Assembly (NCBI GenBank): GCA_944321875.1
Contig: CALUMX010000002.1
Span: 83,651-147,650 of the forward strand
Reading direction: 5' to 3'
Source: an uncultured Muribaculaceae bacterium
GTDB taxonomy: Bacteria; Bacteroidota; Bacteroidia; Bacteroidales; Muribaculaceae
DNA: 64,000 nucleotides
The notes beneath the pieces were generated by a model. That model worked only from the letters and a program-made list of their open reading frames with translations, did not search any database and was not told the origin of the DNA. The position numbers and the translations under genes are program-made. Positions 1 through 64,000 of the stretch are shown one piece after another (the stretch's first letter is position 1; each line of letters starts with the position of its first letter).

Positions 1-1
1 G

Positions 2-112
2 GCTCTTCCGCAAAGCGCCAACGCGGCCTTTTTCCCGCTGATGCTCTGCAGTTTGATCCGTTCTGCCAATTATCTGACAATAAACCGAAAATGCGTAAAA
101 AGAAACAAGTAA
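2..112 (+). CDS. Possible 3' end of an upstream gene (partial)
   Basis: An open frame enters from the left window edge and stops with TAA at 110-112, overlapping the next start by about 20 nt. It ends in a hydrophobic stretch followed by a basic tail (NRKCVKRNK), as at the C-terminus of a membrane protein. Another frame is also open across the edge but runs in phase into the signal peptide of the next gene. No family could be recognised from 36 residues, so this is a weak call. Confidence 0.3.
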   Translation, partial: ALPQSANAAFFPLMLCSLIRSANYLTINRKCVKRNK

Positions 113-1677
113 ACAGGCTCATATCTTCCATGATATTCTCCCTCGTTGCGATGTCTGCCCTTTCACAGACAGCAGCGGGGCGGCCTACGCTTGTGGTCGG
201 CATTACCATCGACCAACTGCGCAGCGACTACATCGACCTGCTGCAGTCGCATTTCGGCAACAACGGATTCAAAAGACTGATGCGTGAGGGAGTCTATTTG
301 GAGAACCTCACTTTCGACATCAGCAAATTTGACAAACTGACAACAACCGCCCTGCTCTATACCGGGGCATATCCCAATATCAACGGCATCATCAGCAGCG
401 AGCGCTACGAAGAATCTGACCACCGCCGCTACAAGGTGCTGACCGATACGAAATACATAGGTAACGCCTCCAACGAAACGCTGTCGCCGATGGCGCTGAA
501 AGTGTCGACTCTGAGCGACGAACTGCGCATGGACAACAACGGTATCGGAGAGGTTTACGCCATCGCTCCCGATGCGCAGCAAGCCATCATCATGGCAGGA
601 CATGCCGCCAACGGAGCATTCTGGATTGACGACAAAACGGGCAAATGGGCCTCTACAACCTTCTACAAGGACTATCCGACCGTCGTCAGCAACCGTAATT
701 TCTCACAATCGCTGACTTCCAAACTCGACACCATCCAATGGAAGCCGATTCTTAACGTCAACGACTATCCCGGAATAGCGCTGCACCGCACGCTGTTCCC
801 CTTCAAATATACCTTCGCCGGTGAAAACCGTGTGGAAAAATTCAAGCAGTCGGCACTCGTCAATGAGGAAATCACCGAAGTGGCCATCGACTGCATCGAC
901 GAACTGACACTGGGCAAGAGAGCCGGAGTGGATATGCTTAACATTGCATACACCGTCTCTCCTATCGATTATGCTTTCGATGCCGACAGCCGTATCGAAC
1001 TGCAAGACAAATACATACGTCTTGACCGAGATTTGGCGCGCCTTTTTGCCGCCATTGACCGGCAGGTGGGTCGCAATGTATGCATTTTCGTCACCTCTAC
1101 CGGCTATTTCAGCGACAGTTATGCTCCTGAAGCGCGCTTCAACATCCCGACAGGCGAGTTCTCCTCCAAAAAGGCAGTCTCGCTTCTCAACATGTATCTG
1201 ATGGCTCTCTATGGCACAGGCAGTTGGGTATCAGGATATTATGACCAGACAGTTTATCTGAACGAGGCGCTCGCTAAAGAGCAAAACATATCCGTCGAGG
1301 AACTGCGCGACAAATCGGGTAAATTTCTCAGAAGAATGGCAGGCGTATGCAATGCCTACACTCTGGATGAGATTATCGACAACCCGACAAGCGACGACCT
1401 GCGACGCCTCCACAAGACCATCACAACCGACTATGCCGGTGACGTTTTCCTGCAGATTACTCCGGGATGGAAAGTGGTGGACGATTACAACACGAACCTA
1501 AAAGACACATACTCTATTAACAACGCGGTCAGCGCACCGTGCTTCATCATCGCGCCCAACATTGAGCCGAAGAAAATCATCACACCGGTCGATGCCACTA
1601 TTCTGGCACCGACAGTGTCGCGCATTCTGCGTATACGTTCTCCCAATGCTGCCAAAGAGCTTCCTCTCAATCTGTAA
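91..1677 (+). CDS. Secreted alkaline-phosphatase-fold protein, probably catalytically degenerate
   Basis: This 528-aa protein has an N-terminal signal peptide (basic residues, hydrophobic core about 11-25, SQTAAG). It resembles the type I phosphodiesterase/nucleotide pyrophosphatase (PF01663, PafA-like) fold: GITIDQLRSDY (about 37-47), YTGAYPNINGI (about 90-100), and a later segment matching the family pattern ELQDKYIRLDRDLARLF. Active family members carry a Thr nucleophile in a PTxTxxGH stretch, a DYxGH motif and a TADHG motif. Here the aligned segments read KFDKLTTTA, DYAFDADS and TSTGY, so the nucleophile and several zinc ligands appear missing. It lies 95 nt upstream of secA on the same strand. 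Confidence in the fold is good; confidence that the enzyme is active is low. Confidence 0.8.
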   Translation: MRKKKQVNRLISSMIFSLVAMSALSQTAAGRPTLVVGITIDQLRSDYIDLLQSHFGNNGFKRLMREGVYLENLTFDISKFDKLTTTALLYTGAYPNINGIISSERYEESDHRRYKVLTDTKYIGNASNETLSPMALKVSTLSDELRMDNNGIGEVYAIAPDAQQAIIMAGHAANGAFWIDDKTGKWASTTFYKDYPTVVSNRNFSQSLTSKLDTIQWKPILNVNDYPGIALHRTLFPFKYTFAGENRVEKFKQSALVNEEITEVAIDCIDELTLGKRAGVDMLNIAYTVSPIDYAFDADSRIELQDKYIRLDRDLARLFAAIDRQVGRNVCIFVTSTGYFSDSYAPEARFNIPTGEFSSKKAVSLLNMYLMALYGTGSWVSGYYDQTVYLNEALAKEQNISVEELRDKSGKFLRRMAGVCNAYTLDEIIDNPTSDDLRRLHKTITTDYAGDVFLQITPGWKVVDDYNTNLKDTYSINNAVSAPCFIIAPNIEPKKIITPVDATILAPTVSRILRIRSPNAAKELPLNL

Positions 1678-1772
1678 GAAAGCTCAAAATTCCCATCATT
1701 CTTTTTTTCATTCGCATCCACGCGAATAGACAGCATTCATTAACTCGTATATAAATAAAAAAATCATAAAAC

Positions 1773-5243
<3,471 letters not shown>

Positions 5244-5263
5244 AATCATCCTAAATAACAAGC

Positions 5264-5300
5264 AGAGCGGCTGTGCAATCGCACAGCCGCTCTCTTTTTT
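5264..5300 (+). terminator. Rho-independent terminator of secA
   Basis: A perfect 13-bp stem (5264-5276 with 5281-5293) closes a 4-nt loop and is followed by six T residues. It sits 20 nt past the secA stop and just before the convergent end of the GLUG-repeat gene. Confidence 0.9.
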
Positions 5301-5318
5301 GATGTTATCTGACCGAAT

Positions 5319-8300
5319 CTAATCGGCGTTAACTATCTTGACAACCTCTGTCGTCTTATCCGTATAAACGCGTATCACCAAATAAACAGCACCGTCCTTA
5401 TAGGTAGGTTTTGACACCTGTATACCGGCGGCGTTAAACCAGCGCTCACTCTCAATCTCCCGGACTCCGTCCATCTTATCGAGTGATGAAGACGCTTCCT
5501 TGTTACATACAATAGTGAATTCCCGTGTCAACTCACCTGCACTTGCCGTCAGGATAGCCTCTCCGATAAATGCCTCATCAGTGAACTCGGCATTCATTCC
5601 TGATATGGTAATGTTAGGAACGGATGCAGTCCATTGCAACCCTTCCGGAGCTCCGACAAAGAAATTCCGAGTTACGTTGTCCTGCGAGTCACCTTCTGCA
5701 AATCCAAGCGTTACCGCATTGACCAATGCCACCGGTATGGAATTCAAGGAAGTAGGAATCGGCATCGTATAGTCATCGTTTGACGACCAGCCTTCTCCCA
5801 TGTCAAGAGCAGCCAGTTCCGCAAGCGTCACAGCCGTTCCCGAGTGATTATTCGTGTAGGTTCCGTAGTCAGTCACATAATAGGAATCTCTTACCTCGTT
5901 GTTCTCATTCCATATCTTTCCATTCAGGATATTGGCTCCGATAAGAGCGCCACACGTGTCAGCCTCCGCTACAATCTTGCCCGCGTTATAACATCTGATG
6001 AGCTTCGTCACTGATGCAAAAGGCACGCCGATAAGACCACCTACCTGGCTGGCTCCTGTGACAGTTCCCATGTTGTAGCAATTCGTAAAGGCAGCTCCGC
6101 CCTGTCCGGCAAGGCCACCGATAGCGTAACCGGCCTTGATGACCGTACCACCTTCCGTACTGCTGGAAGTGACATCGCCCACATTGAAGCAATTCTCGAC
6201 ATTACCCTTTGTCCCATGACCTACGATACCGCCCGCACGGTTTGTCAGAACGTCGATATTACCCGAGTTCCAGCAATTGCGGATAACAGACACCTCGCCT
6301 ATCAAATTTCCAACGATACCGCCAAAGCCGAAATCACCGGAAATATTCGCCGTATTATAGCAATTCTCAACCGTCATGAAATTATGGCAGTAAGCCAGGA
6401 TACCACCGCCATTGTCACCGGTCGTAGCTATCTCTCCGATATTGTAGCAATCGGTAATAACAACCGGATACTCTTCCGACGGTGCAGAACGATAGTAGGC
6501 TGCAATACCCGCCGTATAGACATTGATTGTTGAGAGAGTTCCGGAGTTCCAACAACCCGTGAACTTGGAACCCGGAGTATAGAATGCCACCAATCCGGCT
6601 GTCGGTGCACCCGATGAAGACTGTACCTTCGAAGGTTGAGCCGAAATATTTCCCGTATTGTAGCATTCCGTCAGCGTCATCGGATTGATGATGGACGAAC
6701 TTGCCGAAGAGGCGGCAATCAATCCGGCCACAGCACCAGCCGCCTGAACGTCAGCCGTGTTGTAACACCTTACCAATTCCATCCGCTCCTCGCAAGAACT
6801 GTTGGATGTGGCAAAACCAATCAGACCGGCCACATTCTTCGTATTGTCCAAATCGGTAATTTCGATTTCACCTGAATTGTAACAATCCTCCAAATACATA
6901 GGCATCGCTGTTCCCAGAAGACCGCCTGTGTAGCTGCCCTTTCCATTATTGACAACCTTTCCTTCGTTTCCGCATCTTATCAAGCGGACACCGGCTTCCG
7001 TCTCAGCAGCAAAACCTGCAATGTTATTACCCTTTCCTGAAATCATACCCTTATTGACGCAATCCGTCATCCGAGCAGTTCCAAAGAGTTTTCCAAAGCC
7101 GGAAACGCCATTTCCACTGGTAGAAGCAACGTTAATCTCATTTACACAATTCACCATCGTTCCATAAACCGAGCCGGAGAAACCGCCGCTTGATGCAGAC
7201 GAAGCCTCAACGTCACCCGCGAGTGTCAGATTGGAGACAACACCCGACTCGCCAAGAATACGAATGGCGCCCTGACCTGATTCCGTTGTTTTAATCTTGA
7301 TGCCCGAAATCTTCTTGCCGTCTCCATCCAGATTACCCTCAAATGAAGTAATGCCGTCAGATGCGAGCATTCTGAATTCCACATCCGTAAAATCAATGTC
7401 CGCCATCAGTTTAAAGAATCTGTCCTTAAACGGTTCACCGATAAGCTCCATATATTCCGACAAAGCATTCCAGTCATCGGCCGATGCAATCTGATACGGA
7501 TTAGCCTCCGTACCTTCTCCTGCCAACTGCAAATCAGGAATCCGCTTAATCTCTATCAGCTTGACATAGTTTCCATAAGTAGCAACCAACGTATCAACCG
7601 CCAGTTCCGTTACCTTTTCAGGAGCCCGCAGCGTTGAACCTTCAATCTTAAACACCGTCTGCTGACGAAGCGACCATACGAGACCCTCTTCCTCTGCCAA
7701 GACTGCATCCTGACTCAAATCCTTTGCCGTCAATCCTTCCGGAATGCTGACGATGGCCTTACGGGCACGCTGCAAACCTTCTCTGTCAGCGAATTGCTTC
7801 AAAACAGGATACTGTCCGGCTGTGAAATCCCAAAGACTGGTGTCAAAACCGTCCAATGCCTTTCCCGAAAGAAGCTGAGAGGTTTCCACTCCTGTCATAC
7901 CTTCCATATCTTGATTTCCGATAGCCTTGATTGGAAGTATCTGTGCATCCCAGAAATTGGACTGGATGGTTCCTTGCGTACCTGAATCACCGGAAATAGC
8001 GCCAAGATAAAGCGGGTCAGACGATTGCGCCGTTCCGAAGTTAAGCGCATTATACATATCGTTCTTTCCCGTAACATCCGACATGATAACTTTCGGATAA
8101 GAACCGGCAATACCGCCTGCCTTACCGCCAATCGCATAGACATATCCGCCGTTCACGACATTTCGGATGATACCACCGTTCGAATGTCCGACAATACCGC
8201 CCGCTGTCTTGAGGAACTTCACGTTTGTCATAAACTGTGATATAGACTCAACGATGACAGAACCGGCATTCGCACAATTCTCTACATAACCGCAATTGTA

Positions 8301-11300
8301 GCCAGTTATACCACCGGCTGTATCGTAACCGCCATAGACATTACCCTCATTATAGCAATTCGTTACCTTACCGTTCGTCTCGTTCCGTCCTACAAGGCCT
8401 CCGACTACGGAACTGTAGCTGTACACGTCGGCATAGTTCGCACAATTGTCAACCACACCCCAGTTATAAGCCACAATCGGACCCGAATATCCCCAGAAGC
8501 TGATGCGGGCATCCGCGGCAATAGTCAGGTTGCGTACCTCGCCGTCAACATCGAGACGTCCGACAAAGCCACCGCAAAGACGGCTGTTCATATTATCCGG
8601 ACTACCGCCCGCACCTGTCGGGTCATCCTCCGGACGAACCTTCCACAGCACACGGTTAAGAAGCAGGCGCTTGAGCGCATAACCTCCACCATCAATCTTT
8701 CCGGCAAACTTCATATCGAAGTTCTTCGCGTCAGAACTGATACCGTCAAATGCCGGGTCGTATTCCATATCAATATCGTTGGCAAACAGGAAATACGTAT
8801 CTTTGAAATTCTGATTCTTATTATTGGTATAATCCGCTAATTTCAAAATATCATCCTTTGTCTTCAGCAGATAAGGCTCAGCCTTCGTTCCTTCTCCCTC
8901 AAACGGAATCGGAGCGACACTGAATGCATATGCAATGCTCACTTTCCCGTTTCTGACAACAAGAGTATCTGTTCCAAAATCAGTCTTGATACGCAATTTT
9001 CCATCAGCGATTTCACTGAAATAGCCATCGTTGCCGATAACGCCATCCTTCAACAACGCATATTCCGTATTGCCTAACGGACGCAGCGTAGCCTCCTTTG
9101 TCAGCTTGCCCAATGAGTTGTTGGCCTGCATCTGAACAACCGACGCTCCCATATAGGCAGCCTCATTGGCATCCATATCTTTCAGCCTCGGATACTGTCC
9201 TTCCGTAAATACCCAAACGGAAGCATCAAAGCCTGCGAGAGCCGTAGCCTTCGCCAAATCGGCCGTATTCACACCGTAACGTACAGAACCGAAACTGGTC
9301 ATCTGACGGTCAAAGTAGATATTCTCAATTTCAGGAGTTGCTCCTTCCTGAACAGCTCCGATAATCTCCCTCATATCATTTTCTACGTCGTAAGTCGCAA
9401 TATTTGCAGTAACCGACGATGACGTATAGCAATTTCTGACTGAAGACTGGCAAATGGCCTCCGTCGCATCCTGATAAGTGCTCACATAGCCGGCAAGACC
9501 GCCTACCTTGACAGAAAGCTCATCGCTTACCCGTCCGATGCTGTAACTGTCGGACACATCGCCGTAAAGTATTCCGACAAGACCGCCCACATTGGCATTA
9601 GCGCCGTAACCCGTGACTGTACCCACACTGAAACACTTCTCAATCTTGCCTTTATAGCAAATTCCGACCAAACCACCTGTATTGAGGCTCAACTTGTATG
9701 AACTGCCGTCTACCGTTCCCGAGAAATAGCAATTGCGTGCGGTAGCCTCATAAAGCGTAGCCACCAAACCTCCGACATTGAAAGCCTCACCGGGAGCGTT
9801 CGATACAACAAGAGATTCCGTCGCATGACAATTCTCAATCAGCTCGTCCACTTCACTGACCATACCTCCGGCATTTCCGCCAAGACCGGTAATCGTGCTA
9901 CCCGAGACAGAACTGTTCTTCATAACTCTTACAATGGCAGCCATACCGCCGGTAGCTCTTCCCGTATTATAGATATCCGCATTCTCAACGTGGCAGGATT
10001 CTATCACGCCGTCTGACCAACCGGCAACAGACGCTGCATAATAGTTGGCTGCACGCACAACAGGCGATACAAGCCGCAGATTCTTTATCATACTGGATGC
10101 GCCACACCGGCCGAATAAGGCGGCATAACCGTCTTCTCCAGTCGAAATATCCAAACCTGTAATGGTGCGGCCATTGCCGTCAAACGTACCGCTAAAATGA
10201 TGATACCAGTCCTTTCCAATCGGCGTAAAGCGCAATCCGCTCATGTCCAAATCATTCACTAATCGGAAGAACTTTCCAGAATAGACATCGGCATACTTTG
10301 TTCCTTCTGGAGAAACAGCGTTGTATTCGCTTTCCGGCACGCTGTTCACCTTCTCTGCAAGAAGGAACAAGTCATCGGTTGTCTTTATCAGATACGGACT
10401 CGCCTCTGTTCCCTCTCCTTCAAATTCTGAAACCGGAAGGGTCGGATAAACTATATCAGACTGCATCGTGAGCTTTCCTTCCGTTAGGATGCCGAGATAG
10501 CTTGTCGAGTTGGTCATTGTCCAGTCTTTCCAGGCAATTACATTCTTCTCAGCCGATTCCACCGATACAATCCGTCCTGAATACCCCGTAATAAACCCGC
10601 TTTCCGCATCGTAAACAATGGAATTGGTCAGATAATCATCACCATTATCATCTTCCCGTGCCACTTGAGCCTCGATGCTTACAGTTTCATCACGACCCAG
10701 CACCAAGTCGACCGTCATACCGTAGTTACCGAAATTCTTCACGGCGAGCACATTTGCCGACTCATATTCCGCAATTACGTTATAACTGGTTTCCTGATAC
10801 TCACGAGTACCGTCCTTAAGCACAAGCATTGTCTGCGACATTGTCGCATTAGCCCGTTCAAATTTCGAGCCGGAGAAAATACCCGCATGCATGTCGGCAT
10901 ACTCACCCTCCGTTCCAAAAACGCCCCATTCCGTAAGAATGGAAATCGTACCGTCCTCGTTGAGTTTTCCCTCAATCGGCTTACTCCTGTCCGGCTTGAG
11001 GCTTCCATCCTCACTTACCGACACAGCTGCTATATCCAGCCAACCGTAAGTAGGAACATTCAAAATATTCTGATTCTGTATGGTCAGAGTCTTGTCCGTG
11101 AAATTCAATTCTGCCTTGACCTCTGCACCCACTTCATAGAAATTGACAATACGGATAGCATTCTCTTCTCCGTCAACTGCCTCTATCGTGACACTCTTTC
11201 CTCCATCAGCTCCCGGATGAACCAATGTCGTGAAAGTCTGCACCCATTCTCCTGCAACTTCACCCACGGACGCAGGAGAAGAAGCGCCCCATCCTCTAAC

Positions 11301-11534
11301 CTTGTCTCTTGCCGTATAGACACTCGCTTTGTTTTCTACCACTGTCGCACGGTTATTCTCATACAACGGAAAATCTCCCCGGCTGTCAACTTTCTGCATG
11401 CCGGAAGAAGCCTGCGTGACCGGCTTCGGATTGATTCTCATGCTTTGAACGTAACCTTCATTCCCGGCAAACAGCAATGCCGGGAGAGTAACACCCACAA
11501 GTAGAGAACCAATCATTGAAACAACTTTTCTCAT
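5319..11534 (-). CDS. Giant secreted GLUG-repeat surface protein (adhesin-like)
   Basis: This 2071-aa protein has a signal peptide (VSMIGSLLVGVTLPALLFAG) and a beta-helix-forming body. Three linker modules with the pattern GEGTxxxPYxI...DDxxxLA lie near residues 372, 878 and 1340. Each opens a run of GLUG motifs (GGLVG, GGIVGH and similar, PF07581). Most coils also carry a C-Y/W/F-N motif such as NCYNTANISG or NCWNSGNIDV, about 22 in all. After about residue 1880 comes an Ig-like segment, then a short tail (FNAAGIQVSKP ... VVKIVN) resembling type IX secretion sorting domains. The likely role is cell-surface adhesion; this is inferred from GLUG families, and the ligand is unknown. It appears monocistronic with its own promoter. 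Confidence 0.88.
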   Translation of the reverse strand: MRKVVSMIGSLLVGVTLPALLFAGNEGYVQSMRINPKPVTQASSGMQKVDSRGDFPLYENNRATVVENKASVYTARDKVRGWGASSPASVGEVAGEWVQTFTTLVHPGADGGKSVTIEAVDGEENAIRIVNFYEVGAEVKAELNFTDKTLTIQNQNILNVPTYGWLDIAAVSVSEDGSLKPDRSKPIEGKLNEDGTISILTEWGVFGTEGEYADMHAGIFSGSKFERANATMSQTMLVLKDGTREYQETSYNVIAEYESANVLAVKNFGNYGMTVDLVLGRDETVSIEAQVAREDDNGDDYLTNSIVYDAESGFITGYSGRIVSVESAEKNVIAWKDWTMTNSTSYLGILTEGKLTMQSDIVYPTLPVSEFEGEGTEASPYLIKTTDDLFLLAEKVNSVPESEYNAVSPEGTKYADVYSGKFFRLVNDLDMSGLRFTPIGKDWYHHFSGTFDGNGRTITGLDISTGEDGYAALFGRCGASSMIKNLRLVSPVVRAANYYAASVAGWSDGVIESCHVENADIYNTGRATGGMAAIVRVMKNSSVSGSTITGLGGNAGGMVSEVDELIENCHATESLVVSNAPGEAFNVGGLVATLYEATARNCYFSGTVDGSSYKLSLNTGGLVGICYKGKIEKCFSVGTVTGYGANANVGGLVGILYGDVSDSYSIGRVSDELSVKVGGLAGYVSTYQDATEAICQSSVRNCYTSSSVTANIATYDVENDMREIIGAVQEGATPEIENIYFDRQMTSFGSVRYGVNTADLAKATALAGFDASVWVFTEGQYPRLKDMDANEAAYMGASVVQMQANNSLGKLTKEATLRPLGNTEYALLKDGVIGNDGYFSEIADGKLRIKTDFGTDTLVVRNGKVSIAYAFSVAPIPFEGEGTKAEPYLLKTKDDILKLADYTNNKNQNFKDTYFLFANDIDMEYDPAFDGISSDAKNFDMKFAGKIDGGGYALKRLLLNRVLWKVRPEDDPTGAGGSPDNMNSRLCGGFVGRLDVDGEVRNLTIAADARISFWGYSGPIVAYNWGVVDNCANYADVYSYSSVVGGLVGRNETNGKVTNCYNEGNVYGGYDTAGGITGYNCGYVENCANAGSVIVESISQFMTNVKFLKTAGGIVGHSNGGIIRNVVNGGYVYAIGGKAGGIAGSYPKVIMSDVTGKNDMYNALNFGTAQSSDPLYLGAISGDSGTQGTIQSNFWDAQILPIKAIGNQDMEGMTGVETSQLLSGKALDGFDTSLWDFTAGQYPVLKQFADREGLQRARKAIVSIPEGLTAKDLSQDAVLAEEEGLVWSLRQQTVFKIEGSTLRAPEKVTELAVDTLVATYGNYVKLIEIKRIPDLQLAGEGTEANPYQIASADDWNALSEYMELIGEPFKDRFFKLMADIDFTDVEFRMLASDGITSFEGNLDGDGKKISGIKIKTTESGQGAIRILGESGVVSNLTLAGDVEASSASSGGFSGSVYGTMVNCVNEINVASTSGNGVSGFGKLFGTARMTDCVNKGMISGKGNNIAGFAAETEAGVRLIRCGNEGKVVNNGKGSYTGGLLGTAMPMYLEDCYNSGEIEITDLDNTKNVAGLIGFATSNSSCEERMELVRCYNTADVQAAGAVAGLIAASSASSSIINPMTLTECYNTGNISAQPSKVQSSSGAPTAGLVAFYTPGSKFTGCWNSGTLSTINVYTAGIAAYYRSAPSEEYPVVITDCYNIGEIATTGDNGGGILAYCHNFMTVENCYNTANISGDFGFGGIVGNLIGEVSVIRNCWNSGNIDVLTNRAGGIVGHGTKGNVENCFNVGDVTSSSTEGGTVIKAGYAIGGLAGQGGAAFTNCYNMGTVTGASQVGGLIGVPFASVTKLIRCYNAGKIVAEADTCGALIGANILNGKIWNENNEVRDSYYVTDYGTYTNNHSGTAVTLAELAALDMGEGWSSNDDYTMPIPTSLNSIPVALVNAVTLGFAEGDSQDNVTRNFFVGAPEGLQWTASVPNITISGMNAEFTDEAFIGEAILTASAGELTREFTIVCNKEASSSLDKMDGVREIESERWFNAAGIQVSKPTYKDGAVYLVIRVYTDKTTEVVKIVNAD

Positions 11535-11562
11535 GGTTCAATAGAGGATTTTATTAATTAAA

Positions 11563-11570
11563 CAAAAGTA
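11563..11570 (-). promoter_or_regulatory. -7 element for the GLUG-repeat gene
   Basis: Read on the minus strand this is TACTTTTG, an exact TAnnTTTG match, 28 nt upstream of the ATG. It predicts a leader of roughly 20 nt. No clear -33 TTTG is seen at the expected distance. Confidence 0.6.
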
Positions 11571-11804
11571 CCGGCTCGCACTTACTGTCATCCTCATTCG
11601 CAACTTCGTCCAAGCACGGTACCCGGAAATTTATATCAATCGCTACTTTATTTCTCGGTTCTTAAGTCTTGTGCTTTTCTCTACAACAAACCCAATGGTT
11701 ACTGTCTAAACGAAAACTGATTGCCTCAAATTTAACAAATTAAATTCCCATATCAAAACAAATTCAGTTATTTAACATTCTCAAAATCAGCAGGACGGCA
11801 TACT
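11571..11804. other. Intergenic stretch without recognised feature
   Basis: This AT-rich spacer lies between the start of the GLUG-repeat gene and the stop of the EamA transporter, both on the minus strand. I found no supported open frame, hairpin terminator or repeat in it. Confidence 0.5.
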
Positions 11805-12689
11805 TTATCCGCGCTTTACCTTCAGGACGACAAGCATGACGGAAGCAAGAATCAGCGTTACACCGACTCCACTCTGCCAGGTGAATGACTCCCCAAAAGC
11901 GATGATTCCGATAACCAACGCCGTTATAGGCTCCATCGCGCCCAAAATGGATGCCAGCGTAGGACCGGCATACTTAATGCCCTGCACAAGGGATATGTTG
12001 GAAATCGCCGTAGCCACAAGACCCAATCCGGCGATATATAGCCACATGTGCGGGTCTGTCTCCAGACGTACTCCACCCGTGCAGAAGCCGCCGATGGCAA
12101 ACAACAAAGCTCCGATACCCATCACATAGCAGGTAAGCGGTACCGACGGCAATTTCACCGCCCGCGTCTTCTGCACGCCTACGATATATCCCGCATAGGA
12201 GAAAATCGAAACAATCGAACATATCAAGCCAAAGACTGTATTACCACCCTGCGGTCCTTCCACATCGCCCGACACAAGAAATGCCGCACCTGTGATGGAT
12301 ATGACGATAGCAGCCATAACCAACAAGGACTTGGATTCCTTAAAAAACAGCATCATTGCCATTGCCACGGCAAGCGGATACATAAAATGCACGACAGAAG
12401 CAACACCTGTGGCTATGTTCTGATAGGCAAATACAAGTGAGAGAGAAGTGGTGGCCCGGAAAAGGCTCAAACAAAACACCGTCTTAAAATCGGCCCACGT
12501 CAACCGAAAGCTGACGCCTTTAATCATTCCAATGGTAATTAAGAACAACGAGGCTACACCCCAACGGTAGGTCAACGCCTCAAACGAAGAATAGCCGCCT
12601 ATCATAATCAGCGACATGGTAAAGAACGGTGCCAATCCAAATGTCGAGGACGACAGTCCGGCATAAAGAATTCCTTTTATTTTGTCCAT
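11805..12689 (-). CDS. EamA-family (drug/metabolite transporter superfamily) permease
   Basis: This 294-aa inner-membrane protein has about ten predicted hydrophobic segments arranged as two EamA repeats of five. The second half carries the characteristic ASILGAMEPITALVIGIIAFGES near the penultimate helices. Such transporters export or import small metabolites; the substrate cannot be read from sequence. Its start lies 1 nt after the stop codon of the sugar O-acetyltransferase gene, so it is almost certainly the last gene of the 15.2-11.8 kb operon. Confidence 0.9.
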   Translation of the reverse strand: MDKIKGILYAGLSSSTFGLAPFFTMSLIMIGGYSSFEALTYRWGVASLFLITIGMIKGVSFRLTWADFKTVFCLSLFRATTSLSLVFAYQNIATGVASVVHFMYPLAVAMAMMLFFKESKSLLVMAAIVISITGAAFLVSGDVEGPQGGNTVFGLICSIVSIFSYAGYIVGVQKTRAVKLPSVPLTCYVMGIGALLFAIGGFCTGGVRLETDPHMWLYIAGLGLVATAISNISLVQGIKYAGPTLASILGAMEPITALVIGIIAFGESFTWQSGVGVTLILASVMLVVLKVKRG

Positions 12690-12690
12690 T

Positions 12691-13263
12691 TCAATCTACA
12701 TTGCTTGTGTTTTCTATTGTTTTGATTACCCGGCACGGATTGCCGACGGCCACCACATTGGCCGGAATATCCCGATTGACCACACTCCCCGCTCCTATCA
12801 CGGCTCCATCGCCTATTGCCACCCCGGGAAGAATTTGCACGCCTGCTCCAATCCACACACTGTTGCCGATGACAATGGGATGAGCATATTCCAGTCCTGC
12901 GTTACGAGGCATTGACTCCAACGGATGACCGGCGGTAGTAATGCATACATTGGGCCCGATAAACACATTATCGCCAATCGTCAGTCTTGCCCCGTCAAGG
13001 ATTACAAGATTGACATTGGCGAAAAAGTTATCTCCTATATGAATGTTGTAGCCATAGTCACAGTGAAACGGTGACAAAATCGTGCAGTTGCGACCCACAT
13101 ACAAAAGGGAGCGGAGAACGGCATCCCGTTTCTCCGCTTCCCTTGGTGACAATTGATTAAATTCATGCAGCCTGATGCGGGTCTCCAGCATTTCCTGCTG
13201 CAGTTCGGCATCATTATTTGCATCGTAAAGCATCCCGCAGGCTGCCTTTTCCTTTTCAGTCAT
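12691..13263 (-). CDS. Sugar O-acetyltransferase, maltose/galactoside acetyltransferase family
   Basis: This 190-aa enzyme of the LacA/Maa/NodL type transfers acetyl from acetyl-CoA to a sugar hydroxyl. The N-terminal maltose-acetyltransferase cap (about 5-60, KAACGMLYDAND) precedes left-handed beta-helix hexapeptide repeats (about 70-185, with IGDNVFIGPNVCI and IGDGAVIGAGSVV). The catalytic His lies in TTAGHP (about 112-117). Length is normal for the family. It is 7 nt from the SIMPL gene upstream and 1 nt from the transporter downstream. The acceptor sugar is unknown, so I leave the symbol empty. Confidence 0.93.
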   Translation of the reverse strand: MTEKEKAACGMLYDANNDAELQQEMLETRIRLHEFNQLSPREAEKRDAVLRSLLYVGRNCTILSPFHCDYGYNIHIGDNFFANVNLVILDGARLTIGDNVFIGPNVCITTAGHPLESMPRNAGLEYAHPIVIGNSVWIGAGVQILPGVAIGDGAVIGAGSVVNRDIPANVVAVGNPCRVIKTIENTSNVD

Positions 13264-13270
13264 AAATTAG

Positions 13271-13978
13271 TTAGTCCTCAAGCATGTATTCGACGGTAGT
13301 CACAACACGCACATTTTTGATGTAAGGAGTATTCTGGTCACGGTCGGTTATGGTGAACTGACCTTGTGAGGCCGTCTTGATTTTACCCAATTCGCTTTCT
13401 GAGTCGTTGGCAAACTGGACGGCAGCCTCGCGGGCGTTCTGTGTCGCCTGTTTAATCATCTCGGGCTTTATCGTGTTTAGTCCCGTAAATTCAAACGAAA
13501 CACTCGGATAGCTGTAATTGGTAAAGGTCAACGCCAGTCCTTGCTCGATAAAAGTAGTTTGCTCTTTCATCAATTTAAGCACGGTATCAACCTTGCGCGT
13601 ATTGACAGTGATAATCGATGACAAACGGTAACGGTAGGAAACTCGCTCGGCTGTATAAACGTCGGCCTGCAAATCAGTGACATCAATCGACGTCGTGATT
13701 TCCTCTTCGGTAATTCCGTTTTCCTTCAATTTATCTATTACAATCTTATTCTTCTGCTCTACCGTCTTATAGAGTGCCGGCAGGTTGTTGCCCACTTCCT
13801 TGAAGACAATAGGCCAGATAGCCTTGTCCGCTTTCACCTCCCGCTCGGCCAATCCCTTGACTGTTACGACACGCTGATTCTCCGTAAAACTTTTCAGCCC
13901 GCCACGAATGCAGAGTCCCAGTACAATAATACCGACTGCAACGACTACGGCAGCGACAATAGAATTTCTTTTTTCCAT
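13271..13978 (-). CDS. SIMPL-domain (DUF541, YggE-like) membrane-anchored protein
   Basis: I chose the ATG at 13978 because the next residues (MEKRNSIVAAVVVAVG...) place an N-terminal membrane anchor directly after the start; an in-frame ATG 48 nt upstream is possible but less natural. The 235-aa protein has one transmembrane helix (about 7-27) and a periplasmic SIMPL domain (VKGLAEREVKADKAIW ... TIKPEMIKQATQNAREAA). Family members form oligomeric periplasmic assemblies; E. coli YggE is linked to oxidative-stress tolerance. The molecular role is not established. It sits mid-operon. Confidence 0.88.
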   Translation of the reverse strand: MEKRNSIVAAVVVAVGIIVLGLCIRGGLKSFTENQRVVTVKGLAEREVKADKAIWPIVFKEVGNNLPALYKTVEQKNKIVIDKLKENGITEEEITTSIDVTDLQADVYTAERVSYRYRLSSIITVNTRKVDTVLKLMKEQTTFIEQGLALTFTNYSYPSVSFEFTGLNTIKPEMIKQATQNAREAAVQFANDSESELGKIKTASQGQFTITDRDQNTPYIKNVRVVTTVEYMLED

Positions 13979-14032
13979 AATTTGAGATTTTAGGTAGATT
14001 GTATCGGTAGAACAATCAACGGCCAATTTCGT

Positions 14033-15229
14033 TTAATCCGCACGGTAAAAATTACGCAAATACATCCGGGCAAAGAAATCCCAGTTGTCATGCAGCAACT
14101 TTCCGTCAGCTCCTGCCGGATATTTCGCATCAGGCAAGAGGTCGTTCTCAAACAGATAACGCACCAAATCCACCGGACACTTTCCGGCCTCCATTACCAG
14201 CGTATGCGCGGCATCGGCAGCCTCCCGGGCATCGTAGCAGGCATTGGATGCATGACGGATATATTGAGCCACATCGTGCGCTACAATCAGCCCTTTGCGG
14301 CGGTCGGCATAAAGGACGAAGTTGGAAAAGTCACGCAACTGCGGCAGATGACCTTCCGGATTGCTGCCCCAACGTAAATCTTCGGAAAGGAAACGTTCCA
14401 ATTCGTCATAAGTCCGGCAGAAGGCAATAACGTCGCCCACTGCATGCTTCATCGCCTTGTAATATTTATGGTCAGGCACAGGAGTCAGTTTCTCCGCCCG
14501 CGGCAAACGGTCGTCAACCACAAGCCGCAACCATTCATCCACCAGCAAAGCTAACGGACCTGTGGGTTGCTGGAAAGTCGTTCGCAGACGGTCTTCCGCA
14601 GTCAACGTTTCCTCAACCGTCAACTCGTCTTCCTCTGCCACCTCCCGCTCATAGGCATGCTTGCTGACAGGACGCAACAGATAACTGTGCCAGAACAGCC
14701 AGCCTGAAGCCCGGAAAATGTCACGCACTTGCTCCTTGTCGGCCAAATCCAATTCCTGAAGCATTTGGAAATCCTCTGCCGACGGAGCATCATCGTAAAG
14801 GAAATCAAACAATTTATGCACCTGACGGGCAAAACGCATCAAATCGCTGTCGTAGGGCGACACCAGTCCGTTGAATCCCAAGGCAGACTCCAACGAGTAC
14901 CAAATGATGAACTGCACGTCAATCAGATTCAGCTCCGAATCGACATAGTCATCCGGCTCGTCGTAAAACGGCACAGGACGGCCGTACAACTTACGGCACA
15001 TTCTGACGAAAGCACGCCACATACCGGCATCAGACACCACATCCTGATAGTATCCCGTAAGGTCGAGCACGCAACGCTTGCGCTCTGCGTCGGTCAATTC
15101 GGGGAACACCTTCATGCTTCCCCACAACTTATCTATATAGCGGGCGAGCGTGAGGTAGTAGTCATCGGTCGGTTTCAACAGGTCGGGCTCAGGCAGCATC
15201 CGCTTCAAATCATCTACTGTTATTTCCAT
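14033..15229 (-). CDS. Conserved hypothetical protein, mostly helical
   Basis: I do not recognise a named family for this 398-aa protein. It is acidic, rich in Trp, Tyr, Leu and Asp, lacks a signal peptide or membrane segment, and has a helical look (KRMLPEPDLLKPTDDYYLTLARYIDKLW at the start is split by Pro-rich turns). It is probably cytoplasmic. It is the first gene of the minus-strand operon running to 11805 and starts about 18 nt downstream of the -7 box in a tandem promoter-like repeat. Confidence 0.75.
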   Translation of the reverse strand: MEITVDDLKRMLPEPDLLKPTDDYYLTLARYIDKLWGSMKVFPELTDAERKRCVLDLTGYYQDVVSDAGMWRAFVRMCRKLYGRPVPFYDEPDDYVDSELNLIDVQFIIWYSLESALGFNGLVSPYDSDLMRFARQVHKLFDFLYDDAPSAEDFQMLQELDLADKEQVRDIFRASGWLFWHSYLLRPVSKHAYEREVAEEDELTVEETLTAEDRLRTTFQQPTGPLALLVDEWLRLVVDDRLPRAEKLTPVPDHKYYKAMKHAVGDVIAFCRTYDELERFLSEDLRWGSNPEGHLPQLRDFSNFVLYADRRKGLIVAHDVAQYIRHASNACYDAREAADAAHTLVMEAGKCPVDLVRYLFENDLLPDAKYPAGADGKLLHDNWDFFARMYLRNFYRAD

Positions 15230-15240
15230 GAATCGTAAAT

Positions 15241-15420
15241 TTTATTCAAAAATAGAGAAAGGCGAGCGCAGAGGCAAACGAAAAACGAAGTTTTTAAGTT
15301 TGGCTTTGCCGAGCCGTATCCTATTTTATTCAAAAATAGCGAAAGGCGAGCGCAGAGACAAACGAAAAACGAAGTTTTTGGGTTTGGCTTTGCCGAGCCG
15401 CATCCTATTTTATTCAAAAT
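15241..15420 (-). repeat. Tandem promoter-bearing intergenic repeat, locus 1 (84-bp period)
   Basis: Two nearly identical 84-bp units (15241-15324, 15325-15408) are followed by a 12-nt start of a third. Each unit, read on the minus strand, contains GGCTCGGCAAAGCC, then a 6-bp hairpin AAAAAC-TTC-GTTTTT, then TTTG-N20-TATTTTTG. The exact boxes are CAAA at 15275-15278 with CAAAAATA at 15247-15254, and CAAA at 15359-15362 with CAAAAATA at 15331-15338. Related tandem units occur at 42.10 and 48.74 kb. Translation of the unit gives a spurious open frame. Confidence 0.9.
15247..15278 (-). promoter_or_regulatory. Full-consensus promoter for the 398-aa protein/SIMPL/acetyltransferase/EamA operon
   Basis: On the minus strand this is TTTG, 20 bp, TATTTTTG, the Bacteroidetes -33/-7 consensus. 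It lies inside the repeat unit nearest the gene. A second identical arrangement lies 84 bp upstream at 15331-15362. Confidence 0.75.
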
Positions 15421-15533
15421 TAAGCATTGCTTCTGTAATAATCAATATACACAACCACAAATAGTGCCGGTCGAAAGGGCTGCTCTGAAAATTTTTCGCT
15501 ACTTTTACATCATTGAAAACTTTTATCCGAATT

Positions 15534-16073
15534 ATGAAGAATTTTCACGACCTTTTATTCAACCGTCGCAGCATCCGCAAATACAAAGATGAGGAAATCT
15601 CCGGCGACGATGTGACAACCATATTACAGGCAGGATTGGCAAGCCCGTCCTCCAAGAACCGCCGTCCATGGAATTTCATTGTCGTAGAGGACAAGAAAAC
15701 ATTGGAAGCTCTGAGCAAGTGCAAGGAGTTCGGGGCACGTCCTATTGAGAGTTGTGCACTGGCCATTGTCGTTACGGCCGACCCGTTTGAAAGCGACGTA
15801 TGGGTGGAGGATGCCTCTATCGCCACTTTCGCCATGCAGATGCAAGCCGAGGACCTCGGATTGGGAAGCTGCTGGATTCAGGTGCGTGAGCGGTTTGACC
15901 GCGACGCCAACCTGGCGGAAGACAACGTAAGAGCCATTCTGGGCATTCCCGATGACATCCGTGTTTTGAGCATTTTGACTCTCGGCCATAAGGACGAGGA
16001 GCGCAAGCCGCTGAACGAGGAGGAATGTCTCTGGGAGAAAGTGCATATCGGACATTGGAGGGCACAGGAATGA
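15534..16073 (+). CDS. Nitroreductase-family flavoprotein
   Basis: The ATG at 15534 gives a 179-aa protein; a TTG 21 nt upstream is less likely. It has the nitroreductase (PF00881) layout: FNRRSIRKYKDEEI at the N-terminus for FMN phosphate binding, LASPSSKNRRPWNF (about 35-48), GLGSCWIQ (about 104-111), and a C-terminal LGHKDEERKPL. These are FMN enzymes that reduce nitro groups, quinones or related acceptors with NAD(P)H; the substrate is unknown. It overlaps the next gene by ATGA, opening a nitroreductase, DUF2520, KdsC, Maf cluster. Confidence 0.93.
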   Translation: MKNFHDLLFNRRSIRKYKDEEISGDDVTTILQAGLASPSSKNRRPWNFIVVEDKKTLEALSKCKEFGARPIESCALAIVVTADPFESDVWVEDASIATFAMQMQAEDLGLGSCWIQVRERFDRDANLAEDNVRAILGIPDDIRVLSILTLGHKDEERKPLNEEECLWEKVHIGHWRAQE

Positions 16074-16858
16074 GCCGGCTACGCATCGTAATCATCGGAG
16101 CCGGCAACGTGGCTACCCATCTCGCGCTTGCCCTGCGCAAGAAAGCGGACATCGTGCAGATTTTCGGCCACACACCCGAACGTACCCGCAAACTTGCTGA
16201 AGCGGTCGGAGACGGTGTCAGTTACGAAACCGACATCAACCGACTTGCCGATGCCGACGCCTACATCGTCTCCATTAAGGACGACGCGATAGCTGGCTTC
16301 CTGAACTCCGTACCCGCCCGATGCCGCCGCTCGCTCTGGATGCATACCTCTGGGAGCGTAGGGATTGACGTATTTGAGGGATTCAACGACAACCACGGTA
16401 TCCTCTACCCTCTGCAAACGTTCTCCATCGATGTTGACCTCAACATGGAGGAAGTGCATTTCTTCTGCGAAGGCAATCATACGGATGCCGAAACCGGCAT
16501 ACAGGCTGTAGCCCGGCTGATTTCCGACCACGTTCACCATGCCGACAGTGACATCCGCCGCCAACTGCACATTGCGGCCGTATTTGCCTGCAACTTTGTC
16601 AACCATATGTACACGGCGGCATCCGACATTCTGGAGCGCAACCAACTACCGTTCAGCGCACTGCTTCCTCTCATCAAGGAAACGACAAGAAAGGCAGTAT
16701 CCTACCCTGCCATTACGCCGTATGAGGCTCAAACCGGTCCGGCCGTGCGGGGCGACCGCAACATCATCGGAAAGCACCTGTCAATGCTGGAGGGTACGGA
16801 AAAAGAGATTTATGAAACTGTATCAAACGCTATACTCAAACGACACAATAAAGCATGA
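16070..16858 (+). CDS. DUF2520 Rossmann-fold oxidoreductase-like protein
   Basis: The start is the ATG of the ATGA overlap with the nitroreductase stop. The 262-aa product has an N-terminal Rossmann motif [13 protein letters not shown] (about 6-18), a middle segment typical of the family ([21 protein letters not shown]), and a C-terminal helical DUF2520 domain resembling the dimerisation domain of pyrroline-5-carboxylate reductase-like enzymes. It probably binds NAD(P), but its substrate is unknown. It is translationally coupled to the downstream phosphatase by another ATGA. Confidence 0.9.
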
Positions 16859-17379
16859 GCGGAATAGATTATAATTTGTCACAGATAAAGGCATTCGCCT
16901 TCGACGTCGACGGCGTTCTGTCGTCCTCGACCATCCCACTGCACCCGTCGGGAGAACCGATGCGCATGGTCAACATCAAGGACGGATACGCCATCCAACT
17001 GGCTGTCAAGCTGGGCTATCAGGTAGCCATCATCACAGGAGGAAAAACGGAGGCCGTACGCATCCGTTTTGAAAATCTCGGAGTACAGGACGTCTATATG
17101 GGAGCGGCTGTAAAAATCACAACTTACGAGGAATGGAAAAAGAAACACAACCTGCAGGACAGCGAAATCATGTTCATGGGTGACGATATTCCCGATATGG
17201 AGGTACTCCGGCGTGTAGGACTCCCTGCGGCTCCGGCCGATGCCTGCAGCGACGTGCTGGCTCTCGCCCGCTATGTCACGCCTTGCAAAGGCGGCGACGG
17301 ATGTGCCCGCGACATTATCGAGCAAGTGCTCCGCGCCAAGGGTGACTGGCTGAAGGACCGCCACGCTTTCGGATGGTAG
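16855..17379 (+). CDS. kdsC: 3-deoxy-D-manno-octulosonate-8-phosphate phosphatase, KdsC/YrbI type
   Basis: This 174-aa HAD phosphatase is of the small C0-type without a cap domain, as in KdsC. Motif [10 protein letters not shown] (about 12-20), motif II IITGG (about 59-63), the conserved Lys region, and motif [13 protein letters not shown] (about 104-115) are visible. KdsC removes phosphate from Kdo-8-P in lipid A/LPS core synthesis. A Kdo cytidylyltransferase (kdsB) is found at 51.8 kb, supporting a functioning Kdo route. Some family members act on KDN-9-P instead, so substrate is inferred. Confidence 0.88.
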
Positions 17380-17417
17380 CCGATTTCTTATAGTTAGTCT
17401 TTATTTAATTTCGAAAA

Positions 17418-17999
17418 ATGCTTTCCAATCTATCCAAATATAAAATCGTCCTTGCCAGCGGCTCACCCCGACGCAAGGAACTGCTCGCAGGCCTTGGCCT
17501 GGAGTTCTCCGTTTTCTGCCTGAAAGATATCGACGAATCCTATCCGGCTGACTTAAATGCAGCGGACGTTGCAGGCTACATTTCGGGGAAAAAGGCCGAT
17601 GCCTACCGGCAAATTATCCACGATAACGAACTTTTCATCACGGCCGACACTGTAGTTGTCAGCGGAAACCGTATTCTCGGCAAACCGACCGACCGGCAGA
17701 ACGCCATCGAAATGCTGCAGGCTCTGTCGGGCAAGGAGCATCAGGTCATCACGGGCGTGACACTCGTCAGCGCCGAACGCAGAGCATCGTTCTCCGTCAC
17801 TACCGACGTACGTTTCTGCACGCTCACCGATGAGGAAATCGAATACTACGTCGACAACTACCGTCCATTCGACAAAGCCGGAGCCTATGGCATCCAGGAA
17901 TGGATTGGCTATATCGGAGTGGAAAACATATCGGGCAGCTATTTCAACGTGATGGGCCTTCCCGTACAGCGGTTGTACCGCGAACTCAAGAAATGGTAA
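17418..17999 (+). CDS. Maf-family nucleoside triphosphate pyrophosphatase
   Basis: This 193-aa protein has the Maf signature LASGSPRRKELL near the start and the catalytic TADTVV (about 75) with DKAGAYGIQ (about 153). Maf proteins hydrolyse non-canonical or canonical pyrimidine NTPs (dTTP, UTP) to monophosphates; the subtype is not decided here. It is the last gene of its cluster, 38 nt after kdsC. Its stop codon overlaps the convergent minus-strand gene by 14 bp. Confidence 0.94.
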   Translation: MLSNLSKYKIVLASGSPRRKELLAGLGLEFSVFCLKDIDESYPADLNAADVAGYISGKKADAYRQIIHDNELFITADTVVVSGNRILGKPTDRQNAIEMLQALSGKEHQVITGVTLVSAERRASFSVTTDVRFCTLTDEEIEYYVDNYRPFDKAGAYGIQEWIGYIGVENISGSYFNVMGLPVQRLYRELKKW

Positions 18000-19137
18000 G
18001 CGTTGCCGTATAGAGCGTGTCATCGCCGACGGGTGTCAGCAGAAGGGTTCCTGCCTGCAACCGGCCATCGGCGATGACAGGCTTTTCTTTTTCCGAAAGA
18101 TAGCGTGCGAGGTCGTCTTTTGTCTTATGATAGAACACTTCCATCGTTCCGACCTTTCCGTCTGCCACCACGCTGTCGCCCAAAACCGAAGCCACGACAC
18201 CCATCGTAGTGCGCACATTCATCTCAATACAGGGATTGACTCCTACCGTACCGTCTTCCCGACGGTAAAGGAGCATATCTACCCCTATGTATCCTTCATA
18301 ATCATCCGGCACTATCTCGCACAATGCTTCCCGAAGCTGAGACTGCAGGGTGTCGAAATCGTAACCACCCGATTTCTCGTCCAGATATTCTCTCAGCAAA
18401 CCGGTTGATGCCACCATCGCGTTATCATACGACATTTGGGCATTATTGAAAAACACGGAATAACCGGCAAAACGCACATCACCCCCTGACACACGGAACT
18501 CCATCGCAAAATCCTGCAATCCGTCAAGCATGCGCTCACACATGATACTGCCCTGCTTCTTTATCACGCTCTCAATCCATATTCGGAAAGAAGGCAAACT
18601 GTCAGGTGACACTCGGCACACTCCCCGTCCGCTTCCCGACCAGGGAGCTTTGACTACCGCATCCGAGAATCGCCGTACCGCTGCCTCAACCTCCTCCAGC
18701 AAAAAGCATTCCACCGGGCTTTCCGGCATCAACGGCAAACGCAACCGACGGAAAATGCCGACCGTTTGTCCGCGGTGAGAAAGTTGACGAATAGCCTGTA
18801 ATGCCTTCTCATCCGGTAAATGAGGGACTCCCGCTCTTGCCAGTTCAGCCGCTATGGCAGGACTCCATCCCCACGGCATCACCCTCTCGGGAACAGAAGT
18901 GCGGTTCCACAGACCGACGCGACTCAAATGCGGAAAATCCTGCTTCATCCTCAGGAGAAAACCACGGTTGACATCATTATCGTCCGCATACAAAACAGCA
19001 GGCGACTCACAGACCCACATCGGGAGCATCTGCAAGTCGCTGCGTATCTTTCTGGCCAGCACCGGCGCCGTATAGTTGGCTATGCCGGCTGCCAGTGCAA
19101 GGTCATTTTCCGGATTGAACAAATAAAGGGAAAGCAT
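17986..19137 (-). CDS. ATP-grasp-like protein of unknown substrate
   Basis: The ATG at 19137 avoids overlap with nspC and starts on a natural hydrophobic strand (MLSLYLFNPENDLAL). The 383-aa protein has features of an ATP-grasp carboxylate-amine ligase: VVKAPWSGSGRGVC (lysine plus Gly-rich loop, mid-protein), EDF-like AMEFRV, and PCIEMNVRTTMG near the C-terminus, where the Glu and Asn would bind magnesium. I recognise no characterised homologue. It lies 16 nt behind nspC, the third gene of the pcrA-nspC operon. Confidence 0.75.
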   Translation of the reverse strand: MLSLYLFNPENDLALAAGIANYTAPVLARKIRSDLQMLPMWVCESPAVLYADDNDVNRGFLLRMKQDFPHLSRVGLWNRTSVPERVMPWGWSPAIAAELARAGVPHLPDEKALQAIRQLSHRGQTVGIFRRLRLPLMPESPVECFLLEEVEAAVRRFSDAVVKAPWSGSGRGVCRVSPDSLPSFRIWIESVIKKQGSIMCERMLDGLQDFAMEFRVSGGDVRFAGYSVFFNNAQMSYDNAMVASTGLLREYLDEKSGGYDFDTLQSQLREALCEIVPDDYEGYIGVDMLLYRREDGTVGVNPCIEMNVRTTMGVVASVLGDSVVADGKVGTMEVFYHKTKDDLARYLSEKEKPVIADGRLQAGTLLLTPVGDDTLYTATLTIS

Positions 19138-19153
19138 CCGCAAAATAGGTAAG

Positions 19154-20305
19154 TTAATCCATCCGGCTGCGGTAGTCCTCATAGGTGAACTCGCGTAGCA
19201 GTTCCACTGTTCCGTCCATACGTTTCAAGACAAACGAAGGATGCTGAATTCCGTTGAACATGTGGGTTTTGACAGTCGTGTAGTGATTCATATCCTCAAA
19301 TACGATGGTATCACCCGGCTGCAACGGTTTCTCAAAGCTCCAGTCTCCGATGAAGTCACCGCTCAGACAGGAATTTCCACCAATGCGGTAAGTCGGTTTC
19401 GACGGGTCAACCTCTTTCAACGCCGACTCAATTGCCGGCTTATAGGGCATTTCCAGACAGTCCGGCATGTGGCAGGCAAAAGAAGCGTCAATGATGGCTG
19501 TCTTGATACCTTGATTCTCCACCACGTCGAGCACAGTAGACACAAGCTCACCCGTACGCCATGTGAACGCGCTTCCCGGCTCCATAATCAGCTCCAGGTT
19601 TGGATGACGCTCCTTGAAACTACGCAGCAGTGCAATCAGATGCTCCACGTCGTAACCCTCGCGTGTCATCAGATGTCCGCCGCCCATGTTCAGCCAACGC
19701 ACCTGCCCGAGAAGGTCTCCGAACTTTTCTTCCATCGCATTCAGCACCGTTTCCAAGTCGTAAGAGGTCGACTCACACAAACAATGAAAATGCAGACCTT
19801 CCAGACCCTCCGGTAACCGTCCGTCCAGCACATCAGCCGTCACGCCGAAACGAGAACCGGGCATGCAGGGATTATAGATGTCGGTATCGATAACGGAACT
19901 TTCCGGATTAACACGCAGACCGCAGCTGACGCGCTTCTCAGCCGGATGCGTGGCATTATAGGCATCGACCCGAGGTTTGAATTTCTCATATTGTGCCACG
20001 GAGTTAAAAACAATGTGCGAGCTGCCCTCGATAAACTCATCGATGGTATCCTCCGTGTATACCGGACAGTAGGAATGCACGTCGTTGCCCAAAAATTCCA
20101 AAGACAGACGCATTTCGTTGAGCGAGCTGGCTGTCGACGACGAACAGTACTCGGAAATAATGCCGAACGTTTTCCACAAGGCGTTAGCCTTAAAAGCCAT
20201 GATGATTTTCACGCCGGCACGCTCTGATACGGATGAAATCAGCGACAGATTTCTGCGCAGTTTCTCCTCATGCACAATATAATAAGGGGTTGCTATTTTC
20301 TTCAT
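19154..20305 (-). CDS. nspC: Carboxynorspermidine decarboxylase
   Basis: This 383-aa PLP enzyme of the alanine-racemase fold decarboxylates carboxyspermidine or carboxynorspermidine, the last step of the alternative spermidine route found in many Bacteroidetes. The PLP lysine is in MAFKANALWKTFG (about 35-47). Other active-site segments are MPGSRFGV, HFHCLCEST, LNMGGGHLMT and the C-terminal GNSCLSGDFIGDW with the catalytic Cys. The partner carboxyspermidine dehydrogenase is not adjacent in this window. The start overlaps the helicase stop by ATGA. Confidence 0.95.
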   Translation of the reverse strand: MKKIATPYYIVHEEKLRRNLSLISSVSERAGVKIIMAFKANALWKTFGIISEYCSSSTASSLNEMRLSLEFLGNDVHSYCPVYTEDTIDEFIEGSSHIVFNSVAQYEKFKPRVDAYNATHPAEKRVSCGLRVNPESSVIDTDIYNPCMPGSRFGVTADVLDGRLPEGLEGLHFHCLCESTSYDLETVLNAMEEKFGDLLGQVRWLNMGGGHLMTREGYDVEHLIALLRSFKERHPNLELIMEPGSAFTWRTGELVSTVLDVVENQGIKTAIIDASFACHMPDCLEMPYKPAIESALKEVDPSKPTYRIGGNSCLSGDFIGDWSFEKPLQPGDTIVFEDMNHYTTVKTHMFNGIQHPSFVLKRMDGTVELLREFTYEDYRSRMD

Positions 20306-22626
20306 TGTATGATTGTGAATTTTGCAAATTTTACCAATAACACTTTTATTCCCACATTCTCGAAGTTGACTGTCACCTTCACATCCGGATTACTCTCCAC
20401 CTTCGTAATCTCGCCCACTCCGAAACGGTCGTGACGGATGCGCATCCCGACCTCATAATCGGAATTGACAGGAGCAGAAGCTGAAGACGGACGGTCTGCA
20501 GAAGCCGCCTGTGCCTTTCGCGACGGAGAGGTAGAAAGCGGAGTCAGGCGACGGGGTGCCGCAATCGACCGTTCTTCCAATATCGGACGCTGTTTTCTTT
20601 CGACAAACTCATCAAAGCGGTCTTTTACATAATTCTGACCGCCGGTTGAGCCGGACATAATCAGCAGACTTCGGTCAATATCCTTGATGAAACGGCTTGG
20701 CGAACAGGGACGTGACGCACCGTTCTGGAAACGCGACCGGGCGTAAGTCATTACGCAATTTTCCTTGGCACGCGTAATGGCCACATAGAGCAACCGCCGT
20801 TCCTCCTCTATCTCGCTCATCGAGCCGCTGCTATGCACCGACGGGAACAATTCATCCTCTACTCCGACGATAATCACGTTGCGGAATTCAAGTCCTTTCG
20901 AGGCATGGACAGTCATCAACGTCACTTTCGGCATTCCGTCATCCTCCTCGCTGTCCTGGTCGGTGGCAAGCGATACCTCCGAAAGGAAATCAGCCATCGA
21001 CACTTCACGGCTGCCCTGCTCCATACGGTCATCGACAAATTGCTTCGCCGCACTCAGCAACTCGTTCAGGTTTTCCTGACGGCTGATATTCTCGGGCGTA
21101 TTGTCGGAATACAGAGAGGACACAAGCTTCGAGGTATGATAGATATGGGATGTCAGAGCGAAAGCATCGGCTCCACTTTCACTCATTTCTATATATCCGT
21201 CAATCAGCGACTTGAACCCATTAAGTTTCGCCCGTGTACCGGCATTGACACTCAATCCGTAAATATCAGGCTCACACAGTACGCGCCACATGCTGACACC
21301 TCCGTCAACGGCTGCTTGACGCACTTTCTGCACCGTCTTGTCGCCAATGCCGCGCGCCGGATAATTGATGATACGGCGCAGTGCCTCATCATCGTCGGGA
21401 TTGATGGTCATGCGGAAATAGCCGAGCGCATCCTTGATTTCCTTACGCTGATAGAACGACAGCCCGCCATAAATACGATAAGGTATGTTACGCTTGCGCA
21501 GACTTTCCTCCAGCAGACGCGATTGGGCATTCGTACGGTAGAGAATGGCGAAGTCGGAATAGGCGCCCGATTGAAGCATCTTGATTTCCGAAATCTTATT
21601 GGCCACAATGAAACTTTCCTCAAAATCCGTATAAGCCTCTATGACCGGAATCTTCGCACCGGCAGAATTGGTGGAGAAAATCCGCTTCGGAATCTGCTTT
21701 TTATTCTTCTCTATCAAACTGTTGGCCGCGTTCAGAATGTTCTGCGTCGAACGGTAGTTCTGCTCCAACTTGAACGTCACCAAATCCGGATAGGAATCCT
21801 TCAGATTAAGAATGTTCTGTATGTTTGCGCCACGGAAGGAATAGATACTTTGCGCATCATCGCCCACCACGCACAAGCGCTGAGACTTTTGGCTCAGTTT
21901 CGAAATCACCAGGTGCTGTGCGAAGTTGGTATCCTGATACTCGTCTACCAGTACATACTGGAAATAATCCTGATATTTCTCCAGCACATCCTCGTTGTCA
22001 CGGAACAGAATATTGGTATACAGCAGAATATCATCAAAGTCCATGGCCTCCGAAATGGCGCAGCGATTGAAATAGGTCTCATAGATGTCGGCAAATGCCG
22101 GACGCCGGACGTGCCGGTCACGGTCCATGTATGCCTTGTTCTGACGATAGCTTGCCGGAGTCACTAGGGCATTTTTCAACTGGGAAATGAACGAGGACAC
22201 TGCCGCTACGGCATATTGCTTCTCGTCCAACTCCTTCTCCTTGATAATGGCTTTCAGCAACGACTTCGTGTCGGCCGTATCGTAAATCGTAAAATTCGGA
22301 CGGAAACCAATACGGTCGGCGTTGTAGCGCAAAATGCGGAGGAACAACGAGTGGAACGTACCCATCCAAAGCTGTGAGGCCAGTTCCGGACCGACCAACA
22401 GAGCGATACGCTCACGCATTTCACGGGCAGCCTTGTTGGTAAACGTCAGGGCCAGAATACGCCGGGGGGCATAGCCCTGCGCTATCAGATAGGTTATCTT
22501 ATTGGTCAGCACACGGGTCTTTCCCGACCCTGCGCCGGCAATAACCAGCGAGGGGCCGCCATCGTAGCGCACCGCCTCCAGCTGCTGCTGATTCAAATCT
22601 TGCAGATAAGTTTCTATTTGCTCCAT
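20302..22626 (-). CDS. pcrA: UvrD/PcrA-type superfamily 1 DNA helicase
   Basis: This 774-aa 3'-5' helicase has Walker A GAGSGKTR (31-38), LAFTNKAAREMRERI-type motif Ia, VDEYQDTN (about 228), QNYRST, ARGIGDKT, and the motif V/VI pair TVHASKGLEF and YVAITRAKE. The C-terminus is a Ser/Pro linker and a Tudor-like domain (RHDRFGVGEITKVE), which in PcrA contacts RNA polymerase. It acts in nucleotide excision repair and in clearing replication conflicts. It starts the minus-strand pcrA-nspC-ATP-grasp operon and has a full-consensus promoter. Confidence 0.95.
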   Translation of the reverse strand: MEQIETYLQDLNQQQLEAVRYDGGPSLVIAGAGSGKTRVLTNKITYLIAQGYAPRRILALTFTNKAAREMRERIALLVGPELASQLWMGTFHSLFLRILRYNADRIGFRPNFTIYDTADTKSLLKAIIKEKELDEKQYAVAAVSSFISQLKNALVTPASYRQNKAYMDRDRHVRRPAFADIYETYFNRCAISEAMDFDDILLYTNILFRDNEDVLEKYQDYFQYVLVDEYQDTNFAQHLVISKLSQKSQRLCVVGDDAQSIYSFRGANIQNILNLKDSYPDLVTFKLEQNYRSTQNILNAANSLIEKNKKQIPKRIFSTNSAGAKIPVIEAYTDFEESFIVANKISEIKMLQSGAYSDFAILYRTNAQSRLLEESLRKRNIPYRIYGGLSFYQRKEIKDALGYFRMTINPDDDEALRRIINYPARGIGDKTVQKVRQAAVDGGVSMWRVLCEPDIYGLSVNAGTRAKLNGFKSLIDGYIEMSESGADAFALTSHIYHTSKLVSSLYSDNTPENISRQENLNELLSAAKQFVDDRMEQGSREVSMADFLSEVSLATDQDSEEDDGMPKVTLMTVHASKGLEFRNVIIVGVEDELFPSVHSSGSMSEIEEERRLLYVAITRAKENCVMTYARSRFQNGASRPCSPSRFIKDIDRSLLIMSGSTGGQNYVKDRFDEFVERKQRPILEERSIAAPRRLTPLSTSPSRKAQAASADRPSSASAPVNSDYEVGMRIRHDRFGVGEITKVESNPDVKVTVNFENVGIKVLLVKFAKFTIIQ

Positions 22627-22646
22627 CGTCTGTGTATAATAGGGTG

Positions 22647-22677
22647 CAAAGTTACGATGTTTGGTGGTCTTTTCAAA
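22647..22677 (-). promoter_or_regulatory. Full-consensus promoter for the pcrA-nspC operon
   Basis: On the minus strand this reads TTTG (22674-22677), 19 bp, TAACTTTG (22647-22654). The predicted leader is short, roughly 15 nt. Confidence 0.75.
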
Positions 22678-22710
22678 ACACAGATTTAAAAAACCGCACG
22701 CTCCCCGCCC

Positions 22711-23397
22711 CTACTTCTTGCGAGCGGCCACAGCCAGCAAAATACCCAACGCCACACCCAGCAACGCCGCACAGAGTACGCGCATCGTACCGGGTAGCAT
22801 AAACGTCACCGTATGAGCCGGGAACCAGAACAAAGGAATCGTTTTCTTGAACACAAAACCCCATTGCACCTTCCAGTTCAGACGGCTCATGATTTCGCCC
22901 ATTTTTATCGGACGGAGAAAGCCACGGAGCGTGCCTCCGTTATCCAGAATATGCATGTCGGTTATCTTGTGCAGCGTCATGAACACCGGACCGAAAAGCG
23001 AGTTCATAAACACCGACACCATAAAAGCCACAAACAACTTTCCCCACGACAGTTCCCCATTAAAGACAGCCTGCGCGTCGCTCATCCCCATGTATTCCAG
23101 GAAAGCAGGGACACCCGATGAAAATACAATCATCGCCGCATTGATGCCGATACCCAGGATACCCCAAACGATAGCCCTCGGCAACACTCCGAATCCCGGT
23201 TTCAGATATTTACCCGTAGAGATACGCAATCCGATAAGCTCACCGGCCGTGGAGAGAATGGCAAATTTCAGGAAAGCCGCCACCATTCCGTGGGAGGCAT
23301 TAAACGAGAGATAAGCACCCAGCACCGCATCGCTCAGAAAGAACGGCAGAAAGAAAAGCACGGCGCATGCAATAAAAATAAAGTCCGATCTGTTCAT
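22711..23397 (-). CDS. Mpv17/PMP22-like integral membrane protein
   Basis: This 228-aa protein has about five hydrophobic segments and no signal peptide. The C-terminal WFPAHTVTFMLPGTMRVL resembles the conserved end of the Mpv17/PMP22 family, which gives the tentative family name; the match is partial and its function in bacteria is unknown. It appears monocistronic between pcrA and a divergent glycosyltransferase gene. A TAnnTTTG element (TATATTTG) lies at 23440-23447. Confidence 0.72.
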   Translation of the reverse strand: MNRSDFIFIACAVLFFLPFFLSDAVLGAYLSFNASHGMVAAFLKFAILSTAGELIGLRISTGKYLKPGFGVLPRAIVWGILGIGINAAMIVFSSGVPAFLEYMGMSDAQAVFNGELSWGKLFVAFMVSVFMNSLFGPVFMTLHKITDMHILDNGGTLRGFLRPIKMGEIMSRLNWKVQWGFVFKKTIPLFWFPAHTVTFMLPGTMRVLCAALLGVALGILLAVAARKK

Positions 23398-23439
23398 TTT
23401 TCGTATTAAACAAGATTATGATACTAAGGTTAATTGCAA

Positions 23440-23447
23440 CAAATATA
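23440..23447 (-). promoter_or_regulatory. -7 element for the Mpv17-like gene
   Basis: The minus-strand sequence TATATTTG matches TAnnTTTG, 43 nt upstream of the ATG. No -33 TTTG is found at the right distance. Confidence 0.45.
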
Positions 23448-23555
23448 GTAATTTTCATTCAAAGACAAGGTTCATCTGGTATATTTAAAAGGCCACGACA
23501 TACTCCGGAAACGAAAAAAATCGGGATTGGACTTTTTTCTTCCCGACGCAAGTAT

Positions 23556-23563
23556 TAATTTTG
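23556..23563 (+). promoter_or_regulatory. -7 element for the glycosyltransferase/DUF6452/DUF6048 operon
   Basis: TAATTTTG matches TAnnTTTG and lies 26 nt before the chosen ATG at 23590. The -33 position holds only a T-run. Confidence 0.55.
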
Positions 23564-23589
23564 CACGTTGTACGTACAAATCACATTTT

Positions 23590-24540
23590 ATGGATATATC
23601 AGTAGTTGTACCGCTGTTTAACGAAGCGGAATCATTGCCGGAATTGGAGGCATGGATTGCCCGTGTAATGAAGGCAAACAATTTTACATACGAAATCATT
23701 TTCATCAATGACGGTTCGACCGACACTTCCTGGAAAGTCATCAACGACCTGAAAGCCAAGAATCCTTGTGTGAAGGGTGTCTGCTTCCGCCGCAACTACG
23801 GCAAGTCGCCGGCGCTCAACGTGGGCTTCGAGCGCGCGCAGGGCGATGTGGTCATCACAATGGATGCCGACCTGCAGGACAGCCCTGACGAAATTCCGGA
23901 ACTTTACCGCATGATTACGTCCGACGGCTACGACCTCGTGTCGGGCTGGAAGCAGAAACGCTACGACCCGCTGTCGAAGACGATTCCGACCAAACTTTTC
24001 AACGCTACGGCACGCAAGGTGAGCGGTATCAAGAATCTCCACGACTTCAACTGTGGTCTGAAGGCCTACCGTAAGGACGTGGTGAAAAACATCGAGGTCT
24101 ACGGTGAGATGCACCGCTATATCCCTTACCTCGCCAAGAATGCGGGTTTTGCAGTCATCGGCGAGAAGGTGGTACACCACCAGGCACGCAAGTACGGCAA
24201 GACGAAATTCGGCCTCAACCGCTTTGTCAACGGCTACCTCGACCTGCTGAGCCTCTGGTTCATCTCGCGTTTCGGCAGCAAGCCGATGCACATTTTCGGC
24301 TTCCTCGGCACGCTGATGTTCCTCGTGGGCTTCATCGCAGCCATCGTGGTAGGAGCGTCGAAGCTCTATGCCATGTATCACGGCGAGCCTTACCGTCTGG
24401 TGACCGACTCCCCCTACTTCTACATCGCCCTGACGATGATGCTGCTCGGCTCGCAATTCTTCCTTGCCGGATTTATCGGTGAGCTGATTGCACGCACGGC
24501 CAGCGAGCGCAACAAATACAGCATACGCGAAGAAATCTAA
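23590..24540 (+). CDS. GtrB/DPM1-like family 2 glycosyltransferase with two C-terminal membrane helices
   Basis: The ATG at 23590 is preferred because it places ISVVVPLFNEAESL at the N-terminus; the longer frame would start inside the promoter. The 316-aa enzyme has the GT-A fold with TMDADLQDSP (DxD region), FRRNYGKSPALNVGFE, and HHQARKYGKTKFG. C-terminal helices fall at about 235-260 and 280-300. Such enzymes transfer a sugar to a polyprenyl phosphate at the inner membrane. It directly abuts the DUF6452 gene, suggesting a shared envelope role. Confidence 0.92.
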   Translation: MDISVVVPLFNEAESLPELEAWIARVMKANNFTYEIIFINDGSTDTSWKVINDLKAKNPCVKGVCFRRNYGKSPALNVGFERAQGDVVITMDADLQDSPDEIPELYRMITSDGYDLVSGWKQKRYDPLSKTIPTKLFNATARKVSGIKNLHDFNCGLKAYRKDVVKNIEVYGEMHRYIPYLAKNAGFAVIGEKVVHHQARKYGKTKFGLNRFVNGYLDLLSLWFISRFGSKPMHIFGFLGTLMFLVGFIAAIVVGASKLYAMYHGEPYRLVTDSPYFYIALTMMLLGSQFFLAGFIGELIARTASERNKYSIREEI

Positions 24541-25056
24541 ATGAAGAAACATCTGAATCACATACGTGTGGCGCTGCTTGCGGTGGCTTCGGCCATTGCC
24601 ATCTACTCCTGCGGCGACGACACCTGCGAGGGCAATCAGAGCAGTCTCCCGCAGGTGGGATTTTATTCGTCGCAGACCAAGGCGGCCATCACGGTCGACT
24701 CCATCACCATCTACGGCGTAGGCGTGCCCAACGACTCGGCGATTGTCCGCAATTCGAAGATACAGAACGTGTACCTTCCGTTCAATGTCGACGCGCAGGA
24801 GTCGAAGTTCGTCATCCGCTATGAGCAGAAGGACCTGGCCAAATACAACATCACCGACACGATTGCGTTCACCTATACCTGCGAGCCGTATTTCCACTCC
24901 AAGGAATGCGGCGCATTCTATGTGTTCAACGTGACGGGACAGTACGTTTCCCATAATCTGATTGACTCAATGCAGTTGGCAAAGCCGGTCATCGACAATG
25001 CCGACATTGAGAACATCCGCCTGTTTTTCCGCACGGAGGAGGAAAGTGAGCAATGA
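24541..25056 (+). CDS. DUF6452 family lipoprotein
   Basis: This 171-aa protein has a lipoprotein signal: hydrophobic AVASAIAI followed by YSC, with Cys at about 23 as the likely lipidated residue. The mature part is a beta-rich domain with several Cys. The family occurs in Bacteroidales next to a DUF6048 gene, as here. Function is unknown; an envelope location is inferred. It starts the base after the glycosyltransferase stop codon and overlaps the next gene by ATGA. Confidence 0.85.
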   Translation: MKKHLNHIRVALLAVASAIAIYSCGDDTCEGNQSSLPQVGFYSSQTKAAITVDSITIYGVGVPNDSAIVRNSKIQNVYLPFNVDAQESKFVIRYEQKDLAKYNITDTIAFTYTCEPYFHSKECGAFYVFNVTGQYVSHNLIDSMQLAKPVIDNADIENIRLFFRTEEESEQ

Positions 25057-26030
25057 AACGGTCGTTGTTTTTCCTTGCAATGCTTTTGGTGCTCTGCCTG
25101 TGCTACAACCAATCGGCCGCACAGCGTAAGGTGACACCCATCGAGTCGACCGACGAGCTGCGGATTCTCACCAAGGAGGAGCTGAAGGAACTGCAGAAGC
25201 AGGAACGGATGCGCTTCCTCCGCACGGACTCGCTGACGCTCGACTCGCTCCGACGCGACTCCATTGAGCGCGCGAAGAAGAAGGTTGTCCGCCCGAAGTT
25301 CATGAACGTGACTGTCGGACTCAACCTGTGGGACCCGCTGATGCGCGCACTCGGACAGAAGCACGGCGGCGGTGAGGTGTGGGCCTCGCTCAACATCCGC
25401 AACCGTTTCATTCCGGTGGTGGAAGTCGGCGTGGGAATGGCCAACGACACTCCCGACGGAGCCAACTTTACCTATAAGAGCGACCTCGCCGTCTACGGAA
25501 AGGTGGGTATGAACTACAATTTCATGTTTGCCAAAGACCCGAAATATCTGCTCTACGGCGGTCTGCGCTTCGCCGCATCGGCCTTTCGCTACGACATTAC
25601 CGACGTGCACATCGACAACGGCTACTGGACGGGAACGGACAAAACCTATTCCCTGCTCGACCAAAGCTCATCTGCATTATGGATGGAAGCCGTGGCGGGC
25701 ATTCAGGTGGAAATAGTCAAGAATCTGTCGCTCGGCTGGTCGGTCAGATACAACTTCCCTCTGAAAATAAAGGACCTGCCACAGTCGCGTCCCTGGTACA
25801 TTCCCGGCTACGGCACGCGCGGCAATCCCTTGCACATGACCCTTTCCGTCAGCTACTCGCTGCCGCTCCATAAGGAGAAAAAAGCACCGGCAACAGATGC
25901 CGGACCGGAAATTCCACTGCCACCCGCCGTGGAAGAGAAACCGGACGAGGAAATCGTTATCCCGAACCGTGAGGAGCGCGTACAACCTCCAAAGGAAGGA
26001 ACGACCAAACTGACTGAAACCGAAGAATAA
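25053..26030 (+). CDS. DUF6048 family outer-membrane-type beta protein
   Basis: This 325-aa protein has a signal peptide (FFLAMLLVLCLCYNQSAAQ). A charged helical stretch follows (about 30-75, KEELKELQKQERMRF). The rest is a beta-strand-rich region with alternating aromatic residues suggesting a small outer-membrane barrel. The C-terminus is a Pro/Glu-rich tail (about 280-325) after what looks like the last strand, unusual for a barrel and possibly periplasmic. It is paired with DUF6452; the function is unknown. Confidence 0.8.
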   Translation: MKRSLFFLAMLLVLCLCYNQSAAQRKVTPIESTDELRILTKEELKELQKQERMRFLRTDSLTLDSLRRDSIERAKKKVVRPKFMNVTVGLNLWDPLMRALGQKHGGGEVWASLNIRNRFIPVVEVGVGMANDTPDGANFTYKSDLAVYGKVGMNYNFMFAKDPKYLLYGGLRFAASAFRYDITDVHIDNGYWTGTDKTYSLLDQSSSALWMEAVAGIQVEIVKNLSLGWSVRYNFPLKIKDLPQSRPWYIPGYGTRGNPLHMTLSVSYSLPLHKEKKAPATDAGPEIPLPPAVEEKPDEEIVIPNREERVQPPKEGTTKLTETEE

Positions 26031-26040
26031 AAACAACAGC

Positions 26041-26080
26041 GGGGGCGATTGGAAATGAAACTCCAATCGCCCCCGTCGTT
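26041..26080 (+). terminator. Terminator of the glycosyltransferase/DUF6452/DUF6048 operon
   Basis: A perfect 13-bp GC-rich stem (26041-26053 with 26062-26074) with an 8-nt loop lies 10 nt after the DUF6048 stop. The following T-tract is weak. Confidence 0.75.
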
Positions 26081-26157
26081 TGTCAACTCCTGACATCTGT
26101 CCAAGAGAGAGCGCACGCCCCTCGTTCCCAGACATAGCAAGAATATCCTATATATGC

Positions 26158-26194
26158 ATGCAGGCTGCCGGACTTCCCGCCCGACAGCCTGCAT
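26158..26194 (-). terminator. Hairpin downstream of the outer-membrane barrel gene
   Basis: A 10-bp stem (26158-26167 with 26185-26194) lies 24 nt past the minus-strand stop at 26218. No U-tract follows, so it may be an mRNA-end stabiliser rather than a true intrinsic terminator. Confidence 0.45.
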
Positions 26195-26217
26195 CTGGTG
26201 TCTATATAATTGTTTTC

Positions 26218-28668
26218 CTATCGTTGCACGCCCTGACCGCCTTGCTGCTGCGGAACGGAAGACTGCTCCGCCTGCTTGAGGTCGTCGTTGTTGATTGTGC
26301 GCTGTGTACGCTTCACCGACGTGTTGAGATTACCAAGCCTGAATGATAACGACACACCGGCGTTCCATGCCCTCACGTTAGTGAGCGTGCGGTAACGGAA
26401 TCGATCTGTCTCGATAGATGTCTCGTAGGACAGTCGCGTCGGGTAGACATTGTTGGCAAAGAGCGAGAGATTCAAGCGGTCGTCCTTGAGAAACGAGCAG
26501 CTGAAAGAGATGCCATAGAAATAGTAGGACATGGATTTGCCCTGCAGCGTCACGTCACCGCTACCACCGCCTCCGTAACCCATGAGACGCATCCGCTTGC
26601 CCAACCCCTGCTCGACAGAGCCATAGCCGGAAAGCGAGAATCCGCTGTTTGACGCATCCACACGACGGCTTCTCAAATCGGAATAAGCCGGCATAAGGCT
26701 CAGCATCAGCTTCGTCCGAGCCAACGGCATCCATTGTCCCCAGAGAGAGAGGTCGACTCGCGAGGAACGGAGGACGTTGCCGTAGGTCGTGTGCTGCACG
26801 CCGTCCTGCAAAAAGGCATAATCCGAAATACCATTGTCCGTAAAGCTGTAATTCAGACTCGCATTACCGCTCAACCGCGCACCGAAACTGCTGAAATTGA
26901 ACGATACGTTGTGCCACCGTTCCATGTCAAGATTCGGATTACCGTAGCTGACATAAGAAGGGTCGGTCGATGAGCGGAACGGACTCAGGAAGGTGATTCC
27001 CGGACGGTTGATACGCATGAAATAGGACAGACGCATCATTTGGGTCACTCCCATGTTGTAGGAAAACGTCACCGAAGGAACCACGTCGTCGAAATTCGAC
27101 GAGAAATTACTCGCCGGGTCATATTCATAATCAACCGAGGTCAGCGTATGCTCATAGCGCACACCTGCCTTTGCTCCCAGTTTGCCCAGACGGAGCGTGT
27201 AGTCGGCATACAGCGCAAAAATATCCTGCCGCTGCTCGTAAAAACTCGATGACGGCAAATCAAACGTACCGTCAATAAATACGTGGCTGTCGTTGGCATC
27301 GCGTCGTGCGATGTACTTCGCTCCCGTGTCGAAAAGATGCTTTTCAGAGAACGGATTCACGTAATCAACCTGCACGGTATGCTCCGTGTGGCGGCGGTCG
27401 TCTTCCTGACGGCGCGTAGGAAGGTCGAACGGCACGTCGCGAATGTCGCTGTAAGTCTGGTCGGCATCGTTATCGGTCGGCGAAGCCGTAAAGCGGTAGG
27501 ATGTCGTCAGGAACTCGCCCTTGCGGCGAAATGAATGCTGGTAGTCAAATGCCAGCGAGCCGTTGAGCGAGGCAGTGCGGCTGTTCTGCGTCATTGAATA
27601 TCCGAAAGGAGCCAACTGTCCTGTGCGTGCCGTCGTGCCCGCATTCAGCGACGTGTAGTCGTTGGCCATGAGCGTTCCGGCAAGCGTCAGCAGATTGAGA
27701 GAATCCGGCTCGTAGCTCGACTGAAGCGAGGCATAATGATAATCGCCGTTCACATCGCCCTCGGTCTGCGACAACAGCCGGCTCAACTCGAGCCCCGCCT
27801 CATCAAGGTCGACACGTTCCGTCTCGACGCGCATGCTGTTCTGACGGAAACGGCCATAGCTGTAATGAGCCGTAGTCGTGAACTTACCCAACTGATAAGT
27901 ACCATAAGCACTACCGCCGATATTGTTGTTGCTACCGTAGGCCGAAAGGGAAAGATTGTAGCCCTGCACCTTCACATCCTGCAACACGATATTCAGAATG
28001 CCCCCTACTCCCTCTGCATCGTATTTGGCTCCGGGGTCGGTAATAACCTCAATCGACTTGACAGCACTTGCCGGGAGGTTACGCAACACCTCCTTCGGAT
28101 TGCCCGACATCATCGGATTAGGCTTGCCGTTGACCAATACCTTAAAATTGGACGAGCCTTTCACCTGAATGTTGTCCTGACCGTCGACCGACACCATCGG
28201 CACACGCCGCAACATGTCGAGCGTCGTTTTCGTCGCCGACTCGCTGTCGTCGGCCACGCTGTAGGAAAGGCGGTCAATCTCAGCCGTCACAAGCGGTTTC
28301 TGCGCCAGCACTTCCACTTCCTGAAGCTCTACACTTCCCGAAAGGCGCACCACACCGAGCCGGGCCACCGGCTGCGCTTCGCTAACCGTGAATTGCCGCG
28401 AGAACGGCCGTTTTCCGGTCGCCGTAACTGTCAGCTGATAATCGCCCGCTTTCGGCAACTGAGCCTCAACGCGTCCGTCTGCATCGGAAAGCACCATGAC
28501 GGCCGCCTGCTTGGTGGGCGGATAGAAATCAACACGGACCGTGGCAAACGGTTCTCCCTCACCCGTCAGCGAGTCACGCAACTCGCACTCCACTTTCCAC
28601 TCACTGCCATGGGCCGCAAAGACACAGACAGTTGTCAAAAAGAACATTACAAAACGTAATTGTCGCAT
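26218..28668 (-). CDS. Outer-membrane beta-barrel protein, TonB-receptor-like (PF14905 family)
   Basis: The ATG at 28668 gives an 816-aa precursor with a signal peptide (MRQLRFVMFFLTTVCVFAAHG). An N-terminal carboxypeptidase-regulatory-like beta domain comes first, with DGRVEAQLPKAGDYQLTVTATG at about 75-100. A plug-like domain follows (SVDGQDNIQVKGSSNFKVLVNGKP, IEVITDPGAKYDAEGVGGILN), then a long barrel ending SVKRTQRTINN with a Q-rich tail. This architecture is that of Oar-like proteins rather than SusC. The cargo is unknown. It lies 32 nt behind the GntR gene and is probably the last gene of the ABC/GntR operon. Confidence 0.87.
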   Translation of the reverse strand: MRQLRFVMFFLTTVCVFAAHGSEWKVECELRDSLTGEGEPFATVRVDFYPPTKQAAVMVLSDADGRVEAQLPKAGDYQLTVTATGKRPFSRQFTVSEAQPVARLGVVRLSGSVELQEVEVLAQKPLVTAEIDRLSYSVADDSESATKTTLDMLRRVPMVSVDGQDNIQVKGSSNFKVLVNGKPNPMMSGNPKEVLRNLPASAVKSIEVITDPGAKYDAEGVGGILNIVLQDVKVQGYNLSLSAYGSNNNIGGSAYGTYQLGKFTTTAHYSYGRFRQNSMRVETERVDLDEAGLELSRLLSQTEGDVNGDYHYASLQSSYEPDSLNLLTLAGTLMANDYTSLNAGTTARTGQLAPFGYSMTQNSRTASLNGSLAFDYQHSFRRKGEFLTTSYRFTASPTDNDADQTYSDIRDVPFDLPTRRQEDDRRHTEHTVQVDYVNPFSEKHLFDTGAKYIARRDANDSHVFIDGTFDLPSSSFYEQRQDIFALYADYTLRLGKLGAKAGVRYEHTLTSVDYEYDPASNFSSNFDDVVPSVTFSYNMGVTQMMRLSYFMRINRPGITFLSPFRSSTDPSYVSYGNPNLDMERWHNVSFNFSSFGARLSGNASLNYSFTDNGISDYAFLQDGVQHTTYGNVLRSSRVDLSLWGQWMPLARTKLMLSLMPAYSDLRSRRVDASNSGFSLSGYGSVEQGLGKRMRLMGYGGGGSGDVTLQGKSMSYYFYGISFSCSFLKDDRLNLSLFANNVYPTRLSYETSIETDRFRYRTLTNVRAWNAGVSLSFRLGNLNTSVKRTQRTINNDDLKQAEQSSVPQQQGGQGVQR

Positions 28669-28700
28669 TATCTGATAATTTTTGAAATTTATCGTACTTT

Positions 28701-29063
28701 TCACTCTGAGCAATAATTCTCATAAAGCCGCGCTATTTCCTCCATCGAAATGCCAAGCAGACGCATCAAGCGGAACAGCTCCGGCAAGTCGTCGCGCAGG
28801 AACACTTCCTTACGCAACGCCTGTATCCGCGCCTTCGCCTCAGTCTGCACGAAATAGCCGATGCCCCGACGGTTGAAAATGATGTCCTGACTTTGCAGGT
28901 AATCATAGGAGCGCACCATTGTGTTGGCATTCACCTCCACCTCTGCGGCATACTCCCGTACAGAAGGAATACGGGCCTCCTCCGCATAACGGTCCTGCAA
29001 TATCTCATCCATGATACGGTCGGCTATCTGCAGATAAATCGGTTTACTTTCCTTGAACTTCAT
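28701..29063 (-). CDS. YtrA-subfamily GntR transcriptional regulator
   Basis: The ATG at 29063 overlaps the permease stop by ATGA and gives a 120-aa protein. Only the winged-helix DNA-binding domain is present (PIYLQIADRIMDEIL, IPSVREYAAEVEVNANTMVRSYDYLQ, GIGYFV). A short helical tail follows instead of a ligand domain, as in YtrA-type GntR proteins. These are commonly autorepressors of adjacent ABC transporter genes. A matching palindrome lies at the operon promoter. Confidence 0.93.
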   Translation of the reverse strand: MKFKESKPIYLQIADRIMDEILQDRYAEEARIPSVREYAAEVEVNANTMVRSYDYLQSQDIIFNRRGIGYFVQTEAKARIQALRKEVFLRDDLPELFRLMRLLGISMEEIARLYENYCSE

Positions 29064-29902
29064 AATTTCCACAACCTCCTTTTCGTTACTTGCGTACGGC
29101 TGAATAGGCGAAAGCTCAACCACCAGTTAAACACAATCAGCAGAACCGCTACCGTCAACGATACGGACATACTTTCCAAGAAACTAAAATGGAAAGATGT
29201 CGCAGTTCCGAAATGACCAAGAATTGCAATCAAACCGGACATACCCAGAATATTGGCAAGAATAAAGAGGCCGCAAGTTTTGATAAACGGTTGCTTACGG
29301 AAATAGTTACCACCCAGAATCAGCAATGAATGAAGCCATACCGCCCAGGCAAAACTGTTAATGACAAACAGCAACGGCTCTGTATCCGTAATGGCATACC
29401 TCATTTGTTCAAATTGGAATAAGCCACTGAAATAATCGTCAATCGTCAACTGATAGAACAAATCAGACAGTTCGAAGAAGCCCATAATCAGGAAACGGCA
29501 CAAATCGGTTACAAATACGGCCACCAGCATCAGCAACGGATAGAAGAGCATCACCATAATCGCCCGGCTGACAAATTTTTCAAGCAGCGTAGCCGGCAGC
29601 ATCATGTAGGAAATCCGCTGCTCCTTCGTGCGGTTCGGTTCCATTATCTCGCTTGCCATGATGCCCATATACAATAAAAGTACTATCGTATACCCTCCGT
29701 AAATATTGCTCATATAGCCGTTAAACTGTACTAACTCTCCTCTTGAAAGATAGTCCCCGCTCGCGCTGTACAAGAAAACGTAAGTCATGGACATCAAGCC
29801 GCAAAATACTCCCAAGAATGCGCTCAAATGCTTCTTCCTGTTGCCTATAATATCACGCTTGAGCAACAGCATCAGTCTATTGAAATTAAATTTATTGTTC
29901 AT
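29060..29902 (-). CDS. ABC transporter permease-like membrane protein
   Basis: This 280-aa protein has six or more hydrophobic segments with the ABC-2-type layout and no signal peptide. It lies 2 nt after the ATPase gene and overlaps the GntR gene by 4 nt, so it is taken as that ATPase's membrane partner. Substrate is unknown; YtrA-linked ABC systems often respond to cell-envelope stress, which is inference here. Confidence 0.85.
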   Translation of the reverse strand: MNNKFNFNRLMLLLKRDIIGNRKKHLSAFLGVFCGLMSMTYVFLYSASGDYLSRGELVQFNGYMSNIYGGYTIVLLLYMGIMASEIMEPNRTKEQRISYMMLPATLLEKFVSRAIMVMLFYPLLMLVAVFVTDLCRFLIMGFFELSDLFYQLTIDDYFSGLFQFEQMRYAITDTEPLLFVINSFAWAVWLHSLLILGGNYFRKQPFIKTCGLFILANILGMSGLIAILGHFGTATSFHFSFLESMSVSLTVAVLLIVFNWWLSFRLFSRTQVTKRRLWKL

Positions 29903-29904
29903 GG

Positions 29905-30756
29905 CTAATCCTCCTGTTTTAAAATGGTTTGAAATTTATCACGTTCTGCCAGTACGGCATTGAAAAGCAATTCCAGATTCAACGGACTCTCCTCTCCGCT
30001 ACGGTTCAAGGAAATCACGCTGTTGCCGTAAACCGACGGCTGCACGAACAGCGCGTCATCCACCGGCTCGTTCATGCTCTGCTCTGAAAAATAGAGTTTG
30101 TCAAGAATGGCATTGACCGAATGGTCGAGCAGCACGTTGTTGCCGTCAATCATAATCAGATGCTCCAGCATCTTGTCGATGTCGCGTACCTGATGGGTGG
30201 AAATGATGATGGATTTCTCGTCCGACATGCCGGAAGCAATCACTTTACGGAACTGGCTTTTGGAAGGGATGTCAAGACCGTTGGTCGGCTCATCCATCAA
30301 CAGCAGAGAAGTGTTGGCAGCCAATGCGAAAGAAATGAAAGCCTTCTTTTTCTGTCCCATCGACAACTCTCCCAACTTGACATCCGACGGAAGGTCGAAG
30401 TCGCGGAGACAGGCCTCCAGTTGCTCGTTGCTGAATTTCGGATAAAACGGTGCGTTCAAAGCCACATACTGCTTCAGGGAGATTTTCGGCAAGTAATATT
30501 CCTCCGGCACAATAAACATATCGGCGAGCGTCTGTGGCAGGCGCTTCCCCGTATCGACGCCCTTCATCAGCACCCGACCCTTATCCGGACGGAGCATGGC
30601 ACAAATCAGATAGAGCAACGTCGACTTGCCCGTGCCGTTCTTGCCCAAAAGCCCCACCACCTGACCGGTAGGTATATCGAGCGAAAAATCCTCATAGACC
30701 CGGCTTTTTCTTTTATAACCGAATGTCAGGTTCTCAATTCTCACCATTGGTTCCAT
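29905..30756 (-). CDS. ABC transporter ATP-binding protein
   Basis: This 283-aa nucleotide-binding subunit has Walker A GLLGKNGTGKSTLL (about 35-48), a signature LSMGQKKKAFISFALA (about 135-150), and Walker B LLLMDEPTNGLDIPSK (about 156-171). ISTHQVRDID is the H-loop. The C-terminal 70 residues are an accessory extension. An internal ATG three codons in is also possible as start. First gene of the operon with permease, GntR regulator and outer-membrane barrel. Confidence 0.94.
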   Translation of the reverse strand: MEPMVRIENLTFGYKRKSRVYEDFSLDIPTGQVVGLLGKNGTGKSTLLYLICAMLRPDKGRVLMKGVDTGKRLPQTLADMFIVPEEYYLPKISLKQYVALNAPFYPKFSNEQLEACLRDFDLPSDVKLGELSMGQKKKAFISFALAANTSLLLMDEPTNGLDIPSKSQFRKVIASGMSDEKSIIISTHQVRDIDKMLEHLIMIDGNNVLLDHSVNAILDKLYFSEQSMNEPVDDALFVQPSVYGNSVISLNRSGEESPLNLELLFNAVLAERDKFQTILKQED

Positions 30757-30769
30757 AATATATTGTTTT

Positions 30770-30793
30770 AGTGTATTAGTTGATTAGTACACT
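30770..30793 (-). promoter_or_regulatory. Predicted GntR (YtrA-type) operator palindrome
   Basis: Inverted repeat AGTGTA (30770-30775), 12 bp, TACACT (30788-30793), placed between the -7 box and the ATG of the ATPase gene. The half-sites match those reported for Bacillus subtilis YtrA (AGTGTA/TACACT), there with slightly different spacing. The position over the predicted transcription start fits repression by the GntR protein encoded in the same operon. Confidence 0.75.
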
Positions 30794-30794
30794 G

Positions 30795-30825
30795 CAAATG
30801 TAGTAACAATTTTCTTACAAACAAA
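30795..30825 (-). promoter_or_regulatory. Full-consensus promoter of the ABC/GntR operon
   Basis: On the minus strand TTTG (30822-30825), 19 bp, TACATTTG (30795-30802). The operator palindrome starts 1 bp downstream of the -7 element. Confidence 0.8.
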
Positions 30826-30851
30826 TTTTTCCATGATTTTTTTGCAAAATA

Positions 30852-30896
30852 AAAAGAGAGCCTGTTCCAACACATGGCTGAAACAGACTCTCTTTT
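30852..30896 (-). terminator. Terminator of htpG
   Basis: A 15-bp stem (30852-30866 with 30882-30896, one G-T wobble on the RNA) ends in a run of U on the minus strand, 22 nt past the htpG stop. Confidence 0.8.
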
Positions 30897-30917
30897 ACCA
30901 ATTTATGAATACAAATT

Positions 30918-32954
30918 CTACTTCAACAAGTCAATTGAACGCTTCAAGAAGCTGTCCAAAGCCTCGCCTTTCAGCAAGTTATTGCCAAGAAGTGCGATAT
31001 CAATCATCTGACGCACAAGCGGATTGGTCTGAGCGTATGCCTTAATGGCCTCGTTTTCCTCCTTACGCAATGCCTCTGCCTGCGATTCGTTGTTGGCAAG
31101 GATTTCCTTTTCAGCGTCGGTAGCATCTTTCTTCTCGCGCAATGCCTCGCTGGTCTTTGTCAAGTCGGCAATCTTCGCCTCCAACGGACTTACCTTCTCG
31201 GCCAACGCTGCCTTCGACTCTTCCATAACGCGTTTTACGAGCGGATGCTCCGTGTTAAGGATCAAGCTGTAAGTATCAGGCAACTCACCGTAGAAACTCA
31301 TACCGCGCTGCATGGCTGCCATTTCCTTCATCCGTCGCATGTACTCGCTCTGGGTAATCATGACAGGGCTGCTTTCTGCGGAAAGAGCCTCAAACGTTAC
31401 CAGGAATTCCGTCTTCTCGATGGCCGGAATCTGCGAGCGGAACAATTCAGTGAAGACGCTGCGGTCTTCGGCCGACAGTTCAGCCGACTTTCTGTCAGCC
31501 TTGACAATTAGGTTTTCAAGAATGTCACTGTCTACGCGGACAAAACGTGCCTTCTCCAATTTCTGCTCGAGCATGCCCACAAAGTGGCTGCCAAGTTGGT
31601 CGTCAATCAGCAGCACGTCGTAACCCTTGTCGGTCGCATTCTTGATGTAGCTGTACTGTGCTGTCTTATCAGTTGCATACAGATATACCAGATAACCGTC
31701 CTTGTCAGTCTGCTCGCCCTTGATAAGCTCCTTGTATTCGTCAAGCGTGAACTTCTTGTCGTCAGTATTGGCAAGAAGAGCGAACTTCATGGCTGCCTCG
31801 GCAAACTTTTCATCGGTCAGCATACCGTATTCGATGAATATCTTGATGTCGTTCCACTTCTCCTCAAACTCCTGACGGCGGTTCTTGAAAATGTTCTCCA
31901 GCTGTGAAGCCACCTTCTTCGTAATGTAGGAAGAAATTTTCTTCACGTTGGCATCGCTCTGGAGATAGGAACGTGATACGTTCAACGGAATGTCCGGCGA
32001 GTCAATGACACCACGCATGAGCATCATGAAGTCAGGCACCACGCCTTCTACGGAATCCGTCACAAACACCTGGTTGCAATAAAGCTGGATGCGGTCCTTC
32101 TGCACGTCGATGTTTGATTTCAGCTTCGGGAAATAAAGGATACCCGTCAGCGTGAACGGATAGTCAACATTCAGGTGAATCCAGAACAACGGGTCTTCCT
32201 CGCCCGGATAAAGCTCGTGGTAGAACTTCAGGTAGTCCTCATCCTTCAGCTCCGACGGCTGCACCGTCCAGGCCGGCTTCGTGTTGTTGATGACGTTGTC
32301 TTCCTCCGTATCTACCCACTTGCCGTCCTTCCATTCCTGTTTCTTGCCAAACACGATAGGCACAGGGAGGAACTTGCAGTACTTCTTCAGCAATGCCTCG
32401 ATTTTATCCTTCTCGAGGAACTCCTTGCAGTCATCATCAATATAAAGCACAATGTCCGTACCGCGCTCAGCCTTCTCGATTTCATTCAACTCGAACTCCG
32501 GCGAACCGTCGCAAGTCCAACTGATGGCCTTCGCGTCCTCCTTATAGGATTTCGTGCGGATTTCCACCTTCTTCGAAACCATGAAAGCAGAATAAAATCC
32601 GAGACCGAAGTGACCGATGATGGCATTCGCGCTATCCTTATACTTGGCGAGGAATTCCTCCGCGCCTGAGAAAGCAATCTGGTTGATATATTTGTCGACG
32701 TCCTCAGCCGTCATACCGATACCGCTATCGCTCACGGTCAGCGTGCCGTTCTCCTTGTCGATAGCCACACGCACTTTCAGCTCACCCAGTTCTCCCTTGT
32801 ATTCACCGCAGGAAGATAGTGTTTTCAGTTTCTGAGTCGCATCGATGGCATTTGACACAATCTCACGAAGAAAAATATCGTGGTCGCTATATAAGAACTT
32901 CTTGATAACCGGAAATATATTCTCCGTAGTTACTCCAATTTTTCCTTTTTGCAT
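30918..32954 (-). CDS. htpG: Molecular chaperone HtpG (Hsp90)
   Basis: This 678-aa Hsp90 homologue is slightly longer than the roughly 630-aa E. coli protein. The N-terminal GHKL ATPase has REIVSNAIDATQKL (about 35-48), DSGIGMTAEDV (about 76-86) and GHFGLGFYSAFMVS (about 113-126). The middle domain includes LNVSRSYLQSD. A helical, charged C-terminal dimerisation region follows. It assists folding and stress recovery in the cytoplasm. It is the gene downstream of clpC on the same strand, but a terminator separates the two. Confidence 0.97.
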   Translation of the reverse strand: MQKGKIGVTTENIFPVIKKFLYSDHDIFLREIVSNAIDATQKLKTLSSCGEYKGELGELKVRVAIDKENGTLTVSDSGIGMTAEDVDKYINQIAFSGAEEFLAKYKDSANAIIGHFGLGFYSAFMVSKKVEIRTKSYKEDAKAISWTCDGSPEFELNEIEKAERGTDIVLYIDDDCKEFLEKDKIEALLKKYCKFLPVPIVFGKKQEWKDGKWVDTEEDNVINNTKPAWTVQPSELKDEDYLKFYHELYPGEEDPLFWIHLNVDYPFTLTGILYFPKLKSNIDVQKDRIQLYCNQVFVTDSVEGVVPDFMMLMRGVIDSPDIPLNVSRSYLQSDANVKKISSYITKKVASQLENIFKNRRQEFEEKWNDIKIFIEYGMLTDEKFAEAAMKFALLANTDDKKFTLDEYKELIKGEQTDKDGYLVYLYATDKTAQYSYIKNATDKGYDVLLIDDQLGSHFVGMLEQKLEKARFVRVDSDILENLIVKADRKSAELSAEDRSVFTELFRSQIPAIEKTEFLVTFEALSAESSPVMITQSEYMRRMKEMAAMQRGMSFYGELPDTYSLILNTEHPLVKRVMEESKAALAEKVSPLEAKIADLTKTSEALREKKDATDAEKEILANNESQAEALRKEENEAIKAYAQTNPLVRQMIDIALLGNNLLKGEALDSFLKRSIDLLK

Positions 32955-32990
32955 AATATCGAGTGTTTTGTTATTTTCTGCCTATCCACT

Positions 32991-33030
32991 AAACAAAAAA
33001 AATGCCATACCGCAAAAGGTATGACATTTT
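32991..33030 (-). terminator. Terminator of clpC
   Basis: A 12-bp stem (33000-33011 with 33018-33029, one wobble) and a 6-nt loop are followed by a U-rich run on the minus strand, 31 nt after the clpC stop. Confidence 0.85.
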
Positions 33031-33060
33031 AACTGATTTAGCTGACGTTTTTGTCAGTTT

Positions 33061-35202
33061 TTAGTCTTTTAGGATATTGCATGTCAAACGGTCATCCCCC
33101 TCTCGGTGGTCAACCTCGATGGTATTGCCATCCTCTACCTCGGCACGCAGAATCATCTCTGCCAGGTCGTCCTCCAGATACTTCTGGATGGCACGTTTCA
33201 GCGGACGTGCGCCGTACTGGCTGTCGAAGCCCTTGTCCACAAGGAAGGCCTTCGCCGCATCGGTCAGCACGAGCTTGAAGCCCAACTCATCGACGCGCTT
33301 GAAGAAGGAGCGCAACTCGATGTCGACAATCTTCGACAAAGCCTCCTTGTCAAGGTTGTTGAACATGACAATATCGTCAATACGGTTAAGGAATTCAGGA
33401 GCAAACGTGCGGTTCAGAGCCTTCTGAATAACGGCGTGAGAACGCTCGTCGACGCTGTCGCCCGTATCGAAGCCGATACCCGTTCCGAAATCCTTGAGCT
33501 GACGCGTTCCGATATTGGATGTCATGATGATAATCGTATTCTTAAAGTCAACCGAACGGCCGAAACTGTCAGTCAGACGGCCTTCATCCATCACCTGCAA
33601 CAGCATGTTGTAGACGTCGGCATGCGCTTTCTCTATCTCGTCAAGAAGCACAATCGAGTACGGACGGCGGCGCACTTTCTCCGTCAGCTGTCCGCCTTCC
33701 TCATAGCCCACATATCCCGGAGGCGCACCCGTCAGTCGCGACACCGTAAACTTCTCCATAAACTCGCTCATATCGATGCGAATCAGCGCATCTTTCGAAT
33801 CAAACAGAAACTCCGCCAACTTCTTGGCCAGATGCGTCTTACCCACGCCCGTAGGACCTAAGAAAAGGAAGGTGCCAATCGGACGGTTCGGGTCCTTCAA
33901 TCCGATACGGTTACGCTGGATAGACTTGGCAATTTTTGTAATGGCATCGTCCTGACCGATGATTTCTTTCTGCAAGTCGGCTGCCATGTGAAGCAGACGC
34001 GCGCTCTCCGACTTGGCAATGCGCTGCAACGGCACGCCGGTCATCATTGCCACCACCTCTGCAATCTTTTCCTCGTCGACCACCTGGCGGTTTTCACGCA
34101 TCGACTGTTCCCAGTCGGCTTTCAGCTCTTCCAGCTTCACCTGCATGCCAGCCACCTCGTCACGAAGTTTGGCGGCCTCCTCAAAATTCTGATTCTGAGC
34201 AGCCTTCAGCTTCATGGTCGTTGTCTCGTCGATGCGACGCTCCATCTCCTCTATCTCTCTCGGCACCTGCACGTTGCCCACATGAACACGTGCGCCGGCC
34301 TCATCCAAAGCGTCAATAGCCTTGTCCGGGAAAGAACGGTCGCTGATGTAGCGTTGCGTCAGGCGTACGCAAGCCCGCAACGCTCCTTCCGTATAGGTCA
34401 CACAATGGTGGTTCTCATAATTCTCCTTAATACGGTGAAGTATCTCGAGCGTCTCCTCCGGCGATGTCTGTTCCACAATAACCTTCTGGAAACGACGCTC
34501 AAGCGCACCGTCCTTCTCAATGTTCTTGCGGTACTCGTCGAGCGTTGTCGCTCCGATGCACTGTATCTCGCCGCGCGCCAACGCCGGCTTCAGCAGGTTG
34601 GCCGCATCCATAGAGCCTGACGTATTGCCCGCGCCCACGATATTGTGCAACTCATCGATAAACAGAATGACATTCGGATTCTTCTGCACCTCATCGACAA
34701 TCGCCTTGATACGTTCCTCAAACTGTCCGCGGAACTTCGTACCGGCCACAACGGCCGCCATGTCGAGCGAAACCACCCGCTTGTCGAAAAGCAGACGTGA
34801 CACCTGACGCTGCTTGATACGCAACGCCAGTCCCTCGACAATTGCCGACTTACCGACACCCGGCTCACCGATAAGCACCGGATTGTTCTTCTTGCGGCGA
34901 CTGAGAATCTGAATCACACGCTCAATCTCCGCATTACGTCCCACCACAGGGTCCAGCTTTCCTTCCTCGGCGGCACGGGTAATGTCCTTACCGTACTTGT
35001 TCAGCACGGGAGTGTCGCCCACCGACGATTTGTCACGTCCGGCAGTGCCATGCCCCGCCTGAGAGGCAGATTGCTTTTTGTTGTCCTCCGCCGGAAACCC
35101 TTCCTCGTCCTCAAACTCATCGTCGTTGAACGATTCCGCATAGAAGTTTCCGTCCTGCCCGGAAGCCATATATCTCAATAATTCCTTATAGTCTTTTTCC
35201 AT
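33061..35202 (-). CDS. clpC: ClpC-type AAA+ unfoldase lacking the N-terminal adaptor domain
   Basis: This 713-aa protein carries two AAA+ modules with Walker A GEPGVGKS (112-119) and GPTGVGKT (about 449). The short ClpC-style middle coiled coil with a UVR-like stretch ([20 protein letters not shown]) lies between them. An IGF-type loop (TGIGFD, about 574) for ClpP docking is present, so it should feed the ClpP protease. ClpC of other Bacteroidales is about 840 aa with two Clp_N repeats. Here only an acidic linker of about 60 residues precedes the first AAA module, and the 195 bp up to gyrA contain no Clp_N coding sequence. Confidence 0.92.
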
Positions 35203-35232
35203 AGAAAGTGTTGAATTTTTCCATAAAATCTA

Positions 35233-35265
35233 CAAAAATAGTGCCAATTAACAAGATTGCGCAAA
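35233..35265 (-). promoter_or_regulatory. Full-consensus promoter of clpC
   Basis: On the minus strand TTTG (35262-35265), 21 bp, TATTTTTG (35233-35240), 30 nt before the ATG. Its position right before the short start supports the truncated ClpC as the true product. Confidence 0.7.
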
Positions 35266-35334
35266 AACTACATTTTTTAGCAAAAACAGTGCATCATAAT
35301 TTATGTGAATTATAGGTTTTTTCGTATCTTTGCC

Positions 35335-35342
35335 TGACTTAT
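35335..35342 (+). promoter_or_regulatory. -7 element of gyrA
   Basis: TATCTTTG matches TAnnTTTG; no exact TTTG is found at -33. The leader that follows contains a 6-bp perfect hairpin CGCCGC-AGT-GCGGCG at 35352-35366. Confidence 0.6.
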
Positions 35343-35396
35343 GAGACATCGCGCCGCAGTGCGGCGATGATATTTAACAATCTATTAAAAAAACTT

Positions 35397-37964
35397 ATGG
35401 TAGAGGATCGTATAAAGAAGATCAATATTGAAAAAGAAATGCAAGACGCCTACATCGACTACTCGATGTCGGTTATTGTATCTCGTGCGCTCCCTGACAT
35501 CCGCGACGGTTTCAAGCCTGTTCACCGCCGTGTGTTGTTCGGTATGGAAAAGTTAGGAAACACTTACAATCAACCCACAAAAAAATCTGCCCGTATCGTC
35601 GGTGAGGTAATGGGTAAATATCACCCTCACGGCGACTCTTCAATATATATGACTATGGTACGCATGGCCCAGGAATGGTCATTGCGCTACCCCCTTGTCG
35701 ACGGACAAGGTAACTTCGGCTCCATCGACGGTGACTCTCCGGCCGCTATGCGTTACACGGAGGCTCGCCTTGCAAGAATGGGCGAGGAAATGATGCGTGA
35801 CATCGACGAGGATACAGTCGACTTCACTCCCAACTTCGACAACACGCTCAAGGAACCGACCGTGTTGCCAACCCGCTTCCCTAACCTGCTGGTGAACGGT
35901 GCGTCGGGTATCGCAGTCGGTATGGCAACCAACATGCCGCCTCACAACCTTACGGAATCAATCAACGCCTCGATTGCCCTACTCCACAATCCGGACATCA
36001 CTATCGAGGAACTGATGAAACATATCACAGCCCCTGACTTCCCTACCGGTGCGACTATCTACGGATATGCCGGTGTGAAGGAAGCCTACGAGACCGGCCG
36101 CGGCCGTATCGTAGTGCGCGCAAAGGCTGAAATCGAAACGCACAACGACCGCGACCTGATTGTCGTTTCAGAAATTCCTTACAACGTAAACAAGTCAGAG
36201 CTTATCAAGTCAATCGCCGAACTGGTAGAAGACAAGCGTCTGGACGGCATCTCCGACATCAACGACGAGAGCGACCGCGAGGGTATGCGCATCGTTATTG
36301 AAATCAAGAAGGATGCCAACGCAAGCGTCGTGCTCAACAAGCTCTACAAGATGACGCAACTGCAGTCTTCGTTCAGCGTCAACAACGTCGCACTCGTCGA
36401 CGGACGTCCGAAACTGCTCAACCTGAAGGAAATTCTGGAAGCATTCCTTGCCCACCGTCACGAGGTGGTCATCCGCCGCTCGCGTTTCCAACTTGCCAAG
36501 GCAGAAGAACGCGCACACATCGTAGAGGGCTTGTTCATCGCCACTGACAACATTGATGAGGTCGTGCGCATCATCCGCGCTTCCAAGACTACCGACGAAG
36601 CCCGCGCCAACCTCTCCGAACGCTTCGGCCTGTCGGATGCTCAGACCCGCGCCATCGTCGACATGCGTCTGCGCGCGTTGACCAACATGAGCCAGGACGA
36701 GCTTCATGCAGAATACGACGAACTTGAACGCAAAATCGCATTCTTGAACTCCGTTCTGACTGACGACACCGTTTGCCGCCAGCTCATCGAGGACGAATTG
36801 GTTGAGACCCGCGAGAAATACGGAGACGAACGCCGCACGGACATCGTCTATGCATCCGAGGAATTCAACGCCGAGGACTTCTATGCCGACGACGAGATGA
36901 TTATCACCATCTCCCACATGGGCTACATCAAGCGCACTCCGCTCTCCGACTTCCGCGCACAAAACCGTGGCGGCGTAGGAGCCAAGGGCAGCGATACCCG
37001 CGATGAAGACTTCATTGAATACATCTATACAGCAACCATGCACAACTATATGCTCTTCTTCACCCAGAAGGGACGTTGCTACTGGTTGAAGGTCTACGAC
37101 ATTCCGGAAGGCTCAAAGGTTTCAAAGGGCCGCGCCATCCAGAATATGCTCAACATTGACGCCGACGACAAGGTGAAGGCATTCATTAATGTGAAACAAC
37201 TGGAAGATGCCGACTTCGTCAACAACCACTACCTCGTATTCTGTACGAAGGGAGGCTTGATTAAGAAGACGAAACTGGAAGCCTACTCCCGTCCGCGCCA
37301 GAACGGTGTGAACGCCATCATCATCCGCGAAGGCGACGAATTGCTGCAAGTGCGCATGACCGACGGCAACCAGGAAATCATCATGGCCAACCGCAACGGC
37401 CGCGCCATCCGCTTCAACGAGCGTACAGTCCGCGAAATGGGACGTATGTCAACCGGTGTGAAAGGTATGGTTCTTGACGGCGACGACGATGTGGTTGTAG
37501 GAATGATTGCCATGCCGACCGACTCCCAGGAGACTGTTATGGTCGTTTCCGAACAGGGTTACGGTAAGCGTACCGACATCGAGGACTACCGCATCACCAA
37601 CCGTGGCGGTAAGGGTGTGAAGACGCTCAACATCACCGACAAGACTGGCAAGCTCGTCGATATTGTCAACGTGGACGACTCCAAGGATTTGGTCATCATC
37701 AACAAATCCGGCATCACACTCCGTCTGAAAGTGGCTGACATCCGTACGATGGGCCGTGCAACTCAAGGTGTACGTCTGATTAACCTTGAGAAGCGCAACG
37801 ACGACATCGCATCGGTTTGCGTGGTAGACTCCGCTACGGAAGAAGAAAACGACGCAGAAAATCCGCTTCCAGAACAAGAGGAAAATCTTACAGAAACTCC
37901 AACTGCCGACAACGATAACGGCAATGAAGTGGAAATAAGCGACAGCCTCTTCCCTGAAGAATAG
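35397..37964 (+). CDS. gyrA: DNA gyrase subunit A
   Basis: The ATG at 35397 is chosen because [15 protein letters not shown] matches the usual start; a longer frame from 35367 starts in the leader hairpin. The 855-aa subunit breaks and rejoins DNA through Tyr120 ([15 protein letters not shown]). The quinolone region reads [17 protein letters not shown], with Ser81 equivalent to E. coli Ser83 and Met85 in the place of Asp87. The C-terminal beta-pinwheel includes the GyrA box [10 protein letters not shown] (about 525). It ends in an acidic, Glu/Asn-rich tail. Confidence 0.97.
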
Positions 37965-37998
37965 AAAAAATTCTACATAAAACTAAATTCATAAAACG

Positions 37999-39255
37999 AT
38001 GAAAAGAAAATCAATCTTATTGCTTTGCGCTTTGACAACATTCGGCGCATTTGCACAAAAAAATCTTGTTGATGACGTAGAACACTCTATCGGTGGTTTC
38101 GACGTTAAACTTGACACTTACAAAGACGCAGCTGCGAAAATCCTTCCGGCATTGGAAAATGCTGAATCTAAGGATGACGCTAAGACTTGGTTTGTTGCAG
38201 GCCGCGTTAACTTCGGCATCTACGACCAGTGCTTCACTTCCATGCAGCTCGGTCAGGACATCGACAAGGCGCTGATGGGTAAATCAATCATCACTGCCTA
38301 CGACTACTTTAAGACAGCTCTTCCTCTTGATACTGTAAAGCAAACCAACAAGGACGGTTCTTACAAAATGGACAAGAAGGGTAACATCAAAGTGAAAACC
38401 AAATATTCAAAAGATATCGTAAACACTTTGGTTGGTCACCACAACGACTTCCAGATTGCAGGTTCTCTCCTTTATGAATTGCAGGACTACAAGGCTGCCG
38501 CTCAAGCATGGGGCATCTACGTTGACCTCCCAACTTCAGGAATCGCTGACCGCGACAAGTTTGCTGCACCTGACACAACTATCGCTCAAATCGCATTCTA
38601 CCGCGGTGTTGCCGCTTGGCAAGGTCAGGAGCTTCAGGCTGCCGTTGACGCATTCGCTCAGGCTCGCAAGCTCGGCTACGACAAGAAGGACGCTTACGAC
38701 TATGCGATGAACTGCTACGCTGACATGGGCAACAACGACGGTATCGTTGCCATTGCAAAGGAGGCTCTTCCTCTCTTCGGCGATGAGGACGTTCAATACA
38801 TCAACATCATCATCAACGACCAGGTTAACAAGGGTAACTTCGACGAAGCTAACCGTCTAGTAGAAGAAGCTCTCGCAAAGCAGGCTGACAACGCTCAACT
38901 CTACAACGTAAAGGGTGTTATCCTCGAGCAGCAAAAAGATGACGAAGGCGCATTGGCAGCTTTCAAGAAGGCTGTTGAGCTCGACCCGAAATATCTCCAG
39001 GGACAATTCAACGCCGGCCGCGTTATCATCAAGGAAGCTGTAAGACTCCAGTCAGAGAACGAATCACTCAGCGCAAACCAATACCAGAAAGTGCGCGAGA
39101 CTCAGATTCTGCCGCTTTACAAGGAAGCCGTTCCTTACCTGGAAGCAGCCTATGCTCTCGACAACACTGATACTCAAATCAAGAACCTGCTCCGTAACAT
39201 CTACTACCAACTCGGTGAGGATACGAAGCTCGACCTTCTTGAGAAGGATTTGTAA
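37999..39255 (+). CDS. Secreted tetratricopeptide-repeat protein
   Basis: This 418-aa protein has a signal peptide ending GAFAQ (about 20). Several TPR motifs follow, clearest at about 285-325 (AQLYNVKGVILEQQKDDEGALAAFKKAVELDPKYLQGQFNAG). Its codon use is that of a highly expressed gene. It probably acts as a periplasmic scaffold; partners are unknown. It lies 34 nt after gyrA and may be co-transcribed with it. It is followed by a strong terminator. Confidence 0.87.
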   Translation: MKRKSILLLCALTTFGAFAQKNLVDDVEHSIGGFDVKLDTYKDAAAKILPALENAESKDDAKTWFVAGRVNFGIYDQCFTSMQLGQDIDKALMGKSIITAYDYFKTALPLDTVKQTNKDGSYKMDKKGNIKVKTKYSKDIVNTLVGHHNDFQIAGSLLYELQDYKAAAQAWGIYVDLPTSGIADRDKFAAPDTTIAQIAFYRGVAAWQGQELQAAVDAFAQARKLGYDKKDAYDYAMNCYADMGNNDGIVAIAKEALPLFGDEDVQYINIIINDQVNKGNFDEANRLVEEALAKQADNAQLYNVKGVILEQQKDDEGALAAFKKAVELDPKYLQGQFNAGRVIIKEAVRLQSENESLSANQYQKVRETQILPLYKEAVPYLEAAYALDNTDTQIKNLLRNIYYQLGEDTKLDLLEKDL

Positions 39256-39279
39256 TTCGATATTATCGTAATAAACACA

Positions 39280-39307
39280 AAAAAGCCGGCGGCAACGTCG
39301 GCTTTTT
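39280..39307 (+). terminator. Terminator of the gyrA/TPR unit
   Basis: A 12-bp stem (39280-39291 with 39296-39307, one wobble), loop GCAA, ends in a T-run. Confidence 0.88.
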
Positions 39308-39322
39308 TCATACTATCCACAA

Positions 39323-39365
39323 TCAAAAAACAAGGAGAGCCGCCGTGGCAATTCCACGACGGCTC
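39323..39365 (-). terminator. Terminator of ettA
   Basis: A 12-bp GC-rich stem (39337-39348 with 39354-39365, one wobble on RNA) is followed on the minus strand by a run of six U. Confidence 0.82.
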
Positions 39366-39392
39366 TTCCTTTTATATAAGTATCCAGCCTGA

Positions 39393-41075
39393 TTACATCA
39401 GCTTGCGGTAGCGGATGCGGTGTGGCTGAGTGTCGCCCATGCGGGCCTTCTTGTTTTCCTCATATTCAGTATAGCTGCCTTCATAGAAGAACACCTGACT
39501 GTCGCCCTCAAAGGCAAGGATGTGCGTACAGATACGGTCAAGGAACCAACGGTCGTGGCTGATGACTACCGCACAACCTGCAAAGTTCTCCAAACCTTCC
39601 TCCAGCGCACGGAGCGTATTCACGTCGATATCGTTGGTCGGCTCGTCGAGCAGCAGCACGTTGCCTTCCTCCTTCAACGCCATGGCGAGGTGCAGACGGT
39701 TACGCTCACCACCTGAGAGCATACCGATTTTCTTCTCCTGGTCAGCTCCGGCAAAATTGAACTTCGAGAGATAAGCACGCGCATTCACGTCACGGTTACC
39801 CATACGGAAGATTTCAGTTCCGCCCGACACAACCTGGTATACGGTCTTTTCAGGGTCAAGGTCCTTGTGAGTCTGGTCGACATAAGCAATCTTCACAGTC
39901 TCGCCCACTTCGAACGTACCCTTATCGGCCTTCTCCAAGCCCATAATCAGCTTGAACAACGTCGTCTTACCGGCACCGTTCGGACCAATTACGCCGACAA
40001 TACCGTTAGGCGGCAACATGAAGTTGAGGTTGTCGAAAAGCACTTTCTCGCCAAACGCTTTGGCCACGCCCTGCGCCTCGATAACCTTGTTACCCAAACG
40101 AGGACCGTTCGGGATGAAGATTTCGAGTTTTTCCTCGCGCTCCTTCTGGTCTTCATTCAGCAAGCGATCATAGCTTGACAGACGGGCCTTACCCTTTGCC
40201 TGACGGGCTTTCGGAGCCATGCGAATCCACTCCAACTCACGTTCCAGCGTCTTACGGCGCTTGCTGGCCTGCTTTTCCTCCAATGCCATGCGCTGTGTCT
40301 TCTGGTCGAGCCAAGAGCTGTAATTACCCTTCCATGGAATTCCTTCACCACGGTCGAGTTCGAGAATCCATCCAGCCACATGGTCGAGGAAGTAACGGTC
40401 GTGAGTGATGGCAATCACCGTACCTTTATACTGCTGCAAGTGCTGCTCCAACCAGTCGATTGACTCAGCGTCCAAGTGATTGGTAGGCTCGTCGAGCAAC
40501 AGAATGTCCGGATTCTGAAGCAACAAACGGCAAAGAGCCACACGACGGCGCTCACCACCGGAAAGCGTAGCCACGTTTTGGTCCTCAGGCGGACAACGGA
40601 GAGCATCCATCGCACGCTCGAGCTTATTGTCGAGATTCCATGCGTCAGCAGCATCCAGTTTGTCCTGAAGCTCAGCCTGACGGTTGATGAGCTTGTCCAT
40701 CTTCTCAGGGTCCTCAAGCACTTCCGGGTCGGCGAAACTGTTGTTGACAGCATCGTATTCCGCCATCAGGTCAAGCACCGGCTGCACGCCTTCCTGCACA
40801 ATCTCCTTAACCGTCTTTGACGGGTCAAGTTTCGGGTCCTGCTCAAGATAACCGACAGAATAACCCGGAGAGAAAACGACTTCTCCCTGATATTGCTTGT
40901 CGATACCGGCAATAATCTTCAACAACGTTGACTTTCCGGCACCGTTCAAACCGATAATACCAATCTTAGCTCCGTAGAAGAAAGACAGGTAGATGTCCTT
41001 CAACACTTGCTTTTGCGGCGGGTAGATTTTGCTCACACCCACCATTGAAAAAATAACTTTCTTGTCGTCAGCCAT
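39393..41075 (-). CDS. ettA: Energy-dependent translational throttle protein EttA (ABC-F)
   Basis: This 560-aa protein has two ABC ATPase domains and no membrane segment. Walker A motifs are GLNGAGKST (about 42-50) and GPNGAGKTT (about 365). Signatures LSGGERRRVALC and LSGGERNRLHLA, and the EttA-typical arm and linker (ELDRGEGIPWKGNYSSWL, RMAPKARQAKGKARL) are present. EttA binds the ribosomal E site and gates entry into elongation by ADP/ATP ratio. It lies 39 nt after def in a ruvX-def-ettA unit. Confidence 0.96.
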   Translation of the reverse strand: MADDKKVIFSMVGVSKIYPPQKQVLKDIYLSFFYGAKIGIIGLNGAGKSTLLKIIAGIDKQYQGEVVFSPGYSVGYLEQDPKLDPSKTVKEIVQEGVQPVLDLMAEYDAVNNSFADPEVLEDPEKMDKLINRQAELQDKLDAADAWNLDNKLERAMDALRCPPEDQNVATLSGGERRRVALCRLLLQNPDILLLDEPTNHLDAESIDWLEQHLQQYKGTVIAITHDRYFLDHVAGWILELDRGEGIPWKGNYSSWLDQKTQRMALEEKQASKRRKTLERELEWIRMAPKARQAKGKARLSSYDRLLNEDQKEREEKLEIFIPNGPRLGNKVIEAQGVAKAFGEKVLFDNLNFMLPPNGIVGVIGPNGAGKTTLFKLIMGLEKADKGTFEVGETVKIAYVDQTHKDLDPEKTVYQVVSGGTEIFRMGNRDVNARAYLSKFNFAGADQEKKIGMLSGGERNRLHLAMALKEEGNVLLLDEPTNDIDVNTLRALEEGLENFAGCAVVISHDRWFLDRICTHILAFEGDSQVFFYEGSYTEYEENKKARMGDTQPHRIRYRKLM

Positions 41076-41114
41076 AATTATTACAGGTTGATGATATTGT
41101 ATTTCTTTATAAGA

Positions 41115-41678
41115 TTAATGTTTCTTGACTTGCTTCACCTTATAGTCACAACGCACCTTGCCGGCAGCGATGTTGTTGAGTTTGCCGCGAATCAGCTGCT
41201 TGCGGATAGGCGACACGCGGTCCACATAGAGCGTACCCTCCAAATGGTCATACTCATGCTGGATAATACGAGAGAGGAATCCCTCGAACACCTGCTCATG
41301 CTCCTCAAAATTCTCATCAAGCCAGTTGAGCAGCACCTTTTCATGACGCACTACGTTCTCACTCAGTCCGGGCACGCTCAGGCAACCTTCCGCACGCGAC
41401 ACCTTCGGACCATCCTCGAGCACGTCCAGTTCGGGATTAATCAATGTCAACTTAATACCCTCCAATTCCGGGAACGTATCCTTCAGCACATCGGCATCAA
41501 TGACAATCAGACGAATCGGCAGACCAATCTGCGGAGCTGCCAGTCCGACACCGTCGGAAGCATACATTGTCTCATACATATCGGCTATCAACTTCTTCAA
41601 ATCCGGATAGTCAGGAGTAATCTCTTCAGTCTCCTGCCGCAAGACAGGTTGACCGTATAAATAAACAGGTAATATCAT
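41115..41678 (-). CDS. def: Peptide deformylase
   Basis: This 187-aa metalloenzyme removes the formyl group from nascent N-termini. All three motifs are intact: GVGLAAPQ (43-50), EGCLS (97-101) with the metal Cys, and HEYDH (141-145) with the two His ligands and catalytic Glu. Its start overlaps the ruvX stop by ATGA, so the two are translationally coupled. Confidence 0.97.
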   Translation of the reverse strand: MILPVYLYGQPVLRQETEEITPDYPDLKKLIADMYETMYASDGVGLAAPQIGLPIRLIVIDADVLKDTFPELEGIKLTLINPELDVLEDGPKVSRAEGCLSVPGLSENVVRHEKVLLNWLDENFEEHEQVFEGFLSRIIQHEYDHLEGTLYVDRVSPIRKQLIRGKLNNIAAGKVRCDYKVKQVKKH

Positions 41679-42097
41679 AGTCGTGATTGTAAACTTTGTA
41701 AATAATCATTCAATATAATGGTTGCCGAAATCTCATCGACAATGGCTTTATCGCGCCGCGCCATTTTCTTCATACCGCCATCCAGCATCGCCCGATGGGC
41801 AAGGACCGACGTAAAACGCTCGTCGTACATTTCGACCGGCATATCCGGCATCACCTTACGCAAGCGATTGACAAACGGCTCGATGTATTTCATACTTTCC
41901 GAATATTCGTTATTCATCTGCTTCGGCAGGCCGATAATAATCTTGTCGACCTTCTCCTGCGATGTGTAACGCGTCAGAAAAGCCTCCAATTCGTGAGAAG
42001 CGACCGTCGTAAGACCGTTCGCCACAATTTGCAGCGTATCGGTCACAGCGATGCCCGAACGCTTTCTTCCATAGTCAATTGCAAGTATTCGCCCCAT
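41675..42097 (-). CDS. ruvX: RuvX/YqgF, RNase H-fold nuclease of rRNA maturation or Holliday junctions
   Basis: I use the ATG at 42097 (MGRILAIDYGRKRSG, 140 aa); a TTG 9 nt upstream would put the start inside the promoter -7 box. The protein has the RNase H-like active site with DYG near the N-terminus, IIGLPKQMN (about 58), YDERFTS (about 95) and DEISATIILNDYL (about 122). YqgF acts in 16S rRNA 5'-end processing in E. coli and as a resolvase in some bacteria. The predicted transcription start nearly coincides with the ATG. Confidence 0.93.
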   Translation of the reverse strand: MGRILAIDYGRKRSGIAVTDTLQIVANGLTTVASHELEAFLTRYTSQEKVDKIIIGLPKQMNNEYSESMKYIEPFVNRLRKVMPDMPVEMYDERFTSVLAHRAMLDGGMKKMARRDKAIVDEISATIILNDYLQSLQSRL

Positions 42098-42103
42098 ATT
42101 TTG

Positions 42104-42135
42104 CAAAGATAGTGCAAATCGAGCGCAATGACAAA
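42104..42135 (-). promoter_or_regulatory. Full-consensus promoter of ruvX-def-ettA within repeat
   Basis: Minus-strand TTTG, 20 bp, TATCTTTG (42104-42111). The -7 box ends only 6 nt before the ruvX ATG, predicting a leaderless or almost leaderless mRNA. Confidence 0.7.
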
Positions 42136-42240
42136 TTAAACCGCAGGTTTAAAGTTGGCTTTGCCGAGATGCAGCCTATCTTATCCAAAGTAGTGCAAAT
42201 CGAGCGCAATGACAAATTAAACCGCAGGTTTAAAATTGGC
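42104..42240 (-). repeat. Tandem promoter-bearing intergenic repeat, locus 2 (82-bp period)
   Basis: Two units begin at 42104 and 42186 and are near identical. On the minus strand each has CTCGGCAAAGCC (lost from the second), a hairpin TTAAACC-TGC-GGTTTAA, then TTTG-N20 and a -7 box: TATCTTTG in the first unit (42104-42111), the degenerate TACTTTGG in the second. The hairpin arms differ entirely from those of loci 1 and 3 yet pair perfectly. Adjoining it at 42246-42277 is a plus-strand promoter of the same family. Confidence 0.88.
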
Positions 42241-42245
42241 TTAAG

Positions 42246-42277
42246 TTTGTCTCTGCCCTCGCCTTTCGCTATATTTG
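42246..42277 (+). promoter_or_regulatory. Full-consensus promoter of the acetyltransferase gene, repeat-related
   Basis: TTTG (42246-42249), 20 bp, TATATTTG (42270-42277). The spacer is nearly identical to the spacer of the locus 1 repeat on the opposite strand, showing common origin. Confidence 0.75.
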
Positions 42278-42302
42278 CAATCTATTACAACGAACCGACA
42301 CA

Positions 42303-42977
42303 ATGCAAGAACATCCATTCAAACAAATCGACCTGGCCACATGGTCCAGAAAACCATATTTCGACCAATATTCCAAACAAATGAAATGCACCTACAGCAT
42401 AACGGTCAATCTCGACATAACCGAAGTGATACAATATAAAAGAAACAACGGAACAAAATTATACCCGCTTCTCATTTATGTATTGACCAAAACAGTCAAT
42501 AATCATGAGGAATTCCGAACCGCCATTGACGAGAAAGGCCATATCGGCATTTGGCACATACTTCACCCGTGCTACACCATATTTCACAAAGACAACGAGA
42601 CGTTTTCGGAAGTGTGGACCGAATGGAACGACAACCTGACTGCATTTCTTGACAATTGGGAAAAAGACATGGCGCTATACGGCAACAGCCATGAAATCAA
42701 TCCCAAGCCCTCAACACCCGCCAACGTGTTCCCTATCTCAATATTGCCCTGGACCTCATTCACAGGCTTCAATCTGAACATAACAACGTCCGGCGACGAC
42801 TACCTGTTGCCTATTTTTACATTCGGCAAATATTTCACCCAGGCGGACAGGTTCCTTATTCCATTGTCCATCCAGGTGCACCATGCCGTCTGCGACGGAT
42901 TCCACGTTTCACGGTTTATCAATGAAGCCCAACAAATATGCAACGAACTATTCGCCACCAATAGCACAAACCGTTGA
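42303..42977 (+). CDS. cat: Type A chloramphenicol acetyltransferase
   Basis: This 224-aa protein matches CatA along its length: HPCYTIFH (about 88-95), the Ser-containing ISILPWTSF (144-152), FTFGKYFTQADR (172-183), and the catalytic HHAVCDG (193-199) with His194 as base and Asp198. CatA transfers acetyl from CoA to the 3-hydroxyl of chloramphenicol and forms a trimer. Base composition is a little AT-richer than neighbours. No mobile element flanks it; the promoter comes from the dispersed repeat family. Resistance is predicted but activity cannot be read from sequence. Confidence 0.92.
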   Translation: MQEHPFKQIDLATWSRKPYFDQYSKQMKCTYSITVNLDITEVIQYKRNNGTKLYPLLIYVLTKTVNNHEEFRTAIDEKGHIGIWHILHPCYTIFHKDNETFSEVWTEWNDNLTAFLDNWEKDMALYGNSHEINPKPSTPANVFPISILPWTSFTGFNLNITTSGDDYLLPIFTFGKYFTQADRFLIPLSIQVHHAVCDGFHVSRFINEAQQICNELFATNSTNR

Positions 42978-43045
42978 TTATACAAGCATGAGCGACGGAA
43001 TTATTGAAGAAAGATTTACAATTTGAAAAATTAACCCTGAAAAAC

Positions 43046-43076
43046 TTTGAATATTTAATAATATTTTTTATTTTTG
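43046..43076 (+). promoter_or_regulatory. Full-consensus promoter of the small membrane protein/DUF4190 pair
   Basis: TTTG (43046-43049), 19 bp, TATTTTTG (43069-43076), followed by a leader of about 28 nt. Confidence 0.75.
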
Positions 43077-43110
43077 TTATAAACTATTAACCTTAAAAGC
43101 GGAGGGTGTT

Positions 43111-43263
43111 ATGGAAAAGACAATGAGAAACTTTCGATTTGATGTAATCCAAACTTCAGTGATTCTGTTATGTGCCATCCCGTTCGCCTACTGGATTATC
43201 TGGATGCTCGAATTTATGTGCGAACTGCTTGGCATGACGTTCAGCGAGATAGTCAAATGGTAA
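43111..43263 (+). CDS. Small membrane protein, 50 aa
   Basis: A short frame from ATG to TAA encodes 50 residues with one hydrophobic helix (about 15-32, SVILLCAIPFAYWIIWML), flanked by a basic N-terminus and a C-terminal MTFSEIVKW. Support is unusually good for its size: a full-consensus promoter upstream, and a GGAGGG Shine-Dalgarno-like sequence at 43101-43106, 4 nt from the ATG, rare in this phylum. It precedes a DUF4190 gene by 53 nt. I recognise no family. Confidence 0.7.
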   Translation: MEKTMRNFRFDVIQTSVILLCAIPFAYWIIWMLEFMCELLGMTFSEIVKW

Positions 43264-43316
43264 ATAGTGAAACACTGAACAAACATCATTATCAACCATT
43301 AAAATAAAAAAGAATT

Positions 43317-43565
43317 ATGACTGAAGTTAAACGTAGTAATGGATTAGCTGTAGCCGGCTTTGTGTTGGCATTATTGGGCCTTGTATTCTGCTGGATTCCA
43401 ATTTTGAATTGGATTCTGTGGCTGTTAGGCTTGATATTCTCCATCATCGGAGTATGCAGACCGCCACGCGGACTGGCAATTGCCGGTATCGTCCTGTCAT
43501 CGGTCTCATTAATTGCCATCCTCGTATTTTTCGGGGCACTGTTTGCGGCAGCTTCGATGTATTAG
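43317..43565 (+). CDS. DUF4190 two-helix membrane protein
   Basis: This 82-aa protein has the DUF4190 pattern: NGLAVAGFVLALLGLVFCWIP at the first helix, a G-rich turn (GVCRPPRGLAIAGIVLS), and a second helical region. The function is unknown; members are often fused to or neighbour other membrane proteins. It likely shares a transcript with the preceding 50-aa membrane protein. Confidence 0.88.
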   Translation: MTEVKRSNGLAVAGFVLALLGLVFCWIPILNWILWLLGLIFSIIGVCRPPRGLAIAGIVLSSVSLIAILVFFGALFAAASMY

Positions 43566-43584
43566 CGTCCATTCACTCCAACAT

Positions 43585-43624
43585 AATAAGGGCAGGCTTC
43601 TGAACAATGAAGCCTGCCCTTATT
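43585..43624 (+). terminator. Terminator of the DUF4190 unit
   Basis: A perfect 15-bp stem (43585-43599 with 43610-43624) lies 20 nt past the stop codon; the arms end in TTATT. Confidence 0.85.
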
Positions 43625-43638
43625 CTTTATCATTGAAA

Positions 43639-43670
43639 CAGAAGTCCCGGCCAAAGCCGGGATGCTTCTG
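43639..43670 (-). terminator. Terminator of the tricorn-like protease gene
   Basis: A 7-bp core (43645-43651 with 43656-43662, loop CAAA) is extended by CAGAAG/CTTCTG with a 2-nt bulge, 13 nt past the minus-strand stop. The U-tract is short. Confidence 0.65.
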
Positions 43671-43682
43671 CTACCTTATGGA

Positions 43683-46600
43683 TTACTTCGCATCCAACTC
43701 CTTGAGCAACTCATCGACAGCAGCCTTCAGCTGAGTATCCTCGCCTTCCACTACCGTTTCCGGAGCATTAAGAACCAATACGTCCGGCTCGAGCTGTGAG
43801 TTTTCAAGATAAGTACCCTCTGCCGTACGGTAACCAATCACCGGAATACCGAAGACCAGCGAACGGTCTTGCAGCGTCTCCCAGTTTACACTCGTCATCG
43901 TACCCGGAACCGGAGCACCTACCAACTTACCCATCTTCTTGTGCTTATAGACCCATGGAGTACCATGCGCATTGGAGTAGTTAGCCTCACACTGTACCAT
44001 GATTGACGGCTTGTTCCAACGGCGGCTCGGCATGTCGCAAGCCTCACGGCCACGAACCACCTGTGTCAGGTATTTCTCGCCACTGAAGAGAATTTCAATA
44101 TCCTCATGCAAGCGGCCACCGCCATTGAAGCGTGTGTCAATCACGATACCCTCACACTTGTTGTACTTACCTAAGATATCAGAGTAGATGGTACGGAAGC
44201 TACCGTCATCCATCGATTCAATATGCACATAACCCAAACGGCCGTTTGACCAACGCTCCACGTCAGCAGCACGCTGCTTCACCCAACGTTTGTAGAGCAA
44301 CATTTCGAAACCACCGTTTGACATCGGCTTCACAACCTCGTCCCAACGGTTACCGTCAGCAGGATTGTAGAAAGAAACGAGTGTCTTCTTGCCTGCCAGA
44401 CCCTCGAGCAACGGATAGATATTGCCGTTGCCAATCTTCTGACCATTGATTTTCTCAACAATCACACCGGCTTTTGCCTTTGAGGAAGCGCGATCGAACG
44501 GACCTCCGACAAGCACCTCATCAATGCGCATACCCTCACCCTCATACTTCATATCGTAGAAGAAGCCAAGGTTGGCGGTTGATTCAGCATCAGCAGAAGG
44601 AGTAGCACGGTAACGGCCACCAGTATGCGACACGTTCAGCTCACCAAGCAACTCGCTGAGCAGTTCGGCAAAGTCAAAGTTGTTGTTGATATGAGGCAGG
44701 AACTTGCGGTACGCCTTAGTCATCGCTGCCCAGTCAACTCCGTGCATGTCCTCAACATAGAACTTGCGTTCCTCCTGACGGCAAACATGGTCGAACATAT
44801 ACTCACGTTCCTTTGCCAAGTCCATTCTCATCTCTGCTGAATAACGGATAGGCTCACCCTTGCTGGCCGGCAACGTAAACTTCTGCATGGAAGACGTACC
44901 AAGAACAAACATGTTCTTCCAATCCTTGTCCATTGACAATTGAGCGCCACCAGGGCCAAGTTTTGTCACGCAGTTGATGTTGCCCTCACGGTCGCCCTTC
45001 CACAGTTCGATACCTTCCAGACCGGAAACAAGATAGTAATAAGTCTTTCCCTCTTCGGTCACGACAGCATCCATAATATCGGTCGACATCGGAGACAAAC
45101 GCACGATGCGGTCCTCGATATTGTCGAGCTGCACCTCAATCAACTTCTCCTCAGCCTCTTTCTTCTCATCGGCTTTCTTGTCGTCCTTTTTGCTGTCTTT
45201 CTTCTTATCTTTCTTATCGGCATCTGCCTTTTCAGCGTCTTTCTTCTGCTGTGCCTCCAGCTCCTTGAGCAACTCGTAATCCTCCTCGCTCAGACGGAAC
45301 TTATCGTAGGCATCCTGGTTGACAAACGCCAGCATCACGTCGCTCTGAGAGCCCCATGAAGCATGACTGCGCATACCGTAACGGTCAGTCAGGAAAAGGA
45401 TGGCATTACCGTCAAGCACCCAGCGCGGCTGCATGCTGAAATAGCCGCTACCCGTGATGTTGACCGGCTTAGACTTGCCGTCTGCGCTGACGATAGCAAC
45501 GTCAGAGTACGGGTCGTGACCGTTACCGATAATCTCCAGTGTGAACCATTTTCCGTCAGGTGACCAGTTATAGTTGAAACCCGGCGTAAACCATTGTGAG
45601 CCGTCCGTCACCTCACGCACTTTCTTTGACTTCAAATCGACAACCTTCAGCTTGACGCCACCTTCGATAAACGCCAGTTCCTTGCCGTCAGGCGAGAACT
45701 TAGGAGATGTGCGGTCAACGTCGTTTTTGCTGAAAATCGACTCTTCCTCAATCAGCGTAGCATTCGGAAAGTTCAGGTCGTCCTCACGCTTGATGGTAGC
45801 TTTATAAAGACCCCACACGCCGTCACGCTCAGAAGCATAAACCAGCGTTCTGTTGTCTGTGCCGAACTCCACTTCTGATTCCGACTCAACCGTAGATGTA
45901 ATCTGCTTGGTTGTGCCGTATTCCACTGAAGTTACAAAGACATTGCCTCTGACCGTAAATGCCACCTGCTTGCCATCGGGCGATACGGAAGCGGAAGTTG
46001 CTCCGCTTGTAAACTTCATTTCCTTTGCCAAATCCTCGGAATCGCGCACAAGGTCAATAACCACTTTCTTGCCCTTGGCACCGGCTTTCTGAGTATAGAT
46101 TTCACCGTCGTAAGTATAGCAGAGCGTTCCGTCCTGAGCCACCGACAGGAATCTTACCGGATGCGTCTTGAACGAAGTCAGCGCCTTTGCATCCTGCGGA
46201 GCTGCGAGCGGCATCGAGTAAACGTTCATCGAGCCACCGTTACGCTCACTCAGGAAATAAACGGTTTTTCCATCGGGCGACAACGTCGGATTGCGGTCCT
46301 CTCCCGGACGGTTGGTCAGATTGACGTGCTTGCCCGTAGCCGGAGTATACAACCAAATATCGCGTGTCACTGATGAGGTGTGGTGCTTGCGCCACTCGTC
46401 CTCAAAGCCCTTACGGTCCTGATAAACCATGGCAGAGCCGTCGGCAGCAAACGAAATCATCTCAGCCGGAGTGGCAATGACCTGCTCAATGCGTCCGCCA
46501 CCCACCGGTACCCGGTAAAGTTCGGAAAGCACACTTCCCGCAGGGAATAATGCGCTCTTTGCAGGGTCCTGAATGTGTGCTGAGAAATAAACGTATTTGC

Positions 46601-46952
46601 CATCCGGAGAGAAGGACGACACAATTTCATCAAACGAGTTGAACGTCAGGCGCTCGGCACTGCCTCCGGCCTCGCTCATCACAAAGATGTCATTGTTGCC
46701 GTAACGGTTGCTGGAAAAAGCGATGTATTTTCCATCAGGCGACCATACCGGAGTCGACTCGTAGGAATCCTGCGTAGTCAGCTGCACTGCCTTTCCTCCG
46801 GCAGCTGCCACCTTGTAGATGTCACCCTTGTAGGCAAACGCAATCTGCGTGCCGTCAGGCGAGATTTTTGCATCACGCATCCATAACGGAGTGGCTGCAA
46901 AGCCCGAAACGGCGGTAGCGACACCGATCAGACTCATCAATGTTCTTTTCAT
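43683..46952 (-). CDS. Tricorn-like S41 family peptidase
   Basis: This 1089-aa protein has a signal peptide (GVATAVSGFAATP). Two WD40-like PD40 beta-propeller regions follow, with many SPDGKxVxF repeats across about 25-520. A Lys/Asp/Glu-rich segment (about 565-600) precedes a PDZ-like domain with IVEKINGQKIG (about 870) and the S41 core: NVSHTGGRY with the likely catalytic His, DTRFNGGG, and NYSNAHG with the probable nucleophile Ser at about 993. Archaeal tricorn trims peptides from the proteasome. Bacteroidetes forms are exported and probably degrade periplasmic peptides. It follows an SDR gene by 31 nt. Confidence 0.9.
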   Translation of the reverse strand: MKRTLMSLIGVATAVSGFAATPLWMRDAKISPDGTQIAFAYKGDIYKVAAAGGKAVQLTTQDSYESTPVWSPDGKYIAFSSNRYGNNDIFVMSEAGGSAERLTFNSFDEIVSSFSPDGKYVYFSAHIQDPAKSALFPAGSVLSELYRVPVGGGRIEQVIATPAEMISFAADGSAMVYQDRKGFEDEWRKHHTSSVTRDIWLYTPATGKHVNLTNRPGEDRNPTLSPDGKTVYFLSERNGGSMNVYSMPLAAPQDAKALTSFKTHPVRFLSVAQDGTLCYTYDGEIYTQKAGAKGKKVVIDLVRDSEDLAKEMKFTSGATSASVSPDGKQVAFTVRGNVFVTSVEYGTTKQITSTVESESEVEFGTDNRTLVYASERDGVWGLYKATIKREDDLNFPNATLIEEESIFSKNDVDRTSPKFSPDGKELAFIEGGVKLKVVDLKSKKVREVTDGSQWFTPGFNYNWSPDGKWFTLEIIGNGHDPYSDVAIVSADGKSKPVNITGSGYFSMQPRWVLDGNAILFLTDRYGMRSHASWGSQSDVMLAFVNQDAYDKFRLSEEDYELLKELEAQQKKDAEKADADKKDKKKDSKKDDKKADEKKEAEEKLIEVQLDNIEDRIVRLSPMSTDIMDAVVTEEGKTYYYLVSGLEGIELWKGDREGNINCVTKLGPGGAQLSMDKDWKNMFVLGTSSMQKFTLPASKGEPIRYSAEMRMDLAKEREYMFDHVCRQEERKFYVEDMHGVDWAAMTKAYRKFLPHINNNFDFAELLSELLGELNVSHTGGRYRATPSADAESTANLGFFYDMKYEGEGMRIDEVLVGGPFDRASSKAKAGVIVEKINGQKIGNGNIYPLLEGLAGKKTLVSFYNPADGNRWDEVVKPMSNGGFEMLLYKRWVKQRAADVERWSNGRLGYVHIESMDDGSFRTIYSDILGKYNKCEGIVIDTRFNGGGRLHEDIEILFSGEKYLTQVVRGREACDMPSRRWNKPSIMVQCEANYSNAHGTPWVYKHKKMGKLVGAPVPGTMTSVNWETLQDRSLVFGIPVIGYRTAEGTYLENSQLEPDVLVLNAPETVVEGEDTQLKAAVDELLKELDAK

Positions 46953-46983
46953 AAGATTTCTTTTAGTAGTTTTGGTTTTATAA

Positions 46984-47712
46984 TTAGTTTTTCACTTTCA
47001 TTCTTTCCCATATACAGCGGGGAATCATCCGCCAGAGAGCGACCAGCACCGCATACCTCCAGTCGACTACGACAACCCGCCTGCGCCTCATTACCGCACG
47101 CACGATAATCCGGGCCACATAGTCAGGCTTCATGAGCATCGGGAACTTTCCCGACTTCAGCAAATCTGTATCAACAAATCCCGGTCGTATGTCCGTAAAA
47201 CGCACACGGTCGCCGTTCATGGCCGACATCTGAGCCAGACACTGGATGTAGATATTCTGATAGCGTTTCGTCGCCGAATAGGATGCTGCGATTCCCAAGC
47301 CCTTCGTGCCGGCAATCGACGTAACGGCAGCGATGTGTCCGCCGCCTTTCCCTTTAAAATAGCGGTAGGCTGCCGTAATCATTCGCGTAAAACCGACAGC
47401 GTTGGTCTCTACCGTACGTAATTCTACCGACGGGTCCAGCTCCGGATTCTGACTGCCGATTCCCGAGCAGAGGAATATCAGGTCAACGCCGCCCATCCGG
47501 TCAATGAGCGACAACAGCCGCTCCGGGGCATCCTCGCGGGTAACATCGATTTCCTGTGTAAAAACCCGAGAGCCACATTCCCTGGCAAAGGCATCAAGCC
47601 GCTCGGTGCGGCGGCCGGCCACCCCCAGCGTAATGCCCTTCTGCCACATGGCACGGGCCACCTCAAGTCCAATTCCTGAAGTTGCTCCCACAATAACGGC
47701 TTGTCTTATCAT
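46984..47712 (-). CDS. Short-chain dehydrogenase/reductase
   Basis: I use the ATG at 47712; a GTG two codons upstream is possible. The 242-aa enzyme has the SDR cofactor motif VGATSGIG, CSGIG, and the catalytic Ser (VTSIAG) with YSATK containing the Tyr-x-x-x-Lys pair. A C-terminal hydrophobic stretch (AVLVALWRMIPRCIW) may anchor it to the membrane. The substrate is unknown. It may be co-transcribed with the tricorn-like gene. Confidence 0.92.
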   Translation of the reverse strand: MIRQAVIVGATSGIGLEVARAMWQKGITLGVAGRRTERLDAFARECGSRVFTQEIDVTREDAPERLLSLIDRMGGVDLIFLCSGIGSQNPELDPSVELRTVETNAVGFTRMITAAYRYFKGKGGGHIAAVTSIAGTKGLGIAASYSATKRYQNIYIQCLAQMSAMNGDRVRFTDIRPGFVDTDLLKSGKFPMLMKPDYVARIIVRAVMRRRRVVVVDWRYAVLVALWRMIPRCIWERMKVKN

Positions 47713-47947
47713 CGTCACATGCTTTAATGGTAATCTATATTCTTATTTACAATAAAGTTACAACATTATTATTTGCCCACATTCCCCGCCCCTTAAAAGT
47801 TAATATTTTTTAACCAAGCATCAAGCGCCAATGCGTATTGCCCGACTCTGGCTCCGTTGCCCTCCAAACCCCGCCGGATGTCCGATATATTATAGGTTTT
47901 TAACCGTTTTTTTAACCCCTTTATTTTTAAGTTAAATTTCAAAACAC

Positions 47948-47955
47948 TATCTTTG
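47948..47955 (+). promoter_or_regulatory. -7 element of the Crp/Fnr regulator gene
   Basis: TATCTTTG matches TAnnTTTG, 24 nt before the ATG; a T-run (TTTT) occupies the -33 position. The rest of the 267-bp spacer from the SDR start shows T-rich runs but no other recognised feature. Confidence 0.6.
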
Positions 47956-47979
47956 TTTTTAAACTAAAAACGCGAGAAT

Positions 47980-48666
47980 ATGGACAGCATGTACGAAATA
48001 CTTATGAATTTACCCCTCTTCCAGGGAGTAAGCCATGCGAAGATTTCAGAACTAATCGAGAAAATCCGATTCAACTTTCTGAAATACTTAAACAACGAGC
48101 GTTTCATAGCATGCAATGAAAGCTGCCAGCAGTTGAAATTCCTTATCTCTGGAAAAGCCCGGATTGAGATATTCAACAACAACAAGAAAATACGTCTGTT
48201 TGAGACGATTTCCGCCCCCAACGTAATCGGAGCGGAATATCTCTTTGGACGGACGACAGCCTACCCCTACAACGTCTACGCCGCGCCCGATGCCGGTATT
48301 TTGCAGATTGAGAAGACCGACTATCTGAAAATCATCAAGTCGGACTCCATCTTCCTTTTCAATATGCTCAATTACCTGTCGCGCAACTCGCAGACGCCGA
48401 TGGAGGCCGTACTTTCATTGACATCAGGAAGCATCGCCGAACGTCTGGCTTTCTGGATTACGTCGCTTACCCACAAAGGCTCGACCGACGTGACCGTCAC
48501 TTGCAAGCAGAAAGACATGTACACAATGCTCGGCATCCAGCGTTCTTCCTACATGAACACGCTCAACGAACTGAAAGAAGCAGGATATCTCGACTTTACC
48601 CAGAACGAGATTCTCGTCACCAACCGTGACCGCCTGTTTGAACTGATGTCAAACAGCGAGAGCTAA
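47980..48666 (+). CDS. Crp/Fnr-family transcriptional regulator
   Basis: This 228-aa protein has an N-terminal cyclic-nucleotide-binding-like beta-roll (about 10-130, with LISGKARIEIF and IGAEYLFGR). The C-terminal winged helix (about 150-225) has KQKDMYTMLGIQRSSYMNTL as the recognition region. There is no FNR cysteine cluster, so oxygen sensing by an iron-sulfur centre is unlikely. The typical Arg/Ser of the cAMP pocket is not evident, so the ligand is unknown. It is monocistronic, ended by a strong terminator. Confidence 0.92.
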   Translation: MDSMYEILMNLPLFQGVSHAKISELIEKIRFNFLKYLNNERFIACNESCQQLKFLISGKARIEIFNNNKKIRLFETISAPNVIGAEYLFGRTTAYPYNVYAAPDAGILQIEKTDYLKIIKSDSIFLFNMLNYLSRNSQTPMEAVLSLTSGSIAERLAFWITSLTHKGSTDVTVTCKQKDMYTMLGIQRSSYMNTLNELKEAGYLDFTQNEILVTNRDRLFELMSNSES

Positions 48667-48688
48667 AACAACAGACACTACTCATAAC

Positions 48689-48727
48689 AAAAGACTGCCG
48701 GCGGTTGGCTTCTGCCGGCAGTCTTTT
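48689..48727 (+). terminator. Terminator of the Crp/Fnr gene
   Basis: A perfect 14-bp stem (48689-48702 with 48714-48727) with an 11-nt loop lies just before the locus 3 repeat. Confidence 0.88.
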
Positions 48728-48734
48728 GCATATT

Positions 48735-48867
48735 GAAAAACCCCCGTTTTCGTTTGTCTATTCGCTCGCCTTGCACTATCTTTGAAGAAGATAGGCGGCG
48801 GCTCGGAAAAACCAAACCTGAAAACCCCGTTTTCGTTTGTCTATTCGCTCGCCTTGCACTATCTTTG
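48735..48867 (+). repeat. Tandem promoter-bearing intergenic repeat, locus 3 (83-bp period)
   Basis: Two plus-strand promoter units are spaced 83 bp apart, each with TTTG-N20-TATCTTTG: 48753-48756 with 48777-48784, and 48836-48839 with 48860-48867. The second is preceded by GGCTCGGAAAAACC and a hairpin GAAAAC-CCC-GTTTTC. The first has the related arms AAAAC/GTTTT around a C-run. The spacer is identical in both copies. Order and spacing of parts are those of loci 1 and 2. Confidence 0.9.
48836..48867 (+). promoter_or_regulatory. Full-consensus promoter of the glycosyltransferase/nadE/kdsB/M16 operon
   Basis: TTTG, 20 bp, TATCTTTG, 25 nt before the ATG at 48893. A second copy lies 83 bp upstream. 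Confidence 0.75.
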
Positions 48868-48892
48868 TCGTAAACCAACTTTATCATCAAAA

Positions 48893-49861
48893 ATGCAACC
48901 CACATTAGGAATTGTAGTTCCCTGCTATAATGAACAGGAAGTACTCCACGACACCATCAAGGAGCTGATAAGAGTCATCGACTCGCTTATTGAAAAAAAT
49001 CTTGCATCCGCGTCAAGCAAAATCTTTTTCGTCGACGATGGAAGCCGGGATGCGACATGGAGCCTGATAGAGCAGGCCACGAAGTCGCAGAAATATGTCT
49101 GTGGAGTTAAACTTGCCGGAAATGTCGGCCACCAGAACGCACTGATTGCCGGCCTGACAGCAGCGACCGACTTCTGCGACGTCATGATTTCCATCGATGC
49201 CGACCTGCAGGACGACGTCGATGTCATAGAAGGTATGATGGTAAAGTACGCGCAAGGTTCAGACATTGTCTACGGAGTAAGAAAATCACGCGACACCGAT
49301 ACGTTCTTCAAAAAGAACTCTGCCCTGCTTTTCTATAAACTGATGAACTCGCTCGGCGCAAAAACCGTCTACAACCATGCCGACTACCGGTTGATGAGCA
49401 AACGCGCCGTCGACCAGTTGCTGGCTTATCCGGAACGTAATATGTTCATCCGCGGCGTTGTGCCTCTCATCGGATTCCGCACCGACACCGTCACCTACGA
49501 TCGCAAGGCAAGAACGGCAGGAGAATCGAAATATCCGCTGAAAAAGATGATTAGCTTTGCCGTTGACGGCATCACGTCTTTCTCAGTGCGCCCCATCCGC
49601 CTGATTTTCTTCGCAGGATTGCTCATGCTCCTTGCCACTATCTCCGTCTCCATCTATACGCTGATTGCCTATTTCTCCGGCACCGCGCTCCCCGGATGGA
49701 CATCACTGATGCTCTCGCTCTGGTTTATCGGCTCACTCCTGCTGATAGCTCTGGGTATCATCGGTGAATACATCGGAAAAATCTACATTGAAGTAAAACA
49801 TCGGCCACGCTTCCTGATTGAGAAATGCGAGGTCAAGGAAAATTCGGATTCTACAAAATAA
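48893..49861 (+). CDS. GtrB/DPM1-like family 2 glycosyltransferase
   Basis: The ATG at 48893 gives 322 aa starting MQPTLGIVVPCYNEQ; the longer frame is repeat sequence. GT-A features include FFVDDGSRDATW, GNVGHQNALIAG and SIDADLQDDVDV (DxD), with YDRKARTAGESKYPL after the catalytic core and two C-terminal helices (about 238-262, 273-297). It likely makes a polyprenyl-phosphate sugar at the inner membrane. First gene of an operon with nadE 16 nt downstream. A second, similar enzyme is at 23.6 kb. Confidence 0.92.
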   Translation: MQPTLGIVVPCYNEQEVLHDTIKELIRVIDSLIEKNLASASSKIFFVDDGSRDATWSLIEQATKSQKYVCGVKLAGNVGHQNALIAGLTAATDFCDVMISIDADLQDDVDVIEGMMVKYAQGSDIVYGVRKSRDTDTFFKKNSALLFYKLMNSLGAKTVYNHADYRLMSKRAVDQLLAYPERNMFIRGVVPLIGFRTDTVTYDRKARTAGESKYPLKKMISFAVDGITSFSVRPIRLIFFAGLLMLLATISVSIYTLIAYFSGTALPGWTSLMLSLWFIGSLLLIALGIIGEYIGKIYIEVKHRPRFLIEKCEVKENSDSTK

Positions 49862-49877
49862 TTCTATACAATCGAGT

Positions 49878-51800
49878 ATGAAACATGGATTTGTGCGCGT
49901 TGCAGCCGCTATCCCGAGCGTAAGGGTGGCCGACTGCACCTACAACACGGAAAGAATTGTGTCAATGATGAAGGACGCCGACGACAAGGGCGCTTCAATC
50001 ATTGTCTTCCCGGAACTGTCAATAACAGGATATACTTGCGGCGACCTTTTCCAACAGTCGCTGCTTATTGATAAGGCCAATGCCTCTCTCGGCATTTTGC
50101 TCGAACAGACCGCTGGTCTTGACATCACAGCCATCATCGGAATACCGGTTGCCACACGGGGCACACTGCTGAATGCAGCCGCCGTGGTTCAAAAAGGCAA
50201 AATTCTCGGCGTCATTCCGAAAACCCATCTCCCCAACTACAAGGAATTCTACGAAAAGCGCTGGTTCTCATCAGCATGGCAGACGGAAGAAACGGAAATC
50301 GAAATTCTCGGACACAACGTCCCCATGCACACCAACCTGGTGTTCTCCTCTCCGGGAGTCAACTTCGCCGTTGAGATATGCGAGGACCTCTGGGCGACCA
50401 TACCGCCAAGCTCTCAGGCAGCCTTGAACGGCGCGGAAATCATTTTCAACCTCTCGGCCGACAACGAGCTTGTGGGTAAGAACGTCTATCTGCACTCACT
50501 GTTGTCGCAGCAGTCAGCCCGCACGATTTCCGCCTATGTTTTCTCTTCCTGCGGATTTGGAGAATCTACAACCGACACCGTTTTCGCCGGTAATGCCATT
50601 ATCTGCGAGAATGGCGAGGTAGTGGCCGAAAGCGAGCGCTTCAAGATGGAGGAACAACTCGTTATCACCGATATTGACATAGACAAGATAAGACACCTGC
50701 GCCAAATCAACACGACATTCGCCGAAAGCAGAAGCATGCACGCTTCTGTCGCTGAATTCGTGCAGACGCTGCCGGTCGAAGAAAAGGAAGACATAACCCT
50801 GCTGAGAAAGATTGACAGCCACCCGTTCATTCCCTCTGCCGACCGCATTGACGAATGCTGCCGGGAAATACTGTCCATCCAATCGCTCGGACTTGCCAAA
50901 CGCCTGCTCCACACGCACGCAAAATCCTCCGTTGTCGGTATCTCCGGCGGACTCGACTCAACGCTCGCCCTGCTCGTCTGCGTCAACACATACGACATGC
51001 TCGGGCTGGACCGAAAAGGCATCGTGGGTGTTACCATGCCGGGCTTCGGAACGACCGACCGCACCTACCACAACGCCGTGAACCTGATGAAACAACTGGG
51101 TATCACCGTGCGTGAAATCTCGATTAAGGATGCCTGTCTGCAACATTTCTCCGACATCGGCCACGACGTGAACAACCACGACGTAACTTATGAGAACGCG
51201 CAGGCCCGCGAACGTACGCAGATACTGATGGACGTTGCCAATCAGGCAGCTGGAATGGTCATCGGTACCGGCGACCTTTCCGAACTCGCACTGGGCTGGG
51301 CAACCTACAACGGCGACCACATGTCGATGTATGGCGTGAACGCCAGCGTTCCCAAAACGCTTGTAAGATACGTTGTGGAATGGTACGCCAACAATACGGA
51401 TGAAGAAATTGTCAAGCAACTGCTTCTCGACATTGTCAACACGCCGATTAGTCCGGAGCTCATACCGGCCGACGAGGACGGCAACATCAAGCAAGTCACG
51501 GAAGACCTTGTAGGCCCTTACGAGTTGCACGATTTCTTCCTCTATCAGGTGCTGGAATACGGCTACTCTCCTGCCAAGATTTACTATCTTGCCTGCAACG
51601 CATTTGAGGGAGAGTTCGACGCCGCGACCATCAAGAAGTGGCTCACAACATTCTTCCGCCGCTTCTTCAACCAGCAATTCAAACGCTCCTGCCTGCCCGA
51701 CGGCCCGAAAGTGGGACTCTCACTATCACCCCGCGGCGACTGGCGAATGCCGAGCGACGCATGCTCCCGTCTCTGGCTGGAGGAATGCGAGAATCTATAA
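49878..51800 (+). CDS. nadE: Glutamine-dependent NAD+ synthetase
   Basis: The ATG at 49878 (MKHGFVRVAAAIPSV) gives 640 aa; the longer frame overlaps the upstream gene. The N-terminal nitrilase-type amidase releases ammonia from glutamine, with Glu in VFPELSITGY, Lys in LPNYKEFYEKRWF and Cys in VEICEDLW. The C-terminal synthetase has SGGLDSTLALL for ATP pyrophosphate binding and GTGDLSELALGW. It completes NAD+ synthesis from nicotinic acid adenine dinucleotide. The length is normal for the two-domain form. Confidence 0.96.
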   Translation: MKHGFVRVAAAIPSVRVADCTYNTERIVSMMKDADDKGASIIVFPELSITGYTCGDLFQQSLLIDKANASLGILLEQTAGLDITAIIGIPVATRGTLLNAAAVVQKGKILGVIPKTHLPNYKEFYEKRWFSSAWQTEETEIEILGHNVPMHTNLVFSSPGVNFAVEICEDLWATIPPSSQAALNGAEIIFNLSADNELVGKNVYLHSLLSQQSARTISAYVFSSCGFGESTTDTVFAGNAIICENGEVVAESERFKMEEQLVITDIDIDKIRHLRQINTTFAESRSMHASVAEFVQTLPVEEKEDITLLRKIDSHPFIPSADRIDECCREILSIQSLGLAKRLLHTHAKSSVVGISGGLDSTLALLVCVNTYDMLGLDRKGIVGVTMPGFGTTDRTYHNAVNLMKQLGITVREISIKDACLQHFSDIGHDVNNHDVTYENAQARERTQILMDVANQAAGMVIGTGDLSELALGWATYNGDHMSMYGVNASVPKTLVRYVVEWYANNTDEEIVKQLLLDIVNTPISPELIPADEDGNIKQVTEDLVGPYELHDFFLYQVLEYGYSPAKIYYLACNAFEGEFDAATIKKWLTTFFRRFFNQQFKRSCLPDGPKVGLSLSPRGDWRMPSDACSRLWLEECENL

Positions 51801-51840
51801 ATCAATACGAATCCAACAATCAGTCAAATACTGAACAGCT

Positions 51841-52608
51841 ATGAATAATCTGAAATTTGTCGGCATCATCCCGGCCCGCTACGCTTCTACCCGCTTTCCC
51901 GGCAAACCTCTTGCCGACATAGGCGGCATGACAATGATTGAACGCGTATGGCGCCAGGCTCGCAAGGCTCTCGACGAAGTCTATGTGGCAACCGACGATG
52001 AGCGCATCCGCCAGGCGGTTGAGGCATTCGGCGGCAACGTCGTCATGACCGGCGAACACCATAAAAGCGGCACCGACCGCTGCTACGAGGCTTACCTCAA
52101 CATTCATTCCAATGCCGACGTAATCATTAACATACAGGGAGACGAACCGTTTGTCCACGAAGAGCAAATCTGCGAACTGATGCGCTGCTTCGACGACCCT
52201 GCCACGCAAATCGCCACTCTTGTCCGCCCGTTCGACGCGACAAAGGGCTACGAGGCTCTTGCCGACTGCACGAAGCCGAAGGTAGTCATCGACAACCAGC
52301 ACCGCGCGCTCTACTTCTCCCGCTCCGTCATTCCGTTCGTGCGCAATGCCTCGCCGGAAGAATGGGCAACGACCACTCCATTCTACATGCATGTAGGCAT
52401 GTATGCCTACAAAGGCGAGACATTGGCCGAGATTACCCGACTGCCACAGTCGCAGCTCGAACTGGCCGAGTCGCTCGAACAGCTTCGCTGGCTTCAGAAC
52501 GGCTACGTCATCAAGACGGGCGTCACCGACCGAGAGACCATCGGCATCGATACAAAAGACGATTTGGAAAAAGCCATTGCTTATCTTAACGAATTAGAAT
52601 CCCGATAA
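51841..52608 (+). CDS. kdsB: 3-deoxy-manno-octulosonate cytidylyltransferase (CMP-Kdo synthetase)
   Basis: This 255-aa enzyme activates Kdo with CTP for lipid A glycosylation. Diagnostic segments are IIPARYASTRFPGKPL (about 9-24), DEVYVATDDERI, INIQGDEPFV (about 96-105) and HVGMYAY (about 184). Length is standard. It lies 40 nt after nadE and abuts the M16 gene with no gap. Confidence 0.97.
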   Translation: MNNLKFVGIIPARYASTRFPGKPLADIGGMTMIERVWRQARKALDEVYVATDDERIRQAVEAFGGNVVMTGEHHKSGTDRCYEAYLNIHSNADVIINIQGDEPFVHEEQICELMRCFDDPATQIATLVRPFDATKGYEALADCTKPKVVIDNQHRALYFSRSVIPFVRNASPEEWATTTPFYMHVGMYAYKGETLAEITRLPQSQLELAESLEQLRWLQNGYVIKTGVTDRETIGIDTKDDLEKAIAYLNELESR

Positions 52609-53925
52609 ATGCAACAACCACAACCGGAAATTCAACGTATTGCCAACCTGACACTGTCGCATCCGGCCGTAACCCGGCTCGACAACGGTATTCCTGTTTA
52701 CACGTTCAATCTCGGTGACCAGGAAGTGTCACGCGTCGACATCGTCATTGAAGGCGGCCGCTGCGACGGAAACAACCAGATGGAAAGCGAGCTTATCTCT
52801 GCCCTCCTCCGCGAAGGAACCCGGCACCAGGATGCCCGCACCATCGCCGAGCACCTTGACTATTACGGGTCATGGCTCGGAGCCAACGCTTCGTCGCACA
52901 ACGTTACCATCTCTCTCTACGCTGTCAACAAATATTTTGACCGCGTCATCCCAACCATTGCCGACATCATCAGAATTCCCTCTTTTCCCGAACACGAATT
53001 GGGCAACCTGAAATCACTGGCACTGACACGGTTGAGAACCAACAATGAGAAAGTGGCCTATCTTTCCGGTGTGGAGAATTCCAAACTTTACTTCGGGACA
53101 GAGCATAATCTCGGAAAGCCAACCACTCCGGAGATGATAGAACGCATCAGCCGCGAGGAGCTGTCTGCATTCCACTCCGACTGGTTCGGACGACAAAATG
53201 TAGCCATACTGATATCAGGAACGGTGACCGACGACATGATTGCTTCCCTCAACCGTCATCTTGGAACCGACTGGAACGAATCCACCCACTCCGAGAGCGG
53301 AACAGATGCGCCCGCGTGCCGATTTACCGCACAGCGCAGCCACATCGACAAACCCAATGCATTGCAGAGTGCGTTACGGATAGCCATCCCCACCGTAGGC
53401 CGCAACCATGCCGACTACATTCCCCTGCGCATTCTGACAACGGCATTCGGCGGCTATTTCGGAAGCCGCCTGATGACCAATATCCGCGAGGACAAAGGCT
53501 ATACCTACGGCATTTCCGCCTCTTTGCTCGGCATGCGCCATAACTCCCAGATTTCGATAGGCTGCCAGTGTGACAACAGCTACACGAATGCCGTCATTGA
53601 CGAGATTGTGAAAGAAATGGAGCATTTAAAGGCCGAACCCCTCGGCATGGAGGAACTGAACCGCGTCAAGAGCTACATGCTCAGTGACCTCGCGCGCACC
53701 CTCGACACACCGTTCTCCGTTGCCGATTTCCACCTGTCCATGCTCAGCAACCGCATTCCTGCCGATTATTTCGACAACCAGGTGCGCCTTCTCGGCTCCA
53801 TCACGCCTGAGGAACTACAGGCGATGGCCGTCCGTTATTTCGATACGGACAACATGCTCATCACCATCGCCGGTAATATGGAGGCCGTCAACGCTCCGAC
53901 ATCCGCGGAAAACGGAACACGATAG
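52609..53925 (+). CDS. M16 (insulinase-like) family protein without the HxxEH active site
   Basis: This 438-aa protein is a two-lobed M16B-type protein without signal peptide. Where active members have HFxEH followed by FKGT, this one reads ELISALLREGT, so both zinc His residues and the catalytic Glu are replaced (alignment by eye). The C-terminal lobe has the family's FGGYFGSRLMTNIREDKGYTYGI, as in substrate-binding R/Y-type subunits. It may partner an active M16 subunit encoded elsewhere. Its 3' end overlaps the convergent nhaC-like gene by 38 bp. Confidence 0.88.
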   Translation: MQQPQPEIQRIANLTLSHPAVTRLDNGIPVYTFNLGDQEVSRVDIVIEGGRCDGNNQMESELISALLREGTRHQDARTIAEHLDYYGSWLGANASSHNVTISLYAVNKYFDRVIPTIADIIRIPSFPEHELGNLKSLALTRLRTNNEKVAYLSGVENSKLYFGTEHNLGKPTTPEMIERISREELSAFHSDWFGRQNVAILISGTVTDDMIASLNRHLGTDWNESTHSESGTDAPACRFTAQRSHIDKPNALQSALRIAIPTVGRNHADYIPLRILTTAFGGYFGSRLMTNIREDKGYTYGISASLLGMRHNSQISIGCQCDNSYTNAVIDEIVKEMEHLKAEPLGMEELNRVKSYMLSDLARTLDTPFSVADFHLSMLSNRIPADYFDNQVRLLGSITPEELQAMAVRYFDTDNMLITIAGNMEAVNAPTSAENGTR

Positions 53926-55195
53926 AGAGCAGGACCATCACTCCCAACATAAACGGATAAAACATATAGGGTACTATCGACATGGGCGACACCGACGCGA
54001 GCGAGGCCGCCATCAGTATCTGTGCCCCGTAAGGAAGCAGGCTTTGAGTCACGCAGGAGCAGGTATCAAGCAGACTGGCAGTCTTGCGAGGATCAAGGCC
54101 ATAGCGCTCGGCTATCTCCCTCGACAGGCTGCCGACAGTGATGATGGCAATCGTATTGTTGGCCGTACAGACATTGACCACAGCCACCAGCACCGAGATA
54201 GCCCCCTGCGCTCCCCGCTGACCTTTTATGCCCGACGAGAGCCGCTCGATAAGGAAACGGATACCTCCGTTGTAGCGGATAATGCCGAGCATACCGGATG
54301 CCAGAAGCGTTACAACAATCAGATTGCCCATTGAATCAATGCCCTGCCCCATAAATCCGAACATGTCGTAGAGGTTGGCATCCGCCACCGTCAGACCTAC
54401 AATCACCGAAGCGACGATACCTAACAGCATTACAATCAATACATTTATACCTACGACAGCGGCTACAATGACAAGCATATAGGGCAACACAAGCACCCAG
54501 TTCCCGCCATCCACCGACAGCGGAGCCACCACGTCACGCCCCAGCAGATAATAAAGCACCAGAATGAGTGCGGCGGCAGGTGCCGTCAGCCAGATATTCA
54601 CCTTGAACTTATCGCTCATGTTGCAGCCCTGCGAACGTGTGGACGTAATAGTCGTATCCGATATGAACGACAGGTTGTCGCCGAAAAACGCACCACCCAC
54701 CACGATAGCCACAAACATCGGGAGATTCAGTCCCACCTCTCCGGCAATACCCACAGCGACAGGCGTCAGTGCCACCACCGTGCCGACCGACGTACCGATA
54801 GCCATCGAGATGAAACATGCGGCCAGAAACAATCCGGGCATCAGAAAATTGGCCGGCAGAATGTCAAGCGTAAAATTGACCGTAGCATCCGTAGCTCCGA
54901 TTTTCTGGGCAAGCATAGCAAAAGCTCCTGCCAATATGAATATCCACACCATATAAATCACGTCATGGTGGGCCGCCCCTTCCGAAAAAATCTCAATACG
55001 TCTCCGCAACTCCAATCCCGGAGTTGTCAGCAGACCCCATACTGCGGCTACCAGAAACGCCACTGAAAGCGGTATCTTGTAAAAATCGCCAATCAGCAAT
55101 GACAGCATCAAATAGACCAGCAGAAACACAAAAAGAGGGCTGAGGGCCAGCAATCCCTGCCGCAAAGACACTCTTTCTTCAATCCTTTTTTCCAT
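53888..55195 (-). CDS. nhaC: NhaC-family Na+/H+ antiporter
   Basis: The ATG at 55195 gives 435 aa (MEKRIEERVSLRQGLLAL). There are about eleven hydrophobic segments and the NhaC family landmarks AIGTSVGTVVALTPVAVGIA, GAFFGDNLSFISDTTI and STRSQGC. Proteins of this family exchange sodium for protons, or in some branches carry lactate/malate, across the inner membrane. It is divergent from pfp and convergent with the M16 gene. Confidence 0.92.
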   Translation of the reverse strand: MEKRIEERVSLRQGLLALSPLFVFLLVYLMLSLLIGDFYKIPLSVAFLVAAVWGLLTTPGLELRRRIEIFSEGAAHHDVIYMVWIFILAGAFAMLAQKIGATDATVNFTLDILPANFLMPGLFLAACFISMAIGTSVGTVVALTPVAVGIAGEVGLNLPMFVAIVVGGAFFGDNLSFISDTTITSTRSQGCNMSDKFKVNIWLTAPAAALILVLYYLLGRDVVAPLSVDGGNWVLVLPYMLVIVAAVVGINVLIVMLLGIVASVIVGLTVADANLYDMFGFMGQGIDSMGNLIVVTLLASGMLGIIRYNGGIRFLIERLSSGIKGQRGAQGAISVLVAVVNVCTANNTIAIITVGSLSREIAERYGLDPRKTASLLDTCSCVTQSLLPYGAQILMAASLASVSPMSIVPYMFYPFMLGVMVLLSIVFRFPRMSER

Positions 55196-55222
55196 AAAAA
55201 CTCTCGATTTAATTTCAAAATA

Positions 55223-55230
55223 CAAAGGTA
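55223..55230 (-). promoter_or_regulatory. -7 element of the NhaC gene
   Basis: The minus-strand sequence TACCTTTG matches TAnnTTTG, 27 nt upstream of the ATG. A TTTG exists upstream but at 26 bp, outside the usual range. Confidence 0.55.
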
Positions 55231-55287
55231 GCACTATTTTTTATGTTATTCTATATCAAATAATAGCACACTTTCAAAGAAATTAGC

Positions 55288-55295
55288 TATCTTTG
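55288..55295 (+). promoter_or_regulatory. -7 element of pfp
   Basis: TATCTTTG matches TAnnTTTG; the -33 region has no exact TTTG. The predicted leader is about 55 nt, longer than most in this window. Confidence 0.6.
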
Positions 55296-55354
55296 CAAAA
55301 ACATTTGATTTACGATTCGGAAATTTCATATTTAAGTTAATCTACAAAAATATT

Positions 55355-57013
55355 ATGACAAAGAAAAGTCCATTACAAGTTGCCCGTGCAGCTTATAAGC
55401 CAAAATTGCCTTCAGCTTTATGCGGTGCTGTAAAGGTAATCGAGGGAGAAGCAACTCAATCAGTTGCTAACCAAGAAGAAATCAAGGAATTATTCCCTAC
55501 AACCTATGGTCTTCCGGTTTTGAAATTTGACGTAGACTCAACAGGCAAAACTAAATCCAAGGCTCCTATCAACGTAGGTGTAATCCTTTCCGGTGGTCAA
55601 GCTCCTGGCGGACACAATGTGATTAGCGGTTTGTTTGACGGTATCAAGTCCATCAATAAGGAGAGCCGTCTTTATGGTTTCCTGTTAGGCCCTGCTGGTT
55701 TGGTTGACCACAAGTACATGGAGCTGACAGCTGACATCATCGACCAATATCGTAATACAGGCGGTTTCGACATCATCGGTTCCGGCCGTACAAAACTTGA
55801 GAAGAAAGAACAATTCGACAAGGGATTGGAAATCTTGAAAGAGCTCAACATCAAGGCTCTCGTTATCATCGGTGGCGACGACTCCAACACTAACGCTGCT
55901 GTCCTTGCTGAATACTACAAGCAAATCAACGCCGGCGTACAGGTTATCGGCTGCCCGAAGACTATCGACGGTGACTTGAAGAACGACGTTATCGAAGTTT
56001 CTTTCGGCTTCGACACTGCATGCAAGGTTTACTCAGAAGTTATCGGTAACATCCAACGCGACTGTAACTCTGCTAAGAAATACTGGCACTTCATCAAATT
56101 GATGGGCCGTTCAGCTTCTCACATCGCTCTCGAATGTGCATTGCAGGTTCAACCGAATGTCTGCATCGTTTCTGAGGAAGTAGAGGCTAAGAATATGACT
56201 CTGAAGGACGTTGTCAACTACATCGCTGACATCGTAGCTCTTCGTGCTGCCGACGGCAACAACTTCGGTACAGTGCTCATTCCGGAAGGTCTTATCGAAT
56301 TCATTCCAGCTATGAAGGCTCTGATTGCTGAGTTGAACGACCTCCTCGCTCTCAAGGCTACTGAATTTGCAGCCGTAGCAAAGGAAAACCAACGTCAATT
56401 CGTAATCGACAACTTGTCAGCCGACAACGCTGCCGTTTACGCATCACTTCCTGAAAGCGTTGCTCGTCAGCTCACGCTCGACCGCGACCCGCACGGAAAC
56501 GTTCAGGTATCTTTGATTGAGACTGAAAAGCTGCTCAGCGAAATGGTTGCTAACCGCTTGGCTGAAATGGCAAAAGAAGGCAAGTATGTTGGTAAGTTCT
56601 CTGCTCTTCACCACTTCTTCGGTTACGAAGGACGTTGCGCAGACCCGACAAACTTCGATGCTGACTACTGCTACGCTCTCGGTTTCAACGCTGCTCAATT
56701 GATTAAGATTGGCGTTACAGGCTACATGTCATCTGTTCGCAACTTGACTAAGCCTTCTGTTCAATGGATTGCAGGTGGTATTCCTATCACTATGATGATG
56801 AACATGGAACGTCGTCACGGTGAAATGAAGCCGGTTATCCAAAAGGCACTTGTTAAACTTGACGGTGGTCCGTTCAAGAAATTTGCCGCTCAACGCGAAA
56901 AGTGGGCAAGAGAGACAGCCTTCGTTTATCCTGGCCCAATCCAATACTTCGGTCCGTCAGAAGTTTGTGACCTCCCGCCGAAGACTTTGGTTTACGAGCA
57001 ACAAGACAAATAA
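55355..57013 (+). CDS. pfp: Pyrophosphate-dependent phosphofructokinase
   Basis: This 552-aa enzyme interconverts fructose-6-phosphate and fructose-1,6-bisphosphate using pyrophosphate in a reversible glycolytic step. It is the long form (plant/Bacteroidetes/spirochaete type, against about 320 aa for ATP-PFK). Motifs include [12 protein letters not shown] (about 78-89), GGDDSNTNA (with Asp at the place that favours PPi), PKTIDGD (about 200-206) and [10 protein letters not shown]. Codon bias is strong, in keeping with high expression. Confidence 0.96.
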
Positions 57014-57047
57014 TAATTAAATTTATTATACTAACTCAGGCTTGCAA

Positions 57048-57093
57048 GAAGAGCGCGACTGGCAATTCCGCCAACCGCGCTCTTCAATTTTTT
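57048..57093 (+). terminator. Terminator of pfp
   Basis: A perfect 10-bp stem (57048-57057 with 57076-57085) encloses an 18-nt loop with a small inner GGC/GCC pairing, followed by AATTTTTTA. Confidence 0.85.
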
Positions 57094-57219
57094 ATTACAC
57101 CCTATGCCAGGAAAAAGCTCAAGCGCTACCGATTATCTTCCACCCCATATTTGAAAAAACTGTCGCGTTAAGTTCTTTTAAATTATTGATTCACCAGAAC
57201 AATTTCATAGAAAATTCAA

Positions 57220-57227
57220 TACTTTTG
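57220..57227 (+). promoter_or_regulatory. -7 element of the YczE/cytidylate-kinase-like gene
   Basis: TACTTTTG matches TAnnTTTG, 19 nt before the first of two adjacent ATG codons. No -33 TTTG is present at 19-21 bp. Confidence 0.5.
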
Positions 57228-57246
57228 CCTTGTCTTAAAATAATAC

Positions 57247-58590
57247 ATGATGATGGTACACAGAAGTAAAGCAGAATGGCTGCGACGCTATGCAAGTTTT
57301 GTGGTGATACTGTTTGTTATTGCTTTCGGAACATCTTTAACCATACGGGCTAATCTCGGGTCCTCTCCTATTTCAACACCGCCCTACATTCTTTCTCTCA
57401 TCCCCGGGATGCAGTTTACGATGGGACAACAGACAATCTTTATGCATGTGCTGTTCATAGCGATACAGGTTCTTCTATTGGGAAAAAACTTTGAGAAACG
57501 CCAGTTTGCCCAAATACTGGTTTCCTTCCTGTTCGGATTCTATACAGACCTGACGATGTGGATGACGGAGGCGTTTCAGGTACCGTTCGACATGAATCCG
57601 CTTGTAGGCTATCCGCTACGGTTTGCTGAGCTGCTCGTTGCCGGAGCGATTCTCGCCTTCGGCATTGCCTGCGAAGTTCGCTGCGACTCGCTGATGCTGG
57701 CCGGAGAAGGTGTGCCACTGGCATTTTCAAAAAGGCTGAAGAAAGATTTCGGCAAAGTAAAGATATGCTCTGATACGACACTTGTCTGCATAGGTGCCGT
57801 ATTTATGTTTATCTTTTTCGGCGAATGGAACTGGAAAATGATTGGCGTAGGAACAATCGTCTCGATGTTCTATGTGGGCTTCATGGTCAGAGTCTTCTCT
57901 CCCCACATTCAATGGCTTGACCGCATTTTCATCCCTCAAAAGGAACGTCTTGCCAAAACCCGCGAGACAGCATCAGGGGAATGGGGCAACCATCTTGTCA
58001 TCACAATTGCCCGGACGTATGGCAGCGGCGGCAATGCCGTCGGAGAAGAAGTGGCCAAACGCCTGGGATGTCCATGCTACAACCGTCAGATTATCGACAA
58101 AACAGCTCAACTGATGGGATATACCGAAGAATATATCGCTGAAAACGAGCAGAAAATATCAACCGGACGGCTATGGGAACTTATATTTGCCGACTCCGGA
58201 ATTCCCAAATCCCTGAATCCGTCGAAAGAAGATGCCATCTACGTCAGCGAAAGCCGGACCATCCGCGGACTCGCCCACAACGGCCCTTGCGTCATCATCG
58301 GAAGACTCGGCAACTGGATTCTCCGCGACACACCCCACCTTCTCAGAGTATTTATAACGTCGGGGCAGGAATACGCCAGCAAGCAGGTAGCCGAAAAACT
58401 TCACATGACAGAAAACGAAGCCTCCAGAAAAATCGAACTGGTCAATACCGGCAGAGCTAACCACCACTGGCATTACACGGGAAAACGTTGGACAGACATC
58501 AGTGGCTACGACCTTATCATAAACACAGAGAAGGTCGGGATTGAAGGAGCCGTAACCCTAATCCTCAACGCCGCCTCCAAATGCCAATGA
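57247..58590 (+). CDS. Fusion of a YczE-like membrane domain with a cytidylate-kinase-like domain
   Basis: This 447-aa protein joins two unrelated parts. Residues about 10-230 form five or six membrane helices of the YczE/YitT type, with GTSLTIRANLGSSPIS near the start. Residues about 248-447 form a cytoplasmic cytidylate-kinase-like P-loop domain (PF13189 type): ITIARTYGSGGNAVGEEVA with a variant P-loop at about 258-265, YNRQIIDKTA, and the GPCVIIGRLGNWIL segment. The kinase-like family is of unknown substrate. Membrane tethering of a nucleotide-kinase-like domain suggests sensing or transport control, which is inference. It appears monocistronic. Confidence 0.87.
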   Translation: MMMVHRSKAEWLRRYASFVVILFVIAFGTSLTIRANLGSSPISTPPYILSLIPGMQFTMGQQTIFMHVLFIAIQVLLLGKNFEKRQFAQILVSFLFGFYTDLTMWMTEAFQVPFDMNPLVGYPLRFAELLVAGAILAFGIACEVRCDSLMLAGEGVPLAFSKRLKKDFGKVKICSDTTLVCIGAVFMFIFFGEWNWKMIGVGTIVSMFYVGFMVRVFSPHIQWLDRIFIPQKERLAKTRETASGEWGNHLVITIARTYGSGGNAVGEEVAKRLGCPCYNRQIIDKTAQLMGYTEEYIAENEQKISTGRLWELIFADSGIPKSLNPSKEDAIYVSESRTIRGLAHNGPCVIIGRLGNWILRDTPHLLRVFITSGQEYASKQVAEKLHMTENEASRKIELVNTGRANHHWHYTGKRWTDISGYDLIINTEKVGIEGAVTLILNAASKCQ

Positions 58591-58622
58591 GACCCTACCC
58601 GAATTTACGACTTCACAACAGG

Positions 58623-59471
58623 TCATTTCAGCACGCCCGAATCCGTGTCTGAATTATGGAGGATTCGACGATGCGTTTTGTCCCTGCCTTTGTTGAAGTA
58701 GTAACTGATAGTTATATTCACGAAGTTGTTGTTATAATTGGCATAACGCATGATTAACGATTGAACCAACTCGCTAATCAGTTCCTCTTTCAGAGAATAG
58801 GCATGCGCCCTGAAAGGATTATTTACGGCTAAAGCTATTTGAATGTTGCTTATCTTGTAATATCCCGAAAGCTGCAGATTGGCATTCTGTGTGGTTTTCA
58901 CTTCATCAAATAGATAGCTTACTGGCGACTGATAACTGGCTGCCACGCCCCAATTCCTCTCACTATAGCTGATTGAGCCACCATACAGAAATGCCGTATA
59001 TTTGTTCAGATAAGCCGCCGCATGGTTTTCGTAATGATTCATTAACCCATACGCTGCAATTGACAATTTCTCGCTGAACAGTTTCTGACTGGCATATAAT
59101 TGTGTCTGCACATGCAAATAATGGCCTTCGTTATTCGAGCCATACACAAACATCCGGCTCTCGCCATCATAGCTTATATGCTGGAATATCGGGGTCGCAT
59201 TGTATTGCACATAACCGTTCAACGCACAGTAGGTATGATTTTTCATGAAACTCAATGTAAGGCGGTTTGAATACGCCTGATAAGGTTTGAGCGCAGGATT
59301 TCACACTCTCACCTCGTATTCCGACAGGGGGCGTTCTACGTTTGACAACAACGACAGGGCAGGTTCGTTGGAAACAATACCAAGGAAATACTGCAACGAC
59401 CAGTCCTTGAAAAAAGGAATACGCAAAGAATGCTCTGTAAAAATAAATCTGGCAATTTCCCCCACTCTCCT
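58623..59471 (-). pseudogene. Remnant of a PF14905-type outer-membrane beta-barrel gene
   Basis: Only the C-terminal part of a TonB-receptor-like barrel remains. From 59471 the frame reads family-typical barrel sequence (FFKDWSLQYFLGIVSNEPAL, LSNVERPLSEYEVRV), meets an in-frame TGA at 59301-59303, then continues NPALKPYQAYSNRLTLSF and on to the stop at 58623. Family members have R-NPxLKPY at this point, so the TGA probably replaced CGA. A further in-frame TGA lies at 59472-59474, and the ftsH terminator begins about 70 bp beyond, so signal peptide, plug and most of the barrel are gone. A restart at 59246 is unlikely to be functional. Confidence 0.8.
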
Positions 59472-59529
59472 TCACCCCGACATGAATGCCACGAAAAGAA
59501 ACAATCCGCGTCTTCTACCGCGACTTTAC

Positions 59530-59577
59530 GATAAAAAACAAAAGCGGCAGGATTGCTTGATACGCAACCCTGCCGCT
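59530..59577 (-). terminator. Terminator of ftsH
   Basis: A 14-bp stem (59543-59556 with 59564-59577, one wobble on RNA) with a 7-nt loop is followed on the minus strand by TTTGTTTTTT. Confidence 0.88.
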
Positions 59578-59601
59578 ATGCAGTCAGCCCTACGGGCCGG
59601 A

Positions 59602-61650
59602 TTAATTTTTATTATCTTCTTCAGGAACCGGTGGTGGCAACAGCATATCGTCGTCTGCCAGCGGGTCTTTTTCATCCTTCGACTCGCCCTCAGGAGCCTG
59701 CTCTGTGGTAGACTCAGCCTCCTTACGACGCTGCTCCTGCTCCTCGTTGGCTTTGATAATCTCATCAGCCCGGGATGCCCATTTGCGCTTTCCGAAGATA
59801 TTTTCCACGTCTTCCGTGAAAATCACCTCACGCGAAAGCAACAAGTCGCGAAGTTTGTGGTGACCGTCCTTGTATTCCTCAAGAAGAGCCTTTGCGCGCT
59901 CATACTGCTCTGAGAGAATACGTGTCACCTCAGAGTCAATCTTCTTCGCACGGTCCTCGCTATAAGGTTTCGAGAACATATAGTCCTGACCGGTCGAGTC
60001 GTAATAACTTACGTTAGGCAACTCCTTGCTCATACCGTAGTAAGCGACAATCGCATAGGCTTGCTTTGTGGCACGCTCCAAGTCGTTGAGAGCACCCGTC
60101 GATACGGAACCCAGGAATGCCTCCTCAGCGGCACGTCCGCCCAACAGTGAACAAATCTCGTCGAGCATTGCCTGCTCCGGCACAATCTTTCGCTCCTCCG
60201 GCAAGTACCATGCTGCACCGAGGGCCTTTCCTCGAGGCACAATCGTAACCTTGATAAGCGGATTGGCGTACTTCAGATGCCATGAGATAGTAGCGTGACC
60301 GGCTTCGTGCGTAGCAATGGATTCACGCTCTTCCTCTGTCGTAATCTTGGAGCGTTTCTCCAAACCTCCGACAATACGGTCGACCGCATCCATGAAATCC
60401 TGCTTCTCGACGAAAGCTTTATTGTTACGCGCTGCAATCAGCGCAGCCTCGTTGCAGACGTTGGCAATATCCGCACCTGAGAAGCCCGGCGTCTGACGCG
60501 ACAACAAGTCGACATCGACATCCTTCGCAATCTTCACATTGCGCAGATGCACATGGAAGATTTCCTTACGGTCGTGCAAGTCAGGAAGGTCAACATAAAT
60601 CTGACGGTCGAAACGTCCGGCACGCAACAGGGCCTTATCGAGAATATCCACACGGTTGGTAGCCGCCAGCACGATGATACCGCTGTTCGTACCGAAACCG
60701 TCCATCTCTGTCAGCAACTGGTTGAGTGTATTCTCACGTTCGTCGTTGGCACCCATGTTCGGATTGCGGCCACGCGCACGGCCTACGGCATCAATCTCAT
60801 CAATGAAGATGATACACGGTGATTTTTCCTTCGCTTTCTTAAACAAGTCACGCACCCGGGATGCACCGACACCGACAAACATTTCCACGAAGTCGGAACC
60901 CGACAGCGAGAAGAACGGCACGTTAGCCTCGCCGGCTACAGCCTTTGCCAAAAGCGTCTTACCCGTTCCCGGAGGGCCTACGAGCAACGCACCCTTAGGT
61001 ATCTTACCACCCAAATCCGTATAGCGGCGCGGATTCTTAAGAAACTCAACGATTTCCTCAATTTCCGTCTTTGCCTCCTTCAGTCCGGCCACGTCCTTAA
61101 ACGTGACGTTTGTGCCGTTGCCCTTGTCGAACAGCTGAGCTTTCGACTTGCCCACGTTGAACACGCCTCCGGCTCCATCGCCACCGCCCTTCGACATGCG
61201 GCGCATCAGGAATACCCAGAAGACAATCAGCAGCACTACAGGACCAAACGTCCACAGCCAGCCGGAAATTCCGGAACCCTGCTCATAGATTACCTTCACC
61301 TTTCCGTCGGCAGCTTTCAGCTGTTCCTCCAGTTCGGCGATACTCGGAGCCTGAACAATGACCGTAGCCCTCTTCAGTGCTTCCTTGGGCAGGTTATACT
61401 CTTTGGAGTTAAATATTTTCTGCGTAAGCGAATCTGTCAGCTTCACCTCCAACTCCCCGCTGTTCAGCGACGCCTTAATCTGCGTCACCTGACCCTGTGC
61501 GAGATAGCTTTTGAAATCCGGCTGCCAACTGATGTTCTTCTCTACCGAACCGTCCGTATATTGCCAGATTCCGACAAGAAACAGGGCAATAATGGCGTAC
61601 ATCCAGAAGATATTGAACCTAAAACCGAATGTTTTCTTCTTATTATCCAT
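59602..61650 (-). CDS. ftsH: ATP-dependent zinc metalloprotease FtsH
   Basis: This 682-aa inner-membrane AAA+ protease has transmembrane helices at about 13-30 and 131-150 flanking a periplasmic domain. Walker A GPPGTGKT (225-232), Walker [11 protein letters not shown], and the zinc-binding HEAGH (about 448-452) are all intact. FtsH degrades misassembled membrane proteins and short-lived regulators. The tail is acidic and Pro-rich. It lies 15 nt after rsfS in a two-gene operon. Confidence 0.97.
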
Positions 61651-61665
61651 TGTAATTTAAGGGGG

Positions 61666-62022
61666 TTATTCAACGTCGGGGATTACCGTAATCTTGGCAT
61701 CGTTCCACAACTGTTCCAAATTATAGTATTCTCTAAATTCCGGCAGGAATACATGAACGTAGATTGAACCGTAGTCAATCACAATCCACTGCGAGTTCCG
61801 ATAGCCGTCATAGTTGAAGGGTTTCGTTCCAGAATGTTCCTGTACGTATTCTCGGATGGAATCGGCAATCGCTGATACCTGCATCGTCGACGTACCCTCA
61901 CATATCACAAAAAACTCAGTCGATACATGTTCCAATTTCCGCAAATCGACAATATTTACCTTTTTTCCTTTTCTTTCGCGAATTCCTTCTACTATTAATT
62001 TTAAAAGCTCTTCGTTTACCAT
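61666..62022 (-). CDS. rsfS: Ribosomal silencing factor RsfS
   Basis: This 118-aa protein binds uL14 of the large subunit and blocks subunit joining under starvation. Typical segments are NIVDLRKLEHVSTEFFVICEG (split here by function, about 22-42), GYRNSQWIVIDYGSIYVHVF (about 80-99) and the YYNLEQLW C-terminus. Length is standard. The rsfS-ftsH order recurs in Bacteroidetes. Confidence 0.95.
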   Translation of the reverse strand: MVNEELLKLIVEGIRERKGKKVNIVDLRKLEHVSTEFFVICEGTSTMQVSAIADSIREYVQEHSGTKPFNYDGYRNSQWIVIDYGSIYVHVFLPEFREYYNLEQLWNDAKITVIPDVE

Positions 62023-62045
62023 TCTTTATTATTATTATTTCTATG

Positions 62046-62076
62046 CAAATGTACTTTAATTCTAACTATTTACAAA
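62046..62076 (-). promoter_or_regulatory. Full-consensus promoter of rsfS-ftsH
   Basis: Minus-strand TTTG (62073-62076), 19 bp, TACATTTG (62046-62053); the leader is about 18 nt. Confidence 0.8.
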
Positions 62077-62183
62077 ATGAGAAGCGACAATTTGTCATCA
62101 CCTGTTCCATCACCGCTTCTTTCATTCTACCTATTTTAATAACAAAAATTGTGCCGTTTGTTTCATGGCAATTAGTTAAATTA

Positions 62184-62224
62184 TAAAAAATGGCGACGGC
62201 TTTTTATGTCGAAGCCGTCGCCAT
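62184..62224 (-). terminator. Terminator of the DUF3943 gene
   Basis: A perfect 13-bp stem (62190-62202 with 62212-62224) with a 9-nt loop ends on the minus strand in six U, 37 nt past the stop. Confidence 0.88.
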
Positions 62225-62260
62225 CGATAGTAAACATGATATAATTTATCACCACCCGCA

Positions 62261-63826
62261 TTAAAGAGTATATGTCAGCATCAACTGAAAACTAAGTTGA
62301 TTACTGTCCATAAAAAAGCCCCAAATAGAGAACGACGGGTCTATTGCCAACATCCTATTATAAAGGGTGCTTCTGTTGAACCAGTCACACTGGGCGGTAA
62401 CAGACAGATTCTTCCATACTTTGTAATTGACTTGTCCCTCAAGATGATAAATTGTAGCTCGCGAAGCATCGCCCTCTACGTCAACAGGAGGCTCGTCAGG
62501 ATTGGGAGAATACCCCTTGTCTGAATACCAATCATTCTGTGAATACAGTCTGTAGAACCGATTGTTCAGTGAAAACGAAAGCTTATCGTCACACACAGAG
62601 CCTTTTAATTTCAATTTGGCCGAAAATCCCGCACCCCAGTTATAATTGCGATGATAAAGTCGATAAAAATCGCTGAGAGCGCCACCCATCAGAATGCCGT
62701 TTGCATGCCCTATCACTTGAAACTTAAAACGAGGCAGCTTATAACCAAACATAACGCCGACACCTGCTGATGCCGGAACAGCAAGTTTGTAAGGAACGAC
62801 ACAAGGCTCCAAAACGCCTGGTGTATAATCAGTAAGTATGGTATCTGAGTCGAAAAAATCGAAATGCTGATACAACCCCAGCGTGAGGTTCGATTTTTCA
62901 GTGTCGATAAATTCTTTAGACAGCAAACTGCCCATGATTTCCACCTTGCTGAGCAGCGGTTGTGTTTTCATTGCATTCAGTTCCAGCAAGAGTGAGAAAT
63001 AATCGTATGGTCTTAGAGAGGTGGCATAACGGTCTCCATACTCCAAATTAATACGGGCAATTGCTCCTACCTTAAAAAGGCGGTCGTGGTCATGGGATGT
63101 CAAGAAGCGCGTTCCCAGCGAAATGTCAAGCTGGTAAGGAGGCCTACCGAATTCGTTCCCGATAATCGGTTTCTTCTCCCACGCCTCTCCGGTAATGATG
63201 CGTGTCAGTCCCCTCATCGGCGAAAGCACGAAAGACAGGGCTTCCCGGCCGAAACGTTCACCTCCCGAAGTACGGCTATCCAATATGAGGTCGGAAGTGC
63301 GGTAAAACACCTCACCTAAAGCAGCGCCACCTATAGGAGTAGCTACAATGTCGTTCTTTGACGGATATTCACTCTCCATAAACATCTCCCACATGGCGCT
63401 TCCTCCTAATGCAAAGAGTTCCGATTGCCAGAAATTAAACCCGTTTGCCCGGCCTGCGTTAAAATACAAAGAGCCATGATAGGGATGGGCAAACATATTT
63501 GTACTTAGATGGTCATTGTCCCAATCAAAACCATGCTTGAAGTTTTCCTTTATGGTTTCCAGCGAGATATACGCATAATGCCCCTTCAGTACGTATCTGT
63601 CGAATGCCCACAGTCCGACGTTTAGTCCGACTGTCTCGCCGGCTGCCCTCCAGAAATGCTTTTTCTTATAATTGGTGGTATCACGGAAATGCGCCATTTC
63701 CCCATTGTCTATTTTGTACAGAGACAAACTGTCAATGGATTGGGATTGCACATTAAAGACACATCCAATTAATACCGTCAAAAACAAGCATATTCGAAAC
63801 AAAAGAAAGGACTTCTTCATAAGCAT
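62261..63826 (-). CDS. DUF3943 outer-membrane protein
   Basis: This 521-aa protein has a signal peptide (LLFRICLFLTVLIGCVFNVQSQS). The DUF3943 domain (about 85-200) contains FDWDNDHLSTNMFAHPYHGSLYFNAGR and the SEYPSKNDIVATPIGG segment. A strand-rich C-terminal half follows, finishing with alternating hydrophobic residues (LSFQLMLTYTL), as in outer-membrane barrels. Function is unknown. A second ATG two codons in is also possible as start. It is monocistronic with its own terminator. Confidence 0.87.
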   Translation of the reverse strand: MLMKKSFLLFRICLFLTVLIGCVFNVQSQSIDSLSLYKIDNGEMAHFRDTTNYKKKHFWRAAGETVGLNVGLWAFDRYVLKGHYAYISLETIKENFKHGFDWDNDHLSTNMFAHPYHGSLYFNAGRANGFNFWQSELFALGGSAMWEMFMESEYPSKNDIVATPIGGAALGEVFYRTSDLILDSRTSGGERFGREALSFVLSPMRGLTRIITGEAWEKKPIIGNEFGRPPYQLDISLGTRFLTSHDHDRLFKVGAIARINLEYGDRYATSLRPYDYFSLLLELNAMKTQPLLSKVEIMGSLLSKEFIDTEKSNLTLGLYQHFDFFDSDTILTDYTPGVLEPCVVPYKLAVPASAGVGVMFGYKLPRFKFQVIGHANGILMGGALSDFYRLYHRNYNWGAGFSAKLKLKGSVCDDKLSFSLNNRFYRLYSQNDWYSDKGYSPNPDEPPVDVEGDASRATIYHLEGQVNYKVWKNLSVTAQCDWFNRSTLYNRMLAIDPSFSIWGFFMDSNQLSFQLMLTYTL

Positions 63827-63948
63827 TGCAAATATCTAATGGTGAGTTCTATCAATTCAATTTATCCTCTTGTATCAGACAGCAGAACTCTTTAACTGCC
63901 CAATTTGTGAGTTTTAGTCTTTTAAATTTAGCGAATATTTTCTACCCC

Positions 63949-63991
63949 CCAATTTTTACAATAATTAACTTGTGTTTGTTGTAAAAATTGG
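63949..63991. repeat. Inverted repeat near the right window edge
   Basis: A perfect 13-bp inverted repeat (63949-63961 with 63979-63991; arms CCAATTTTTACAA and TTGTAAAAATTGG) has a 17-nt centre. It sits about 120 bp upstream of the DUF3943 start, beside a C-run. It could be a terminator of a gene beyond the window, a regulator site or an element end; the window does not decide. Confidence 0.6.
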
Positions 63992-64000
63992 ATGTGCAGG

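Follow-up and report, generated by a model that had tools for sequence, protein, structure and literature searches.

Dispersed DNA palindromes of about 80 bp with a predicted promoter arm, probably mobile, beside unrelated genes of a Muribaculaceae genome

Palindromic units at three intergenic loci

The window, a stretch of 64,000 nucleotides from an uncultured Muribaculaceae bacterium, holds three intergenic loci at which an earlier note had described two tandem units each. All three loci are present, and four of the six copies are complete. They are given here with the boxes beside them.

15247..15327, minus strand: complete palindromic unit, gene-proximal copy of locus 1; -7 box 17 nt upstream of the start codon of a DUF3843 gene (14033-15229)
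15331..15411, minus strand: complete palindromic unit, distal copy of locus 1; foot AAAATAGG at 15404-15411, -7 box TATTTTTG at 15331-15338
15415..15422, minus strand: -7-like box TAATTTTG, immediately outside the foot of the locus 1 distal unit
42104..42182, minus strand: complete palindromic unit, gene-proximal copy of locus 2; -7 box TATCTTTG at 42104-42111, 6 nt upstream of the ruvX start codon
42185..42240, minus strand: incomplete distal copy of locus 2, with only the promoter arm and inner hairpin; -7 box decayed to TACTTTGG
42246..42277, plus strand: promoter core of the same family on the opposite strand at locus 2, pointing at the divergent gene 42303-42977
48735..48784, plus strand: incomplete distal copy of locus 3, with only the inner hairpin and promoter arm
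48788..48867, plus strand: complete palindromic unit, gene-proximal copy of locus 3; -7 box TATCTTTG at 48860-48867, 25 nt upstream of a glycosyltransferase start codon

At both locus 2 and locus 3, the distal copy is without the outer left arm and the GGCTCGG-like motif. That of locus 3 lies immediately 3' of a terminator-like hairpin. The spacer of the box at 15415..15422 is unlike that of a unit (8/14 mismatches). The hairpin arms noted earlier (AAAAAC/GTTTTT, TTAAACC/GGTTTAA and GAAAAC/GTTTTC) are all there, as are the unit periods of 84 and 83, while locus 2, for which 82 had been given, measures 81 core-to-core. The layout of TTTG, 20 bp and TAnnTTTG is likewise present at the loci, with the exception of the decayed box of the locus 2 distal copy. 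The short hairpin with a 3-nt loop proved to be the mere tip of the structure, and an inner stem was found in 168 arrays, 106 of them with a 3-nt loop and 62 with a loop of 4 nt. A complete unit is one imperfect palindrome of about 80 bp, in which the right arm is the entire predicted promoter (-33 to -7) and the left arm is its mirror. Folded as DNA, the locus 2 and locus 3 units are better than shuffles (z -2.5 and z -3.0), and the locus 1 stretch, folded without its foot, is no better than shuffles (z -0.6); the folding set was five stretches, with L026 left out as mis-registered.

According to an account of Bacteroidetes promoters (available text of PMC7366714), the housekeeping promoter (sigma-ABfr) has TTTG near -33 and TAnnTTTG at -7. 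Both boxes are common to the units, which differ from that promoter in also conserving the 20-bp spacer, mirrored by the upstream arm. From box layout and position, the right arm is predicted to be a complete housekeeping promoter; when membership of this promoter class was examined, TAnnTTTG was found in 185 of 193 last units. An ORF of at least 60 aa begins within 250 nt of the array in 187 of 196 fetched arrays (median 24 nt), and the median distance from array to start codon is about 25 bases. One array lies 13 nt upstream of a tRNA. The units had been taken for tandem promoters, which is mostly not borne out: last (gene-proximal) units keep TAnnTTTG in 95 of 101 cases and internal units in 49 of 126, and since only the gene-proximal box is reliably intact, most arrays would not function as promoters in tandem. 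Control of all units by one regulator at a fixed operator is also unlikely, because the paired positions vary but remain mirrored, which disfavours a single sequence-specific operator.

Covariation of the arms

Covariation was analyzed at 15 consensus pairs in 100 units from nine genomes. The paired cells were Watson-Crick in 1426 of 1498 cases (95%), with many compensatory changes, and cognate arms paired better than arms swapped within genomes (z = 10.5, 0/1000 permutations). The earlier suggestion that selection acts on pairing and not on sequence therefore holds across the entire unit; nor do the arms fail to pair in most other copies. Among the same 1498 cells, 14 were G.U and 23 were A.C, and in the inner stem the numbers were 3 and 4 among 982 cells. 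Because G.U does not exceed A.C, the pairing of the arms seems to be maintained as DNA and not as RNA. A cruder count (G.T 88, A.C 45) came from 133 of 319 units picked for long pairing and includes a near-fixed unpaired G/T position, and it was not relied on.

These counts bear on the idea that transcription from a -7 box beyond the foot runs through the unit, which would then fold into a hairpin of the 5' leader RNA and act as a stabiliser or attenuator. A -7-like box often lies immediately outside the foot, so some units would sit at the start of a transcript. However, many first units are without an upstream box, and the balance of G.U and A.C, in the inner stem as well as overall, disfavours a leader hairpin, which we regard as very unlikely. 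Rfam families gave 0 matches in the window at the gathering score.

Certain bases within the palindrome are near-fixed and unpaired (T32.C88 in 98/100 units, C33.T87 in 94/100, C28.T92 in 98/100); TC/TC mismatches and a bulge are thus conserved. The arms might be kept complementary by mutation alone, through template switching or arm-to-arm conversion, with pairing that has no function. Such correction requires no G.U excess, and it would suit the observation that units within an array are often nearly identical, with arms that change together. It should also remove mismatches. However, TC/TC, C28.T92 and the bulge hardly vary and are seen again in other families, which makes this origin of the complementarity rather improbable.

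A hairpin between neighbouring units was rejected as the conserved structure. Of 123 internal junctions, 42 have an upstream box that differs from the -7 of the unit; among these, the foot fits its own -7 better in 22 and the upstream box in 6, with 14 ties, which argues that the unit folds on itself.

Copy number and spread of the family

In the 2.70-Mb genome, the promoter core was matched at 145 places by pattern search (at most 3 mismatches; TTTG belongs to the pattern itself), and the control with the pattern read backwards gave 0 matches, so the family is not due to chance. Further genome copies, on which the earlier note had made its claim depend, are therefore present, and the family is larger in scale than that note saw. 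Core matches per genome were 41, 1, 2 and 1 in one genus, 39 and 0 in a second, and 35, 23, 22 and 4 in a third. The recR and argS units are identical in 84 of 86 bases at unrelated genes, and 2 of 47 genes behind arrays of congeners are orthologous to array genes in the present genome. Taken with the number of copies, these comparisons uphold the claim of dispersal.

They also bear on the view that the palindrome is immobile and acts in cis as a fixed regulatory structure of the DNA, such as a supercoiling-dependent cruciform hiding or exposing the promoter, copied only occasionally by recombination. Promoter boxes within the arm, the position of units at a median of about 25 nt upstream of genes and pairing at the DNA level would all be expected of such a structure. 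However, congeners have very few array genes in common, units at unrelated genes can be near-identical, and copy number within a genus runs from 0 to dozens; together these observations need frequent spread, and cruciform formation would not require fixed mismatches. We consider a fixed structure unlikely.

The exact 24-base core had 0 matches in the IMG/VR viral contigs. Among plasmid records, the locus 1 core was found in one (Phocaeicola massiliensis) and the locus 3 core in none, and 80 named loci (glycosyltransferase bait, mostly from unrelated hosts) held no core at up to 3 mismatches. Nine phage records, unannotated and fecal, carry the core. No description of the palindrome family was found in the literature, also by three core sequences, in a search with most subscription journals outside it.

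Possible mobility and relation to known elements

The family is best read as a REP/MITE-like mobile palindrome that carries a complete predicted promoter and lands beside -7 boxes. We give a probability of about 0.58 to the proposal that these dispersed palindromes of about 80 bp, with their predicted promoter arm, spread as a folded single-stranded DNA hairpin beside the -7 boxes of unrelated genes. What the sequences offer for mobility is the copy number, the palindrome, its covariation, the fixed mismatches and bulge, the position before genes, the differing genes of congeners and the flanking boxes. The palindrome would copy itself in the folded form, an enzyme would recognise the DNA hairpin, the foot (AANNTAG) may help to pick the -7 box through base pairing, and the gene-proximal arm would drive the gene. 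Tandem copies could form where units land repeatedly at one box or where that box is duplicated, and the internal -7 boxes would then decay. Against mobility, the turnover of positions could also stem from loss of old units, and promoter turnover without transposition could shift positions as well.

REP and REPIN elements with TnpA-REP (RAYT) are described, in the available text of PMC8266576 and PMC8049555, as non-coding palindromes able to fold as single-stranded DNA; REP elements are dispersed imperfect palindromes with conserved stem mismatches and a GTAG motif 5' of the palindrome (same text of PMC8266576). The units here are also dispersed, non-coding, imperfect palindromes with a conserved mismatch or bulge, and an ordinary REP family with a Y1 transposase (RAYT) as its mover would follow the same logic. 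Unlike REP elements, the units are about 80 bp long, occupy a promoter position with one arm forming the whole predicted promoter, and have NNAT before the foot (consensus of 56 first units) instead of GTAG. In addition, Y1 is mostly absent: a profile search for Y1_Tnp (PF01797) gave 0 matches in the genome itself (G000), and of 21 genomes that have at least 10 core matches, 15 likewise yielded none, including a one-contig genome with 71 core matches. In genomes with fewer core matches, Y1 was found in 35 of 51. A RAYT mover is thus disfavoured and we hold it to be extremely unlikely; no mobilising enzyme was found.

In IS200/IS605, a short sequence beside the hairpin foot pairs with the cleavage site and the target, and the target choice of IS608 can be altered by changing this foot-adjacent pairing (available text of PMC5934647 and PMC8266576). 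Pairing with the target next to the foot may be a logic common to the units, which, however, have no coding part and lie in a genome without a Y1 gene. BrickBuilt of Porphyromonas gingivalis has 23-nt repeats, IS5-like ends of about 12 nt and 19 copies, and together with other P. gingivalis MITEs it is intergenic, with tandem copies and promoter activity (available text of PMC4596501). As that text gives them, 23-nt repeats and GAGACCTT-type ends are not found here, where arrays have a period of 74-90 and ends AANATAGG (PMC4596501). The units resemble these MITEs in phylum, intergenic repeats and tandem copies, and differ from BrickBuilt in their ends and in that each unit forms a palindrome of its own. 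Putative mobile promoters (promoter propagation) reportedly place near-identical promoter sequences before unrelated genes. The same is seen here, but the predicted promoter makes up one of the two arms of a covarying palindrome of DNA, and the units stand in tandem arrays. The core boxes of integron attC sites are RYYYAAC/GTTRRRY, whereas the foot of the units is AANATAGG / CTATNTT.

The foot pairs with the unit's own -7 end, and the units are short, non-coding and multicopy with terminal inverted repeats, as in MITEs. On the outside of the foot, where a target-site duplication like that of MITEs would be expected, T[A/T]nnTTT adjoins 23 of 56 first units (random 3.1%), and 33 of 56 have no -7-like box there. 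The variable bases of the flanking box equal those of the unit's own -7 in 17 of 22 cases (permutation mean 9.6, p 5e-5; the 22 include L069, with a mis-registered foot), and 16 of the 22 flanking promoters are unlike a unit. Among first copies under a loose filter, the foot fits its own -7 better in 37/108 and the upstream box better in 28/108, so the idea of target pairing is weak there.

A more specific form of the mobile reading, which we regard as tentative and somewhat unlikely, is a promoter-homing transposable element. The foot of its single-stranded DNA hairpin would pair with -7 boxes, its own promoter arm would be put at the old -7 position with the distance to the gene unchanged, and its mover would not be one of the known Y1 REP transposases. 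The element would be present in at least eight Bacteroidales families. If this is so, a small mobile hairpin of DNA would exchange the promoters of housekeeping genes in these bacteria and leave the -7 box as far from the gene as before, which would explain one promoter sequence before dozens of unrelated genes. It would also point to a novel enzyme, findable by comparing high-copy with low-copy congeners, and would give a clean case of a covarying intergenic hairpin that is DNA and not RNA, as distinguished by G.U and A.C counts.

No exact empty sites were seen in congeners, because their intergenic DNA is too diverged. At dnaX of another genome (G002) there is a core with 5/21 mismatches; as a possible distant relative that sits at the same gene, it speaks against mobility.

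A palindrome with a predicted promoter in one arm

The repeats in the window are probably copies of a non-autonomous mobile palindrome that spreads in the form of a folded DNA strand, with a complete predicted promoter in one arm. The features concerned are as follows.

15241-15420 of the window: array, locus 1
42104-42277 of the window: array, locus 2
42246-42977 of the window: CAT-family gene (chloramphenicol acetyltransferase, PF00302) and a unit-type core of its own, standing back to back with the ruvX array
48735-48867 of the window: array, locus 3
4889-5176 of fetched stretch L033: three-unit array, 13 nt from the tRNA-Arg (CCT) gene that follows it

Four window genes were assigned by Pfam to DUF3843, RuvX, CAT and Glycos_transf_2, and for the glycosyltransferase at locus 3 the best named relative (62% identity) comes from a Muribaculaceae MAG, which makes an origin in Bacteroidales likely. 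All three loci proposed in the earlier note are present, and two of its periods (84 and 83 bp) hold, but the third (82 bp) does not, the core-to-core distance at locus 2 being 81. Two units were claimed per locus; only four of the six are complete, and the distal copy of locus 2 terminates in TACTTTGG. The further copies predicted elsewhere were found: the promoter-arm core TTTG-N4-T-N-CGCTCG-N2-TT-N3-CTAT-N-TTTG, with at most three mismatches, has 145 matches in the genome of the window (G000; 2,701,096 bases, 45 contigs, 99.84% complete), while the control pattern, read backwards, has 0.

The short hairpin described earlier does pair, but it is the tip of one long palindrome. Folding of 133 G000 units revealed up to 30 arm-to-arm pairs between the promoter arm (TTTG, spacer and -7 box) and a left arm made up of the foot AANNTAGG followed by a GGCTCGGCAAAGCC-like stretch. 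The left foot was detected by a simple pattern in 66 of these units, and the left arm is missing from many first (gene-distal) copies in G000. Dialects shift jointly on both arms, with TTTTTGATTGC opposite GCAATCAAAAA, CTATATT opposite AATATAG and CTAACTT opposite AAGTTAG. At internal junctions in four stretches of the congener G001 (L165, L180, L183, L267), TTTGNATAAGATAGG is replaced by a linker that is longer and GC-rich (TTTCGCTTCGCGCAAGATAGG or similar).

Pairing of the arms

The claim that the arms are selected to pair was borne out by swapping left arms within genomes, using the last (gene-proximal) unit of each array of at least two units (101 arrays from ten genomes, taken without selecting paired cases; -7 box excluded). 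The cognate score was 14.04 against 11.89 for swapped arms (sd 0.21, z = 10.5), and none of 1000 permutations reached it.

The pairing seems to be kept as DNA, not RNA. Under selection on RNA, G.U should be better tolerated than A.C, and RNA-level pairing is disfavoured because no such excess exists in either the 1498 consensus or the 982 inner-stem cells. RNAalifold found 15 pairs in a 100-unit alignment from nine genomes (the 101 last units minus one without a foot), several with three or four pair types; 1426/1498 cells are Watson-Crick, 14 are G.U and 23 A.C (P-value = 0.19 for the difference). The inner stem, found in 168 of 193 arrays, has 956/982 Watson-Crick cells, a percentage inflated by the three pairs demanded in the search, with 3 G.T and 4 A.C. 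A cruder count of 88 G.T versus 45 A.C (133 of 319 units) was not relied on, since it is probably fed by a near-fixed unpaired G/T position (87/100). Near-fixed unpaired positions include T32.C88 (98/100), C33.T87 (94/100), C28.T92 (98/100) and C95 (100/100), and column 85 holds a free base. For E. coli REP, a passage in PMC8266576 describes a conserved stem mismatch required for processing by its single-strand transposase.

Genomic position and promoter state

The fetched stretches from ten genomes hold 196 arrays, 187 of which are followed within 250 nt by the start of a 60-aa or longer ORF (median 24 nt from the -7 box, with starts assigned mechanically from the longest ORF). In G000, where arrays around the core matches listed and earlier genome hits were analyzed, at least 81 arrays were counted; 77 have such an ORF (65 within 60 nt), and of the other four, one precedes tRNA-Arg and two or more are at the ends of contigs. 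The array genes are mutually unrelated and include what we take, from our own reading of the sequences, to be dnaX, recR, argS, purB, uvrC, dnaB and pyrB. On the right, conservation stops with the last G of the -7 box, save a weak CA; on the left it extends past a TATCTTT-like box. A second dispersed repeat, approximately GGGGGTACGCCCCTACAAGCGGGGAA, lies upstream of arrays in L010, L018, L025, L033, L043 and L046. At pyrB (L045, L285), promoter and gene are separated in G000 and G001 by a short leader that contains a terminator-like hairpin, perhaps an attenuator.

The tandem promoters previously proposed are mostly intact at the gene-proximal end alone: among arrays of at least two units, TAnnTTTG is intact in 95/101 last units versus 49/126 internal ones (88/93 versus 45/117 when a good spacer is required). 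Internal boxes being mostly lost and the last kept, most arrays look like a single predicted promoter plus palindromes.

Landing, dispersal and distribution

In the 56 first units whose foot is clear, T[A/T]nnTTT stands directly outside the foot in 23 (random 3.1%) and TTG-N15-20-TAnnTTT in 9 (random 0.8%); the other 33 lack a -7-like box there. In 17 of 22 cases with a clear box, the flanking box and the unit's own -7 agree at their two variable bases (permutation mean 9.6, P-value = 5e-5); the flanking promoter is unlike a unit in 16 of these 22. At internal junctions where the flank is not the same as the unit's own -7, the foot agrees with the latter in 22 versus 6. These patterns would fit landing next to a -7 box that is then repeated, but such a box is lacking at 33 of the 56 first units and no exact empty site was found. 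The foot AANNTAG could serve much as guide sequences do in IS200/IS605 elements, a likeness we infer because it is complementary to CTANNTT, which is both the unit's own right end and the general -7 box. As a mover, Y1_Tnp, the transposase family of REP elements and IS200/IS605, is disfavoured: none occurs in G000, and in 15 of 21 genomes with at least ten core matches none was found, one of the 15 being a single-contig genome that has 71. Palindromes that are dispersed and MITEs that bear promoters are already known; the literature searched yielded no palindrome with a whole promoter as its arm, DNA-level pairing, a genome-specific dialect and promoter-position placement.

Dispersal, as suggested earlier, is seen in almost identical units before unrelated genes (recR and argS, 84/86 bases; 81 in two other pairs), and only 2 of 47 array genes from three congeners, whose 49 fetched arrays are part of their total, have an ortholog among the G000 array genes. 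We examined 15 orthologous upstream regions (recR, purB, dnaX and pyrB in three congeners each, plus recR, purB and dnaX in the genome G026). The best core match in the gene direction has at least 7/21 mismatches in 14 of them; the G002 dnaX region has a match with 5/21, which may be a distant relative. The G001 recR region appears coding and that of G003 pyrB has only 127 bases. In two congeners TAnnTTTG stops 4 nt short of recR (5 in G000); it ends 21-24 nt before purB and 19-26 nt before dnaX in three congeners (27 and 24 in G000), while -7 positions at pyrB disagree among the genomes compared. An oppositely oriented unit, judged by eye, lies upstream of G002 recR.

Of 295 genomes of the order, 78 carry at least one core match and 13 at least ten, across eight families, other dialects being undercounted by this G000-based pattern. 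Copy number varies within single genera (41, 1, 2, 1; 39, 0; 35, 23, 22, 4). Palindromic units were also read directly in five more family groups and a Phocaeicola massiliensis record. Two G000 contigs (42 and 43; L054, L055) end inside units sharing one core, so the assembly may miss arrays with four or more copies. At G000 contig ends, unit feet abut sequences common to several ends (L042, L050 and L069 one; L062 and L073 another), probably the ends of insertion sequences, which insert into units or next to them and so interrupt the assembly. Nine unannotated fecal 'Bacteriophage sp.' records, including MT836408, MT837279, MT839645 and MT836672, match the unit and may be bacterial fragments.
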